Shown: positions 1 through 64,000 of the stretch, piece after piece
How positions within the stretch are numbered: the first letter of the stretch is position 1
How the letters are laid out: the number at the start of each line of letters is the position of its first letter
DNA from: Struthio camelus
Taxonomy: Eukaryota > Chordata > Aves > Struthioniformes > Struthionidae
Length of the DNA: 64,000 nucleotides
Assembly: GCF_040807025.1 (NCBI RefSeq)
Contig: NC_090942.1
Span: forward strand, 181,301,247 to 181,365,246
Direction: 5' to 3'
Position numbers and translations under genes: made by a program
Notes under the pieces: model-generated
The model's input: only the letters and a program-made list of their open reading frames with translations
The model's database searches: none
What the model was told of the DNA's origin: nothing

Positions 1-170
1 GGGCTCCGGAGCGCGAGAAGACTGCTCAGCGCGCGCGGGTTGACGTCGCTGCAGTGGAAGATGTGCACAGGGCCTTGCTTGTGCTGCGCTAGAATATGCT
101 GTTGGTCTAGGCAGACGGAGCGGTATAGGTGATGCTAGCGTGTGTCGTCTTTCTGCGTGATCTTGTCTCT

Positions 171-176
171 GAGTAG
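171..176 (+). promoter_or_regulatory. Tandem (NAGNAG) splice acceptor before exon 22
   Basis: GAGTAG gives two adjacent acceptors. Use of the second starts exon 22 at 177; use of the first adds one Arg codon and keeps the frame. The same hexamer precedes exon 22 at 21297-21302, 42459-42464 and 63603-63608. Confidence 0.6.
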
Positions 177-3100
177 AGCGGCAGAGCAGTTTCTGGCCAG
201 GACGGAACGCGTACCTACGGTGCCCAGCAAGACCAAAGGGACGCCCGGTGCCGCGTGTGCCTGTGAATGCAGGGCCATTGTGGATTTGGTGCTTGTGCCG
301 CTGGCTCACCACCACATGGCAATGGGCAACGATGCCAGAGCCCTTTATTACCTGCTGGAGTGCACGGCTGCCTACTTGCACGTCTCCGACAACTACCTGG
401 TGAGTCGCCCTGCTTGCCGGAGCCCACTGCACAAGGAGGCCTCTCAGTTGCCTTGTCCTGGGCAAACCGATTTTGCCATTGCACTAGGACGTGCCTCTGT
501 GGGGACTTGGGGCTGAACCGCTGGCGTCAGAGCCGGCCTTCTCCCCCTGTTTGCTTCTCCTGGGGCAAGGGAGGCAGGGCAGAGAAGCAGGACCTTTGCA
601 CAAGGCGCACGCGCCAGGAGGTGGTGCGAAGGAGCACTCGTGCCCGTGGGCTGTGTTAGGGTGGGCATCGCCAGGGGCAGATGTGTGCCCTCCTCAGAGA
701 GCTGCTGGAGGCAACTGGGAACGATGGGGCTGGATGCAGGCTCTGCACCGACGCTCACCTGCTCTCTGTGTGCTTGTTCCAAGGCCTTTATGAACCTGAA
801 GAAAGCAGAGGTTGTGAGGAGCTCAGCGGCTGAGAAAGCCGATGTGCTTCCCTGCTTTGAAGAAGCCACCTTCCTGAGCCTGAAAGGGGAGGTAAAGTGC
901 CAGGGAGGTTCTGAGGGCTCTCCTGGTGGGTGGAGTTGGACGCTTTTGTTGGGGGGTGGCGGCGGCGGCGATAGGCCTGGCGTTTTGAGGCACGGCCGCT
1001 ACCAGCGGCCTTTCCTGTGAGCGCTTCAGCCTCCGGCCAAAAGCGGTCGAGGCCCTCGGCCTTGGTTCAGGCAGAGCCTGGAAATGTGGTGCGTGCTCAG
1101 TCGGAGCCCTTTGGGACTGTCTGAAGAAGCCTTTCTCCTGTGCAGGTCTGCTACAACATGGGCTGCATGGACCTGGCAAAGAAGACGCTCAGCAAGGCAT
1201 TGAGCCTGCTGAAGAGAAAATTCCCCCTCACCTCAGCTGGCGTCGTCTTCCAGTTTCTGCTGGAGAAGTCAGAGCGTGCCTCCCACAGGAAGAACAGAGA
1301 GTCCTCCCTTCATCAAGAGGCAGGGTAAGAAGCCGAAGGGAAAGAGGAGGGAAGGAAGAGGCGTTTCCTGCGTGGTCCCGGGCACCTAGGCCCACACCTG
1401 CCTAGGCTTAAGCCCAGACTTTCCCTGAGCATAGGCGTTAGCACGGGGAAAGCTGCTGAGGGACCTGGAGGCTCCTGGGTGGGGGAGCGGGCACGTGTTG
1501 GCTTGTGGGGGGGGGTGGTGGGGGTGAGAGCAGAGAGATGTTCCCAGGGAGCACAGGCTGCAGAGGGGAAGGGAGCCGGCAGGGAGGAGCAGGACGTGGG
1601 CAGGGAGGGGTAAGTGGAGGGGAGGTGTGAGAACGAGGAAGCTCAGGGGTTGCAGCCAGGTGCAAGGCTGCCGTAGAACAAGCCTTTTCCTCGCGGTGCC
1701 CAGCTTTGCTTCGCCCTCCCTGGGCTGTAGTGCCAACCCGTTCCTGCTAGCAGCCATCTTTCCCTGGGGGTGCTTCTTGGCTCTGCCGCTTCCATGCCTG
1801 CAGCCCGGCCTGCATCAGCTGCCGCCCTGCTGGGAGCAGGTGCAGCTGCCTCCTCTGTCGCCCTGCTTCCCCTGGCCCTGCCTGACCTGGCACTGTGTAG
1901 CTAGTGGCTGTGGCCCAGCAGTTTCTCTTGTGTGGCAGGAGGGAGAGGCTGCCCTGGCTGTTCCGGCAGAGCCACTGCCTTTCCTTGCTGCGGCAGCTCT
2001 TCAGCCTGGAGGGCACTTCCAGCGGCCGGAGGCTCTCGCGCCTGGCAGCGCTCATGAAGGTCAACACGGCCGAGGAGTCTGAGGATGCGAGTCACGTGAG
2101 TGCCTCCTCTCTGCGGCAGCAGACGCGTTTCTGACATAGCTCCTTTCCCCTGGCCCGCCTAGAGTACCAGCAGGGTCTGCCCGGGGCGGCAAGAAGAGGC
2201 CAAACGCGACGGAGTGGTACCCGTCCCTGAACTTTGCTTTACAAACTTCCAGCAGACGTGCGTTGCTGCTCTTCTTGGTAGTCGCTCTCATGGCGTTTGT
2301 TTCGCCGTTGTAAGCGTTGGGCTGGTTGTGGCTTGAAGGCAGCACCCCGCTGGGGCCCTCGTCTCGCTGCGGCTGCAGTTAGCAGCGGCAGTCCTAAGAA
2401 CCGTTTGTCGTAGGGGTGAGAGCCCTGAGAGCAGAAGAGAAGAGAGCACCTGGCCGTTGGGTTTATGCCCTGAGCCGTCTAGGCCAGAGAGTCACCCTGG
2501 CGACATTCAGTCTTGTACAGTCTCCTGTCTGGACCGTTTTAGATCCTGTTGTCCTACATGGAATATGCGCGGTGCTGCCAGGACCTGGGCTGCCAGGAAG
2601 AGTGGCTGCAGTACGGGCGGGCGGCCATCCAGCTTAGCTCTGACGACGAGCTCTTTGGAGGAGGGGTATTAAAGGCTGCCAAATTTGCCCAGGCCCTGAG
2701 CCACCTGAACCTCAGCCTGGGGAATCTGCCCCTCTCTATCGACGTAGGTACGTACTGCCCCCGCTGCCTGCGAGAAGGCATCTCCGCCAAGGGAGCCTGT
2801 GCGAGCCTGCTGGTTTTCTTGGCAGGCTATCGCGCCAAGAGCCTGTGCATGGAGCTGGAGAGGCCCGACCTGGACTGCGAGGTCCTCGCCACGCTCTTTG
2901 CGGCGCTCTTTCTGCAGATGAGGTAATGCTGCTGCGGGACAGACTGCTGGTTGCGCAGGGTCAGGGGGCCACCTGAGATCCTTCTTGTGTCATTCTCTGC
3001 ACGCAGCAAAGAGGGCTGCTTGGTTTCTTATTGGATACTCGCTGGCCGTATGGACGCTGGTAAATTAAACAATGCCAAGGGCCGTGGCTGGCTGTTTGGG

Positions 3101-6100
3101 AGCGTGAGTGTGTGCTGTGAAATTGCTGGAACAGTTGCTGGCTCGGTTCTGGCCCTTGCCAGGTAGCGCTTGCCCCAGGCAATTCCCAGGCCTGGTTTAG
3201 GAGCGAGCCTAGCGCAGGGAGGCGCTCGTTGTGTTTGGGGCGCTAGCCACGTTTGGTTGGGTGGACGCGGGCCTTTCCACGCCACGCGGCACCGGTGCCC
3301 GAGACGGCAGTCGTCCAGGGGGAGGTCTCGAGAGGAGCAGTTTCTGAAGCAAACGCGTTGTCTGGGCGAGTGCGGAGGGCAGTGGGGAGCTGTGCGTGCT
3401 CTTTGGCCTGCTTTTCCTGACAAAGACTTGGATGGAAAGGGGAGTAGCTCTGCTCCTGGGCCAATGGGAAAGCACTGGCTGCATGGGAAGGATGCCTGAG
3501 TTTTGCTCCGGGCCTTGCCGTTTGGGCCGGGGTCACTGCAGCCTTTCTCCGGAGACTTGTTGCCAAAAGATGAACAACTGTCTGCTGGAGAAACTCTGAT
3601 GGCCTTGCCAGAAAGAGCAGCGCAGGGAGAGCGGGATGATGGGAAGGGGAGCGGGCAGCGTCCGGAGGTGGTGACTGGGCTCCCACCCCACGGAGAGGCT
3701 CCATGGCGGCTCGCTGTGCTCCTCCGCAGGTACCCAGAATGTGAGGAAGTGCTGCGCAGGCTCGAGAAGCAGGTGGCTGCAGAGCACAGCATCATTGGGC
3801 AGGCATACTTCTTCTCCTGCTGCTTAGACCTGTTGCTTTACGCTGGTAAGTGCTCAGTGAGGAGGGCCCCAGAGAGCCAGGAGGCTTGCAAAGATGCTTT
3901 TTCTCCTGCTACAACACGGGCGCCAGAGCCTCCAGCCATGCTTTCACTTCCTGGGCCGAGTCCTGGGCTATTTGGCTCTGGGTGTGTCTTTGTCTGTCTT
4001 TCCTGCCTGCCCTGTCTTTGTTTGCATGTTCTACACGTGATCCCAGAGTGATTTCAAAATGCTTGCAATTTCCCTCTTTGCTTCCCGCGTTTTGAGATTC
4101 CCCTTTCTGAAACCTCTTCCCAGGCTCACTCTGCTCTGGCTCCTGGGGAAGCGGGCGGGCATAGCAGTGCTGGGATGTGCCTGACCAGGAGGCATCTAAC
4201 AGCCTACGCTCCGGAGTGGCTGTCGCTTGCTGGTCAATGGCAGCGTGTCTCTGCCAGCGCTCGAAAGCTGCTGAAGAAAAGGGAATAGCTATCTGTGTGG
4301 CGCTTGACTAGCCCTGAGGAGCTAGGCTAGAACTCCAGCCCCTGCCTTGTTCCTGTTTGGTTTTTGCTTGCTCTCTGAGTGGTTTACCTGCCCAGAAATT
4401 CTCCAGCTGTGCTTCAGCTTTGTCCTGCTACGAATGCCCGAGGGAAAACAAGGCAGCGGAGGGCGGCACTGCTTCTCTGCGATGCATTTGTATTACAGGC
4501 TGGGAGTACAAGTCATTTGAAGAGTGCAGGAGCTTCGTTGAGCGGAACGAAGCAAACCGCATCCTCAGCTCGCACAACAGCATCCTGCTTGGACTGTATT
4601 CGTCCCTGGCTCTTTGGTAAGTTACAGAGGTGCTTAGACTGGCGACAGGCCCAGGCAGTGGTTCTGGCAGGGGAGGTGGGAGCTCTGGGCCTGTCGTGTC
4701 CCCCGTGCCCTGTCCAACAAGGCGGCCGTCGCTGGGGTGTAGAGTACTTGATCAAGTACTCTACAAAACGTGTGTGTGTGTGTGTGTTTCTCTCTGGATG
4801 GTGTAGGTTTGGAAGGCTTGGGCAGTGGGCCGACTTCCAGAAGCCCTTTGAAAAGGCCAAGAGGCTGCTGAAGAGAGCTGACGCCTCCGTTTTGGCCACC
4901 CAAGCATGCAGCCGGCTCCTGGAGTGCTACACGCTGGTGCTGCGGAACGACCTTGAGCGCAGCTCGGCGAGGGCCCGGGAGAGCCGCAGCAGGGCTCTAA
5001 GGGTGAGGGAAGAGGAGGAAGGGGGTGTGCATGCTGTGAGGGGACTCTAGGGAAAGCTGTGTTGCGAGCAGCAGTGGATTGGCAAGGCCGGGGCGAAGGA
5101 GCCGTGCTGGGATGGAGCCAGGCTAGAGGCGGAGTGTAGTAGTGGGTTAGAGAGGAACATGGCAAGAGGCTGCTCCCCCATGGGGCGGCAGCAAGAGGTG
5201 GTAGAGAAGGCAGTGAGGTGACGGGGGTCTTCCCGGGCACGTGAGGATTCCCTTGTGGGAGTGGGAATGGGAATGGGAATGGCCTGCAAGACAGGAGAAG
5301 AGACTTGCACAGCCATGAGCTAGCTAGTGAGCCCTGCTGAAATGCCTGCTGCATGTGAGGGCTTATGGCTCGGGAGAGACTTGTGTGGTATCTCAGCCTT
5401 GCTAGCTGCGTGCTCCTTGTGCCTTTGCGGCTGCTTTCCCCTTTGGGGAACAGGTGCAGTCCTCAGTGCCAAGCCATCGCCCAGCTCGATGACTTCTGCT
5501 GACGTGCCTCTCCATTGTTCTCTCGGTAGCTTGCGGAAGAGGTTTTTGCTCGGTGCTCTACAAGCCCCGTCTTCTACCCCAGAGCCTACCATCTGAAAGC
5601 GTACGTTTTCTGCATGCTGGGTAACAAAGACCAGAGCCTGTGGTGCCTCAGGCAGGGCCTCCAAGCCTGTGAAGTGAACGGCAACCTCCTGGAGAAGACT
5701 TGGCTGGAGATGAGCGCTGTAAGTGGATCCTCTTTGCCTCTGAGTTGCTCCCTGGGCAGAGGCTTGGCATGCCCTAGGAGAGGGTGGCGCGGACCGTACT
5801 CCGGCAGGTCCACGTAGGGAAAGCCCCCAGCGAGCTTCAGGAGCGTGTGCTGAAAGTCCTTGGCGAGCTGGTAGGGGCTGCTAGCCCTCCTCAGCAGGAG
5901 GGCAGTGGCAGCTGCGATGCCCTTCCCTCAGGAGGGGCTGGAAGGACACGCGAGGGAGCAGCACGCGCTGCAGCACGCCGCTCCTTCCCAGCATCTCTGC
6001 TGGGCTGAGGAGCGGTGGAGTGGAATCTCTGCCTCTCCCTTGAGCCAGCTCTGGGAGCCAGCCTGAACCTGTGAGGAGGCTTCCTTTGCGTTCCCTCTCC

Positions 6101-6407
6101 TTGCCCTCCCTGATAGGCTTTTGCAGCACGGCAGATTGGGTGATGGGTGGAAGAAGCTACTGCGAGAGGCCTCGCTTGCCTTCCCGGACCGCTCGGGGGA
6201 CCTCCCGTTCTTCGCGGCTCTCACTTGGGCTTTTGTTTTCCTCAGGAGCGGTGGTTCACTGGCAAGGGCCCCGTGGGAGACTTGTGGCTGGAGACAGCGC
6301 CACGTTTTCCCCAGCTGAAGCAAGCAAAGCCTGAAGTCTGTAGCTCCAGGTACCTGCTGAAGCTGCCAGCACGGCCGAGCGAGGATGCTCTTCCAGGGAT
6401 TAAATAA
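177..6407 (+). CDS. ADCY10: Gene A: ADCY10-like soluble adenylyl cyclase, 3' exons 22-32 only
   Basis: Coding exons: 177-399, 784-891, 1146-1324, 1939-2095, 2543-2747, 2826-2922, 3730-3845, 4499-4616, 4807-5002, 5530-5718, 6246-6407 (stop TAA 6405-6407). The 5' exons lie left of the window. This is the C-terminal half, which in ADCY10 is a TPR-like helical region of unclear role. It was recognised by match to human ADCY10: VLVPLAHHHMAMG (human VILPLAHHFLALG), RALYYLLE (human KALYYFLE), ILLGLYSSLALW (human LLLGLYSSVAIW), and VFYPRAYHLKAYVFCMLG (human VFYPRLYHLMAYVCILMG). All introns are GT...AG and the frame stays open to the stop. Compared with B and C it encodes Thr rather than Ala at residue 1097 (codon 364-366), as does D. 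The orthologous family is clear; the symbol is by similarity, since there are at least four loci here. Confidence 0.9.
4738..4765. repeat. 28-bp perfect palindrome, gene A intron 29
   Basis: Half-site TGTAGAGTACTTGA followed directly by its exact reverse complement, no spacer. It sits four bases before the GT tract and about 40 bases before exon 30. Confidence 0.9.
4770..4787. repeat. (GT)9 microsatellite, gene A intron 29
   Basis: Nine GT copies between the palindrome and the splice acceptor of exon 30 (4807). It is the shortest allele in the array. Confidence 0.95.
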
Positions 6408-6408
6408 A
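6399..6408 (+). terminator. Gene A poly(A) signals overlapping the stop codon
   Basis: ATTAAA (6399-6404) and AATAAA (6403-6408) overlap each other and the TAA stop (6405-6407). If used, cleavage 10-30 bases on would leave a 3' UTR of only a few tens of bases; a GT-rich stretch near 6430 could be the downstream element. No other AATAAA was noticed in the spacer. Confidence 0.7.
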
Positions 6409-8547
6409 GAAACACTGCCATCATCTCAGCGTTCTGTATGGCATAGTCACAGAGCACAGCAAGAGGACGCTGAAGGCGTGCCATGAGAGTCTCTGGCGTG
6501 TGGTTTATTGGGAAAGCTAGGCTGCGGGGAAGCCACCACCCCCGTTGTTAGTGCTCACAAGAGTCGAGGGCTGTAAAGCAGCGCAAGAAATTCTCTCCCC
6601 CTCGCCCTAGTGCAGGTCCCTGTGGCGCTGTGTAAGCACTCGAGCCGGCTGCAGGAGGAGCTTGGCCCTGGTGTAGGGCCAAGTGGTTGCTGAGGTGGGG
6701 AGGGTGGGAGGGTGTTTTTCTGCAAGCGGGACTGGTTTGAAGTGTTCCCCAGTCAGAAAAGTCAACAGCACTAGCGGCCTCATCCTGTTCCCCTCTCTGG
6801 TTGATGCGGATGAAAGCTCCTTAGTGGAGAATGGATGTACGTGTGTCCATATAGAAGTAGCCAAGAGGGATGCCCCTGTGGGCAAGGGCGCTGCTTGTGC
6901 TGGGGTCCCCCCAGCTCCCAGCTGAGCTTGCCTTGGGGAGCAGCCAGCCCTTGCTGCTCACTGACAAGAGAGACCATTGGCCTAGGCGTCCTCACGCTGC
7001 TGCGCGCTCTTCCTGAGGAGGCAGAGCAAGCCTGCTCGGTCGGCCTGCATCATCAGTCTCCCATACGGGTGACCGCTTTGCCTGCCTCGTGGGAAGGAGG
7101 AAGGAGGAAGCGTGTGAGCTGGGCTGGCAAGCAGCGTTCCGAACCTGGGCCTGGCTCGGTGTGTGTGCCTGGCTGTCGCCAGCAGGTTGCAGTTGGGTGT
7201 GCTAGGTGCAAGTGACTTGTGCTTGCTTGGGAGACTTTTGTGGGCCCCGAGGCAGCAGGGGGAGCCTTCTGGAGGCAAGAAGAGAGACCATCTTGGTAGC
7301 CTGTCTCTGAGTGCTGAGGCAGCAGGAAAGAAGGCAGGCTGGTTTCTGCTGTCAAGTGCTCTGCTGTTTGAGGTCAGCAGCGCAAGGGCACAGGCTCGTC
7401 TAAAGCACCTGGTCCCCCAGGCCTGGGAGGGGCTGGTGCTCCCTCGCCTGGTCATTGCCTGAGGGAGAGGCACTGACAGTGCCAGAGGGACACTGGAGGC
7501 TGCCTGGGCAAGCAGCCGCTGAGTGTCACCGTGTGCCAGGCATGCCAACTCGTGCAGCTGCTCCTCTGCGCGACTGGGGAGAAGGGCAGCTTTGGCGTGC
7601 ACGGAGCGTGGCCTTGGCTGCTAGCCCTCGTCCCCCGTAGAGCCCGGCTCTCCTCAGTGCTGCTGCTTTGGTGGCAGGGAGAGTTGTGTGGCTCGGGGCA
7701 GCGGCTAAGGTGGACGGGGAGCTGCCTTTGCCTAGCCGGAGGCAGGTGCCCTGCGTGAGCCAGGGTGCCCAGCGTGGCTCTGTTTCCCTGGGGCATGCAA
7801 GGTTTACAACAGCGTTCTCCCTCGGAGCAGGGACCTGGAGCTGCCTCCTGCTGCGGCTTTTGACTTTGTCTTGCCCTCTCTGATAGGCCGGTGCGCCGTG
7901 GTCCTGGCCCAGCCCTGTCCATCTCCTGCCGGCCTCCCCCAGGAGCCGTGCGGATGGAGGTTGGCTGTGTCCCCCGCTCCCGCCCCGGAAAAGCCCCACT
8001 TCTTTTTTGCAAAGAAATACAAGTCCTCCGAGCAGCCCTGGAAACGCCCAGCTGCGTGCTGCAGTGGCCGTGCTTTTGGGGAAGCCTGGGCTGCTGGCTG
8101 TCAGCATGTCTGTTAGGCCCTTTGCGCTTGGGAACGTGGGAACCAGCTGCTGTTTCGGCCACGGGTGGAGGTCAGTCGCTGTGCGAGCCTCCTTCAGCTC
8201 TGTACGGGAGACAACTGCGTCGCACTAGCCACATCTGAGCAACCGGCTCGGCGTAAGGAGGGAGCTGGGGTAGCTTCCCGGCAGTTGCTGGGTAAGCGGT
8301 GCCTTGCAGAGGCTGTCACTGTTAGCTGGATCAGCGTACGCAACAGTGTACAGGTAAATGATGACACGCGGCCAATGTCACTGTGACCCGATTGTGACCC
8401 CCCCCCCGGCCCCTTGGTGACAGAGGGCCAGCCGCGCCTCCCCAAGGCCAGTGCGCAACGCTGTGCAGTGGTGTCTGGTCGTCCTCCCTGGTGGGCACGG
8501 TGGGTCGTCTTGTACTGAGGTACCGCAGGTACCCCAGGGCGCTGACG
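6409..8547 (+). promoter_or_regulatory. Spacer A-B, presumed promoter of gene B
   Basis: About 2.1 kb with no recognisable gene. It holds the gene A 3' end, a hairpin and G-quadruplex motif (6661-6712), then unremarkable GC-rich DNA. Near the start codon there is a CCAAT (8372-8376), two TGTGACCC copies just downstream, a run of ten C, and paired GGTACC sites close to 8520-8535. No TATA box was seen. Promoter function is inferred from position only; the transcription start is unknown. Confidence 0.5.
6661..6712 (+). other. Perfect hairpin plus G-quadruplex motif downstream of gene A
   Basis: CTTGGCCCT (6661-6669) and AGGGCCAAG (6675-6683) form a perfect 9-bp stem with a 5-base loop. Fifteen bases later four GGG runs with single-base loops (6698-6712) make a compact G-quadruplex motif. 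It lies about 250-300 bases past the poly(A) signal. Confidence 0.75.
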
Positions 8548-11214
8548 ATGTCTTGTGCCTGGGAGCGAAGGTCAAAGCACTGCTCAGAACTGGGGGAAGT
8601 AGCTGCTTACGTCCCCGACCTGCTTTTGTCTGAGGACTTGAAGCAGGAGAACCGTTGCGTTCAGAACTTCCACGGAGTGCTGCTCTTTGCGGATGTGTCA
8701 GGTGGGTCAAAGCGTTATGAAGGGCGGGCACTGAGGAGGAGTCACCGACCCGAGCCGTTGGGACTTAGCGGGCCTTTTGGAGCCCTGGTCGTCCCGCCTG
8801 TGGTAGAGAAGGGGTCAAAGGAGATGTCGTTTGCTGCTGAGGTCTTCCGCTTTGGGGAAGTAGCGCTCGGACGTAGCCGAGGTCACAGCCCGGGGGCGGT
8901 CTTTGCTGCCAGCCGCACTGCGGCCTGCTTGTGGTCACCCGTCTGCTCAGAGCAGTGTGCGTAGGGAGCTCTGAGGCTGCCGGAGCAGCAGCTTGGGCCC
9001 GCGCTGTTGACTGCAGTGCTCTCTCCGGAGCTTTGGGGAGGTGTGAGGTGGGCCAGGCTCTGGCTCATGGAGGCCTGGGAGAGGAGGCCTGGCTGCCTTG
9101 CCTCACCCTTGTTAGTCTTTGTCAGGGCAAACTTGGAGGAGCAGCTGCTGCGCAGAGGAGCTGGCTTGCCAGGTGCTGCGTTAGTTGGCAAAGGCCTCCC
9201 GGGCTTTCTAGCTAAGGGTGTTGCCTGGCTGTAGGCAAGAGGGGAGGCAGCCGGGGGACGTGCTGGAGGGTGGCAGCCAAGTGCAGGAGCTAGGCGTAAC
9301 GGGTAGGTGTGAGCATGGGGAAGGCGCCCGTCAGCGAGCGCTCAGAAGCGCGGGTGGAATTAGAGGGCTGTGCCCGCTGTCAGGGGCGCGCCCGGGTTCT
9401 CCCGGAGCGTGGTTCTCTTGGCTGGCTGAAAGCGACGTGGAAAGTGCCAGGTCCTTCGGCCCCGTGGACGCGTCCTGATTTCTTTGTGCCTGTGTGTCCC
9501 TGTTGCAGGTTTCACTGCTCTGACAGAGAAATTCAGCCAGAGCATCAGCAGAGAGCGGGGTGCGGATGAGGTCACGCAAACCCTCAATCGCTACATGGGT
9601 GACATTTTGGAGGGTAAGTGCCGTTCTGCAGGACTGTGTGGGATTGGGCCACGACGAGAGAGAGGTGCTGGGCAGCCTGCTGCTGCTGCTGCCGCCGCCT
9701 CCTCCTTGCGCGGGCTGGAGGTTCCCATGGGGCTGAGAGCAGCCGAGAGCAGCTGGGCTCTTCTGGCAGGTGCTTTCTGCTCCCCACGAAGACTAAGGAG
9801 GTGCCCGCTTTCTCAGCACCCACCCTTGGCCTTGTGGAGTGACCGCTGTTCAGTGATGGAGGAAGATTTTGCTGGTGTTGGGGCGCAGGGGGGAGCGGGG
9901 GCATCTAGCCAGTGTTAGTGCCCAAATGAGCCGGGGATGGGGGCGCTGACCAAAGTGTGCATTACTTTCCCTGGGGCCTTGTCACAGGGCACAGTAGTGT
10001 AGGTCCCAGGGCTGTGGTCCCTGTGAGCAGTGCAGCTGCTACGTTTGCTAAGTTGTGCCCCCAAAGCACCGCTGCTCTTGTGCTGCTGTCTGAGCAGAGC
10101 GGCTTGTCCTGCGGCCTTCCTGAAGAAGGCCTAGCTGCAACTCTTGTTGTGCTTTTTTTTTTCGCTCCGCAGAGCTGCTGGCTTTTGGTGGAGACATCTT
10201 GAAGTTTGCAGGTACGTGTGCGTAAAAGAGACGTGGCCTCGTCTGCTGCAGCTGCAGACGAGTGCTAGGGGAGAGGGGAGACAGAGCCGCGAGCTGGCAG
10301 AGCCCCGAGGGGTGGCTCTGCTGGCACGCAGGTGCCCAGGGGGAGCTGCCGTCCCGGGCCCTGGCGGCGTGGCTGCAGTTGTAGCTGGCGGGGCAGAGGG
10401 GGAGGTGTGCCTGTGGCCAGGGTGCTGTAGTTGAGGAGGATGCCTTCACCCAAACGCGTTTTCCCTGGCACGCCTGCTGGCTTCCGCTGCCCCGGCAGGT
10501 GGGTGCAGGTCAGGGAGCGTCAGGTGTCACGAGAGCCGTCCCTGTCCCCTTGCTTTCCCCAGGGGATGCTGTGCTGGTGCTGTGGAGAGCAAAGCACACG
10601 CAGCTGAGGGACACCATCAGCCTGGTGCTGCAGTGTAGCCAGCAAATCCAGGAGAAGTACAGGATCCGTGAGACGGACGTGGGTCTGAAGCTCCGACTGA
10701 AGATAGGTACGGGGAGTGCCGGATTAGGCTGCTGCGCGTTCTCAGGCAGGCGTTCACGAGCTGCCTGCATGCAAAGTGAGCCGGTGGCCGGCCAACGTGC
10801 CGGTGTGGGGCCCCTGATGAGGACCCCCTCCCCGGCCATGATCAGTCCTGAATCCATAAAGTGGGTGCTTCGCCTGCACTCGAAGCAGTTGAGCGGGAAG
10901 AGCCCGGCTCCAGGGCTGAGCTTCAAAGTTGGCCTGGGAGGAGCTGAGCTGTGGCGGGCTGTGGAGGTAAAAATGCTCTCTGCATCAGTTGTGCTTGTCT
11001 CTCACCAGGGATCTCTGCAGGGCATATGTCCCTCCTGACTGTTGGAGACAAAAAGCAGCAGCACTTCCTGATCCTTGGCCAGGCCGTGGGTGAAGTGTGG
11101 CAGGCCCAAAACCTTGCCAATGCAAGTGACGTGATCCTGTCACCCAGCTGCTGGGAGCTCTGTAACCAGAACAAGATCAAGACCAAGAGACTTAAAGGCC
11201 AAAGCGCTGTGAAG
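8548..11214 (+). other. Gene B exons 1-5: class III cyclase domain C1
   Basis: Residues 1-216. The first metal-binding Asp is D49 in LLFADVSGFT (human D47, FVDISGFT). The second is D101 in DILKFAGDA (human D99); K97 matches human K95 of the bicarbonate site. K146 in LKIG matches human K144. The other bicarbonate ligand, human R176, is W178 here (codon 11098-11100, in AVGEVWQAQN; human AVDDVRLAQN). K97 is in a 39-nt microexon (10173-10211) and D101 in the next exon. Human residue roles come from published sAC structures; the alignment was made by eye. Confidence 0.88.
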
Positions 11215-14200
11215 GTGGGTGGGATGGCCTCTGGAGCAATTCTGAGGGCCTGGCCGTGGCCGTGGCTGCGAGGGAGGAAGGTGCGAGGAGGGCGAGGAGA
11301 CGCGCGTGGAGGGAGTTCTAGGTGTCGACGTAGGTGGGGAGCAGTAGCTGTTGGGGAGCAGTTTTGTCTCCGGGTTGTCTCTGGATTCTGCTGGGTGGCG
11401 TTGAAGAGGGGGTCAGGAGGCGCTGGAAGAGCCTGCCTCAACGGGTACTGTCCTCTGTGGGTGCTGGAGCTGTCCTCGACGCGTTTTTGTACTGTGTGCC
11501 TTTAGGTTACAGGCATGGAACGGATGTCTCTGTCGGAACGCGAAGACATCTTCTCCAAGTTTACCCGAGCCCAGCTGAACTACAGTTCTCCTGAGGCGTC
11601 AGGTGAGGCCCATCTTCATGATGTTCTGTGGCTGCCCAGAAAGGTGGGGGCGGGCTTGTTCAGGGGCCAGCGAGGAACGCCCTCTGCCCTCTCCCCCTTG
11701 CAGTTAGCATTTGTGCCTTTGGCCCTGGTGCGCTTCAGCGGAGGCACTCGCTGCTTCCCCCTCCTTCCAGGGGCCTGCTCTGGCTGAGCACCTGCAGGAG
11801 GAAGAAACGTGCAACTGGAGGAGACTTTCTCTCCCTGAGTTCCAGTGCCAGCCCCTGCTTTCCAACTGCTTTTCCCTAGGCAGGCTCGTAGTGCCAGCCT
11901 GCCAGTCACCGCCTGGATTTTCCTTCCCTAGGCATCCTGAGGCCTGCTGTTACCCTGGCCCCTCGGCATGCTCTGGGGAAGCTGCTGCGGAAGTACGTCC
12001 CTGCATCTGTTCTGAGGAAGGTATGGCCACAGCTGCCGGGAGCTGTGTTTTTTTTTTTGCCCCGAGGGGAGGATTTATTCCTTCCGCGGAGAGCGCGGGC
12101 TGCTGCCCACCCCACGTGTGGGCTCTTGCTTGGTGTTTGCTGGAGGCAGTCAGCTCTCGGGGAGAGCTGGCTGCTGAAGGTGTCCCGCTCTCGTCTTCCA
12201 GATTGATGACAGGCAGCCCCCGGACTACTTGTCCGAGCTACGGCCGGTCACCTGCCTCTTTGTCAAGCTGCAGTTTGCTGCCGATGTCAACTTAACGCAG
12301 ATCTGCAAGGCTATCCAGGACAGCAGCGTGATGATGTTGGAGATCATCCGTCCTCACAAGGGCGAGATCAACAAAATCTCCATGTTTGATAAAGTGAGTG
12401 TGGGGGAGGAGCCCACCCCGCAAAAGCGTGGGCAGCAAACGAGAGGGCAGTGGCTCTCTCGCTCTACTGAGCAGTGGGGAAAGGAGAAGCAGCTCTGCCT
12501 CGGCGCTGGGATCAGCACCCTCTGGCTGGGGGTTGCCCTGAAGCTCTGCTGCTCTCGGCAGAGGCTCGACTCGCACGGCATGAGCCGTTTGCCGTAGGCG
12601 TTGTCACAAGCTGTGCTGCCCCCGTCCTTGGCAGGGCTGCACGTTCCTGTGTGTGTTTGGACTCCCTGGAGAGAAGCTGCCCGACGAAAGCGTTCACGCC
12701 TTGGAAAGCGCTCTTAAAATCTCCAAGGCGTGCTCCTCGAGGCCTAGGAAAATCGAGTGAGTGGGGAGGCGCGTTGCCCGGGACTGCGCGGGGGAAGGAG
12801 GGAGGGATGGTTTCTCAGCGAGACGTGCCCTCTAGCTTGGCCTCCTCTGTCCCTGGGAGGAAGGAGACAGTGCCCTGAGAGGTGCCCTTCTTCCCCGCGC
12901 CGAGGAGACGTGCTGTGGCCGGCTGGAGTCAGGGACTTTCCGCCCGTCCCAGCTGTGAGGCCTTAGGGGAAGGGCTGAAAACTGCCTGGCTGCTCTCGGG
13001 AGCCCCTTTCACACGCTGCGGAGCTCTGCAGGTCCCCGAGGTCTGCCCTGCCAGGGCGGGAGGTGGTGCGAGGGGAGCTGGGTGAAGGGGTGAAGGTAGG
13101 CGGGCAGGCAGGCCTGTGCGCGGGTGCTGCTGAACGCCTGTTGCTCTCCGTGTGTGTCAGGGCCGTGTCTGTCGGGGTTACCAGCGGGACGGTGTTCTGC
13201 GGAGTCGTAGGCCATCGCGTGAGGCACGAATACACAGGTACGAGGTGTTTGGCTGAGGAGTGGGTGGCTGGGCTGGGTCTGTTCAGCCGGAGCAGTGTGC
13301 CAAAGGAAGAGGCAGAGCGGCAGGGAACAGCCTGTTGCCCGTACGTGCTGGGCTGGGACGAGGCCTTGGCCTGTGGCCTGTGGCCTGTGGGGAACGAGGG
13401 AGGCAGGGCGGGCGCCACTGCGGTGCGGGGGACCGGGCTCAGAGCCTTGTTGTTCCTGTTGGTTGTGCTGCCAACAGTTTGGGGCTTGCCTGTGCTGGAG
13501 GCGATGCAGCCGTTGGCGGTGAAGGGTGGAGCGGGTTGGTTTCATAGGTACGTGAATGCGTGCTCTCTCTCTGTGGCAGTCATTGGCCAGAAGGTGAATC
13601 TGGCAGCCCGGCTGATGGAGCACTACCCTGGGCTGGTGTCCTGTGACGCAGCAACGTACGCAGCCTCTAGGCTGCCCCGATGGTGCTTCAAGGAGCTGCC
13701 GGAGGCAAAGATGAAGGGGGTTGTCGATCCTGGCCCCGTGTATCAATACCTGGGGGTGTCGGCGAAGTCGTGAGTGTCCTGTTTGAGCGGGCTGGTTGGG
13801 GGCAGGGTGGCACACAGGGTCCAGTCTTGGTCCGCCAAGAGGAGTTGTGCAGAGCTGGCCCCCGCCCACACCTCCCATCGCTGGGGCTGAGAAGATGGAA
13901 AGGCAGAGCACGGGTATGCTTTTGGCCTGCCTACGCTGGGGCCTCCTGCTGTAAGGAGACTGGGAGTGATGCCGGAGGGGTGGAGAAGGCTTTTAGGTGT
14001 CCGTAGGCACAGAGGGGCCTTGCAGCCCCTGCCCAAACGGCTTCCAGCTGTGCTTTCTGCCCTGTGCTTGCTCCATTGCGCGCAAGACTAACGCAGTGGC
14101 AATTCTGCCCCAGGGAGGCGTTCTCCCAGCTGCTTCCGAGCATGAGGCTCCCAGAAAGCTTTTGGTCAGGCCAGGACTCAGTTCCTGAGTGCCTCCTGGT

Positions 14201-17200
14201 GAAAGTTCAGGTGTTCCCCCGGGCCAGGGTTTGGCATCCTCTTTGGAGGACGTTTGGAAGGTTGACATTGCCGTCCCCTTGCAACTTCAGAAAAACTCAA
14301 GCCCAAGGTGCCTGGTGCTTGGCGCCTTGGCCCAAGAAGTGACCCTTGTCGTCCTGTTGCACGTCGTGGCTTGCAGTGTTTTTTCTTGCCCGTCTTTGCC
14401 TTGACAGCAGCTGTTGCAGGGCCCCGCTTCTAGAAAGCGCTGCCTGTGAGCACAGGCCGGGGGACCAGAGACTTGTTTGGCTTGTCCTGCGGGGTGCAGC
14501 AGTGTGCTAGCCAGCGGCACTGCCTGGCTTCTTGCTCATGTCTCTGCTTCCTTGGGCTTTGGCCTGTGGCGCTCGAGTCTTGATGCTGTCTGGTGTCCCC
14601 CTGTGGCCGTTGGGCTTCTTCCTGGCTGCAGCTTTGCTAGTGCTCGTTTGGTGTTTGCGCTCTCTGCTGGGCCAGTGGGAGCGTGGGCAGGATTTGCTCC
14701 GGCTCAAAAGAAGAGCGGGCACCCGGGAGCGCGTACCCTCAGCTCCAGCTCCACGCGTGGCTCTACGTCCTCCAGCTTCTGCCTACTTAATTGGCTCTTG
14801 TTTTTCTCTTCCCGCTGCTAGCGTGTTTGGCATGGATGTTATGAAGGAGAGGTCCGGCTATTCCCCGTTGCTCGGTAGGTGGAGAACGCCTTGGTCTGCC
14901 GAAGGCCGATTTGTTGCCGTCGGTACCTGTTAGTTCCGCTCTGGGAACGGAGAAGCTTTTGCGAGGGATGGTGTTGCCCGGCGTGGCCCTAAGGGTTTGG
15001 TGCATACCTTGGCTCCTAGCTGGTTCCTGTCTTTGGGGTTGGGCCGCAGCTAGAGGTGGGAAGCAGGGTGAGGCGTGCACCGGGTGCTCCCTGCTGTGCT
15101 GCATAGCTAGCGTGGCGGGACCTTTCCAGTGTGCAGTTGCTCACAGCCTCAGGGCTAAAGCGATGCCCGTATTTGGGATCGGGGAGGAGATTTCCTTGGG
15201 TCTGACTGACCCGCTGCGGCGGCGAGAGAGAAGGGTGCCGACGGCTGTTTGCTTTCCAGCTCGCTGCAACAGCTCGCTTTCTTGTTTGCCTTCCCAGGTC
15301 GGGAGGAGGAGATTGCCCTCTTTGAAAGCTACTTGAAAGCCTACGTGGATAAGAAAGCAAGCCACATCATGGCGTTTGAGGGCGTAACGGGCTCTGGAAA
15401 GAGCCATTTACTTACGGAGCTTGCCTCTTTAGGCCAGGCTGCTGGGCTCAGGTGAGTGTTGCTGACCGGGACCTGCGGAACGCTTTCGCTGCCCAGCCGC
15501 TGATGTCCGTGGGCTACTGGAGCCCCTCTGCCCGGGTGCGTGGCCCTTGGACTGCAGCATCCCTGCAAGGCCTGCAGGAGCTGCTGCTGAGGAGCAGCTG
15601 CGTGCTCTCCTGCTCCCTCCTGAGGGAGCTAGAGGTGGCTCCTGGAGCCACTGCTGTTGAGCTTCCTTCTTTGGGCCAGGCACCAAGCAAGGTAGAGCCC
15701 GAGCTCAGTCAGGGCTTTGGCCGTAGCCCCAGAGCCAAGAGAAGAAACCCAAGTGGCCCTAGATTCCGCCTCTCCCCTAGAGCTTAGTGCGAGAAGCCTG
15801 CGGCTGCTTGGGTCCCTCTCTGAATCTCAGTGCCTTTTGCTTCTGCATGGCAGGGTAGTGGCTGTGGAAGTGCTGGAGCTCAACCTGAAGCAGGTCTACT
15901 CTGCCATGCGCATGGTGCTGGCTGTGGCCATGGGCCTGCAGGCCTGTAAATCGTGCAGTGCCAGACAGCTCGTCCTGCAGGAAAAGCTCCAAGGGCTGGT
16001 GGAAGAGAGCAGCTACTGCCTCCTCAACGTGCCTTTCGTCGTTAAGGTGAGAGCGAGAGGCCTCTGTGGCCGTGGCGAAGGCCTGCTTGTGAGCCGTCCT
16101 GTGGCTGTTGTGGTTGGGACACTGTGGCTGGGGAGTGGGCTTAGCTCCCTGGTGGGAGCAGCAGGAGGGTAGCACAGGCTGTGCTTCTGTTTGTGGGTCC
16201 AAAGAGGGGGGCGAGGGGGCCGAGGGGGCCCCTTGTTAGGGGTGAGTGCAGGTGCCAGGCTGCTGCAGGCAGTTCCTGGGGCCTTGCTCAGCAGCCTGGA
16301 AAGGGCATTGCAGAGAGGCTTTGAGAGGGGGCTGATGAGCTGGTGCTGAGTTCACTGGTGCGGGAGCAGCCTGCTCCCTCGCGCGATTGCCATGGCGAGG
16401 GAAGAAGCTCTTCTCCCGCCTCATCCCTCCCTGCAAGAGCTCTGCCAGAGACCCTCAGCAGAGGGCCTCCGTTGTAGGCTCCCGGTGACGTCCGCGCTGC
16501 GTCTCCTCTCCACTGTGTGGGGGAGAGGTAAGATGCTGAGGGCAACAGAGGCGTTTTGCTCGCTTGGACTTGCGTGGTGGGCAGGTGTGCTGAACCGCCC
16601 TGAAAGGCTGTTGCTCTGTGACTCTGCTTTTCCGGCCAGTTTCCCCTGTCGGAGAAGGTGTCCAAGATGAGCGACGCTCAAAGGACAATGGAACTGGAGT
16701 TGGTTTTTAAGAAAGTGCTACAGAAGGTGAGCCATTCTCCCCATCCTGGGTCAGAGAAGGAAAGCAAGGCCGCAGGCTGAGGGCTCTGCAGGAGAGCGGT
16801 GGGAGCTGGTGGGAGGACAATGTACCGGGGTCATTGCCCTGCAGAGGCTGAACTCCCCGTGCCATGTCCCCTGATAACTTTCCTCCTGTGAAGTTGGAGG
16901 GCATGTGCTCAGGGGGAGGAGGAACGGTGTCTTTCCGTGCCACCGTGCCCGAGAGACCTTAAGAGTCTCGGAGCACGGAAGAGCGGGTGAGATTCTGAAC
17001 GAAGAGGTAGCTGGGGAGAGGAGAGCGACTTCTGCGCGTCCTCTGTGTGGGGAGAGGCCGGCCAAAGTTTGCCCTGTGGAGGATGCTTGAGAATCCCTCA
17101 GAATCCACCCAGACCAACGTGTTTGTTTCAGCTCGTTGAAGACGAACTTGTCCTGTTTGTCATCGACAACGCGTACTACATCGACTCTGCCTCCTGGGCT

Positions 17201-20200
17201 GTTATGTCGCGCGCGCTCAGAGATGTCCCGCTCTTTGTGGTCATGGGCTTTGCTCCCGCTCGCTCTAGAAGACAGAGGCTCTGCGAAGCTGCAGCAGACA
17301 TCATGAAGTTGCAGCAAACGACCCACGTTCATCTGGGAGAGCTGAAAGCTTCAGCTGTTGTGCAGAAAGCCTGCCGGGAGCTGGGAGTTGTCAGCGTGCC
17401 CAGGGACCTAGAGACGTAAGTCCCAGGCGGGGCCTCGGAGCTCTTCCCGAGGGGTTGACCCTCTGCAGAGAGAGGGCAGGAGGGAACGAACATGGTGGGG
17501 CAGTGGGGGCGATTTGCTGGGGCCGAGGCTCTCACTGGTGCTGGGGAGGATCTAGGCTGTTGGGGCCAGGAGAGACGAGGCTGGCAGCTCTGTGCCTTGG
17601 GCACTGTCCGCGACTCTTTTCCGGCGCGTTCCAGCAAGCGCTGTATCTTCCGGGCAGCTCAGATGCCAAAGGCAGTGGGAGTGCTGGCCTGTTCAAAAGG
17701 GAGGTGTAGCTGTGGCAAAGATGCTGGTCTGAAGCGTGTCCCACCTTGCTTTGCCTGTGTCAGTCCCTGCTGGATCTGCTCCTTTCCAGGTTCCTGATGC
17801 AGAGAAGCTGCGGGATCCCATATTACTGCGAGGAACTGCTGAGCGACCTTAAGCGCCACGACATGCTCTTGTTCCACCTGCTGCGGAAGGGCGAGAAAAC
17901 GGAGGACAAGTGGGAGAGCCTCTTCAGTAAGCACCTTTGTGGCTGACGGCCTGGCTGCTGCGGCCCATCTTCCAGAGCACGTTGTTGCCCTGGGCTTCCC
18001 CTGTGAAGCTGGCACAGGCTGGTGTTGCAGCAGTAGAGGCCTTGGCCTGGCTCAGGCGTGGGCTCCTGCATGCCTTGCTGCTGGGATAGCCTAAGCACAG
18101 GCTGGGGAGTTTGGGTGGCTTTGTGAGGCGAAGCAATGCGGACGGGGCAGAAAATTGCAAAGGAGGGGAAGAGACGCTCCCTGGCACTAAGCTCAGCCCT
18201 GGTATTGTCTGGAGGCAGCATGAACGGGGGCGGTTATTGTGGAGCAGTGCGGAGAGTGGCGTGGCTGCAGTGTGCCTTGGGTGCAGCCGCGCGGTGGATT
18301 TATGCTGCCACGGACCGCAGGGCCCAGCTGCTGTGAGACCTGCTCGGGGGATGAATGCTAAAGGGTGGAAGATGGAGGGCAAGCGGGAGGTCACGGCCTG
18401 AATCGTCTCCCTTTTTGAAAATCGCTTTACGCTGCTCTCTTGCTCCGCTCAGCTTCTGTAACGGAGGCTTCCCCTGCCGCAGCCTCCTGGAGCTCCAGCG
18501 CGGGGAAGGACCGCAGGGTGTGCACCATCAGACCTGACGTGAACCTGCAGAGCATCGTGCTTCCCTCCACCTTGAAAGGTGAGGGGCCGAGCCCCGCTGC
18601 GGCGGCTGGCGGCTGCACGGAGGTTCTTTCCCGGGGCGTGGGCTAGAGAGAGGCTGCGCGTCTGCGTGCTGCAGAGTTACCCCTCTCAGCTCTGGGGCTC
18701 TGCTGGGAAGGTGGCTCTGGTCCCGCTGGTTCTTCCCATTTCTCAGGGTGCTGGATGGGAGGCTGGGAATGAGCTTCCCTGCCCTCTAGCTGTGACCTTG
18801 CGCAGTGAGCCTGGCAGAAACGTTCCCCAAGGAACATGTGTTTCTCCTTTTCCCGGTCCTTGCTTCCTGTGCTTGCAGGAGGAGCAGAGCCGTGTTGGAG
18901 ATACGTGCCCTGGGTTGCGACTGCCCAAGGGGTTTGTTCCCTAGGAAAGAAGGCTACAAATGTAGCGTCTGGTGTGGTGAAGCTAAGGCAGCCTCGGCAG
19001 CCTCAGGCTTGGGAGAGGGCAAGAGAGAGACCTGTGGCTTGTTTTTGACAGGGATTGCGCTGGCTGAGGTGGACAGCATGAAGCCCTCGGAGCGGATGGT
19101 CTTGAAGTGCGCAGCCGTCATCGGGCCGACGTTTACCACCGAGCTGCTGTTACGCCTCCTTCCCAGGTGGACCAGGACCAAGATGAACAAGGCGTTGAAT
19201 GTCCTGGTGAGAGGCAACGTCTTGAAGTGGCTGAATGCTGGGAAGGTGCCAGAAGGCAGCAGTGTTCCCGCCGAGGGGTCCGCCACCTCTCTGGAGGAAG
19301 AGAGCGGTAAGTGGTGATAATGCGCCCCCGGGAGCGTGGTAGGCTCCTGCTGCTCCCGGCTGTGTGGCTGGCGGGGCTCGCCAGGGCACGCTGCACTGCC
19401 CCCTCCGGTGGTGTGTAATGCCCAGGGCCGGCCTTGCTTCTGCTGCCAGCAGCCTCGGCAGCTGCTTGCGGGGGTGCGGCTGAAGGCTGTGCGTTGGGAG
19501 GGAGAGCAGGGCGGGAGCCTGTTGCGCAGGCTGTGCTGGTGTCGGCAAGGCAAACGGGTCCCTTTCACCCTAGCGCTGCGAGGCTCCGAGTGCAGGAGCG
19601 CTGGTTTCCTGCCAAGGATCCACGCCAAGGCCTGTCTTTCGTCCCCCGGCTGTGGCCCCAGCTGTGGCTGATGTGAAGGCCCGTTGCCTTTCAGGTGCCC
19701 AGAAGCGGTGCTTGGGCGAGACCGAGAAGACGGCGAGGCTGCAGTCTGGCGTCCTGACCTTCTGCGCCCCGCTGCTGCGGGAGGCTGCCTACGAGCTGTG
19801 GCCCAAGGGACAGAGGGTGGCCATGCACCGCAAGTGCGCGGCCTTCCTGGAGAGGCAAGCGCACAAGTGCCAGTGCTGCGGCGGAGGGGACTTTGTGGCC
19901 TTCCACCGCTTGGCCCTCGGCAGCGCCCAGGAGGCAGAGAGCTGGGACGACCGCGCCAGCGAACGCTACTCGTCCAGCTGGGAGGCCTGGCTGCTCAGAC
20001 AGGAGGAGCTGAAGAGGGATGAGCTCCGTGCCGCTCCGGGTATGCTAGCTGCCGTGCTTTGGAGCCTGGGCCCTCCACACTGTGCTTGCGCAATTAATGG
20101 AAGCGCTCCTCTGTCTCAAGCGCCGTCCGCAGAAGCGTTTTGCTGGAGCCTAGGGATGCTGTCAGCGCAGGGGAGAGGCTTCCCTAAGACTAGCTTAGTC

Positions 20201-23200
20201 CTCCACTGAGGCCAGCTGCACCAGCAGAGCCATGCTGTGGGCACAGCGTAGAGCCTCTCTGCCCCGGAACGCCCTCCTGCATTTCCCCGGAATGACCAGA
20301 GAGCAGCCCATGTCCTTGCAGTGACAAGAGCCTTGCGGTGCACCCCCCGGCCCCGCAGGCTGAGGCGCCTTTCCTGGTGGGTGTGCTACGCTTGCCCAAA
20401 ACATAACAGCCCTGCCGGGAAGGCAGCTCTCGGGGGAAGGGGCCAGGAAGAGAGCTGCCGTCGGTCCCTTTGACTCTGCTCTCCTCCCCTTTCTGATCGA
20501 GCGTGGCAAGATGCAGCTCTTCCCGCGTGTGAGGTGAGGAAGCGTTTAACTCGTGCTTTGTTTCCAGGTACTGCAAAAGCTCTGCAGAAAGAGAAGAGCT
20601 TCCTGGAGGAGACTTTTCGGTGAGGAGAGGAGGTTTTGGTTATGTTGGGAAGTCAGCGGGCCCAGGGTCTGCAGAGGGGGCAAGTGGAGTTTGCAGTTGT
20701 GCCTGCTGGCTGTGACTCTAGCTCAGGAAAGAGCTGGCCTGCAGGGTGGGAGCTGGGATGGGGTGGCCCTGGAGATGAGCCTCTTGGAGGAAGCCAGTGG
20801 GATCAGGGTGACCCAGTGGGGGCAGGGTGGAGCCAGCCCTGCCTTCCTAGCTGTGGGAGAGCAAAGTTGCGAGGTGTGCAGGGGCAAAGCAGCCAGCGGG
20901 AGCAGGGGGGCTGCTGGAAGGTGACAGAAAGGCCTGCTTGACTTTCTCCCTGGGGCAAAGAGCAGCGTTGCTCCAGCGCAGGGTCAGCAAAGGCACCAAC
21001 AGCATCGCGTCCTCGTGGATCTTGTTACCGCTAAAGCCAAAGGAAGAGTTTGCTAGGGCTTGAAAGGGGCGATGTTGCTCCTCGTCCCCGTTTTGCCCTG
21101 CCTGGCCCCGCTCGCCTTGGGCTCCGGGGCTCCGGAGCGTGAGAAGACTGCTCAGTGCGCGCGGGTTGACGTCGCTGCAGTGGAAGATGTGCACAGGGCC
21201 TTGCTTGTGCTGCGCTAGAATATGCTGTTGGTCTAGGCAGACGGAGCGGTATAGGTGATGCTAGCGTGTGTCGTCTTTCTGCGCGATCTTGTCTCTGAGT
21301 AGAGCGGCAGAGCAGTTTCTGGCCAGGACGGAACGCGTACCTACGGTGCCCAGCAAGACCAAAGGGACGCCCGGTGCCGCGTGTGCCTGTGAATGCAGGG
21401 CCATTGTGGATTTGGTGCTTGTGCCGCTGGCTCACCACCACATGGCAATGGGCAACGATGCCAGAGCCCTTTATTACCTGCTGGAGTGCGCGGCTGCCTA
21501 CTTGCACGTCTCCGACAACTACCTGGTGAGTCGCCCTGCTTGCCGGAGCCCACTGCACAAGGAGGCCTCTCAGTTGCCTTGTCCTGGGCAAGCCGATTTT
21601 GCCATTGCACTAGGACGTGCCTCTGTGGGGACTTGGGGCTGAACCGCTGGCGTCAGAGCCGGCCTTCTCCCCCTGTTTGCCTCTCCTGGGGCAAGGGAGG
21701 CAGGGCAGAGAAGCAGGACCTTTGCACAAGGCGCACGCGCCAGGAGGTGGTGCGAAGGAGCACTCGTGCCCGTGGGCTGTGTTAGGGTGGGCATCGCCAG
21801 GGGCAGATGTGTGCCCTCCTCAGAGAGCTGCTGGAGGCAACTGGGAACGATGGGGCTGGATGCAGGCTCTGCACCGACGCTCACCTGCTCTCTGTGTGCT
21901 TGTTCCAAGGCCTTTATGAACCTGAAGAAAGCAGAGGTTGTGAGGAGCTCAGCGGCTGAGAAAGCCGATGTGCTTCCCTGCTTTGAAGAAGCCACCTTCC
22001 TGAGCCTGAAAGGGGAGGTAAAGTGCCAGGGAGGTTCTGAGGGCTCTCCTGGTGGGTGGAGTTGGACGCTTTTGTGGGGGGTGGCGGCGGCGGCGATAGG
22101 CCTGGCGTTTTGAGGCACGGCCGCTACCAGCGGCCTTTCCTGTGAGCGCTTCAGCCTCCGGCCAAAAGCGGTCGAGGCCCTCGGCCTTGGTTCAGGCAGA
22201 GCCTGGAAATGTGGTGCGTGCTCAGTCGGAGCCCTTTGGGACTGTCTGAAGAAGCCTTTCTCCTGTGCAGGTCTGCTACAACATGGGCTGCATGGACCTG
22301 GCAAAGAAGACGCTCAGCAAGGCATTGAGCCTGCTGAAGAGAAAATTCCCCCTCACCTCAGCTGGCGTCGTCTTCCAGTTTCTGCTGGAGAAGTCAGAGC
22401 GTGCCTCCCACAGGAAGAACAGAGAGTCCTCCCTTCATCAAGAGGCAGGGTAAGAAGCCGAAGGGAAAGAGGAGGGAAGGAAGAGGCGTTTCCTGCGTGG
22501 TCCCGGGCACCTAGGCCCACACCTGCCTAGGCTTAAGCCCAGACTTTCCCTGAGCATAGGCGTTAGCACGGGGAAAGCTGCTGAGGGACCTGGAGGCTCC
22601 TGGGTGGGGGAGCGGGCACGTGTTGGCTTGTGGGGAGGGGGGGTGGTGGGGGTGAGAGCAGAGAGATGTTCCCAGGGAGCACAGGCTGCAGAGGGGAAGG
22701 GAGCCGGCAGGGAGGAGCAGGACGTGGGCAGGGAGGGGTAAGTGGAGGGGAGGTGTGAGAACGAGGAAGCTCAGGGGTTGCAGCCAGGTGCAAGGCTGCC
22801 GTAGAACAAGCCTTTTCCTCGCGGTGCCCAGCTTTGCTTCGCCCTCCCTGGGCTGTAGTGCCAACCCGTTCCTGCTAGCAGCCATCTTTCCCTGGGGGTG
22901 CTTCTTGGCTCTGCCGCTTCCATGCCTGCAGCCCGGCCTGCATCAGCTGCCGCCCTGCTGGGAGCAGGTGCAGCTGCCTCCTCTGTCGCCCTGCTTCCCC
23001 TGGCCCTGCCTGACCTGGCACTGTGTAGCTAGTGGCTGTGGCCCAGCAGTTTCTCTTGTGTGGCAGGAGGGAGAGGCTGCCCTGGCTGTTCCGGCAGAGC
23101 CACTGCCTTTCCTTGCTGCGGCAGCTCTTCAGCCTGGAGGGCACTTCCAGCGGCCGGAGGCTCTCGCGCCTGGCAGCGCTCATGAAGGTCAACACGGCCG

Positions 23201-25893
23201 AGGAGTCTGAGGATGCGAGTCACGTGAGTGCCTCCTCTCTGCGGCAGCAGACGCGTTTCTGACATAGCTCCTTTCCCCTGGCCCGCCTAGAGTACCAGCA
23301 GGGTCTGCCCGGGGCGGCAAGAAGAGGCCAAACGCGACGGAGTGGTACCCGTCCCTGAACTTTGCTTTACAAACTTCCAGCAGACGTGCGTTGCTGCTCT
23401 TCTTGGTAGTCGCTCTCATGGCGTTTGTTTCGCCGTTGTAAGCGTTGGGCTGGTTGTGGCTTGAAGGCAGCACCCCGCTGGGGCCCTCGTCTCGCCGCGG
23501 CTGCAGTTAGCAGCGGCAGTCCTAAGAACCGTTTGTCGTAGGGGTGAGAGCCCTGAGAGCAGAAGAGAAGAGAGCACCTGGCCGTTGGGTTTATGCCCTG
23601 AGCCGTCTAGGCCAGAGAGTCACCCTGGCGACATTCAGTCTTGTACAGTCTCCTGTCTGGACCGTTTTAGATCCTGTTGTCCTACATGGAATATGCGCGG
23701 TGCTGCCAGGACCTGGGCTGCCAGGAAGAGTGGCTGCAGTACGGGCGGGCGGCCATTCAGCTTAGCTCTGACGACGAGCTCTTTGGAGGAGGGGTATTAA
23801 AGGCTGCCAAATTTGCCCAGGCCCTGAGCCACCTGAACCTCAGCCTGGGGAATCTGCCCCTCTCTATCGACGTAGGTACGTACTGCCCCCGCTGCCTGCG
23901 AGAAGGCATCTCCGCCAAGGGAGCCTGTGCGAGCCTGCTGGTTTTCTTGGCAGGCTATCGCGCCAAGAGCCTGTGCATGGAGCTGGAGAGGCCCGACCTG
24001 GACTGCGAGGTCCTCGCCACGCTCTTTGCGGCGCTCTTTCTGCAGATGAGGTAATGCTGCTGCGGGACAGACTGCTGGTTGCGCAGGGTCAGGGGGCCAC
24101 CTGAGATCCTTCTTGTGTCATTCTCTGCGCGCAGCAAAGAGGGCTGCTTGGTTTCTTATTGGATACTCGCTGGCCGTATGGACGCTGGTAAATTAAACAA
24201 TGCCAAGGGCCGTGGCTGGCTGTTTGGGAGCGTGAGTGTGTGCTGTGAAACTGCTGGAACAGTTGCTGGCTCGGTTCTGGCCCTTGCCAGGTAGCGCTTG
24301 CCCCAGGCAATTCCCAGGCCTGGTTTAGGAGCGAGCCTAGCGCAGGGAGGCGCTCGTTGTGTTTGGGGCGCTAGCCACGTTTGGTTGGGTGGACGCGGGC
24401 CTTTCCACGCCACGCGGCACCGGTGCCCGAGACGGCAGTCGTCCAGGGGGAGGTCTCGAGAGGAGCAGTTTCTGAAGCAAACGCGTTGTCTGGGCGAGTG
24501 CGGAGGGCAGTGGGGAGCTGTGCGTGCTCTTTGGCCTGCTTTTCCTGACAAAGACTTGGATGGAAAGGGGAGTAGCTCTGCTCCTGGGCCAATGGGAAAG
24601 CACTGGCTGCATGGGAAGGATGCCTGAGTTTTGCTCCGGGCCTTGCCGTTTGGGCCGGGGTCACTGCAGCCTTTCTCCGGAGACTTGTTGCCAAAAGATG
24701 AACAACTGTCTGCTGGAGAAACTCTGATGGCCTTGCCAGAAAGAGCAGCGCAGGGAGAGCGGGATGATGGGAAGGGGAGCGGGCAGCGTCCGGAGGTGGT
24801 GACTGGGCTCCCACCCCACGGAGAGGCTCCATGGCGGCTCGCTGTGCTCCTCCGCAGGTACCCAGAATGTGAGGAAGTGCTGCGCAGGCTCGAGAAGCAG
24901 GTGGCTGCAGAGCACAGCATCATTGGGCAGGCATACTTCTTCTCCTGCTGCTTAGACCTGTTGCTTTACGCTGGTAAGTGCTCAGTGAGGAGGGCCCCAG
25001 AGAGCCAGGAGGCTTGCAAAGATGCTTTTTCTCCTGCTACAACACGGGCGCCAGAGCCTCCAGCCATGCTTTCACTTCCTGGGCCGAGTCCTGGGCTATT
25101 TGGCTCTGGGTGTGTCTTTGTCTGTCTTTCCTGCCTGCCCTGTCTTTGTTTGCATGTTCTACACGTGATCCCAGAGTGATTTCAAAATGCTTGCAATTTC
25201 CCTCTTTGCTTCCCGCGTTTTGAGATTCCCCTTTCTGAAACCTCTTCCCAGGCTCACTCTGCTCTGGCTCCTGGGGAAGCGGGCGGGCATAGCAGTGCTG
25301 GGATGTGCCTGACCAGGAGGCATCTAACAGCCTACGCTCCGGAGTGGCTGTCGCTTGCTGGTCAATGGCAGCGTGTCTCTGCCAGCGCTCGAAAGCTGCT
25401 GAAGAAAAGGGAATAGCTATCTGTGTGGCGCTTGACTAGCCCTGAGGAGCTAGGCTAGAACTCCAGCCCTTGCCTTGTTCCTGTTTGGTTTTTGCTTGCT
25501 CTCTGAGTGGTTTACCTGCCCAGAAATTCTCCAGCTGTGCTTCAGCTTTGTCCTGCTACGAATGCCCGAGGGAAAACAAGGCAGCGGAGGGCGGCACTGC
25601 TTCTCTGCGATGCATTTGTATTACAGGCTGGGAGTACAAGTCATTTGAAGAGTGCAGGAGCTTCGTTGAGCGGAACGAAGCAAACCGCATCCTCAGCTCG
25701 CACAACAGCATCCTGCTTGGACTGTATTCGTCCCTGGCTCTTTGGTAAGTTACAGAGGTGCTTAGACTGGCGACAGGCCCAGGCAGTGGTTCTGGCAGGG
25801 GAGGTGGGAGCTCTGGGCCTGTCGTGTCCCCCGTGCCCTGTCCAACAAGGCGGCCGTCGCTGGGGTGTAGAGTACTTGATCAAGTACTCTACA

Positions 25894-25939
<46 letters not shown>

Positions 25940-27557
25940 CTCTCTGGATGGTGTAGGTTTGGAAGGCTTGGGCAGTGGGCCGACTTCCAGAAGCCCTTTG
26001 AAAAGGCCAAGAGGCTGCTGAAGAGAGCTGACGCCTCCGTTTTGGCCACCCAAGCATGCAGCCGGCTCCTGGAGTGCTACACGCTGGTGCTGCGGAACGA
26101 CCTTGAGCGCAGCTCGGCGAGGGCCCGGGAGAGCCGCAGCAGGGCTCTAAGGGTGAGGGAAGAGGAGGAAGGGGGTGTGCATGCTGTGAGGGGACTCTAG
26201 GGAAAGCTGTGTTGCGAGCAGCAGTGGATTGGCAAGGCCGGGGCGAAGGAGCCGTGCTGGGATGGAGCCAGGCTAGAGGCGGAGTGTAGTAGTGGGTTAG
26301 AGAGGAACATGGCAAGAGGCTGCTCCCCCATGGGGCGGCAGCAAGAGGTGGTAGAGAAGGCAGTGAGGTGACGGGGGTCTTCCCGGGCACGTGAGGATTC
26401 CCTTGTGGGAGTGGGAATGGGAATGGGAATGGCCTGCAAGACAGGAGAAGAGACTTGCACAGCCATGAGCTAGCTAGTGAGCCCTGCTGAAATGCCTGCT
26501 GCATGTGAGGGCTTATGGCTCGGGAGAGACTTGTGTGGTATCTCAGCCTTGCTAGCTGCGTGCTCCTTGTGCCTTTGCGGCTGCTTTCCCCTTTGGGGAA
26601 CAGGTGCAGTCCTCAGTGCCAAGCCATCGCCCAGCTCGATGACTTCTGCTGACGTGCCTCTCCATTGTTCTCTCGGTAGCTTGCGGAAGAGGTTTTTGCT
26701 CGGTGCTCTACAAGCCCCGTCTTCTACCCCAGAGCCTACCATCTGAAAGCGTACGTTTTCTGCATGCTGGGTAACAAAGACCAGAGCCTGTGGTGCCTCA
26801 GGCAGGGCCTCCAAGCCTGTGAAGTGAACGGCAACCTCCTGGAGAAGACTTGGCTGGAGATGAGCGCTGTAAGTGGATCCTCTTTGCCTCTGAGTTGCTC
26901 CCTGGGCAGAGGCTTGGCATGCCCTAGGAGAGGGTGGCGCGGACCGTACTCCGGCAGGTCCACGTAGGGAAAGCCCCCAGCGAGCTTCAGGAGCGTGTGC
27001 TGAAAGTCCTTGGCGAGCTGGTAGGGGCTGCTAGCCCTCCTCAGCAGGAGGGCAGTGGCAGCTGCGATGCCCTTCCCTCAGGAGGGGCTGGAAGGACACG
27101 CGAGGGAGCAGCACGCGCTGCAGCACGCCGCTCCTTCCCAGCATCTCTGCTGGGCTGAGGAGCGGTGGAGTGGAATCTCTGCCTCTCCCTTGAGCCAGCT
27201 CTGGGAGCCAGCCTGAACCTGTGAGGAGGCTTCCTTTGCGTTCCCTCTCCTTGCCCTCCCTGATAGGCTTTTGCAGCACGGCAGATTGGGTGATGGGTGG
27301 AAGAAGCTACTGCGAGAGGCCTCGCTTGCCTTCCCGGACCGCTCGGGGGACCTCCCGTTCTTCGCGGCTCTCACTTGGGCTTTTGTTTTCCTCAGGAGCG
27401 GTGGTTCACTGGCAAGGGCCCCGTGGGAGACTTGTGGCTGGAGACAGCGCCACGTTTTCCCCAGCTGAAGCAAGCAAAGCCTGAAGTCTGTAGCTCCAGG
27501 TACCTGCTGAAGCTGCCAGCACGGCCGAGCGAGGATGCTCTTCCAGGGATTAAATAA
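8548..27557 (+). CDS. ADCY10: Gene B: complete ADCY10-like soluble adenylyl cyclase, 1,616 aa
   Basis: Makes cAMP from ATP; the family is soluble, lacks membrane segments, and is bicarbonate- and calcium-stimulated. Exons: 8548-8701, 9509-9613, 10173-10211, 10563-10706, 11009-11214, 11506-11602, 11932-12020, 12202-12393, 12635-12756, 13161-13237, 13580-13769, 14822-14874, 15298-15451, 15854-16046, 16640-16726, 17132-17415, 17790-17926, 18453-18578, 19052-19306, 19695-20039, 20568-20619, 21303-21525, 21910-22017, 22271-22449, 23067-23223, 23671-23875, 23954-24050, 24858-24973, 25627-25744, 25957-26152, 26680-26868, 27396-27557. They total 4,851 nt, all phases match, and no in-frame stop was seen. 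Start: ATG 8548 is the first ATG after an in-frame TGA at 8392, has A at -3, and gives an N-terminus two residues longer than human. Domains: C1 about 40-216, C2 about 285-475, P-loop NTPase about 490-780, TPR-like region to 1616. Oddities: W178 at human R176, and N647 in Walker B. A 5' non-coding exon is possible but not seen. Exon ends are read by eye. Confidence 0.92.
12202..13769 (+). other. Gene B exons 8-11: class III cyclase domain C2
   Basis: Residues 279 to about 472. K336 in GEINKISMFDKG matches human K334 (adenine recognition), and M339 matches human M337. T408 in RHEYTVIGQKVNLAARL matches human T405; N415 and R419 match human N412 and R416 (transition state). One residue is inserted relative to human near 375-385. 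All catalytic positions that C2 supplies are kept, so ATP cyclisation is plausible. Confidence 0.88.
13368..13388. repeat. Three copies of GGCCTGT, gene B intron 10
   Basis: Short 7-bp tandem repeat in the intron between exons 10 and 11; three copies here, four in C and D. Confidence 0.9.
14822..17926 (+). other. Gene B exons 12-17: P-loop NTPase domain
   Basis: Residues about 473-775. Walker A is GVTGSGKS at 518-525 (human GLPGYGKS). Walker B is VLFVIDNAYYID with D646 and N647, where human has IIDEAQFVD, so the acidic residue after the Asp is Asn (codon 17168-17170). SCGIPYYCEELLSDL (human SCGIPFYCEELLKNL) closes the region and is strongly conserved. In ADCY10 this domain follows the cyclases and its role is not settled. 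Confidence 0.85.
25866..25893. repeat. 28-bp perfect palindrome, gene B intron 29
   Basis: Identical to the copy at 4738-4765, next to a GT tract of 20 copies. Confidence 0.9.
25898..25937. repeat. (GT)20 microsatellite, gene B intron 29
   Basis: Twenty GT copies at the same place; accounts for 22 bp of the unit-length difference. Confidence 0.95.
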
Positions 27558-27558
27558 A
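27549..27558 (+). terminator. Gene B poly(A) signals overlapping the stop codon
   Basis: Same arrangement as gene A: overlapping ATTAAA and AATAAA across the TAA at 27555-27557. Confidence 0.7.
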
Positions 27559-29697
27559 GAAACACTGCCATCATCTCAGCGTTCTGTATGGCATAGTCAC
27601 AGAGCACAGCAAGAGGACGCTGAAGGCGTGCCATGAGAGTCTCTGGCGTGTGGTTTATTGGGAAAGCTAGGCTGCGGGGAAGCCACCACCCCCGTTGTTA
27701 GTGCTCACAAGAGTCGAGGGCTGTAAAGCAGCGCAAGAAATTCTCTCCCCCTCGCCCTAGTGCAGGTCCCTGTGGCGCTGTGTAAGCACTTGAGCCGGCT
27801 GCAGGAGGAGCTTGGCCCTGGTGTAGGGCCAAGTGGTTGCTGAGGTGGGGAGGGTGGGAGGGTGTTTTTCTGCAAGCGGGCCTGGTTTGAAGTGTTCCCC
27901 AGTCAGAAAAGTCAACAGCACTAGCGGCCTCATCCTGTTCCCCTCTCTGGTTGATGCGGATGAAAGCTCCTTAGTGGAGAATGGATGTACGTGTGTCCAT
28001 ATAGAAGTAGCCAAGAGGGATGCCCCTGTGGGCGAGGGCGCTGCTTGTGCTGGGGTCCCCCCAGCTCCCAGCTGAGCTTGCCTTGGGGAGCAGCCAGCCC
28101 TTGCTGCTCACTGACAAGAGAGACCATTGGCCTAGGCGTCCTCACGCTGCTGCGCGCTCTTCCTGAGGAGGCAGAGCAAGCCTGCTCGGTCGGCCTGCAT
28201 CGTCAGTCTCCCGTACGGGTGACCGCTTTGCCTGCCTCGTGGGAAGGAGGAAGGAGGAAGCGTGTGAGCTGGGCTGGCAAGCAGCGTTCCGAACCTGGGC
28301 CTGGCTCGGTGTGTGTGCCTGGCTGTCGCCAGCAGGTTGCAGTTGGGTGTGCTAGGTGCAAGTGACTTGTGCTTGCTTGGGAGACTTTTGTGGGCCCCGA
28401 GGCAGCAGGGGGAGCCTTCTGGAGGCAAGAAGAGAGACCATCTTGGTAGCCTGTCTCTGAGTGCTGAGGCAGCAGGAAAGAAGGCAGGCTGGTTTCTGCT
28501 GTCAAGTGCTCTGCTGTTTGAGGTCAGCAGCGCAAGGGCACAGGCTCGTCTAAAGCACCTGGTCCCCCAGGCCTGGGAGGGGCTGGTGCTCCCTCGCCTG
28601 GTCATTGCCTGAGGGAGAGGCACTGACAGTGCCAGAGGGACACTGGAGGCTGCCTGGGCAAGCAGCCGCTGAGTGTCACCGTGTGCCAGGCATGCCAACT
28701 CGTGCAGCTGCTCCTCTGCGCGACTGGGGAGAAGGGCAGCTTTGGCGTGCACGGAGCGTGGCCTTGGCTGCTAGCCCTCGTCCCCCGTAGAGCCCGGCTC
28801 TCCTCAGTGCTGCTGCTTTGGTGGCAGGGAGAGTTGTGTGGCTCGGGGCAGCGGCTAAGGTGGACGGGGAGCTGCCTTTGCCTAGCCGGAGGCAGGTGCC
28901 CTGCGTGAGCCAGGGTGCCCAGCGTGGCTCTGTTTCCCTGGGGCATGCAAGGTTTACAACAGCGTTCTCCCTCGGAGCAGGGACCTGGAGCTGCCTCCTG
29001 CTGCAGCTTTTGACTTTGTCTTGCCCTCTCTGATAGGCCGGTGCGCCGTGGTCCTGGCCCAGCCCTGTCCATCTCCTGCCGGCCTCCCCCAGGAGCCGTG
29101 CGGATGGAGGTTGGCTGTGTCCCCCGCTCCCGCCCTGGAAAAGCCCCACTTCTTTTTTGCAAAGAAATACAAGTCCTCCGAGCAGCCCTGGAAACGCCCA
29201 GCTGCGTGCTGCAGTGGCCGTGCTTTTGGGGAAGCCTGGGCTGCTGGCTGTCAGCATGTCTGTTAGGCCCTTTGCGCTTGGGAACGTGGGAACCAGCTGC
29301 TGTTTCGGCCACGGGTGGAGGTCAGTCGCTGTGCGAGCCTCCTTCAGCTCTGTACGGGAGACAACTGCGTCGCGCTAGCCACATCTGAGCAACCGGCTCG
29401 GCGTAAGGAGGGAGCTGGGGTAGCTTCCCGGCAGTTGCTGGGTAAGCGGTGCCTTGCAGAGGCTGTCACTGTTAGCTGGATCAGCGTACGCAACAGTGTA
29501 CAGGTAAATGATGACACGCGGCCAATGTCACTGTGACCCGATTGTGACCCCCCCCCCGGCCCCTTGGTGACAGAGGGCCAGCCGCGCCTCCCCAAGGCCA
29601 GTGCGCAACGCTGTGCAGTGGTGTCTGGTCGTCCTCCCTGGTGGGCACGGTGGGTCGTCTTGTACTGAGGTACCGCAGGTACCCCAGGGCGCTGACG
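27559..29697 (+). promoter_or_regulatory. Spacer B-C, presumed promoter of gene C
   Basis: Equivalent of 6409-8547, with CCAAT at 29522-29526 and the same ten-C run. It resembles the C-D spacer more than the A-B spacer at the scattered variant sites. Confidence 0.5.
27811..27862 (+). other. Hairpin plus G-quadruplex motif downstream of gene B
   Basis: Identical copy: stem arms 27811-27819 and 27825-27833, G runs 27848-27862. Confidence 0.75.
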
Positions 29698-32600
29698 ATG
29701 TCTTGTGCCTGGGAGCGAAGGTCAAAGCACTGCTCAGAACTGGGGGAAGTAGCTGCTTACGTCCCCGACCTGCTTTTGTCTGAGGACTTGAAGCAGGAGA
29801 ACCGTTGCGTTCAGAACTTCCACGGAGTGCTGCTCTTTGCGGATGTGTCAGGTGGGTCAAAGCGTTATGAAGGGCGGGCACTGAGGAGGAGTCACCGACC
29901 CGAGCCGTTGGGACTTAGCGGGCCTTTTGGAGCCCTGGTCGTCCCGCCTGTGGTAGAGAAGGGGTCAAAGGAGATGTCGTTTGCTGCTGAGGTCTTCCGC
30001 TTTGGGGAAGTAGCGCTCGGACGTAGCCGAGGTCACAGCCCGGGGGCGGTCTTTGCTGCCAGCCGCACTGCGGCCTGCTTGTGGTCACCCGTCTGCTCAG
30101 AGCAGTGTGCGTAGGGAGCTCTGAGGCTGCCGGAGCAGCAGCTTGGGCCCGCGCTGTTGACTGCAGTGCTCTCTCCGGAGCTTTGGGGAGGTGTGAGGTG
30201 GGCCAGGCTCTGGCTCATGGAGGCCTGGGAGAGGAGGCCTGGCTGCCTTGCCTCACCCTTGTTAGTCTTTGTCAGGGCAAACTTGGAGGAGCAGCTGCTG
30301 CGCAGAGGAGCTGGCTTGCCAGGTGCTGCGTTAGTTGGCAAAGGCCTCCCGGGCTTTCTAGCTAAGGGTGTTGCCTGGCTGTAGGCAAGAGGGGAGGCAG
30401 CCGGGGGACGTGCTGGAGGGTGGCAGCCAAGTGCAGGAGCTAGGCGTAACGGGTAGGTGTGAGCATGGGGAAGGCGCCCGTCAGCGAGCGCTCAGAAGCG
30501 CGGGTGGAATTAGAGGGCTGTGCCCGCTGTCAGGGGCGCGCCCGGGTTCTCCCGGAGCGTGGTTCTCTTGGCTGGCTGAAAGCGACGTGGAAAGTGCCAG
30601 GTCCTTCGGCCCCGTGGACGCGTCCTGATTTCTTTGTGCCTGTGTGTCCCTGTTGCAGGTTTCACTGCTCTGACAGAGAAATTCAGCCAGAGCATCAGCA
30701 GAGAGCGGGGTGCGGATGAGGTCACGCAAACCCTCAATCGCTACATGGGTGACATTTTGGAGGGTAAGTGCCGTTCTGCAGGACTGTGTGGGATTGGGCC
30801 ACGACGAGAGAGAGGTGCTGGGCAGCCTGCTGCTGCTGCTGCTGCCGCCTCCTCCTTGCGCGGGCTGGAGGTTCCCATGGGGCTGAGAGCAGCCGAGAGC
30901 AGCTGGGCTCTTCTGGCAGGTGCTTTCTGCTCCCCACGAAGACTAAGGAGGTGCCCGCTTTCTCAGCACCCACCCTTGGCCTTGTGGAGTGACCGCTGTT
31001 CAGTGATGGAGGAAGATTTTGCTGGTGTTGGGGCGCAGGGGGGAGCGGGGGCATCTAGCCAGTGTTAGTGCCCAAATGAGCCGGGGATGGGGGCGCTGAC
31101 CAAAGTGTGCGTTACTTTCCCTGGGGCCTTGTCACAGGGCACAGTAGCGTAGGTCCCAGGGCTGTGGTCCCTGTGAGCAGTGCAGCTGCTACGTTTGCTA
31201 AGTTGTGCCCCCAAAGCACCGCTGCTCTTGTGCTGCTGTCTGAGCAGAGCGGCTTGTCCTGCGGCCTTCCTGAAGAAGGCCTAGCTGCAACTCTTGTTGT
31301 GCTTTTTTTTTTCGCTCCGCAGAGCTGCTGGCTTTTGGTGGAGACATCTTGAAGTTTGCAGGTACGTGTGCGTAAAAGAGACGTGGCCTCGTCTGCTGCA
31401 GCTGCAGACGAGTGCTAGGGGAGAGGGGAGACAGAGCCGCGAGCTGGCAGAGCCCCGAGGGGTGGCTCTGCTGGCACGCAGGTGCCCAGGGGGAGCTGCC
31501 GTCCCGGGCCCTGGCGGCGTGGCTGCAGTTGTAGCTGGCGGGGCAGAGGGGGAGGTGTGCCTGTGGCCAGGGTGCTGTAGTTGAGGAGGAGGCCTTCACC
31601 CAAACGCGTTTTCCCTGGCACGCCTGCTGGCTTCCGCTGCCCCGGCAGGTGGGTGCAGGTCAGGGAGCGTCAGGTGTCACGAGAGCCGTCCCTGTCCCCT
31701 TGCTTTCCCCAGGGGATGCTGTGCTGGTGCTGTGGAGAGCAAAGCACACGCAGCTGAGGGACACCATCAGCCTGGTGCTGCAGTGTAGCCAGCAAATCCA
31801 GGAGAAGTACAGGATCCGTGAGACGGACGTGGGTCTGAAGCTCCGACTGAAGATAGGTACGGGGAGTGCCGGATTAGGCTGCTGCGCGTTCTCAGGCAGG
31901 CGTTCACGAGCTGCCTGCATGCAAAGTGAGCCGGTGGCCGGCCAACGTGCCGGTGTGGGGCCCCTGATGAGGACCCCCTCCCCGGCCATGATCAGTCCTG
32001 AATCCATAAAGTGGGTGCTTCGCCTGCACTCGAAGCAGTTGAGCGGGAAGAGCCCAGCTCCAGGGCTGAGCTTCAAAGTTGGCCTGGGAGGAGCTGAGCT
32101 GTGGCGGGCTGTGGAGGTAAAAATGCTCTCTGCATCAGTTGTGCTTGTCTCTCACCAGGGATCTCTGCAGGGCATATGTCCCTCCTGACTGTTGGAGACA
32201 AAAAGCAGCAGCACTTCCTGATCCTTGGCCAGGCCGTGGGTGAAGTGTGGCAGGCCCAAAACCTTGCCAATGCAAGTGACGTGATCCTGTCACCCAGCTG
32301 CTGGGAGCTCTGTAACCAGAACAAGATCAAGACCAAGAGACTTAAAGGCCAAAGCGCTGTGAAGGTGGGTGGGATGGCCTCTGGAGCAATTCTGAGGGCC
32401 TGGCCGTGGCCGTGGCTGCGAGGGAGGAAGGTGCGAGGAGGGCGAGGAGACGCGCGTGGAGGGAGTTCTAGGTGTCGACGTAGGTGGGGAGCAGTAGCTG
32501 TTGGGGAGCAGTTTTGTCTCCGGGTTGTCTCTGGATTCTGCTGGGTGGCTTTGAAGAGGGGGTCAGGAGGCGCTGGAAGAGCCTGCCTCAACGGGTACTG

Positions 32601-35600
32601 TCCTCTGTGGGTGCTGGAGCTGTCCTCGACGCGTTTTTGTACTGTGTGCCTTTAGGTTACAGGCATGGAACGGATGTCTCTGTCGGAACGCGAAGACATC
32701 TTCTCCAAGTTTACCCGAGCCCAGCTGAACTACAGTTCTCCTGAGGCGTCAGGTGAGGCCCATCTTCATGATGTTCTGTGGCTGCCCAGAAAGGTGGGGG
32801 CGGGCTTGTTCAGGGGCCAGCGAGGAACGCCCTCTGCCCTCTCCCCCTTGCAGTTAGCATTTGTGCCTTTGGCCCTGGTGCGCTTCAGCGGAGGCACTCG
32901 CTGCTTCCCCCTCCTTCCAGGGGCCTGCTCTGGCTGAGCACCTGCAGGAGGAAGAAACGTGCAACTGGAGGAGACTTTCTCTCCCTGAGTTCCAGTGCCA
33001 GCCCCTGCTTTCCAACTGCTTTTCCCTAGGCAGGCTCGTAGTGCCAGCCTGCCAGTCACCGCCTGGATTTTCCTTCCCTAGGCATCCTGAGGCCTGCTGT
33101 TACCCTGGCCCCTCGGCATGCTCTGGGGAAGCTGCTGCGGAAGTACGTCCCCGCATCTGTTCTGAGGAAGGTATGGCCACAGCTGCCGGGAGCTGTGTTT
33201 TTTTTTTTGCCCCGAGGGGAGGATTTATTCCTTCCGCGGAGAGCGCGGGCTGCTGCCCACGTGTGGGCTCTTGCTTGGTGTTTGCTGGAGGCAGTCAGCT
33301 CTCGGGGAGAGCTGGCTGCTGAAGGTGTCCCGCTCTCGTCTTCCAGATTGATGACAGGCAGCCCCCGGACTACTTGTCCGAGCTACGGCCGGTCACCTGC
33401 CTCTTTGTCAAGCTGCAGTTTGCTGCCGATGTCAACTTAACGCAGATCTGCAAGGCTATCCAGGACAGCAGCGTGATGATGTTGGAGATCATCCGGCCTC
33501 ACAAGGGCGAGATCAACAAAATCTCCATGTTTGATAAAGTGAGTGTGGGGGAGGAGCCCACCCCGCAAAAGCGTGGGCAGCAAACGAGAGGGCAGTGGCT
33601 CTCTCGCTCTACTGAGCAGTGGGGAAAGGAGAAGCAGCTCTGCCTCGGCGCTGGGATCAGCACCCTCTGGCTGGGGGTTGCCCTGAAGCTCTGCTGCTCT
33701 CGGCAGAGGCTCGACTCGCACGGCATGAGCCGTTTGCCGTAGGCGTTGTCACAAGCTGTGCTGCCCCCGTCCTTGGCAGGGCTGCACGTTCCTGTGTGTG
33801 TTTGGACTCCCTGGAGAGAAGCTGCCCGACGAAAGCGTTCACGCCTTGGAAAGCGCTCTTAAAATCTCCAAGGCGTGCTCCTCGAGGCCTAGGAAAATCG
33901 AGTGAGTGGGGAGGCGCGTTGCCCGGGACTGCGCGGGGGAAGGAGGGAGGGATGGTTTCTCAGCGAGACGTGCCCTCTAGCTTGGCCTCCTCTGTCCCTG
34001 GGAGGAAGGAGACAGTGCCCTGAGAGGTGCCCTTCTTCCCCGCGCCGAGGAGACGTGCTGTGGCCGGCTGGAGTCAGGGACTTTCCGCCCGTCCCAGCTG
34101 TGAGGCCTTAGGGGAAGGGCTGAAAACTGCCTGGCTGCTCTCGGGAGCCCCTTTCACCTGGGGGCGTTACGCTGCGGAGCTCTGCAGGTCCCCGAGGTCT
34201 GCCCTGCCAGGGCGGGAGGTGGTGCGAGGGGAGCTGGGTGAAGGGGTGAAGGTAGGCGGGCAGGCAGGCCTGTGCGCGGGTGCTGCTGAACGCCTGTTGC
34301 TCTCCGTGTGTGTCAGGGCCGTGTCTGTCGGGGTTACCAGCGGGACGGTGTTCTGCGGAGTCGTAGGCCATCGCGTGAGGCACGAATACACAGGTACGAG
34401 GTGTTTGGCTGAGGAGTGGGTGGCTGGGCTGGGTCTGTTCAGCCGGAGCAGTGTGCCAAAGGAAGAGGCAGAGCGGCAGGGAACAGCCTGTTGCCCGTAC
34501 GTGCTGGGCTGGGACGAGGCCTTGGCCTGTGGCCTGTGGCCTGTGGCCTGTGGGGAACGAGGGAGGCAGGGCGGGCGCCACTGCGGTGCGGGGGACCGGG
34601 CTCAGAGCCTTGTTGTTCCTGTTGGTTGTGCTGCCAACGGTTTGGGGCTTGCCTGTGCTGGAGGCGATGCAGCCGTTGGCGGTGAAGGGTGGAGCGGGTT
34701 GGTTTCATAGGTACGTGAATGCGTGCTCTCTCTCTGTGGCAGTCATTGGCCAGAAGGTGAATCTGGCAGCCCGGCTGATGGAGCACTACCCTGGGCTGGT
34801 GTCCTGTGACGCAGCGACGTACGCAGCCTCTAGGCTGCCCCGATGGTGCTTCAAGGAGCTGCCGGAGGCAAAGATGAAGGGGGTTGTCGATCCTGGCCCC
34901 GTGTATCAATACCTGGGGGTGTCGGCGAAGTCGTGAGTGTCCTGTTTGAGCGGGCTGGTTGGGGGCAGGGTGGCACACAGGGTCCAGTCTTGGTCCGCCA
35001 AGAGGAGTTGTGCAGAGCTGGCCCCCGCCCACACCTCCCATCGCTGGGGCTGAGAAGATGGAAAGGCAGAGCACGGGTATGCTTTTGGCCTGCCTACGCT
35101 GGTGCCTCCTGCTGTAAGGAGACTGGGAGTGATGCCGGAGGGGTGGAGAAGGCTTTTAGGTGTCCGTAGGCACAGAGGGGCCTTGCAGCCCCTGCCCAAA
35201 CGGCTTCCAGCTGTGCTTTCTGCCCTGTGCTTGCTCCATTGCGCGCAAGACTAACGCAGTGGCAATTCTGCCCCAGGGAGGCGTTCTCCCAGCTGCTTCC
35301 GAGCATGAGGCTCCCAGAAAGCTTTTGGTCAGGCCAGGACTCAGTTCCTGAGTGCCTCCTGGTGAAAGTTCAGGTGTTCCCCCGGGCCAGGGTTTGGCAT
35401 CCTCTTTGGAGGACGTTTGGAAGGTTGACGTTGCCGTCCCCTTGCAACTTCAGAAAAACTCAAGCCCAAGGTGCCTGGTGCTTGGCGCCTTGGCCCAAGA
35501 AGTGACCCTTGTCGTCCTGTTGCACGTCGTGGCTTGCAGTGTTTTTTCTTGCCCGTCTTTGCCTTGACAGCAGCTGTTGCAGGGCCCCGCTTCTAGAAAG

Positions 35601-38600
35601 CGCTGCCTGTGAGCACAGGCCGGGGGACCAGAGACTTGTTTGGCTTGTCCTGCGGGGTGCAGCAGTGTGCTAGCCAGCGGCACTGCCTGGCTTCTTGCTC
35701 ATGTCTCTGCTTCCTTGGGCTTTGGCCTGTGGCGCTCGAGTCTTGATGCTGTCTGGTGTCCCCCTGTGGCCGTTGGGCTTCTTCCTGGCTGCAGCTTTGC
35801 TAGTGCTCGTTTGGTGTTTGCGCTCTCTGCTGGGCCAGTGGGAGCGTGGGCAGGATTTGCTCCGGCTCAAAAGAAGAGCGGGCACCCGGGAGCGCGTACC
35901 CTCAGCTCCAGCTCCACGCGTGGCTCTACGTCCTCCAGCTTCTGCCTACTTAATTGGCTCTTGTTTTTCTCTTCCCGCTGCTAGCGTGTTTGGCATGGAT
36001 GTTATGAAGGAGAGGTCCGGCTATTCCCCGTTGCTCGGTAGGTGGAGAACGCCTTGGTCTGCCGAAGGCCGATTTGTTGCCGTCGGTACCTGTTAGTTCC
36101 GCTCTGGGAACGGAGAAGCTTTTGCGAGGGATGGTGTTGCCCGGCGTGGCCCTAAGGGTTCGGTGCATACCTTGGCTCCTAGCTGGTTCCTGTCTTTGGG
36201 GTTGGGCCGCAGCTAGAGGTGGGAAGCAGGGTGAGGCGTGCACCGGGTGCTCCCTGCTGTGCTGCATAGCTAGCGTGGCGGGACCTTTCCAGTGTGCAGT
36301 TGCTCACAGCCTCAGGGCTAAAGCGATGCCCGTATTTGGGATCGGGGAGGAGATTTCCTTGGGTCTGACTGACCCGCTGCGGCGGCGAGAGAGAAGGGTG
36401 CCGACGGCTGTTTGCTTTCCAGCTCGCTGCAACAGCTCGCTTTCTTGTTTGCCTTCCCAGGTCGGGAGGAGGAGATTGCCCTCTTTGAAAGCTACTTGAA
36501 AGCCTACGTGGATAAGAAAGCAAGCCACATCATGGCGTTTGAGGGCGTAACGGGCTCTGGAAAGAGCCATTTACTTACGGAGCTTGCCTCTTTAGGCCAG
36601 GCTGCTGGGCTCAGGTGAGTGTTGCTGACCGGGACCTGCGGAACGCTTTCGCTGCCCAGCCGCTGATGTCCGTGGGCTACTGGAGCCCCTCTGCCCGGGT
36701 GCGTGGCCCTTGGACTGCAGCATCCCTGCAAGGCCTGCAGGAGCTGCTGCTGAGGAGCAGCTGCGTGCTCTCCTGCTCCCTCCTGAGGGAGCTAGAGGTG
36801 GCTCCTGGAGCCACTGCTGTTGAGCTTCCTTCTTTGGGCCAGGCACCAAGCAAGGTAGAGCCCGAGCTCAGTCAGGGCTTTGGCCGTAGCCCCAGAGCCA
36901 AGAGAAGAAACCCAAGTGGCCCTAGATTCCGCCTCTCCCCTAGAGCTTAGTGCGAGAAGCCTGCGGCTGCTTGGGTCCCTCTCTGAATCTCAGTGCCTTT
37001 TGCTTCTGCATGGCAGGGTAGTGGCTGTGGAAGTGCTGGAGCTCAACCTGAAGCAGGTCTACTCTGCCATGCGCATGGTGCTGGCTGTGGCCATGGGCCT
37101 GCAGGCCTGTAAATCGTGCAGTGCCAGACAGCTCGTCCTGCAGGAAAAGCTCCAAGGGCTGGTGGAAGAGAGCAGCTACTGCCTCCTCAACGTGCCTTTC
37201 GTCGTTAAGGTGAGAGCGAGAGGCCTCTGTGGCCGTGGCGAAGGCCTGCTTGTGAGCCGTCCTGTGGCTGTTGTGGTTGGGACACTGTGGCTGGGGAGTG
37301 GGCTTAGCTCCCTGGTGGGAGCAGCAGGAGGGTAGCACAGGCTGTGCTTCTGTTTGTGGGTCCAAAGAGGGGGGCGAGGGGGCCGAGGGGGCCCCTTGTT
37401 AGGGGTGAGTGCAGGTGCCAGGCTGCTGCAGGCAGTTCCTGGGGCCTTGCTCAGCAGCCTGGAAAGGGCATTGCAGAGAGGCTTTGAGAGGGGGCTGATG
37501 AGCTGGTGCTGAGTTCACTGGTGCGGGAGCAGCCTGCTCCCTCGCGCGATTGCCATGGTGAGGGAAGAAGCTCTTCTCCCGCCTCATCCCTCCCTGCAAG
37601 AGCTCTGCCAGAGACCCTCAGCAGAGGGCCTCCGTTGTAGGCTCCCGGTGACGTCCGCGCTGCGTCTCCTCTCCACTGTGTGGGGGAGAGGTAAGATGCT
37701 GAGGGCAACAGAGGCGTTTTGCTCGCTTGACTTGCGTGGTGGGCAGGTGTGCTGAACCGCCCTGAAAGGCTGTTGCTCTGTGACTCTGCTTTTCCGGCCA
37801 GTTTCCCCTGTCGGAGAAGGTGTCCAAGATGAGCGACGCTCAAAGGACAATGGAACTGGAGTTGGTTTTTAAGAAAGTGCTACAGAAGGTGAGCCGTTCT
37901 CCCCATCCTGGGTCAGAGAAGGAAAGCAAGGCCGCAGGCTGAGGGCTCTGCAGGAGAGCGGTGGGAGCTGGTGGGAGGACAATGTACCGGGGTCATTGCC
38001 CTGCAGAGGCTGAACTCCCCGTGCCATGTCCCCTGATAACTTTCCTCCTGTGAAGTTGGAGGGCATGTGCTCAGGGGGAGGAGGAACGGTGTCTTTCCGT
38101 GCCACCGTGCCCGAGAGACCTTAAGAGTCTCGGAGCACGGAAGAGCGGGTGAGATTCTGAACGAAGAGGTAGCTGGGGAGAGGAGAGCGACTTCTGCGCG
38201 TCCTCTGTGTGGGGAGAGGCCGGCCAAAGTTTGCCCTGTGGAGGATGCTTGAGAATCCCTCAGAATCCACCCAGACCAACGTGTTTGTTTCAGCTCGTTG
38301 AAGACGAACTTGTCCTGTTTGTCATCGACAACGCGTACTACATCGACTCTGCCTCCTGGGCTGTTATGTCGCGCGCGCTCAGAGATGTCCCGCTCTTTGT
38401 GGTCATGGGCTTTGCTCCCGCTCGCTCTAGAAGACAGAGGCTCTGCGAAGCTGCAGCAGACATCATGAAGTTGCAGCAAACGACCCACGTTCATCTGGGA
38501 GAGCTGAAAGCTTCAGCTGTTGTGCAGAAAGCCTGCCGGGAGCTGGGAGTTGTCAGCGTGCCCAGGGACCTAGAGACGTAAGTCCCAGGCGGGGCCTCGG

Positions 38601-41600
38601 AGCTCTTCCCGAGGGGTTGACCCTCTGCAGAGAGAGGGCAGGAGGGAACGAACATGGTGGGGCAGTGGGGGCGATTTGCTGGGGCCGAGGCTCTCACTGG
38701 TGCTGGGGAGGATCTAGGCTGTTGGGGCCAGGAGAGACGAGGCTGGCAGCTCTGTGCCTTGGGCACTGTCCGCGACTCTTTTCCGGCGCGTTCCAGCAAG
38801 CGCTGTATCTTCCGGGCAGCTCAGATGCCAAAGGCAGTGGGAGTGCTGGCCTGTTCAAAAGGGAGGTGTAGCTGTGGCAAAGATGCTGGTCTGAAGCGTG
38901 TCCCACCTTGCTTTGCCTGTGTCAGTCCCTGCTGGATCTGCTCCTTTCCAGGTTCCTGATGCAGAGAAGCTGCGGGATCCCATATTACTGCGAGGAACTG
39001 CTGAGCGACCTTAAGCGCCACGACATGCTCTTGTTCCACCTGCTGCGGAAGGGCGAGAAAACGGAGGACAAGTGGGAGAGCCTCTTCAGTAAGCACCTTT
39101 GTGGCTGACGGCCTGGCTGCTGCGGCCCATCTTCCAGAGCACGTTGTTGCCCTGGGCTTCCCCTGTGAAGCTGGCACAGGCTGGTGTTGCAGCAGTAGAG
39201 GCCTTGGCCTGGCTCAGGCGTGGGCTCCTGCATGCCTTGCTGCTGGGATAGCCTAAGCACAGGCTGGGGAGTTTGGGTGGCTTTGTGAGGCGAAGCAATG
39301 CGGACGGGGCAGAAAATTGCAAAGGAGGGGAAGAGACGCTCCCTGGCACTAAGCTCAGCCCTGGTATTGTCTGGAGGCAGCATGAACGGGGGCGGTTATT
39401 GTGGAGCAGTGCGGAGAGTGGCGTGGCTGCAGTGTGCCTTGGGTGCAGCCGCGCGGTGGATTTATGCTGCCACGGACCGCAGGGCCCAGCTGCTGTGAGA
39501 CCTGCTCGGGGGATGAATGCTAAAGGGTGGAAGATGGAGGGCAAGCGGGAGGTCACGGCCTGAATCGTCTCCCTTTTTGAAAATCGCTTTACGCTGCTCT
39601 CTTGCTCCGCTCAGCTTCTGTAACGGAGGCTTCCCCTGCCGCAGCCTCCTGGAGCTCCAGCGCGGGGAAGGACCGCAGGGTGTGCACCATCAGACCTGAC
39701 GTGAACCTGCAGAGCATCGTGCTTCCCTCCACCTTGAAAGGTGAGGGGCCGAGCCCCGCTGCGGCGGCTGGCGGCTGCACGGAGGTTCTTTCCCGGGGCG
39801 TGGGCTAGAGAGAGGCTGCGCGTCTGCGTGCTGCAGAGTTACCCCTCTCAGCTCTGGGGCTCTGCTGGGAAGGTGGCTCTGGTCCCGCTGGTTCTTCCCA
39901 TTTCTCGGGGTGCTGGATGGGAGGCTGGGAATGAGCTTCCCTGCCCTCTAGCTGTGACCTTGCGCAGTGAGCCTGGCAGAAACGTTCCCCAAGGAACATG
40001 TGTTTCTCCTTTTCCCGGTCCTTGCTTCCTGTGCTTGCAGGAGGAGCAGAGCCGTGTTGGAGATACGTGCCCTGGGTTGCGACTGCCCAAGGGGTTTGTT
40101 CCCTAGGAAAGAAGGCTACAAATGTAGCGTCTGGTGTGGTGAAGCTAAGGCAGCCTCGGCAGCCTCAGGCTTGGGAGAGGGCAAGAGAGAGACCTGTGGC
40201 TTGTTTTTGACAGGGATTGCGCTGGCTGAGGTGGACAGCATGAAGCCCTCGGAGCGGATGGTCTTGAAGTGCGCAGCCGTCATCGGGCCGACGTTTACCA
40301 CCGAGCTGCTGTTACGCCTCCTTCCCAGGTGGACCAGGACCAAGATGAACAAGGCGTTGAATGTCCTGGTGAGAGGCAACGTCTTGAAGTGGCTGAATGC
40401 TGGGAAGGTGCCAGAAGGCAGCAGTGTTCCCGCCGAGGGGTCCGCCACCTCTCTGGAGGAAGAGAGCGGTAAGTGGTGATAATGCGCCCCCGGGAGCGTG
40501 GTAGGCTCCTGCTGCTCCCAGCTGTGTGGCTGGCGGGGCTCGCCAGGGCACGCTGCACTGCCCCCTCCGGTGGTGTGTAATGCCCAGGGCCGGCCTTGCT
40601 TCTGCTGCCAGCAGCCTCGGCAGCTGCTTGCGGGGGTGCGGCTGAAGGCTGTGCGTTGGGAGGGAGAGCAGGGCGGGAGCCTGTTGCGCAGGCTGTGCTG
40701 GTGTCGGCAAGGCAAACGGGTCCCTTTCACCCTAGCGCTGCGAGGCTCCGAGTGCAGGAGCGCTGGTTTCCTGCCAAGGATCCACGCCAAGGCCTGTCTT
40801 TCGTCCCCCGGCTGTGGCCCCAGCTGTGGCTGATGTGAAGGCCCGTTGCCTTTCAGGTGCCCAGAAGCGGTGCTTGGGCGAGACCGAGAAGACGGCGAGG
40901 CTGCAGTCTGGCGTCCTGACCTTCTGCGCCCCGCTGCTGCGGGAGGCTGCCTACGAGCTGTGGCCCAAGGGACAGAGGGTGGCCATGCACCGCAAGTGCG
41001 CGGCCTTCCTGGAGAGGCAAGCGCACAAGTGCCAGTGCTGCGGCGGAGGGGACTTTGTGGCCTTCCACCGCTTGGCCCTCGGCAGCGCCCAGGAGGCAGA
41101 GAGCTGGGACGACCGCGCCAGCGAACGCTACTCGTCCAGCTGGGAGGCCTGGCTGCTCAGACAGGAGGAGCTGAAGAGGGATGAGCTCCGTGCCGCTCCG
41201 GGTATGCTAGCTGCCGTGCTTTGGAGCCTGGGCCCTCCACACTGTGCTTGCGCAATTAATGGAAGCGCTCCTCTGTCTCAAGCGCCGTCCGCAGAAGCGT
41301 TTTGCTGGAGCCTAGGGATGCTGTCAGCGCAGGGGAGAGGCTTCCCTAAGACTAGCTTAGTCCTCCACTGAGGCCAGCTGCACCAGCAGAGCCATGCTGT
41401 GGGCACAGCGTAGAGCCTCTCTGCCCCGGAACGCCCTCCTGCATTTCCCCGGAATGACCAGAGAGCAGCCCATGTCCTTGCAGTGACAAGAGCCTTGCGG
41501 TGCACCCCCCGGCCCCGCAGGCTGAGGCGCCTTTCCTGGTGGGTGTGCTAGGCTTGCCCAAAACATAACAGCCCTGCCGGGAAGGCAGCTCTCGGGGGAA

Positions 41601-44600
41601 GGGGCCAGGAAGAGAGCTGCCGTCGGTCCCTTTGACTCTGCTCTCCTCCCCTTTCTGATCGAGCGTGGCAAGATGCAGCTCTTCCCGCGTGTGAGGTGAG
41701 GAAGCGTTTAACTCGTGCTTTGTTTCCAGGTACTGCAAAAGCTCTGCAGAAAGAGAAGAGCTTCCTGGAGGAGACTTTTCGGTGAGGAGAGGAGGTTTTG
41801 GTTATGTTGGGAAGTCAGCGGGCCCAGGGTCTGCAGAGGGGGCAAGTGGAGTTTGCAGTTGTGCCTGCTGGCTGTGACTCTAGCTCAGGAAAGAGCTGGC
41901 CTGCAGGGTGGGAGCTGGGATGGGGTGGCCCTGGAGATGAGCCTCTTGGAGGAAGCCAGTGGGATCAGGGTGACCCAGTGGGGGCAGGGTGGAGCCAGCC
42001 CTGCCTTCCTAGCTGTGGGAGAGCAAAGTTGCGAGGTGTGCAGGGGCAAAGCAGCCAGCGGGAGCAGGGGGGCTGCTGGAAGGTGACAGAAAGGCCTGCT
42101 TGACTTTCTCCCTGGGGCAAAGAGCAGCGTTGCTCCAGCGCAGGGTCAGCAAAGGCACCAACAGCATCGCGTCCTCGTGGATCTTGTTACCGCTAAAGCC
42201 AAAGGAAGAGTTTGCTAGGGCTTGAAAGGGGCGATGTTGCTCCTCGTCCCCGTTTTGCCCTGCCTGGCCCCGCTCGCCTTGGGCTCCGGGGCTCCGGAGC
42301 GTGAGAAGACTGCTCAGTGCGCGCGGGTTGACGTCGCTGCAGTGGAAGATGTGCACAGGGCCTTGCTTGTGCTGCGCTAGAATATGCTGTTGGTCTAGGC
42401 AGACGGAGCGGTATAGGTGATGCTAGCGTGTGTCGTCTTTCTGCGCGATCTTGTCTCTGAGTAGAGCGGCAGAGCAGTTTCTGGCCAGGACGGAACGCGT
42501 ACCTACGGTGCCCAGCAAGACCAAAGGGACGCCCGGTGCCGCGTGTGCCTGTGAATGCAGGGCCATTGTGGATTTGGTGCTTGTGCCGCTGGCTCACCAC
42601 CACATGGCAATGGGCAACGATGCCAGAGCCCTTTATTACCTGCTGGAGTGCGCGGCTGCCTACTTGCACGTCTCCGACAACTACCTGGTGAGTCGCCCTG
42701 CTTGCCGGAGCCCACTGCACAAGGAGGCCTCTCAGTTGCCTTGTCCTGGGCAAGCCGATTTTGCCATTGCACTAGGACGTGCCTCTGTGGGGACTTGGGG
42801 CTGAACCGCTGGCGTCAGAGCCGGCCTTCTCCCCCTGTTTGCTTCTCCTGGGGCAAGGGAGGCAGGGCAGAGAAGCAGGACCTTTGCACAAGGCGCACGC
42901 GCCAGGAGGTGGTGCGAAGGAGCACTCGTGCCCGTGGGCTGTGTTAGGGTGGGCATCGCCAGGGGCAGATGTGTGCCCTCCTCAGAGAGCTGCTGGAGGC
43001 AACTGGGAACGATGGGGCTGGATGCAGGCTCTGCACCGACGCTCACCTGCTCTCTGTGTGCTTGTTCCAAGGCCTTTATGAACCTGAAGAAAGCAGAGGT
43101 TGTGAGGAGCTCAGCGGCTGAGAAAGCCGATGTGCTTCCCTGCTTTGAAGAAGCCACCTTCCTGAGCCTGAAAGGGGAGGTAAAGTGCCAGGGAGGTTCT
43201 GAGGGCTCTCCTGGTGGGTGGAGTTGGACGCTTTTGTTGGGGGGTGGCGGCGGCGGCGATAGGCCTGGCGTTTTGAGGCACGGCCGCTACCAGCGGCCTT
43301 TCCTGTGAGCGCTTCAGCCTCCGGCCAAAAGCGGTCGAGGCCCTCGGCCTTGGTTCAGGCAGAGCCTGGAAATGTGGTGCGTGCTCAGTCGGAGCCCTTT
43401 GGGACTGTCTGAAGAAGCCTTTCTCCTGTGCAGGTCTGCTACAACATGGGCTGCATGGACCTGGCAAAGAAGACGCTCAGCAAGGCATTGAGCCTGCTGA
43501 AGAGAAAATTCCCCCTCACCTCAGCTGGCGTCGTCTTCCAGTTTCTGCTGGAGAAGTCAGAGCGTGCCTCCCACAGGAAGAACAGAGAGTCCTCCCTTCA
43601 TCAAGAGGCAGGGTAAGAAGCCGAAGGGAAAGAGGAGGGAAGGAAGAGGCGTTTCCTGCGTGGTCCCGGGCACCTAGGCCCACACCTGCCTAGGCTTAAG
43701 CCCAGACTTTCCCTGAGCATAGGCGTTAGCACGGGGAAAGCTGCTGAGGGACCTGGAGGCTCCTGGGTGGGGGAGCGGGCACGTGTTGGCTTGTGGGGGG
43801 GGGTGGTGGGGGTGAGAGCAGAGAGATGTTCCCAGGGAGCACAGGCTGCAGAGGGGAAGGGAGCCGGCAGGGAGGAGCAGGACGTGGGCAGGGAGGGGTA
43901 AGTGGAGGGGAGGTGTGAGAACGAGGAAGCTCAGGGGTTGCAGCCAGGTGCAAGGCTGCCGTAGAACAAGCCTTTTCCTCGCGGTGCCCAGCTTTGCTTC
44001 GCCCTCCCTGGGCTGTAGTGCCAACCCGTTCCTGCTAGCAGCCATCTTTCCCTGGGGGTGCTTCTTGGCTCTGCCGCTTCCATGCCTGCAGCCCGGCCTG
44101 CATCAGCTGCCGCCCTGCTGGGAGCAGGTGCAGCTGCCTCCTCTGTCGCCCTGCTTCCCCTGGCCCTGCCTGACCTGGCACTGTGTAGCTAGTGGCTGTG
44201 GCCCAGCAGTTTCTCTTGTGTGGCAGGAGGGAGAGGCTGCCCTGGCTGTTCCGGCAGAGCCACTGCCTTTCCTTGCTGCGGCAGCTCTTCAGCCTGGAGG
44301 GCACTTCCAGCGGCCGGAGGCTCTCGCGCCTGGCAGCGCTCATGAAGGTCAACACGGCCGAGGAGTCTGAGGATGCGAGTCACGTGAGTGCCTCCTCTCT
44401 GCGGCAGCAGACGCGTTTCTGACATAGCTCCTTTCCCCTGGCCCGCCTAGAGTACCAGCAGGGTCTGCCCGGGGCGGCAAGAAGAGGCCAAACGCGACGG
44501 AGTGGTACCCGTCCCTGAACTTTGCTTTACAAACTTCCAGCAGACGTGCGTTGCTGCTCTTCTTGGTAGTCGCTCTCATGGCGTTTGTTTCGCCGTTGTA

Positions 44601-47053
44601 AGCGTTGGGCTGGTTGTGGCTTGAAGGCAGCACCCCGCTGGGGCCCTCGTCTCGCCGCGGCTGCAGTTAGCAGCGGCAGTCCTAAGAACCGTTTGTCGTA
44701 GGGGTGAGAGCCCTGAGAGCAGAAGAGAAGAGAGCACCTGGCCGTTGGGTTTATGCCCTGAGCCGTCTAGGCCAGAGAGTCACCCTGGCGACATTCAGTC
44801 TTGTACAGTCTCCTGTCTGGACCGTTTTAGATCCTGTTGTCCTACATGGAATATGCGCGGTGCTGCCAGGACCTGGGCTGCCAGGAAGAGTGGCTGCAGT
44901 ACGGGCGGGCGGCCATTCAGCTTAGCTCTGACGACGAGCTCTTTGGAGGAGGGGTATTAAAGGCTGCCAAATTTGCCCAGGCCCTGAGCCACCTGAACCT
45001 CAGCCTGGGGAATCTGCCCCTCTCTATCGACGTAGGTACGTACTGCCCCCGCTGCCTGCGAGAAGGCATCTCCGCCAAGGGAGCCTGTGCGAGCCTGCTG
45101 GTTTTCTTGGCAGGCTATCGCGCCAAGAGCCTGTGCATGGAGCTGGAGAGGCCCGACCTGGACTGCGAGGTCCTCGCCACGCTCTTTGCGGCGCTCTTTC
45201 TGCAGATGAGGTAATGCTGCTGCGGGACAGACTGCTGGTTGCGCAGGGTCAGGGGGCCACCTGAGATCCTTCTTGTGTCATTCTCTGCACGCAGCAAAGA
45301 GGGCTGCTTGGTTTCTTATTGGATACTCGCTGGCCGTATGGACGCTGGTAAATTAAACAATGCCAAGGGCCGTGGCTGGCTGTTTGGGAGCGTGAGTGTG
45401 TGCTGTGAAACTGCTGGAACAGTTGCTGGCTCGGTTCTGGCCCTTGCCAGGTAGCGCTTGCCCCAGGCAATTCCCAGGCCTGGTTTAGGAGCGAGCCTAG
45501 CGCAGGGAGGCGCTCGTTGTGTTTGGGGCGCTAGCCACGTTTGGTTGGGTGGACGCGGGCCTTTCCACGCCACGCGGCACCGGTGCCCGAGACGGCAGTC
45601 GTCCAGGGGGAGGTCTCGAGAGGAGCAGTTTCTGAAGCAAACGCGTTGTCTGGGCGAGTGCGGAGGGCAGTGGGGAGCTGTGCGTGCTCTTTGGCCTGCT
45701 TTTCCTGACAAAGACTTGGATGGAAAGGGGAGTAGCTCTGCTCCTGGGCCAATGGGAAAGCACTGGCTGCATGGGAAGGATGCCTGAGTTTTGCTCCGGG
45801 CCTTGCCGTTTGGGCCGGGGTCACTGCAGCCTTTCTCCGGAGACTTGTTGCCAAAAGATGAACAACTGTCTGCTGGAGAAACTCTGATGGCCTTGCCAGA
45901 AAGAGCAGCGCAGGGAGAGCGGGATGATGGGAAGGGGAGCGGGCAGCGTCCGGAGGTGGTGACTGGGCTCCCACCCCACGGAGAGGCTCCATGGCGGCTC
46001 GCTGTGCTCCTCCGCAGGTACCCAGAATGTGAGGAAGTGCTGCGCAGGCTCGAGAAGCAGGTGGCTGCAGAGCACAGCATCATTGGGCAGGCATACTTCT
46101 TCTCCTGCTGCTTAGACCTGTTGCTTTACGCTGGTAAGTGCTCAGTGAGGAGGGCCCCAGAGAGCCAGGAGGCTTGCAAAGATGCTTTTTCTCCTGCTAC
46201 AACACGGGCGCCAGAGCCTCCAGCCATGCTTTCACTTCCTGGGCCGAGTCCTGGGCTATTTGGCTCTGGGTGTGTCTTTGTCTGTCTTTCCTGCCTGCCC
46301 TGTCTTTGTTTGCATGTTCTACACGTGATCCCAGAGTGATTTCAAAATGCTTGCAATTTCCCTCTTTGCTTCCCGCGTTTTGAGATTCCCCTTTCTGAAA
46401 CCTCTTCCCAGGCTCGCTCTGCTCTGGCTCCTGGGGAAGCGGGCGGGCATAGCAGTGCTGGGATGTGCCTGACCAGGAGGCATCTAACAGCCTACGCTCC
46501 GGAGTGGCTGTCGCTTGCTGGTCAATGGCAGCGTGTCTCTGCCAGCGCTCGAAAGCTGCTGAAGAAAAGGGAATAGCTATCTGTGTGGCGCTTGACTAGC
46601 CCTGAGGAGCTAGGCTAGAACTCCAGCCCCTGCCTTGTTCCTGTTTGGTTTTTGCTTGCTCTCTGAGTGGTTTACCTGCCCAGAAATTCTCCAGCTGTGC
46701 TTCAGCTTTGTCCTGCTACGAATGCCCGAGGGAAAACAAGGCAGCGGAGGGCGGCACTGCTTCTCTGCGATGCATTTGTATTACAGGCTGGGAGTACAAG
46801 TCATTTGAAGAGTGCAGGAGCTTCGTTGAGCGGAACGAAGCAAACCGCATCCTCAGCTCGCACAACAGCATCCTGCTTGGACTGTATTCGTCCCTGGCTC
46901 TTTGGTAAGTTACAGAGGTGCTTAGACTGGCGACAGGCCCAGGCAGTGGTTCTGGCAGGGGAGGTGGGAGCTCTGGGCCTGTCGTGTCCCCCGTGCCCTG
47001 TCCAACAAGGCGGCCGTCGCTGGGGTGTAGAGTACTTGATCAAGTACTCTACA

Positions 47054-47095
<42 letters not shown>

Positions 47096-48713
47096 CTCTC
47101 TGGATGGTGTAGGTTTGGAAGGCTTGGGCAGTGGGCCGACTTCCAGAAGCCCTTTGAAAAGGCCAAGAGGCTGCTGAAGAGAGCTGACGCCTCCGTTTTG
47201 GCCACCCAAGCATGCAGCCGGCTCCTGGAGTGCTACACGCTGGTGCTGCGGAACGACCTTGAGCGCAGCTCGGCGAGGGCCCGGGAGAGCCGCAGCAGGG
47301 CTCTAAGGGTGAGGGAAGAGGAGGAAGGGGGTGTGCATGCTGTGAGGGGACTCTAGGGAAAGCTGTGTTGCGAGCAGCAGTGGATTGGCAAGGCCGGGGC
47401 GAAGGAGCCGTGCTGGGATGGAGCCAGGCTAGAGGCGGAGTGTAGTAGTGGGTTAGAGAGGAACATGGCAAGAGGCTGCTCCCCCATGGGGCGGCAGCAA
47501 GAGGTGGTAGAGAAGGCAGTGAGGTGACGGGGGTCTTCCCGGGCACGTGAGGATTCCCTTGTGGGAGTGGGAATGGGAATGGGAATGGCCTGCAAGACAG
47601 GAGAAGAGACTTGCACAGCCATGAGCTAGCTAGTGAGCCCTGCTGAAATGCCTGCTGCATGTGAGGGCTTATGGCTCGGGAGAGACTTGTGTGGTATCTC
47701 AGCCTTGCTAGCTGCGTGCTCCTTGTGCCTTTGCGGCTGCTTTCCCCTTTGGGGAACAGGTGCAGTCCTCAGTGCCAAGCCATCGCCCAGCTCGATGACT
47801 TCTGCTGACGTGCCTCTCCATTGTTCTCTCGGTAGCTTGCGGAAGAGGTTTTTGCTCGGTGCTCTACAAGCCCCGTCTTCTACCCCAGAGCCTACCATCT
47901 GAAAGCGTACGTTTTCTGCATGCTGGGTAACAAAGACCAGAGCCTGTGGTGCCTCAGGCAGGGCCTCCAAGCCTGTGAAGTGAACGGCAACCTCCTGGAG
48001 AAGACTTGGCTGGAGATGAGCGCTGTAAGTGGATCCTCTTTGCCTCTGAGTTGCTCCCTGGGCAGAGGCTTGGCATGCCCTAGGAGAGGGTGGCGCGGAC
48101 CGTACTCCGGCAGGTCCACGTAGGGAAAGCCCCCAGCGAGCTTCAGGAGCGTGTGCTGAAAGTCCTTGGCGAGCTGGTAGGGGCTGCTAGCCCTCCTCAG
48201 CAGGAGGGCAGTGGCAGCTGCGATGCCCTTCCCTCAGGAGGGGCTGGAAGGACACGCGAGGGAGCAGCACGCGCTGCAGCACGCCGCTCCTTCCCAGCAT
48301 CTCTGCTGGGCTGAGGAGCGGTGGAGTGGAATCTCTGCCTCTCCCTTGAGCCAGCTCTGGGAGCCAGCCTGAACCTGTGAGGAGGCTTCCTTTGCGTTCC
48401 CTCTCCTTGCCCTCCCTGATAGGCTTTTGCAGCACGGCAGATTGGGTGATGGGTGGAAGAAGCTACTGCGAGAGGCCTCGCTTGCCTTCCCGGACCGCTC
48501 GGGGGACCTCCCGTTCTTCGCGGCTCTCACTTGGGCTTTTGTTTTCCTCAGGAGCGGTGGTTCACTGGCAAGGGCCCCGTGGGAGACTTGTGGCTGGAGA
48601 CAGCGCCACGTTTTCCCCAGCTGAAGCAAGCAAAGCCTGAAGTCTGTAGCTCCAGGTACCTGCTGAAGCTGCCAGCACGGCCGAGCGAGGATGCTCTTCC
48701 AGGGATTAAATAA
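29698..48713 (+). CDS. ADCY10: Gene C: complete ADCY10-like soluble adenylyl cyclase, 1,616 aa
   Basis: Same structure as gene B. Exons: 29698-29851, 30659-30763, 31323-31361, 31713-31856, 32159-32364, 32656-32752, 33082-33170, 33347-33538, 33780-33901, 34317-34393, 34743-34932, 35985-36037, 36461-36614, 37017-37209, 37802-37888, 38294-38577, 38952-39088, 39615-39740, 40214-40468, 40857-41201, 41730-41781, 42465-42687, 43072-43179, 43434-43612, 44227-44383, 44831-45035, 45114-45210, 46018-46133, 46787-46904, 47113-47308, 47836-48024, 48552-48713. The exonic differences from B that I found are silent (near 33151, 33496 and 34816), so B and C appear to encode the same protein. W178 is codon 32248-32250 and N647 is codon 38330-38332. 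Introns differ by small indels: 5 bp shorter in intron 7, 11 bp longer in intron 9, one more 7-bp repeat in intron 10, 1 bp shorter in intron 14, and a GT tract of 18 rather than 20 copies. Confidence 0.92.
34524..34551. repeat. Four copies of GGCCTGT, gene C intron 10
   Basis: Four-copy allele of the intron 10 repeat. Confidence 0.9.
47026..47053. repeat. 28-bp perfect palindrome, gene C intron 29
   Basis: Identical to the copy at 4738-4765, next to a GT tract of 18 copies. Confidence 0.9.
47058..47093. repeat. (GT)18 microsatellite, gene C intron 29
   Basis: Eighteen GT copies at the same place. Confidence 0.95.
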
Positions 48714-48714
48714 A
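48705..48714 (+). terminator. Gene C poly(A) signals overlapping the stop codon
   Basis: Same arrangement as genes A and B, across the TAA at 48711-48713. Confidence 0.7.
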
Positions 48715-50851
48715 GAAACACTGCCATCATCTCAGCGTTCTGTATGGCATAGTCACAGAGCACAGCAAGAGGACGCTGAAGGCGTGCCATGAGAGTCTCT
48801 GGCGTGTGGTTTATTGGGAAAGCTAGGCTGCGGGGAAGCCACCACCCCCGTTGTTAGTGCTCACAAGAGTCGAGGGCTGTAAAGCAGCGCAAGAAATTCT
48901 CTCCCCCTCGCCCTAGTGCAGGTCCCTGTGGCGCTGTGTAAGCACTTGAGCCGGCTGCAGGAGGAGCTTGGCCCTGGTGTAGGGCCAAGTGGTTGCTGAG
49001 GTGGGGAGGGTGGGAGGGTGTTTTTCTGCAAGCGGGCCTGGTTTGAAGTGTTCCCCAGTCAGAAAAGTCAACAGCACTAGCGGCCTCATCCTGTTCCCCT
49101 CTCTGGTTGATGCGGATGAAAGCTCCTTAGTGGAGAATGGATGTACGTGTGTCCATATAGAAGTAGCCAAGAGGGATGCCCCTGTGGGCGAGGGCGCTGC
49201 TTGTGCTGGGGTCCCCCCAGCTCCCAGCTGAGCTTGCCTTGGGGAGCAGCCAGCCCTTGCTGCTCACTGACAAGAGAGACCATTGGCCTAGGCGTCCTCA
49301 CGCTGCTGCGCGCTCTTCCTGAGGAGGCAGAGCAAGCCTGCTCGGTCGGCCTGCATCGTCAGTCTCCCGTACGGGTGACCGCTTTGCCTGCCTCGTGGGA
49401 AGGAGGAAGGAGGAAGCGTGTGAGCTGGGCTGGCAAGCAGCGTTCCGAACCTGGGCCTGGCTCGGTGTGTGTGCCTGGCTGTCGCCAGCAGGTTGCAGTT
49501 GGGTGTGCTAGGTGCAAGTGACTTGTGCTTGCTTGGGAGACTTTTGTGGGCCCCGAGGCAGCAGGGGGAGCCTTCTGGAGGCAAGAAGAGAGACCATCTT
49601 GGTAGCCTGTCTCTGAGTGCTGAGGCAGCAGGAAAGAAGGCAGGCTGGTTTCTGCTGTCAAGTGCTCTGCTGTTTGAGGTCAGCAGCGCAAGGGCACAGG
49701 CTCGTCTAAAGCACCTGGTCCCCCAGGCCTGGGAGGGGCTGGTGCTCCCTCGCCTGGTCATTGCCTGAGGGAGAGGCACTGACAGTGCCAGAGGGACACT
49801 GGAGGCTGCCTGGGCAAGCAGCCGCTGAGTGTCACCATGTGCCAGGCATGCCAACTCGTGCAGCTGCTCCTCTGCGCGACTGGGGAGAAGGGCAGCTTTG
49901 GCGTGCACGGAGCGTGGCCTTGGCTGCTAGCCCTCGTCCCCCGTAGAGCCCGGCTCTCCTCAGTGCTGCTGCTTTGGTGGCAGGGAGAGTTGTGTGGCTC
50001 GGGGCAGCGGCTAAGGTGGACGGGGAGCTGCCTTTGCCTAGCTGGAGGCAGGTGCCCTGCGTGAGCCAGGGTGCCCAGCGTGGCTCTGTTTCCCTGGGGC
50101 ATGCAAGGTTTACAACAGCGTTCTCCCTCGGAGCAGGGACCTGGAGCTGCCTCCTGCTGCAGCTTTTTACTTTGTCTTGCCCTCTCTGATAGGCCGGTGC
50201 GCCGTGGTCCTGGCCCAGCCCTGTCCATCTCCTGCCGGCCTCCCCCAGGAGCCGTGCGGATGGAGGTTGGCTGTGTCCCCCGCTCCCGCCCCGGAAAAGC
50301 CCCACTTCTTTTTTGCAAAGAAATACAAGTCCTCCGAGCAGCCCTGGAAACGCCCAGCTGCGTGCTGCAGTGGCCGTGCTTTTGGGGAAGCCTGGGCTGC
50401 TGGCTGTCAGCATGTCTGTTAGGCCCTTTGCGCTTGGGAACGTGGGAACCAGCTGCTGTTTCGGCCACGGGTGGAGGTCAGTCGCTGTGCGAGCCTCCTT
50501 CAGCTCTGTACGGGAGACAACTGTGTCGCGCTAGCCACATCTGAGCAACCGGCTCGGCGTAAGGAGGGAGCTGGGGTAGCTTCCCGGCAGTTGCTGGGTA
50601 AGCGGTGCCTTGCAGAGGCTGTCACTGTTAGCTGGATCAGCGTACGCAACAGTGTACAGGTAAATGATGACACGCGGCCAATGTCACTGTGACCCGATTG
50701 TGACCCCCCCCGGCCCCTTGGTGACAGAGGGCCAGCCGCGCCTCCCCAAGGCCAGTGCGCAACGCTGTGCAGTGGTGTCTGGTCGTCCTCCCTGGTGGGC
50801 ACGGTGGGTCGTCTTGTACTGAGGTACCGCAGGTACCCCAGGGCGCTGACG
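48715..50851 (+). promoter_or_regulatory. Spacer C-D, presumed promoter of gene D
   Basis: Equivalent of 6409-8547, with CCAAT at 50678-50682. The C run before the start codon is eight rather than ten bases. Confidence 0.5.
48967..49018 (+). other. Hairpin plus G-quadruplex motif downstream of gene C
   Basis: Identical copy: stem arms 48967-48975 and 48981-48989, G runs 49004-49018. Confidence 0.75.
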
Positions 50852-53800
50852 ATGTCTTGTGCCTGGGAGCGAAGGTCAAAGCACTGCTCAGAACTGGGGG
50901 AAGTAGCTGCTTACGTCCCCGACCTGCTTTTGTCTGAGGACTTGAAGCAGGAGAACCGTTGCGTTCAGAACTTCCACGGAGTGCTGCTCTTTGCGGATGT
51001 GTCAGGTGGGTCAAAGCGTTATGAAGGGCGGGCACTGAGGAGGAGTCACCGACCCGAGCCGTTGGGACTTAGCGGGCCTTTTGGAGCCCTGGTCGTCCCG
51101 CCTGTGGTAGAGAAGGGGTCAAAGGAGATGTCGTTTGCTGCTGAGGTCTTCCGCTTTGGGGAAGTAGCGCTCGGACGTAGCCGAGGTCACAGCCCGGGGG
51201 CGGTCTTTGCTGCCAGCCGCACTGCGGCCTGCTTGTGGTCACCCGTCTGCTCAGAGCAGTGTGCGTAGGGAGCTCTGAGGCTGCCGGAGCAGCAGCTTGG
51301 GCCCGCGCTGTTGACTGCAGTGCTCTCTCCGGAGCTTTGGGGAGGTGTGAGGTGGGCCAGGCTCTGGCTCATGGAGGCCTGGGAGAGGAGGCCTGGCTGC
51401 CTTGCCTCACCCTTGTTAGTCTTTGTCAGGGCAAACTTGGAGGAGCAGCTGCTGCGCAGAGGAGCTGGCTTGCCAGGTGCTGCGTTAGTTGGCAAAGGCC
51501 TCCCGGGCTTTCTAGCTAAGGGTGTTGCCTGGCTGTAGGCAAGAGGGGAGGCAGCCGGGGGACGTGCTGGAGGGTGGCAGCCAAGTGCAGGAGCTAGGCG
51601 TAACGGGTAGGTGTGAGCATGGGGAAGGCGCCCGTCAGCGAGCGCTCAGAAGCGCGGGTGGAATTAGAGGGCTGTGCCCGCTGTCAGGGGCGCGCCCGGG
51701 TTCTCCCGGAGCGTGGTTCTCTTGGCTGGCTGAAAGCGACGTGGAAAGTGCCAGGTCCTTCGGCCCCGTGGACGCGTCCTGATTTCTTTGTGCCTGTGTG
51801 TCCCTGTTGCAGGTTTCACTGCTCTGACAGAGAAATTCAGCCAGAGCATCAGCAGAGAGCGGGGTGCGGATGAGGTCACGCAAACCCTCAATCGCTACAT
51901 GGGTGACATTTTGGAGGGTAAGTGCCGTTCTGCAGGACTGTGTGGGATTGGGCCACGACGAGAGAGAGGTGCTGGGCAGCCTGCTGCTGCTGCTGCCGCC
52001 GCCTCCTCCTTGCGCGGGCTGGAGGTTCCCATGGGGCTGAGAGCAGCCGAGAGCAGCTGGGCTCTTCTGGCAGGTGCTTTCTGCTCCCCACGAAGACTAA
52101 GGAGGTGCCCGCTTTCTCAGCACCCACCCTTGGCCTTGTGGAGTGACCGCTGTTCAGTGATGGAGGAAGATTTTGCTGGTGTTGGGGCGCAGGGGGGAGC
52201 GGGGGCATCTAGCCAGTGTTAGTGCCCAAATGAGCCGGGGATGGGGGCGCTGACCAAAGTGTGCGTTACTTTCCCTGGGGCCTTGTCACAGGGCACAGTA
52301 GCGTAGGTCCCAGGGCTGTGGTCCCTGTGAGCAGTGCAGCTGCTACGTTTGCTAAGTTGTGCCCCCAAAGCACCGCTGCTCTTGTGCTGCTGTCTGAGCA
52401 GAGCGGCTTGTCCTGCGGCCTTCCTGAAGAAGGCCTAGCTGCAACTCTTGTTGTGCTTTTTTTTTTCGCTCCGCAGAGCTGCTGGCTTTTGGTGGAGACA
52501 TCTTGAAGTTTGCAGGTACGTGTGCGTAAAAGAGACGTGGCCTCGTCTGCTGCAGCTGCAGACGAGTGCTAGGGGAGAGGGGAGACAGAGCCGCGAGCTG
52601 GCAGAGCCCCGAGGGGTGGCTCTGCTGGCACGCAGGTGCCCAGGGGGAGCTGCCGTCCCGGGCCCTGGCGGCGTGGCTGCAGTTGTAGCTGGCGGGGCAG
52701 AGGGGGAGGTGTGCCTGTGGCCAGGGTGCTGTAGTTGAGGAGGAGGCCTTCACCCAAACGCATTTTCCCTGGCACGCCTGCTGGCTTCCGCTGCCCCGGC
52801 AGGTGGGTGCAGGTCAGGGAGCGTCAGGTGTCACGAGAGCCGTCCCTGTCCCCTTGCTTTCCCCAGGGGATGCTGTGCTGGTGCTGTGGAGAGCAAAGCA
52901 CACGCAGCTGAGGGACACCATCAGCCTGGTGCTGCAGTGTAGCCAGCAAATCCAGGAGAAGTACAGGATCCGTGAGACGGACGTGGGTCTGAAGCTCCGA
53001 CTGAAGATAGGTACGGGGAGTGCCGGATTAGGCTGCTGCGCGTTCTCAGGCAGGCGTTCACGAGCTGCCTGCATGCAAAGTGAGCCGGTGGCCGGCCAAC
53101 GTGCCGGTGTGGGGCCCCTGATGAGGACCCCCTCCCCGGCCATGATCAGTCCTGAATCCATAAAGTGGGTGCTTCGCCTGCACTCGAAGCAGTTGAGCGG
53201 GAAGAGCCCGGCTCCAGGGCTGAGCTTCAAAGTTGGCCTGGGAGGAGCTGAGCTGTGGCGGGCTGTGGAGGTAAAAATGCTCTCTGCATCAGTTGTGCTT
53301 GTCTCTCACCAGGGATCTCTGCAGGGCATATGTCCCTCCTGACTGTTGGAGACAAAAAGCAGCAGCACTTCCTGATCCTTGGCCAGGCCGTGGGTGAAGT
53401 GTGGCAGGCCCAAAACCTTGCCAATGCAAGTGACGTGATCCTGTCACCCAGCTGCTGGGAGCTCTGTAACCAGAACAAGATCAAGACCAAGAGACTTAAA
53501 GGCCAAAGCGCTGTGAAGGTGGGTGGGATGGCCTCTGGAGCAATTCTGAGGGCCTGGCCGTGGCCGTGGCTGCGAGGGAGGAAGGTGCGAGGAGGGCGAG
53601 GAGACGCGCGTGGAGGGAGTTCTAGGTGTCGACGTAGGTGGGGAGCAGTAGCTGTTGGGGAGCAGTTTTGTCTCCGGGTTGTCTCTGGATTCTGCTGGGT
53701 GGCTTTGAAGAGGGGGTCAGGAGGCGCTGGAAGAGCCTGCCTCAACGGGTACTGTCCTCTGTGGGTGCTGGAGCTGTCCTCGACGCGTTTTTGTACTGTG

Positions 53801-56800
53801 TGCCTTTAGGTTACAGGCATGGAACGGATGTCTCTGTCGGAACGCGAAGACATCTTCTCCAAGTTTACCCGAGCCCAGCTGAACTACAGTTCTCCTGAGG
53901 CGTCAGGTGAGGCCCATCTTCATGATGTTCTGTGGCTGCCCAGAAAGGTGGGGGCGGGCTTGTTCAGGGGCCAGCGAGGAACGCCCTCTGCCCTCTCCCC
54001 CTTGCAGTTAGCATTTGTGCCTTTGGCCCTGGTGCGCTTCAGCGGAGGCACTCGCTGCTTCCCCCTCCTTCCAGGGGCCTGCTCTGGCTGAGCACCTGCA
54101 GGAGGAAGAAACGTGCAACTGGAGGAGACTTTCTCTCCCTGAGTTCCAGTGCCAGCCCCTGCTTTCCAACTGCTTTTCCCTAGGCAGGCTCGTAGTGCCA
54201 GCCTGCCAGTCACCGCCTGGATTTTCCTTCCCTAGGCATCCTGAGGCCTGCTGTTACCCTGGCCCCTCGGCATGCTCTGGGGAAGCTGCTGCGGAAGTAC
54301 GTCCCCGCATCTGTTCTGAGGAAGGTATGGCCACAGCTGCCGGGAGCTGTGTTTTTTTTTTTGCCCCGAGGGGAGGATTTATTCCTTCCGCGGAGAGCGC
54401 GGGCTGCTGCCCACGTGTGGGCTCTTGCTTGGTGTTTGCTGGAGGCAGTCAGCTCTCGGGGAGAGCTGGCTGCTGAAGGTGTCCCGCTCTCGTCTTCCAG
54501 ATTGATGACAGGCAGCCCCCGGACTACTTGTCCGAGCTACGGCCGGTCACCTGCCTCTTTGTCAAGCTGCAGTTTGCTGCCGATGTCAACTTAACGCAGA
54601 TCTGCAAGGCTATCCAGGACAGCAGCGTGATGATGTTGGAGATCATCCGGCCTCACAAGGGCGAGATCAACAAAATCTCCATGTTTGATAAAGTGAGTGT
54701 GGGGGAGGAGCCCACCCCGCAAAAGCGTGGGCAGCAAACGAGAGGGCAGTGGCTCTCTCGCTCTACTGAGCAGTGGGGAAAGGAGAAGCAGCTCTGCCTC
54801 GGCGCTGGGATCAGCACCCTCTGGCTGGGGGTTGCCCTGAAGCTCTGCTGCTCTCGGCAGAGGCTCGACTCGCACGGCATGAGCCGTTTGCCGTAGGCGT
54901 TGTCACAAGCTGTGCTGCCCCCGTCCTTGGCAGGGCTGCACGTTCCTGTGTGTGTTTGGACTCCCTGGAGAGAAGCTGCCCGACGAAAGCGTTCACGCCT
55001 TGGAAAGCGCTCTTAAAATCTCCAAGGCGTGCTCCTCGAGGCCTAGGAAAATCGAGTGAGTGGGGAGGCGCGTTGCCCGGGACTGCGCGGGGGAAGGAGG
55101 GAGGGATGGTTTCTCAGCGAGACGTGCCCTCTAGCTTGGCCTCCTCTGTCCCTGGGAGGAAGGAGACAGTGCCCTGAGAGGTGCCCTTCTTCCCCGCGCC
55201 GAGGAGACGTGCTGTGGCCGGCTGGAGTCAGGGACTTTCCGCCCGTCCCAGCTGTGAGGCCTTAGGGGAAGGGCTGAAAACTGCCTGGCTGCTCTCGGGA
55301 GCCCCTTTCACACGCTGCGGAGCTCTGCAGGTCCCCGAGGTCTGCCCTGCCAGGGCGGGAGGTGGTGCGAGGGGAGCTGGGTGAAGGGGTGAAGGTAGGC
55401 GGGCAGGCAGGCCTGTGCGCGGGTGCTGCTGAACGCCTGTTGCTCTCCGTGTGTGTCAGGGCCGTGTCTGTCGGGGTTACCAGCGGGACGGTGTTCTGCG
55501 GAGTCGTAGGCCATCGCGTGAGGCACGAATACACAGGTACGAGGTGTTTGGCTGAGGAGTGGGTGGCTGGGCTGGGTCTGTTCAGCCGGAGCAGTGTGCC
55601 AAAGGAAGAGGCAGAGCGGCAGGGAACAGCCTGTTGCCCGTACGTGCTGGGCTGGGACGAGGCCTTGGCCTGTGGCCTGTGGCCTGTGGCCTGTGGGGAA
55701 CGAGGGAGGCAGGGCGGGCGCCACTGCGGTGCGGGGGACCGGGCTCAGAGCCTTGTTGTTCCTGTTGGTTGTGCTGCCAACGGTTTGGGGCTTGCCTGTG
55801 CTGGAGGCGATGCAGCCGTTGGCGGTGAAGGGTGGAGCGGGTTGGTTTCATAGGTACGTGAATGCGTGCTCTCTCTCTGTGGCAGTCATTGGCCAGAAGG
55901 TGAATCTGGCAGCCCGGCTGATGGAGCACTACCCTGGGCTGGTGTCCTGTGACGCAGCGACGTACGCAGCCTCTAGGCTGCCCCGATGGTGCTTCAAGGA
56001 GCTGCCGGAGGCAAAGATGAAGGGGGTTGTCGATCCTGGCCCCGTGTATCAATACCTGGGGGTGTCGGCGAAGTCGTGAGTGTCCTGTTTGAGCGGGCTG
56101 GTTGGGGGCAGGGTGGCACACAGGGTCCAGTCTTGGTCCGCCAAGAGGAGTTGTGCAGAGCTGGCCCCCGCCCACACCTCCCATCGCTGGGGCTGAGAAG
56201 ATGGAAAGGCAGAGCACGGGTATGCTTTTGGCCTGCCTACGCTGGGGCCTCCTGCTGTAAGGAGACTGGGAGTGATGCCGGAGGGGTGGAGAAGGCTTTT
56301 AGGTGTCCGTAGGCACAGAGGGGCCTTGCAGCCCCTGCCCAAACGGCTTCCAGCTGTGCTTTCTGCCCTGTGCTTGCTCCATTGCGCGCAAGACTAACGC
56401 AGTGGCAATTCTGCCCCAGGGAGGCGTTCTCCCAGCTGCTTCCGAGCATGAGGCTCCCAGAAAGCTTTTGGTCAGGCCAGGACTCAGTTCCTGAGTGCCT
56501 CCTGGTGAAAGTTCAGGTGTTCCCCCGGGCCAGGGTTTGGCATCCTCTTTGGAGGACGTTTGGAAGGTTGACGTTGCCGTCCCCTTGCAACTTCAGAAAA
56601 ACTCAAGCCCAAGGTGCCTGGTGCTTGGCGCCTTGGCCCAAGAAGTGACCCTTGTCGTCCTGTTGCACGTCGTGGCTTGCAGTGTTTTTTCTTGCCCGTC
56701 TTTGCCTTGACAGCAGCTGTTGCAGGGCCCCGCTTCTAGAAAGCGCTGCCTGTGAGCACAGGCCGGGGGACCAGAGACTTGTTTGGCTTGTCCTGCGGGG

Positions 56801-59800
56801 TGCAGCAGTGTGCTAGCCAGCGGCACTGCCTGGCTTCTTGCTCATGTCTCTGCTTCCTTGGGCTTTGGCCTGTGGCGCTCGAGTCTTGATGCTGTCCGGT
56901 GTCCCCCTGTGGCCGTTGGGCTTCTTCCTGGCTGCAGCTTTGCTAGTGCTCGTTTGGTGTTTGCGCTCTCTGCTGGGCCAGTGGGAGCGTGGGCAGGATT
57001 TGCTCCGGCTCAAAAGAAGAGCGGGCACCCGGGAGCGTGTACCCTCAGCTCCAGCTCCACGCGTGGCTCTACGTCCTCCAGCTTCTGCCTACTTAATTGG
57101 CTCTTGTTTTTCTCTTCCCGCTGCTAGCGTGTTTGGCATGGATGTTATGAAGGAGAGGTCCGGCTATTCCCCGTTGCTCGGTAGGTGGAGAACGCCTTGG
57201 TCTGCCGAAGGCCGATTTGTTGCCGTCGGTACCTGTTAGTTCCGCTCTGGGAACGGAGAAGCTTTTGCGAGGGATGGTGTTGCCCGGCGTGGCCCTAAGG
57301 GTTTGGTGCATACCTTGGCTCCTAGCTGGTTCCTGTCTTTGGGGTTGGGCCGCAGCTAGAGGTGGGAAGCAGGGTGAGGCGTGCACCGGGTGCTCCCTGC
57401 TGTGCTGCATAGCTAGCGTGGCGGGACCTTTCCAGTGTGCAGTTGCTCACAGCCTCAGGGCTAAAGCGATGCCCGTATTTGGGATCGGGGAGGAGATTTC
57501 CTTGGGTCTGACTGACCCGCTGCGGCGGCGAGAGAGAAGGGTGCCGACGGCTGTTTGCTTTCCAGCTCGCTGCAACAGCTCGCTTTCTTGTTTGCCTTCC
57601 CAGGTCGGGAGGAGGAGATTGCCCTCTTTGAAAGCTACTTGAAAGCCTACGTGGATAAGAAAGCAAGCCACATCATGGCGTTTGAGGGCGTAACGGGCTC
57701 TGGAAAGAGCCATTTACTTACGGAGCTTGCCTCTTTAGGCCAGGCTGCTGGGCTCAGGTGAGTGTTGCTGACCGGGACCTGCGGAACGCTTTCGCTGCCC
57801 AGCCGCTGATGTCCGTGGGCTACTGGAGCCCCTCTGCCCGGGTGCGTGGCCCTTGGACTGCAGCATCCCTGCAAGGCCTGCAGGAGCTGCTGCTGAGGAG
57901 CAGCTGCGTGCTCTCCTGCTCCCTCCTGAGGGAGCTAGAGGTGGCTCCTGGAGCCACTGCTGTTGAGCTTCCTTCTTTGGGCCAGGCACCAAGCAAGGTA
58001 GAGCCCGAGCTCAGTCAGGGCTTTGGCCGTAGCCCCAGAGCCAAGAGAAGAAACCCAAGTGGCCCTAGATTCCGCCTCTCCCCTAGAGCTTAGTGCGAGA
58101 AGCCTGCGGCTGCTTGGGTCCCTCTCTGAATCTCAGTGCCTTTTGCTTCTGCATGGCAGGGTAGTGGCTGTGGAAGTGCTGGAGCTCAACCTGAAGCAGG
58201 TCTACTCTGCCATGCGCATGGTGCTGGCTGTGGCCATGGGCCTGCAGGCCTGTAAATCGTGCAGTGCCAGACAGCTCGTCCTGCAGGAAAAGCTCCAAGG
58301 GCTGGTGGAAGAGAGCAGCTACTGCCTCCTCAACGTGCCTTTCGTCGTTAAGGTGAGAGCGAGAGGCCTCTGTGGCCGTGGCGAAGGCCTGCTTGTGAGC
58401 CGTCCTGTGGCTGTTGTGGTTGGGACACTGTGGCTGGGGAGTGGGCTTAGCTCCCTGGTGGGAGCAGCAGGAGGGTAGCACAGGCTGTGCTTCTGTTTGT
58501 GGGTCCAAAGAGGGGGGCGAGGGGGCCGAGGGGGCCCCTTGTTAGGGGTGAGTGCAGGTGCCAGGCTGCTGCAGGCAGTTCCTGGGGCCTTGCTCAGCAG
58601 CCTGGAAAGGGCATTGCAGAGAGGCTTTGAGAGGGGGCTGATGAGCTGGTGCTGAGTTCACTGGTGCGGGAGCAGCCTGCTCCCTCGCGCGATTGCCATG
58701 GCGAGGGAAGAAGCTCTTCTCCCGCCTCATCCCTCCCTGCAAGAGCTCTGCCAGAGACCCTCAGCAGAGGGCCTCCGTTGTAGGCTCCCGGTGACGTCCG
58801 CGCTGCGTCTCCTCTCCACTGTGTGGGGGAGAGGTAAGATGCTGAGGGCAACAGAGGCGTTTTGCTCGCTTGGACTTGCGTGGTGGGCAGGTGTGCTGAA
58901 CCGCCCTGAAAGGCTGTTGCTCTGTGACTCTGCTTTTCCGGCCAGTTTCCCCTGTCGGAGAAGGTGTCCAAGATGAGCGACGCTCAAAGGACAATGGAAC
59001 TGGAGTTGGTTTTTAAGAAAGTGCTACAGAAGGTGAGCCGTTCTCCCCATCCTGGGTCAGAGAAGGAAAGCAAGGCCGCAGGCTGAGGGCTCTGCAGGAG
59101 AGCGGTGGGAGCTGGTGGGAGGACAATGTACCGGGGTCATTGCCCTGCAGAGGCTGAACTCCCCGTGCCATGTCCCCTGATAACTTTCCTCCTGTGAAGT
59201 TGGAGGGCATGTGCTCAGGGGGAGGAGGAACGGTGTCTTTCCGTGCCACCGTGCCCGAGAGACCTTAAGAGTCTCGGAGCACGGAAGAGCGGGTGAGATT
59301 CTGAACGAAGAGGTAGCTGGGGAGAGGAGAGCGACTTCTGCGCGTCCTCTGTGTGGGGAGAGGCCGGCCAAAGTTTGCCCTGTGGAGGATGCTTGAGAAT
59401 CCCTCAGAATCCACCCAGACCAACGTGTTTGTTTCAGCTCGTTGAAGACGAACTTGTCCTGTTTGTCATCGACAACGCGCACTACATCGACTCTGCCTCC
59501 TGGGCTGTTATGTCGCGCGCGCTCAGAGATGTCCCGCTCTTTGTGGTCATGGGCTTTGCTCCCGCTCGCTCTAGAAGACAGAGGCTCTGCGAAGCTGCAG
59601 CAGACATCATGAAGTTGCAGCAAACGACCCACGTTCATCTGGGAGAGCTGAAAGCTTCAGCTGTTGTGCAGAAAGCCTGCCGGGAGCTGGGAGTTGTCAG
59701 CGTGCCCAGGGACCTAGAGACGTAAGTCCCAGGCGGGGCCTCGGAGCTCTTCCCGAGGGGTTGACCCTCTGCAGAGAGAGGGCAGGAGGGAACGAACATG

Positions 59801-62800
59801 GTGGGGCAGTGGGGGCGATTTGCTGGGGCCGAGGCTCTCACTGGTGCTGGGGAGGATCTAGGCTGTTGGGGCCAGGAGAGACGAGGCTGGCAGCTCTGTG
59901 CCTTGGGCACTGTCCGCGACTCTTTTCCGGCGCGTTCCAGCAAGCGCTGTATCTTCCGGGCAGCTCAGATGCCAAAGGCAGTGGGAGTGCTGGCCTGTTC
60001 AAAAGGGAGGTGTAGCTGTGGCAAAGATGCTGGTCTGAAGCGTGTCCCACCTTGCTTTGCCTGTGTCAGTCCCTGCTGGATCTGCTCCTTTCCAGGTTCC
60101 TGATGCAGAGAAGCTGCGGGATCCCATATTACTGCGAGGAACTGCTGAGCGACCTTAAGCGCCACGACATGCTCTTGTTCCACCTGCTGCGGAAGGGCGA
60201 GAAAACGGAGGACAAGTGGGAGAGCCTCTTCAGTAAGCACCTTTGTGGCTGACGGCCTGGCTGCTGCGGCCCATCTTCCAGAGCACGTTGTTGCCCTGGG
60301 CTTCCCCTGTGAAGCTGGCACAGGCTGGTGTTGCAGCAGTAGAGGCCTTGGCCTGGCTCAGGCGTGGGCTCCTGCATGCCTTGCTGCTGGGATAGCCTAA
60401 GCACAGGCTGGGGAGTTTGGGTGGCTTTGTGAGGCGAAGCAATGCGGACGGGGCAGAAAATTGCAAAGGAGGGGAAGAGACGCTCCCTGGCACTAAGCTC
60501 AGCCCTGGTATTGTCTGGAGGCAGCATGAACGGGGGCGGTTATTGTGGAGCAGTGCGGAGAGTGGCGTGGCTGCAGTGTGCCTTGGGTGCAGCCGCGCGG
60601 TGGATTTATGCTGCCACGGACCGCAGGGCCCAGCTGCTGTGAGACCTGCTCGGGGGATGAATGCTAAAGGGTGGAAGATGGAGGGCAAGTGGGAGGTCAC
60701 GGCCTGAATCGTCTCCCTTTTTGAAAATCGCTTTACGCTGCTCTCTTGCTCCGCTCAGCTTCTGTAACGGAGGCTTCCCCTGCCGCAGCCTCCTGGAGCT
60801 CCAGCGCGGGGAAGGACCGCAGGGTGTGCACCATCAGACCTGACGTGAACCTGCAGAGCATCGTGCTTCCCTCCACCTTGAAAGGTGAGGGGCCGAGCCC
60901 CGCTGCGGCGGCTGGCGGCTGCACGGAGGTTCTTTCCCGGGGCGTGGGCTAGAGAGAGGCTGCGCGTCTGCGTGCTGCAGAGTTACCCCTCTCAGCTCTG
61001 GGGCTCTGCTGGGAAGGTGGCTCTGGTCCCGCTGGTTCTTCCCATTTCTCGGGGTGCTGGATGGGAGGCTGGGAATGAGCTTCCCTGCCCTCTAGCTGTG
61101 ACCTTGCGCAGTGAGCCTGGCAGAAACGTTCCCCAAGGAACATGTGTTTCTCCTTTTCCCGGTCCTTGCTTCCTGTGCTTGCAGGAGGAGCAGAGCCGTG
61201 TTGGAGATACGTGCCCTGGGTTGCGACTGCCCAAGGGGTTTGGTCCCTAGGAAAGAAGGCTACAAATGTAGCGTCTGGTGTGGTGAAGCTAAGGCAGCCT
61301 CGGCAGCCTCAGGCTTGGGAGAGGGCAAGAGAGAGACCTGTGGCTTGTTTTTGACAGGGATTGCGCTGGCTGAGGTGGACAGCATGAAGCCCTCGGAGCG
61401 GATGGTCTTGAAGTGCGCAGCCGTCATCGGGCCGACGTTTACCACCGAGCTGCTGTTACGCCTCCTTCCCAGGTGGACCAGGACCAAGATGAACAAGGCG
61501 TTGAATGTCCTGGTGAGAGGCAACGTCTTGAAGTGGCTGAATGCTGGGAAGGTGCCAGAAGGCAGCAGTGTTCCCGCCGAGGGGTCCGCCACCTCTCTGG
61601 AGGAAGAGAGCGGTAAGTGGTGATAATGCGCCCCCGGGAGCGTGGTAGGCTCCTGCTGCTCCCGGCTGTGTGGCTGGCGGGGCTCGCCAGGGCACGCTGC
61701 ACTGCCCCCTCCGGTGGTGTGTAATGCCCAGGGCCGGCCTTGCTTCTGCTGCCAGCAGCCTCGGCAGCTGCTTGCGGGGGTGCGGCTGAAGGCTGTGCGT
61801 TGGGAGGGAGAGCAGGGCGGGAGCCTGTTGCGCAGGCTGTGCTGGTGTCGGCAAGGCAAACGGGTCCCTTTCACCCTAGCGCTGCGAGGCTCCGAGTGCA
61901 GGAGCGCTGGTTTCCTGCCAAGGATCCACGCCAAGGCCTGTCTTTCGTCCCCCGGCTGTGGCCCCAGCTGTGGCTGATGTGAAGGCCCGTTGCCTTTCAG
62001 GTGCCCAGAAGCGGTGCTTGGGCGAGACCGAGAAGACGGCGAGGCTGCAGTCTGGCGTCCTGACCTTCTGCGCCCCGCTGCTGCGGGAGGCTGCCTACGA
62101 GCTGTGGCCCAAGGGACAGAGGGTGGCCATGCACCGCAAGTGCACGGCCTTCCTGGAGAGGCAAGCGCACAAGTGCCAGTGCTGCGGCGGAGGGGACTTT
62201 GTGGCCTTCCACCGCTTGGCCCTCGGCAGCGCCCAGGAGGCAGAGAGCTGGGACGACCGCGCCAGCGAACGCTACTCGTCCAGCTGGGAGGCCTGGCTGC
62301 TCAGACAGGAGGAGCTGAAGAGGGATGAGCTCCGTGCCGCTCCGGGTATGCTAGCTGCCGTGCTTTGGAGCCTGGGCCCTCCACACTGTGCTTGCGCAAT
62401 TAATGGAAGCGCTCCTCTGTCTCAAGCGCCGTCCGCAGAAGCGTTTTGCTGGAGCCTAGGGATGCTGTCAGCGCAGGGGAGAGGCTTCCCTAAGACTAGC
62501 TTAGTCCTCCACTGAGGCCAGCTGCACCAGCAGAGCCATGCTGTGGGCACAGCGTAGAGCCTCTCTGCCCCGGAACGCCCTCCTGCATTTCCCCGGAATG
62601 ACCAGAGAGCAGCCCATGTCCTTGCAGTGACAAGAGCCTTGCGGTGCACCCCCCGGCCCCGCAGGCTGAGGCGCCTTTCCTGGTGGGTGTGCTACGCTTG
62701 CCCAAAACATAACAGCCCTGCCGGGAAGGCAGCTCTCGGGGGAAGGGGCCAGGAAGAGAGCTGCCGTCGGTCCCTTTGACTCTGCTCTCCTCCCCTTTCT

Positions 62801-63831
62801 GATCGAGCGTGGCAAGATGCAGCTCTTCCCGCGTGTGAGGTGAGGAAGCGTTTAACTCGTGCTTTGTTTCCAGGTACTGCAAAAGCTCTGCAGAAAGAGA
62901 AGAGCTTCCTGGAGGAGACTTTTCGGTGAGGAGAGGAGGTTTTGGTTATGTTGGGAAGTCAGCGGGCCCAGGGTCTGCAGAGGGGGCAAGTGGAGTTTGC
63001 AGTTGTGCCTGCTGGCTGTGACTCTAGCTCAGGAAAGAGCTGGCCTGCAGGGTGGGAGCTGGGATGGGGTGGCCCTGGAGATGAGCCTCTTGGAGGAAGC
63101 CAGTGGGATCAGGGTGACCCAGTGGGGGCAGGGTGGAGCCAGCCCTGCCTTCCTAGCTGTGGGAGAGCAAAGTTGCGAGGTGTGCAGGGGCAAAGCAGCC
63201 AGCGGGAGCAGGGGGGCTGCTGGAAGGTGACAGAAAGGCCTGCTTGACTTTCTCCCTGGGGCAAAGAGCAGCGTTGCTCCAGAGCAGGGTCAGCAAAGGC
63301 ACCAACAGCATCGCGTCCTCGTGGATCTTGTTACCGCTAAAGCCAAAGGAAGAGTTTGCTAGGGCTTGAAAGGGGCGATGTTGCTCCTCGTCCCCGTTTT
63401 GCCCTGCCTGGCCCCGCTCGCCTTGGGCTCCGGGGCTCCGGAGCGCGAGAAGACTGCTCAGCGCGCGCGGGTTGACGTCGCTGCAGTGGAAGATGTGCAC
63501 AGGGCCTTGCTTGTGCTGCGCTAGAATATGCTGTTGGTCTAGGCAGACGGAGCGGTATAGGTGATGCTAGCGTGTGTCGTCTTTCTGCGTGATCTTGTCT
63601 CTGAGTAGAGCGGCAGAGCAGTTTCTGGCCAGGACGGAACGCGTACCTACGGTGCCCAGCAAGACCAAAGGGACGCCCGGTGCCGCGTGTGCCTGTGAAT
63701 GCAGGGCCATTGTGGATTTGGTGCTTGTGCCGCTGGCTCACCACCACATGGCAATGGGCAACGATGCCAGAGCCCTTTATTACCTGCTGGAGTGCACGGC
63801 TGCCTACTTGCACGTCTCCGACAACTACCTG
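50852..63831 (+). CDS. ADCY10: Gene D: ADCY10-like soluble adenylyl cyclase, 5' exons 1-22 (runs off window)
   Basis: Exons: 50852-51005, 51813-51917, 52477-52515, 52867-53010, 53313-53518, 53810-53906, 54236-54324, 54501-54692, 54934-55055, 55460-55536, 55886-56075, 57128-57180, 57604-57757, 58160-58352, 58946-59032, 59438-59721, 60096-60232, 60759-60884, 61358-61612, 62001-62345, 62874-62925, 63609-63831. Exon 23 would start about 215 bases past the edge. The frame is open throughout. Three residues differ from B and C: His instead of Tyr at 649 in the Walker B segment (codon 59480-59482), Thr instead of Ala at 950 (codon 62144-62146), and Thr instead of Ala at 1097 (codon 63796-63798). W178 (53402-53404) and N647 (59474-59476) are shared with the other copies. 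Confidence 0.9.
55667..55694. repeat. Four copies of GGCCTGT, gene D intron 10
   Basis: Four-copy allele, as in gene C. Confidence 0.9.
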
Positions 63832-64000
63832 GTGAGTCGCCCTGCTTGCCGGAGCCCACTGCACAAGGAGGCCTCTCAGTTGCCTTGTCCTGGGCAAGCC
63901 GATTTTGCCATTGCACTAGGACGTGCCTCTGTGGGGACTTGGGGCTGAACCGCTGGCGTCAGAGCCGGCCTTCTCCCCCTGTTTGCTTCTCCTGGGGCAA
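63433..64000 (+). repeat. Tandem repeat unit 4 (partial)
   Basis: Start of a fourth period, cut by the window edge inside intron 22 of gene D. Over its first ~370 bases it matches unit 1 better than units 2 and 3. Confidence 0.95.

Follow-up and report, generated by a model that had tools for sequence, protein, structure and literature searches.

In human, soluble adenylyl cyclase (sAC) is encoded by a single gene, ADCY10, which spans about 100 kb, specifies a protein of 1,610 amino acids and lies between MPC2 and MPZL1. Gene-bearing macrosatellites, like ampliconic gene families of the germ line, consist of long near-identical tandem units that are homogenised site by site. In birds, all but a few species are without sAC according to section 5 of a 2026 survey (PMC12867704). 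Another study (PMC6660944) describes bird sAC as patchy and without conserved synteny, and predicts pseudogene exons for turkey, duck and pigeon; an 'ADCY10 family expansion' is named in a report on the Asian king vulture (PMC11043450). The ostrich locus described here resembles these cases in the identity of the gene, in the absence of conserved synteny and in there being one other expanded bird, whereas no comparable array, copy number or residue change is described in the parts of those reports covered here. An earlier account of an ADCY10 amplification like the present one was not found in the open-access literature searched. Some 140 sAC copies in a bird contrast with the view, in the section of the survey cited above, that most birds are without the enzyme. 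This raises the question whether other birds have really lost sAC, or whether their genes lie in GC-rich arrays that assemblies have missed.

Organisation of the ADCY10 array

The window, that is the whole 64,000-nucleotide stretch of DNA that was analysed, was compared with itself. Positions 1-42856 aligned to 21127-64000 at 99.68% identity, and positions 1-21694 to 42289-64000 at 99.65%. The corresponding offsets are exactly the repeat periods of 21,126, 21,162 and 21,144 bp given in a first-pass annotation. As mapped by exons (Table 1), one unit is made of a 32-exon ADCY10/sAC gene (1,606 amino acids, 19.0 kb) and a spacer of about 2.1 kb. With two complete genes, exons 22-32 of another copy and exons 1-22 of a further one, the window indeed holds the four or more sAC genes first announced. 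The proposal that the gene fits in 19 kb also stood, the distance from start to stop being 19,010 and 19,016 bp in the two complete copies. No tRNA was found in the window with ARAGORN.

Table 1. Coordinates of the mapped features within the window.
Feature	Position	Strand	Basis
ADCY10/sAC 3' part, exons 22-32 (copy starts before the window)	177..6407	+	exon mapping
Spacer between copies	6408..8547	.	exon mapping
Complete ADCY10/sAC gene, 32 exons, 4,821-bp CDS, 1,606 aa	8548..27557	+	sole stop is terminal
Spacer	27558..29697	.	exon mapping
Third copy, a complete ADCY10/sAC gene of 32 exons, used as reference	29698..48713	+	exon mapping, Pfam
Exons 1-11 with their introns, coding for catalytic domains C1 and C2	29698..34932	+	Pfam Guanylate_cyc, 2 stretches
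Exon 5, Trp where human has Arg176 (bicarbonate switch)	32159..32364	+	human sAC alignment
Exons 12-14, start of P-loop ATPase region	35985..37209	+	AAA_16 match reaching into exon 16
Spacer, 2,138 bp	48714..50851	.	exon mapping
Fourth ADCY10/sAC copy, exons 1-22, continues beyond the window	50852..63831	+	exon mapping

The unit had been said to run past both window edges, and the array does extend on contig C1 from 181,245,802 to 181,457,177, with ten gene copies. Both array edges are sharply defined and flanked by AT-rich DNA of different composition. Expressed as unit phase, the array begins at 8024 and ends at 7879, both within spacer 6408..8547. All ten copies (10/10) are mutually distinct within 3,040 bp. 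The distinct copies and the defined edges, together with the separate lineages formed by other clusters, disfavour a simple assembly artefact in the C1 array; on the small contigs one may be present. As compared to the third copy, the partial copy at the start of the window shows 2 coding differences, one of which changes an amino acid, and exons 1-21 of the fourth copy show 2, both changing amino acids.

Gene model and residue 176

Exon 12 was placed partly on an assumed similarity to human ADCY10. A model without this exon had a broken reading frame, and the extra small exons of doubtful standing that a looser model contained, extending into the neighbouring copy, were left out. The open frame continues beyond the catalytic part to 1,606 amino acids, as against the 1,610 of human ADCY10; its C-terminal region may resemble that of the human protein. 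In the third copy, an AATAAA motif overlaps the stop codon.

The identification of the gene as sAC was borne out by a match of the catalytic part to human sAC (E = 1.6e-118; 187 of 391 aligned residues identical). One chain carries two class III cyclase domains (two Pfam Guanylate_cyc stretches; human sAC alignment, residues 15-405), with a P-loop ATPase domain downstream (AAA_16, E = 3.6e-9, residues 488-667). The catalytic residues D47, D99, K144, K334 and T405 of the human enzyme are kept in the alignment, as are N412 and R416 when counting onward in exon 11. Mammalian ADCY10 (PDB 4cm2, 4clf, 4oya) has the same domain order, with the P-loop ATPase after the two class III cyclase domains, and identity reaches 47.8% over the 391 catalytic residues. 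In contrast to the mammalian gene, the one studied here has R176 replaced by Trp, measures 19 kb, occurs in about 140 copies and lies outside the MPC2-MPZL1 interval.

In the alignment to human sAC, Trp replaces Arg176 and K95 is kept. Trp176 was present in all the copies fetched (30/30) and also in a third lineage, and its codon lies in an exon probe matched without mismatch at 100 listed of 140 places. The mammal-type signature of bicarbonate gating, with K95 and R176 both present, is not found. Other sACs are known in which one of these two residues is neutral and the catalytic residues are kept; the present enzyme is of this kind and, like that of sea urchin, has retained K95 but not R176. 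It differs in that the residues described for those enzymes, in the text covered, are K, R, N, M, V, S, Q and T, Trp not being among them. Because the arginine of the bicarbonate switch is replaced by Trp and the catalytic residues are kept, pH or enzyme amount, and not bicarbonate, probably governs the W176 enzyme, judging from its sequence. It might also be weak, since changing K95 or R176 of the human protein to a neutral residue is reported to lower catalysis together with the bicarbonate response (PMC12867704). The question is raised whether a Trp-switch sAC is pH-gated, constitutive or weak.

Distribution of the copies in the assembly

Genome-wide, 139, 140 and 141 matches were obtained with exons 1, 5 and 32, respectively, whereas reversed-pattern controls gave zero. 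These counts correspond to about 140 copies, or roughly 0.2% of the assembly. The multiplication in tandem seen at first pass is thus real as an amplification, but "at least four" was far too low a number, with ten copies in the C1 array and about 140 in the assembly. The copies are spread over at least nine contigs. Neither C40 nor C41, which are candidate sex chromosomes, carries a copy among the matches listed (100 of 139-141 per exon probe).

In the 30 kb fetched between MPC2 and MPZL1, ADCY10 gave no match at E < 0.1, and the presence of MPZL1 at this empty interval was confirmed. Since the interval is empty, we infer that the gene was relocated from the human-type site. One of the present sites, at 7.5 Mb on C8, adjoins NUF2, as identified by a PDB sequence search; the NUF2-like exon matched no Pfam family. 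On its 5' side, decayed spacer remnants of 75-79% identity were observed. With the NUF2 neighbour and the decayed remnants, this site may be old and is a tentative candidate for the ancestral one. The array sites adjoin repeats or minisatellite. A common pair of edges marking a mobile unit was not found across C1, the C8 7.5-Mb site and C33, the edge phases of the latter two being 8077 and 6605, and 8778, respectively. Relocation, spread over several contigs, homogenisation site by site and the R176W change all went unnoticed at first pass, which was confined to the window.

Divergence, constraint and proposed homogenisation of the copies

Clusters other than C1 form lineages about 3-4% away, and identity is higher within a site (99.8%) than between lineages. 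In a 3-kb alignment, 104 differences are fixed between the C1 copies and those of C8, C17 and C33. On C33, two alleles alternate copy by copy. Exons 3-8 were open, with AG/GT borders, in 30/30 copies read (of about 140), and the four genes whose whole CDS was read, from three sites, all translate to the end (4/4). For the copies read, these results rule out an array of pseudogenes; a retro-copy origin is ruled out as well, the complete copies retaining 31 introns. The dN/dS ratio was 0.49-0.53 overall, 0.27 in the catalytic part and 0.56-0.62 outside it, so constraint is weak outside the catalytic part. Exons diverge by 2.07% with 2 gap openings, introns by 3.34% with 42. In sequence, the copies have the appearance of functional genes maintained by purifying selection.

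With a probability of about 0.55, we favour a relocated, amplified and site-wise homogenised ADCY10 that would act by dosage as a sperm cAMP source freed from bicarbonate gating. The gene would have left its place between MPC2 and MPZL1 and then been amplified head to tail, arrays being seeded at several sites until about 140 copies were reached. Concerted evolution, through unequal crossing-over and gene conversion, would keep the copies of each site near-identical while the sites drifted 3-4% apart. Many parallel transcription units could then supply high sAC to male germ cells, and hence cAMP for sperm, from a W176 enzyme whose activity would be set by pH or its amount rather than by bicarbonate. 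The arrays are well suited to a study of the spread of a 21-kb gene unit from one chromosome to another and of its homogenisation within each site.

Real but passive arrays are the strongest competitor, though an unlikely one: a gene-bearing macrosatellite growing by unequal exchange, of which one copy or a few would be expressed, the remainder owing their intactness solely to recent homogenisation. At 99.8% identity, the copies of one site are too young for intactness alone to prove much, and the alternating C33 alleles are the expected trace of unequal exchange in two-unit steps; the weak constraint outside the catalytic part and the adjoining repeats or minisatellite point the same way. However, constraint holds between lineages 3-4% apart, as seen from the catalytic dN/dS and the near absence of exon indels, and each of the four complete genes, which come from three sites, can be read throughout. 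Macrosatellites and ampliconic families share with the ostrich arrays the long near-identical tandem units and the homogenisation by site. The ostrich unit differs in that its gene encodes an enzyme, is large and has many exons; it occurs at several sites, on large contigs other than the candidate sex chromosomes, and the copies read are intact.

An inflated count is improbable; in that reading the assembly would present single copies repeatedly, in haplotypes left uncollapsed and in unplaced array contigs, and the true haploid number would be a few tens. Around 100 of the 140 copies do lie on small contigs of unplaced location and haplotype (C70, C173, C176, C194, C223, perhaps others); in lineage, those that were compared fall with C8, C17 and C33, and the C17 contig starts inside its own array. 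Against this, the large contigs by themselves hold 39 copies in distinct settings (10 on C1, 2+4 on C8, 14 on C17, 9 on C33), and collapse of near-identical copies would bias the count in the opposite direction.

A possible germ-line role

Rivalry among arrays, by meiotic drive or sperm competition, as the cause of the amplification in place of an individual's need for more enzyme, would suit its extreme, recent and multi-site character and the sperm function of the gene product in mammals, but such an arms race is very improbable given a product that makes a diffusible signal and candidate sex chromosomes without a copy among the matches listed. The favoured reading, amplification for dosage, can be extended tentatively: sperm cAMP signalling may have been rebuilt on a massively amplified, bicarbonate-independent W176 sAC, whose many site-homogenised arrays would be kept intact because selection acts on the total dose, and that sAC is reported missing from most birds may be due in part to assemblies dropping such GC-rich repeats. 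We regard this extension as doubtful. The copy number also raises the question of gene dose as a tuner of sperm cAMP.

Multiple near-identical intact copies are found here, as in ampliconic germ-line gene families, and the CATSPERB gene is retained. A dosage or germ-line role, suggested at first pass, would fit the intact constrained copies, the retained CATSPERB and a strand skew of the introns, in which G exceeds C (z = 13.8) and T exceeds A (z = 10.3). By analogy, this skew is like that of germline-transcribed genes; it is unspecific to the gene body, since the spacer is strand-skewed too.

Structure of the soluble adenylyl cyclase array on contig C1

Comparison of the window with itself by BLAST resolved 3.03 head-to-tail units with identities of 99.65-99.68%, at offsets of 21,126, 21,162 and 21,144 bp, exactly reproducing the periods claimed in the first-pass annotation. 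Units differed by a few dozen substitutions and indels, some within short GT and GGCCTGT repeats. The gene model was built by dynamic programming with GT-AG introns and then curated by hand. Each unit carried one plus-strand gene of 32 exons (4,821 bp coding, 1,606 residues), spanning 19.0 kb from start to stop, and a spacer of about 2.1 kb; the stop codon overlaps an AATAAA motif. The two complete copies differed at three coding positions, all synonymous. The last copy (exons 1-21) and the first (exons 22-32) each differed from the third at two positions, and three of these four differences changed an amino acid.

Soluble adenylyl cyclase (sAC) genes in the window
Feature	Position	Strand	Basis
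Partial copy, exons 22-32
Complete copy	8548-27557	+	gene model
Complete copy	29698-48713	+	gene model
Partial copy, exons 1-22

In a PDB search, the catalytic part matched human sAC with E = 1.6e-118 (187 of 391 aligned residues identical), the next kind of protein being bacterial CyaB (E = 9.5e-11). By Pfam, the protein has an AAA_16 ATPase in addition to two cyclase stretches. The choice of exons 12 and 32 leaned in part on their apparent likeness to human ADCY10.

The whole array occupies C1:181,245,802-181,457,177 and holds ten genes; the window covers C1:181301247-181365246 of it. Its GC content is about 61%, as compared to 36% and 45% in two 10-kb stretches outside. The left edge lies 524 bp 5' of a start codon and the right edge 1.47 kb 3' of a stop. 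The sequences adjoining both edges have the same direction and are 85% alike across 214 bp. They belong to a dispersed repeat (L040:3511-3722 and L041:2183-2394 in the fetched flanks; 506 first-look candidates, 40 of them scored). We infer that the array inserted at a copy of this repeat or that its copies underwent exchange. Each flank also holds one member of a 1.85-kb inverted pair, 91% identical (L040:642-2492 and L042:1-1821), and a flank carries what appears to be the 3' end of the bird CR1 element. Elsewhere, the edge-type repeat occurs eight times at a spacing of about 10.4-11.1 kb in C234:9949-86037, so that this contig may itself consist of some other tandem unit.

Copy number and coding constraint

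The assembly (1.45 Gb in 262 contigs, C1 being 225.6 Mb) was searched with a 40-base exon 5 probe, allowing up to three mismatches. This gave 140 matches (25 forward, 115 reverse) and none with the reversed control; exon 1 gave 139 and exon 32 gave 141. With units of about 21.15 kb, 140 copies amount to close to 3 Mb, or 0.2% of the assembly; full-length reading covers few of them. Thirty were fetched (10 from C1, 2 from C8, 14 from C17, 4 from C33). In all 30, exons 3-8 were free of frameshifts and stops, and each of these exons had AG/GT borders. One C8 and one C176 copy had all 32 exons and a single, terminal stop, a one-base indel in the C8 copy altering the last residues only. The window gene and the C8 gene differed by 2.07% in exons, with 2 gap openings, and by 3.34% in introns, with 42. 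The dN/dS ratio of the window gene was 0.49 with the C8 copy and 0.53 with the C176 copy; by part, residues 1-470 gave 0.27 and the remainder 0.56-0.62. Constraint on the coding sequence is clear in the cyclase part and weak in the rest.

We read the arrays best as a relocated and amplified sperm cyclase selected for dosage, at a probability of roughly 0.55. The main rival, a macrosatellite that carries the gene passively, is a distinctly less likely but serious alternative.

Over about 3 kb per copy, mean identity inside sites was 99.83% (C1), 99.84% (C17), 99.59% (C33) and 99.77% (C8). It was 99.45-99.57% between C8, C17 and C33, and 97.13-97.34% between C1 and these three, with 104 fixed differences. 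The C1 copies formed a single clade (support 1.0). At C33:369-538 kb (L035-L038), one exon 5 allele alternated in five of nine copies, like a two-unit higher-order repeat, a pattern that would be expected from unequal exchange in two-unit steps. The exon 1 probe revealed four further copies at C8 0.72-0.78 Mb, whose lineage, the third, lies about 4% away from the other two. They form a separate cluster (C8:721575-781286; L063-L065), whose spacing suggests a two-copy block duplicated 38,704 bp apart.

At least nine contigs carry copies, with five clusters on four large contigs (C1, C8 twice, C17, C33). Among the matches listed for exon 5 (100 of 140), C1 had 10, C8 2, C17 14 and C33 9, and the smaller contigs C70, C173 and C176 had 7, 7 and 51. 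Further copies on C194 (643 kb) and C223 were found with the exon 32 and allele probes. On C70 (142 kb), C173 (139 kb) and C176 (1,119 kb), a copy recurs every 21-23 kb or so along most of the contig. Inflation of copy number by assembly is an improbable explanation; it would apply to the 100 or so copies that lie on small contigs.

Bicarbonate site and strand asymmetry

The enzyme retains residues that PMC12867704 names as metal and ATP contacts, namely D47, D99, K144 and K334 in the alignment and, counting on in exon 11, N412 and R416. K95 is also retained. R176 is replaced by Trp in the window gene, in 30 of 30 fetched copies and in one third-lineage copy. Since the codon sits inside the exon 5 probe, which matched exactly at 100 listed places of 140, Trp is present at these too. 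According to PMC12250328, R176 acts as a switch that releases D99 upon bicarbonate binding. PMC12867704 reports a response to pH, and none to bicarbonate, for the sAC of sea urchin, in which R176 is replaced, and of salmon, in which K95 is replaced; it also reports lowered catalysis after neutral replacements in human sAC. Judged from sequence, mammal-type bicarbonate gating is expected to be absent from the W176 enzyme, and a weak enzyme is one possible outcome.

On the coding strand, introns showed an excess of G over C of 0.156 (z = 13.8) and of T over A of 0.150 (z = 10.3). In five outside 10-kb stretches, two adjoining the array and three near MPC2, these skews were -0.128 to 0.016 and -0.103 to 0.053. 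The spacer was skewed too (0.101 and 0.126). Intron strand skew of this kind is known in germline-transcribed genes. CpG observed/expected was 0.50 in introns versus 0.19-0.22 in the same five stretches.

Relocation and other sites

The human ADCY10 locus lies between MPZL1 and MPC2. An MPC exon was found at C1:105.50 Mb, presumably MPC2, as the other two MPC matches (C3) fit MPC1. MPZL1-like exons (E = 4.8e-48) follow on the opposite strand, some 25-29 kb downstream. Because the 30 kb fetched there gave no ADCY10 match at E < 0.1, the human-type site is considered empty; it is 76 Mb from the C1 array. Synteny of sAC is likewise not conserved between vertebrate groups, according to PMC6660944.

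Array edges differed from site to site, with none in common between the C1, C8 and C33 sites. The C8 7.5-Mb pair ends about 200 bp beyond the stop, adjoining a NUF2 exon. Upstream of it, L043:1674-1884 holds pieces 75-79% similar to the unit spacer, which may be what is left of an ancient, decayed copy. The first C33 copy, truncated on its 5' side, is broken off after exon 1, where a GC-rich minisatellite with a period of about 31-32 bp (L045:1-3564, C33:363501-367064) adjoins it. Contig C17 starts inside its array. Drive or an arms race, the least supported explanation, is very improbable.

Neither the enzyme family nor gene amplification in itself is new. The Asian king vulture has ADCY10 listed among its expanded families (PMC11043450), a chicken gene is named ADCY10L1 (PMC12192435), and sAC is stated to be missing from all but a few birds (PMC12867704). 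In the open-access library searched, no prior report was found of so large an array, of R176W or of the relocation.

Other genes in the assembly

The CATSPERB C-terminal family gave five matches at C5:65519508-65526644, one with an inner stop. According to PMC6660944, most birds have lost CatSper genes, and of the birds it covered just two, both palaeognaths, were found to have them. One cyclase gene scored equally on C40 and C41, as would result from a large region shared by two sex chromosomes. Together with the CR1-like sequence, these features point to a bird, probably a palaeognath, as the host. Finally, nearly complete cyclase domains occupy single open frames of 584 and 411 aa at C15:18.37 and 18.46 Mb (L001, L002), perhaps intronless or single-exon cyclase genes.
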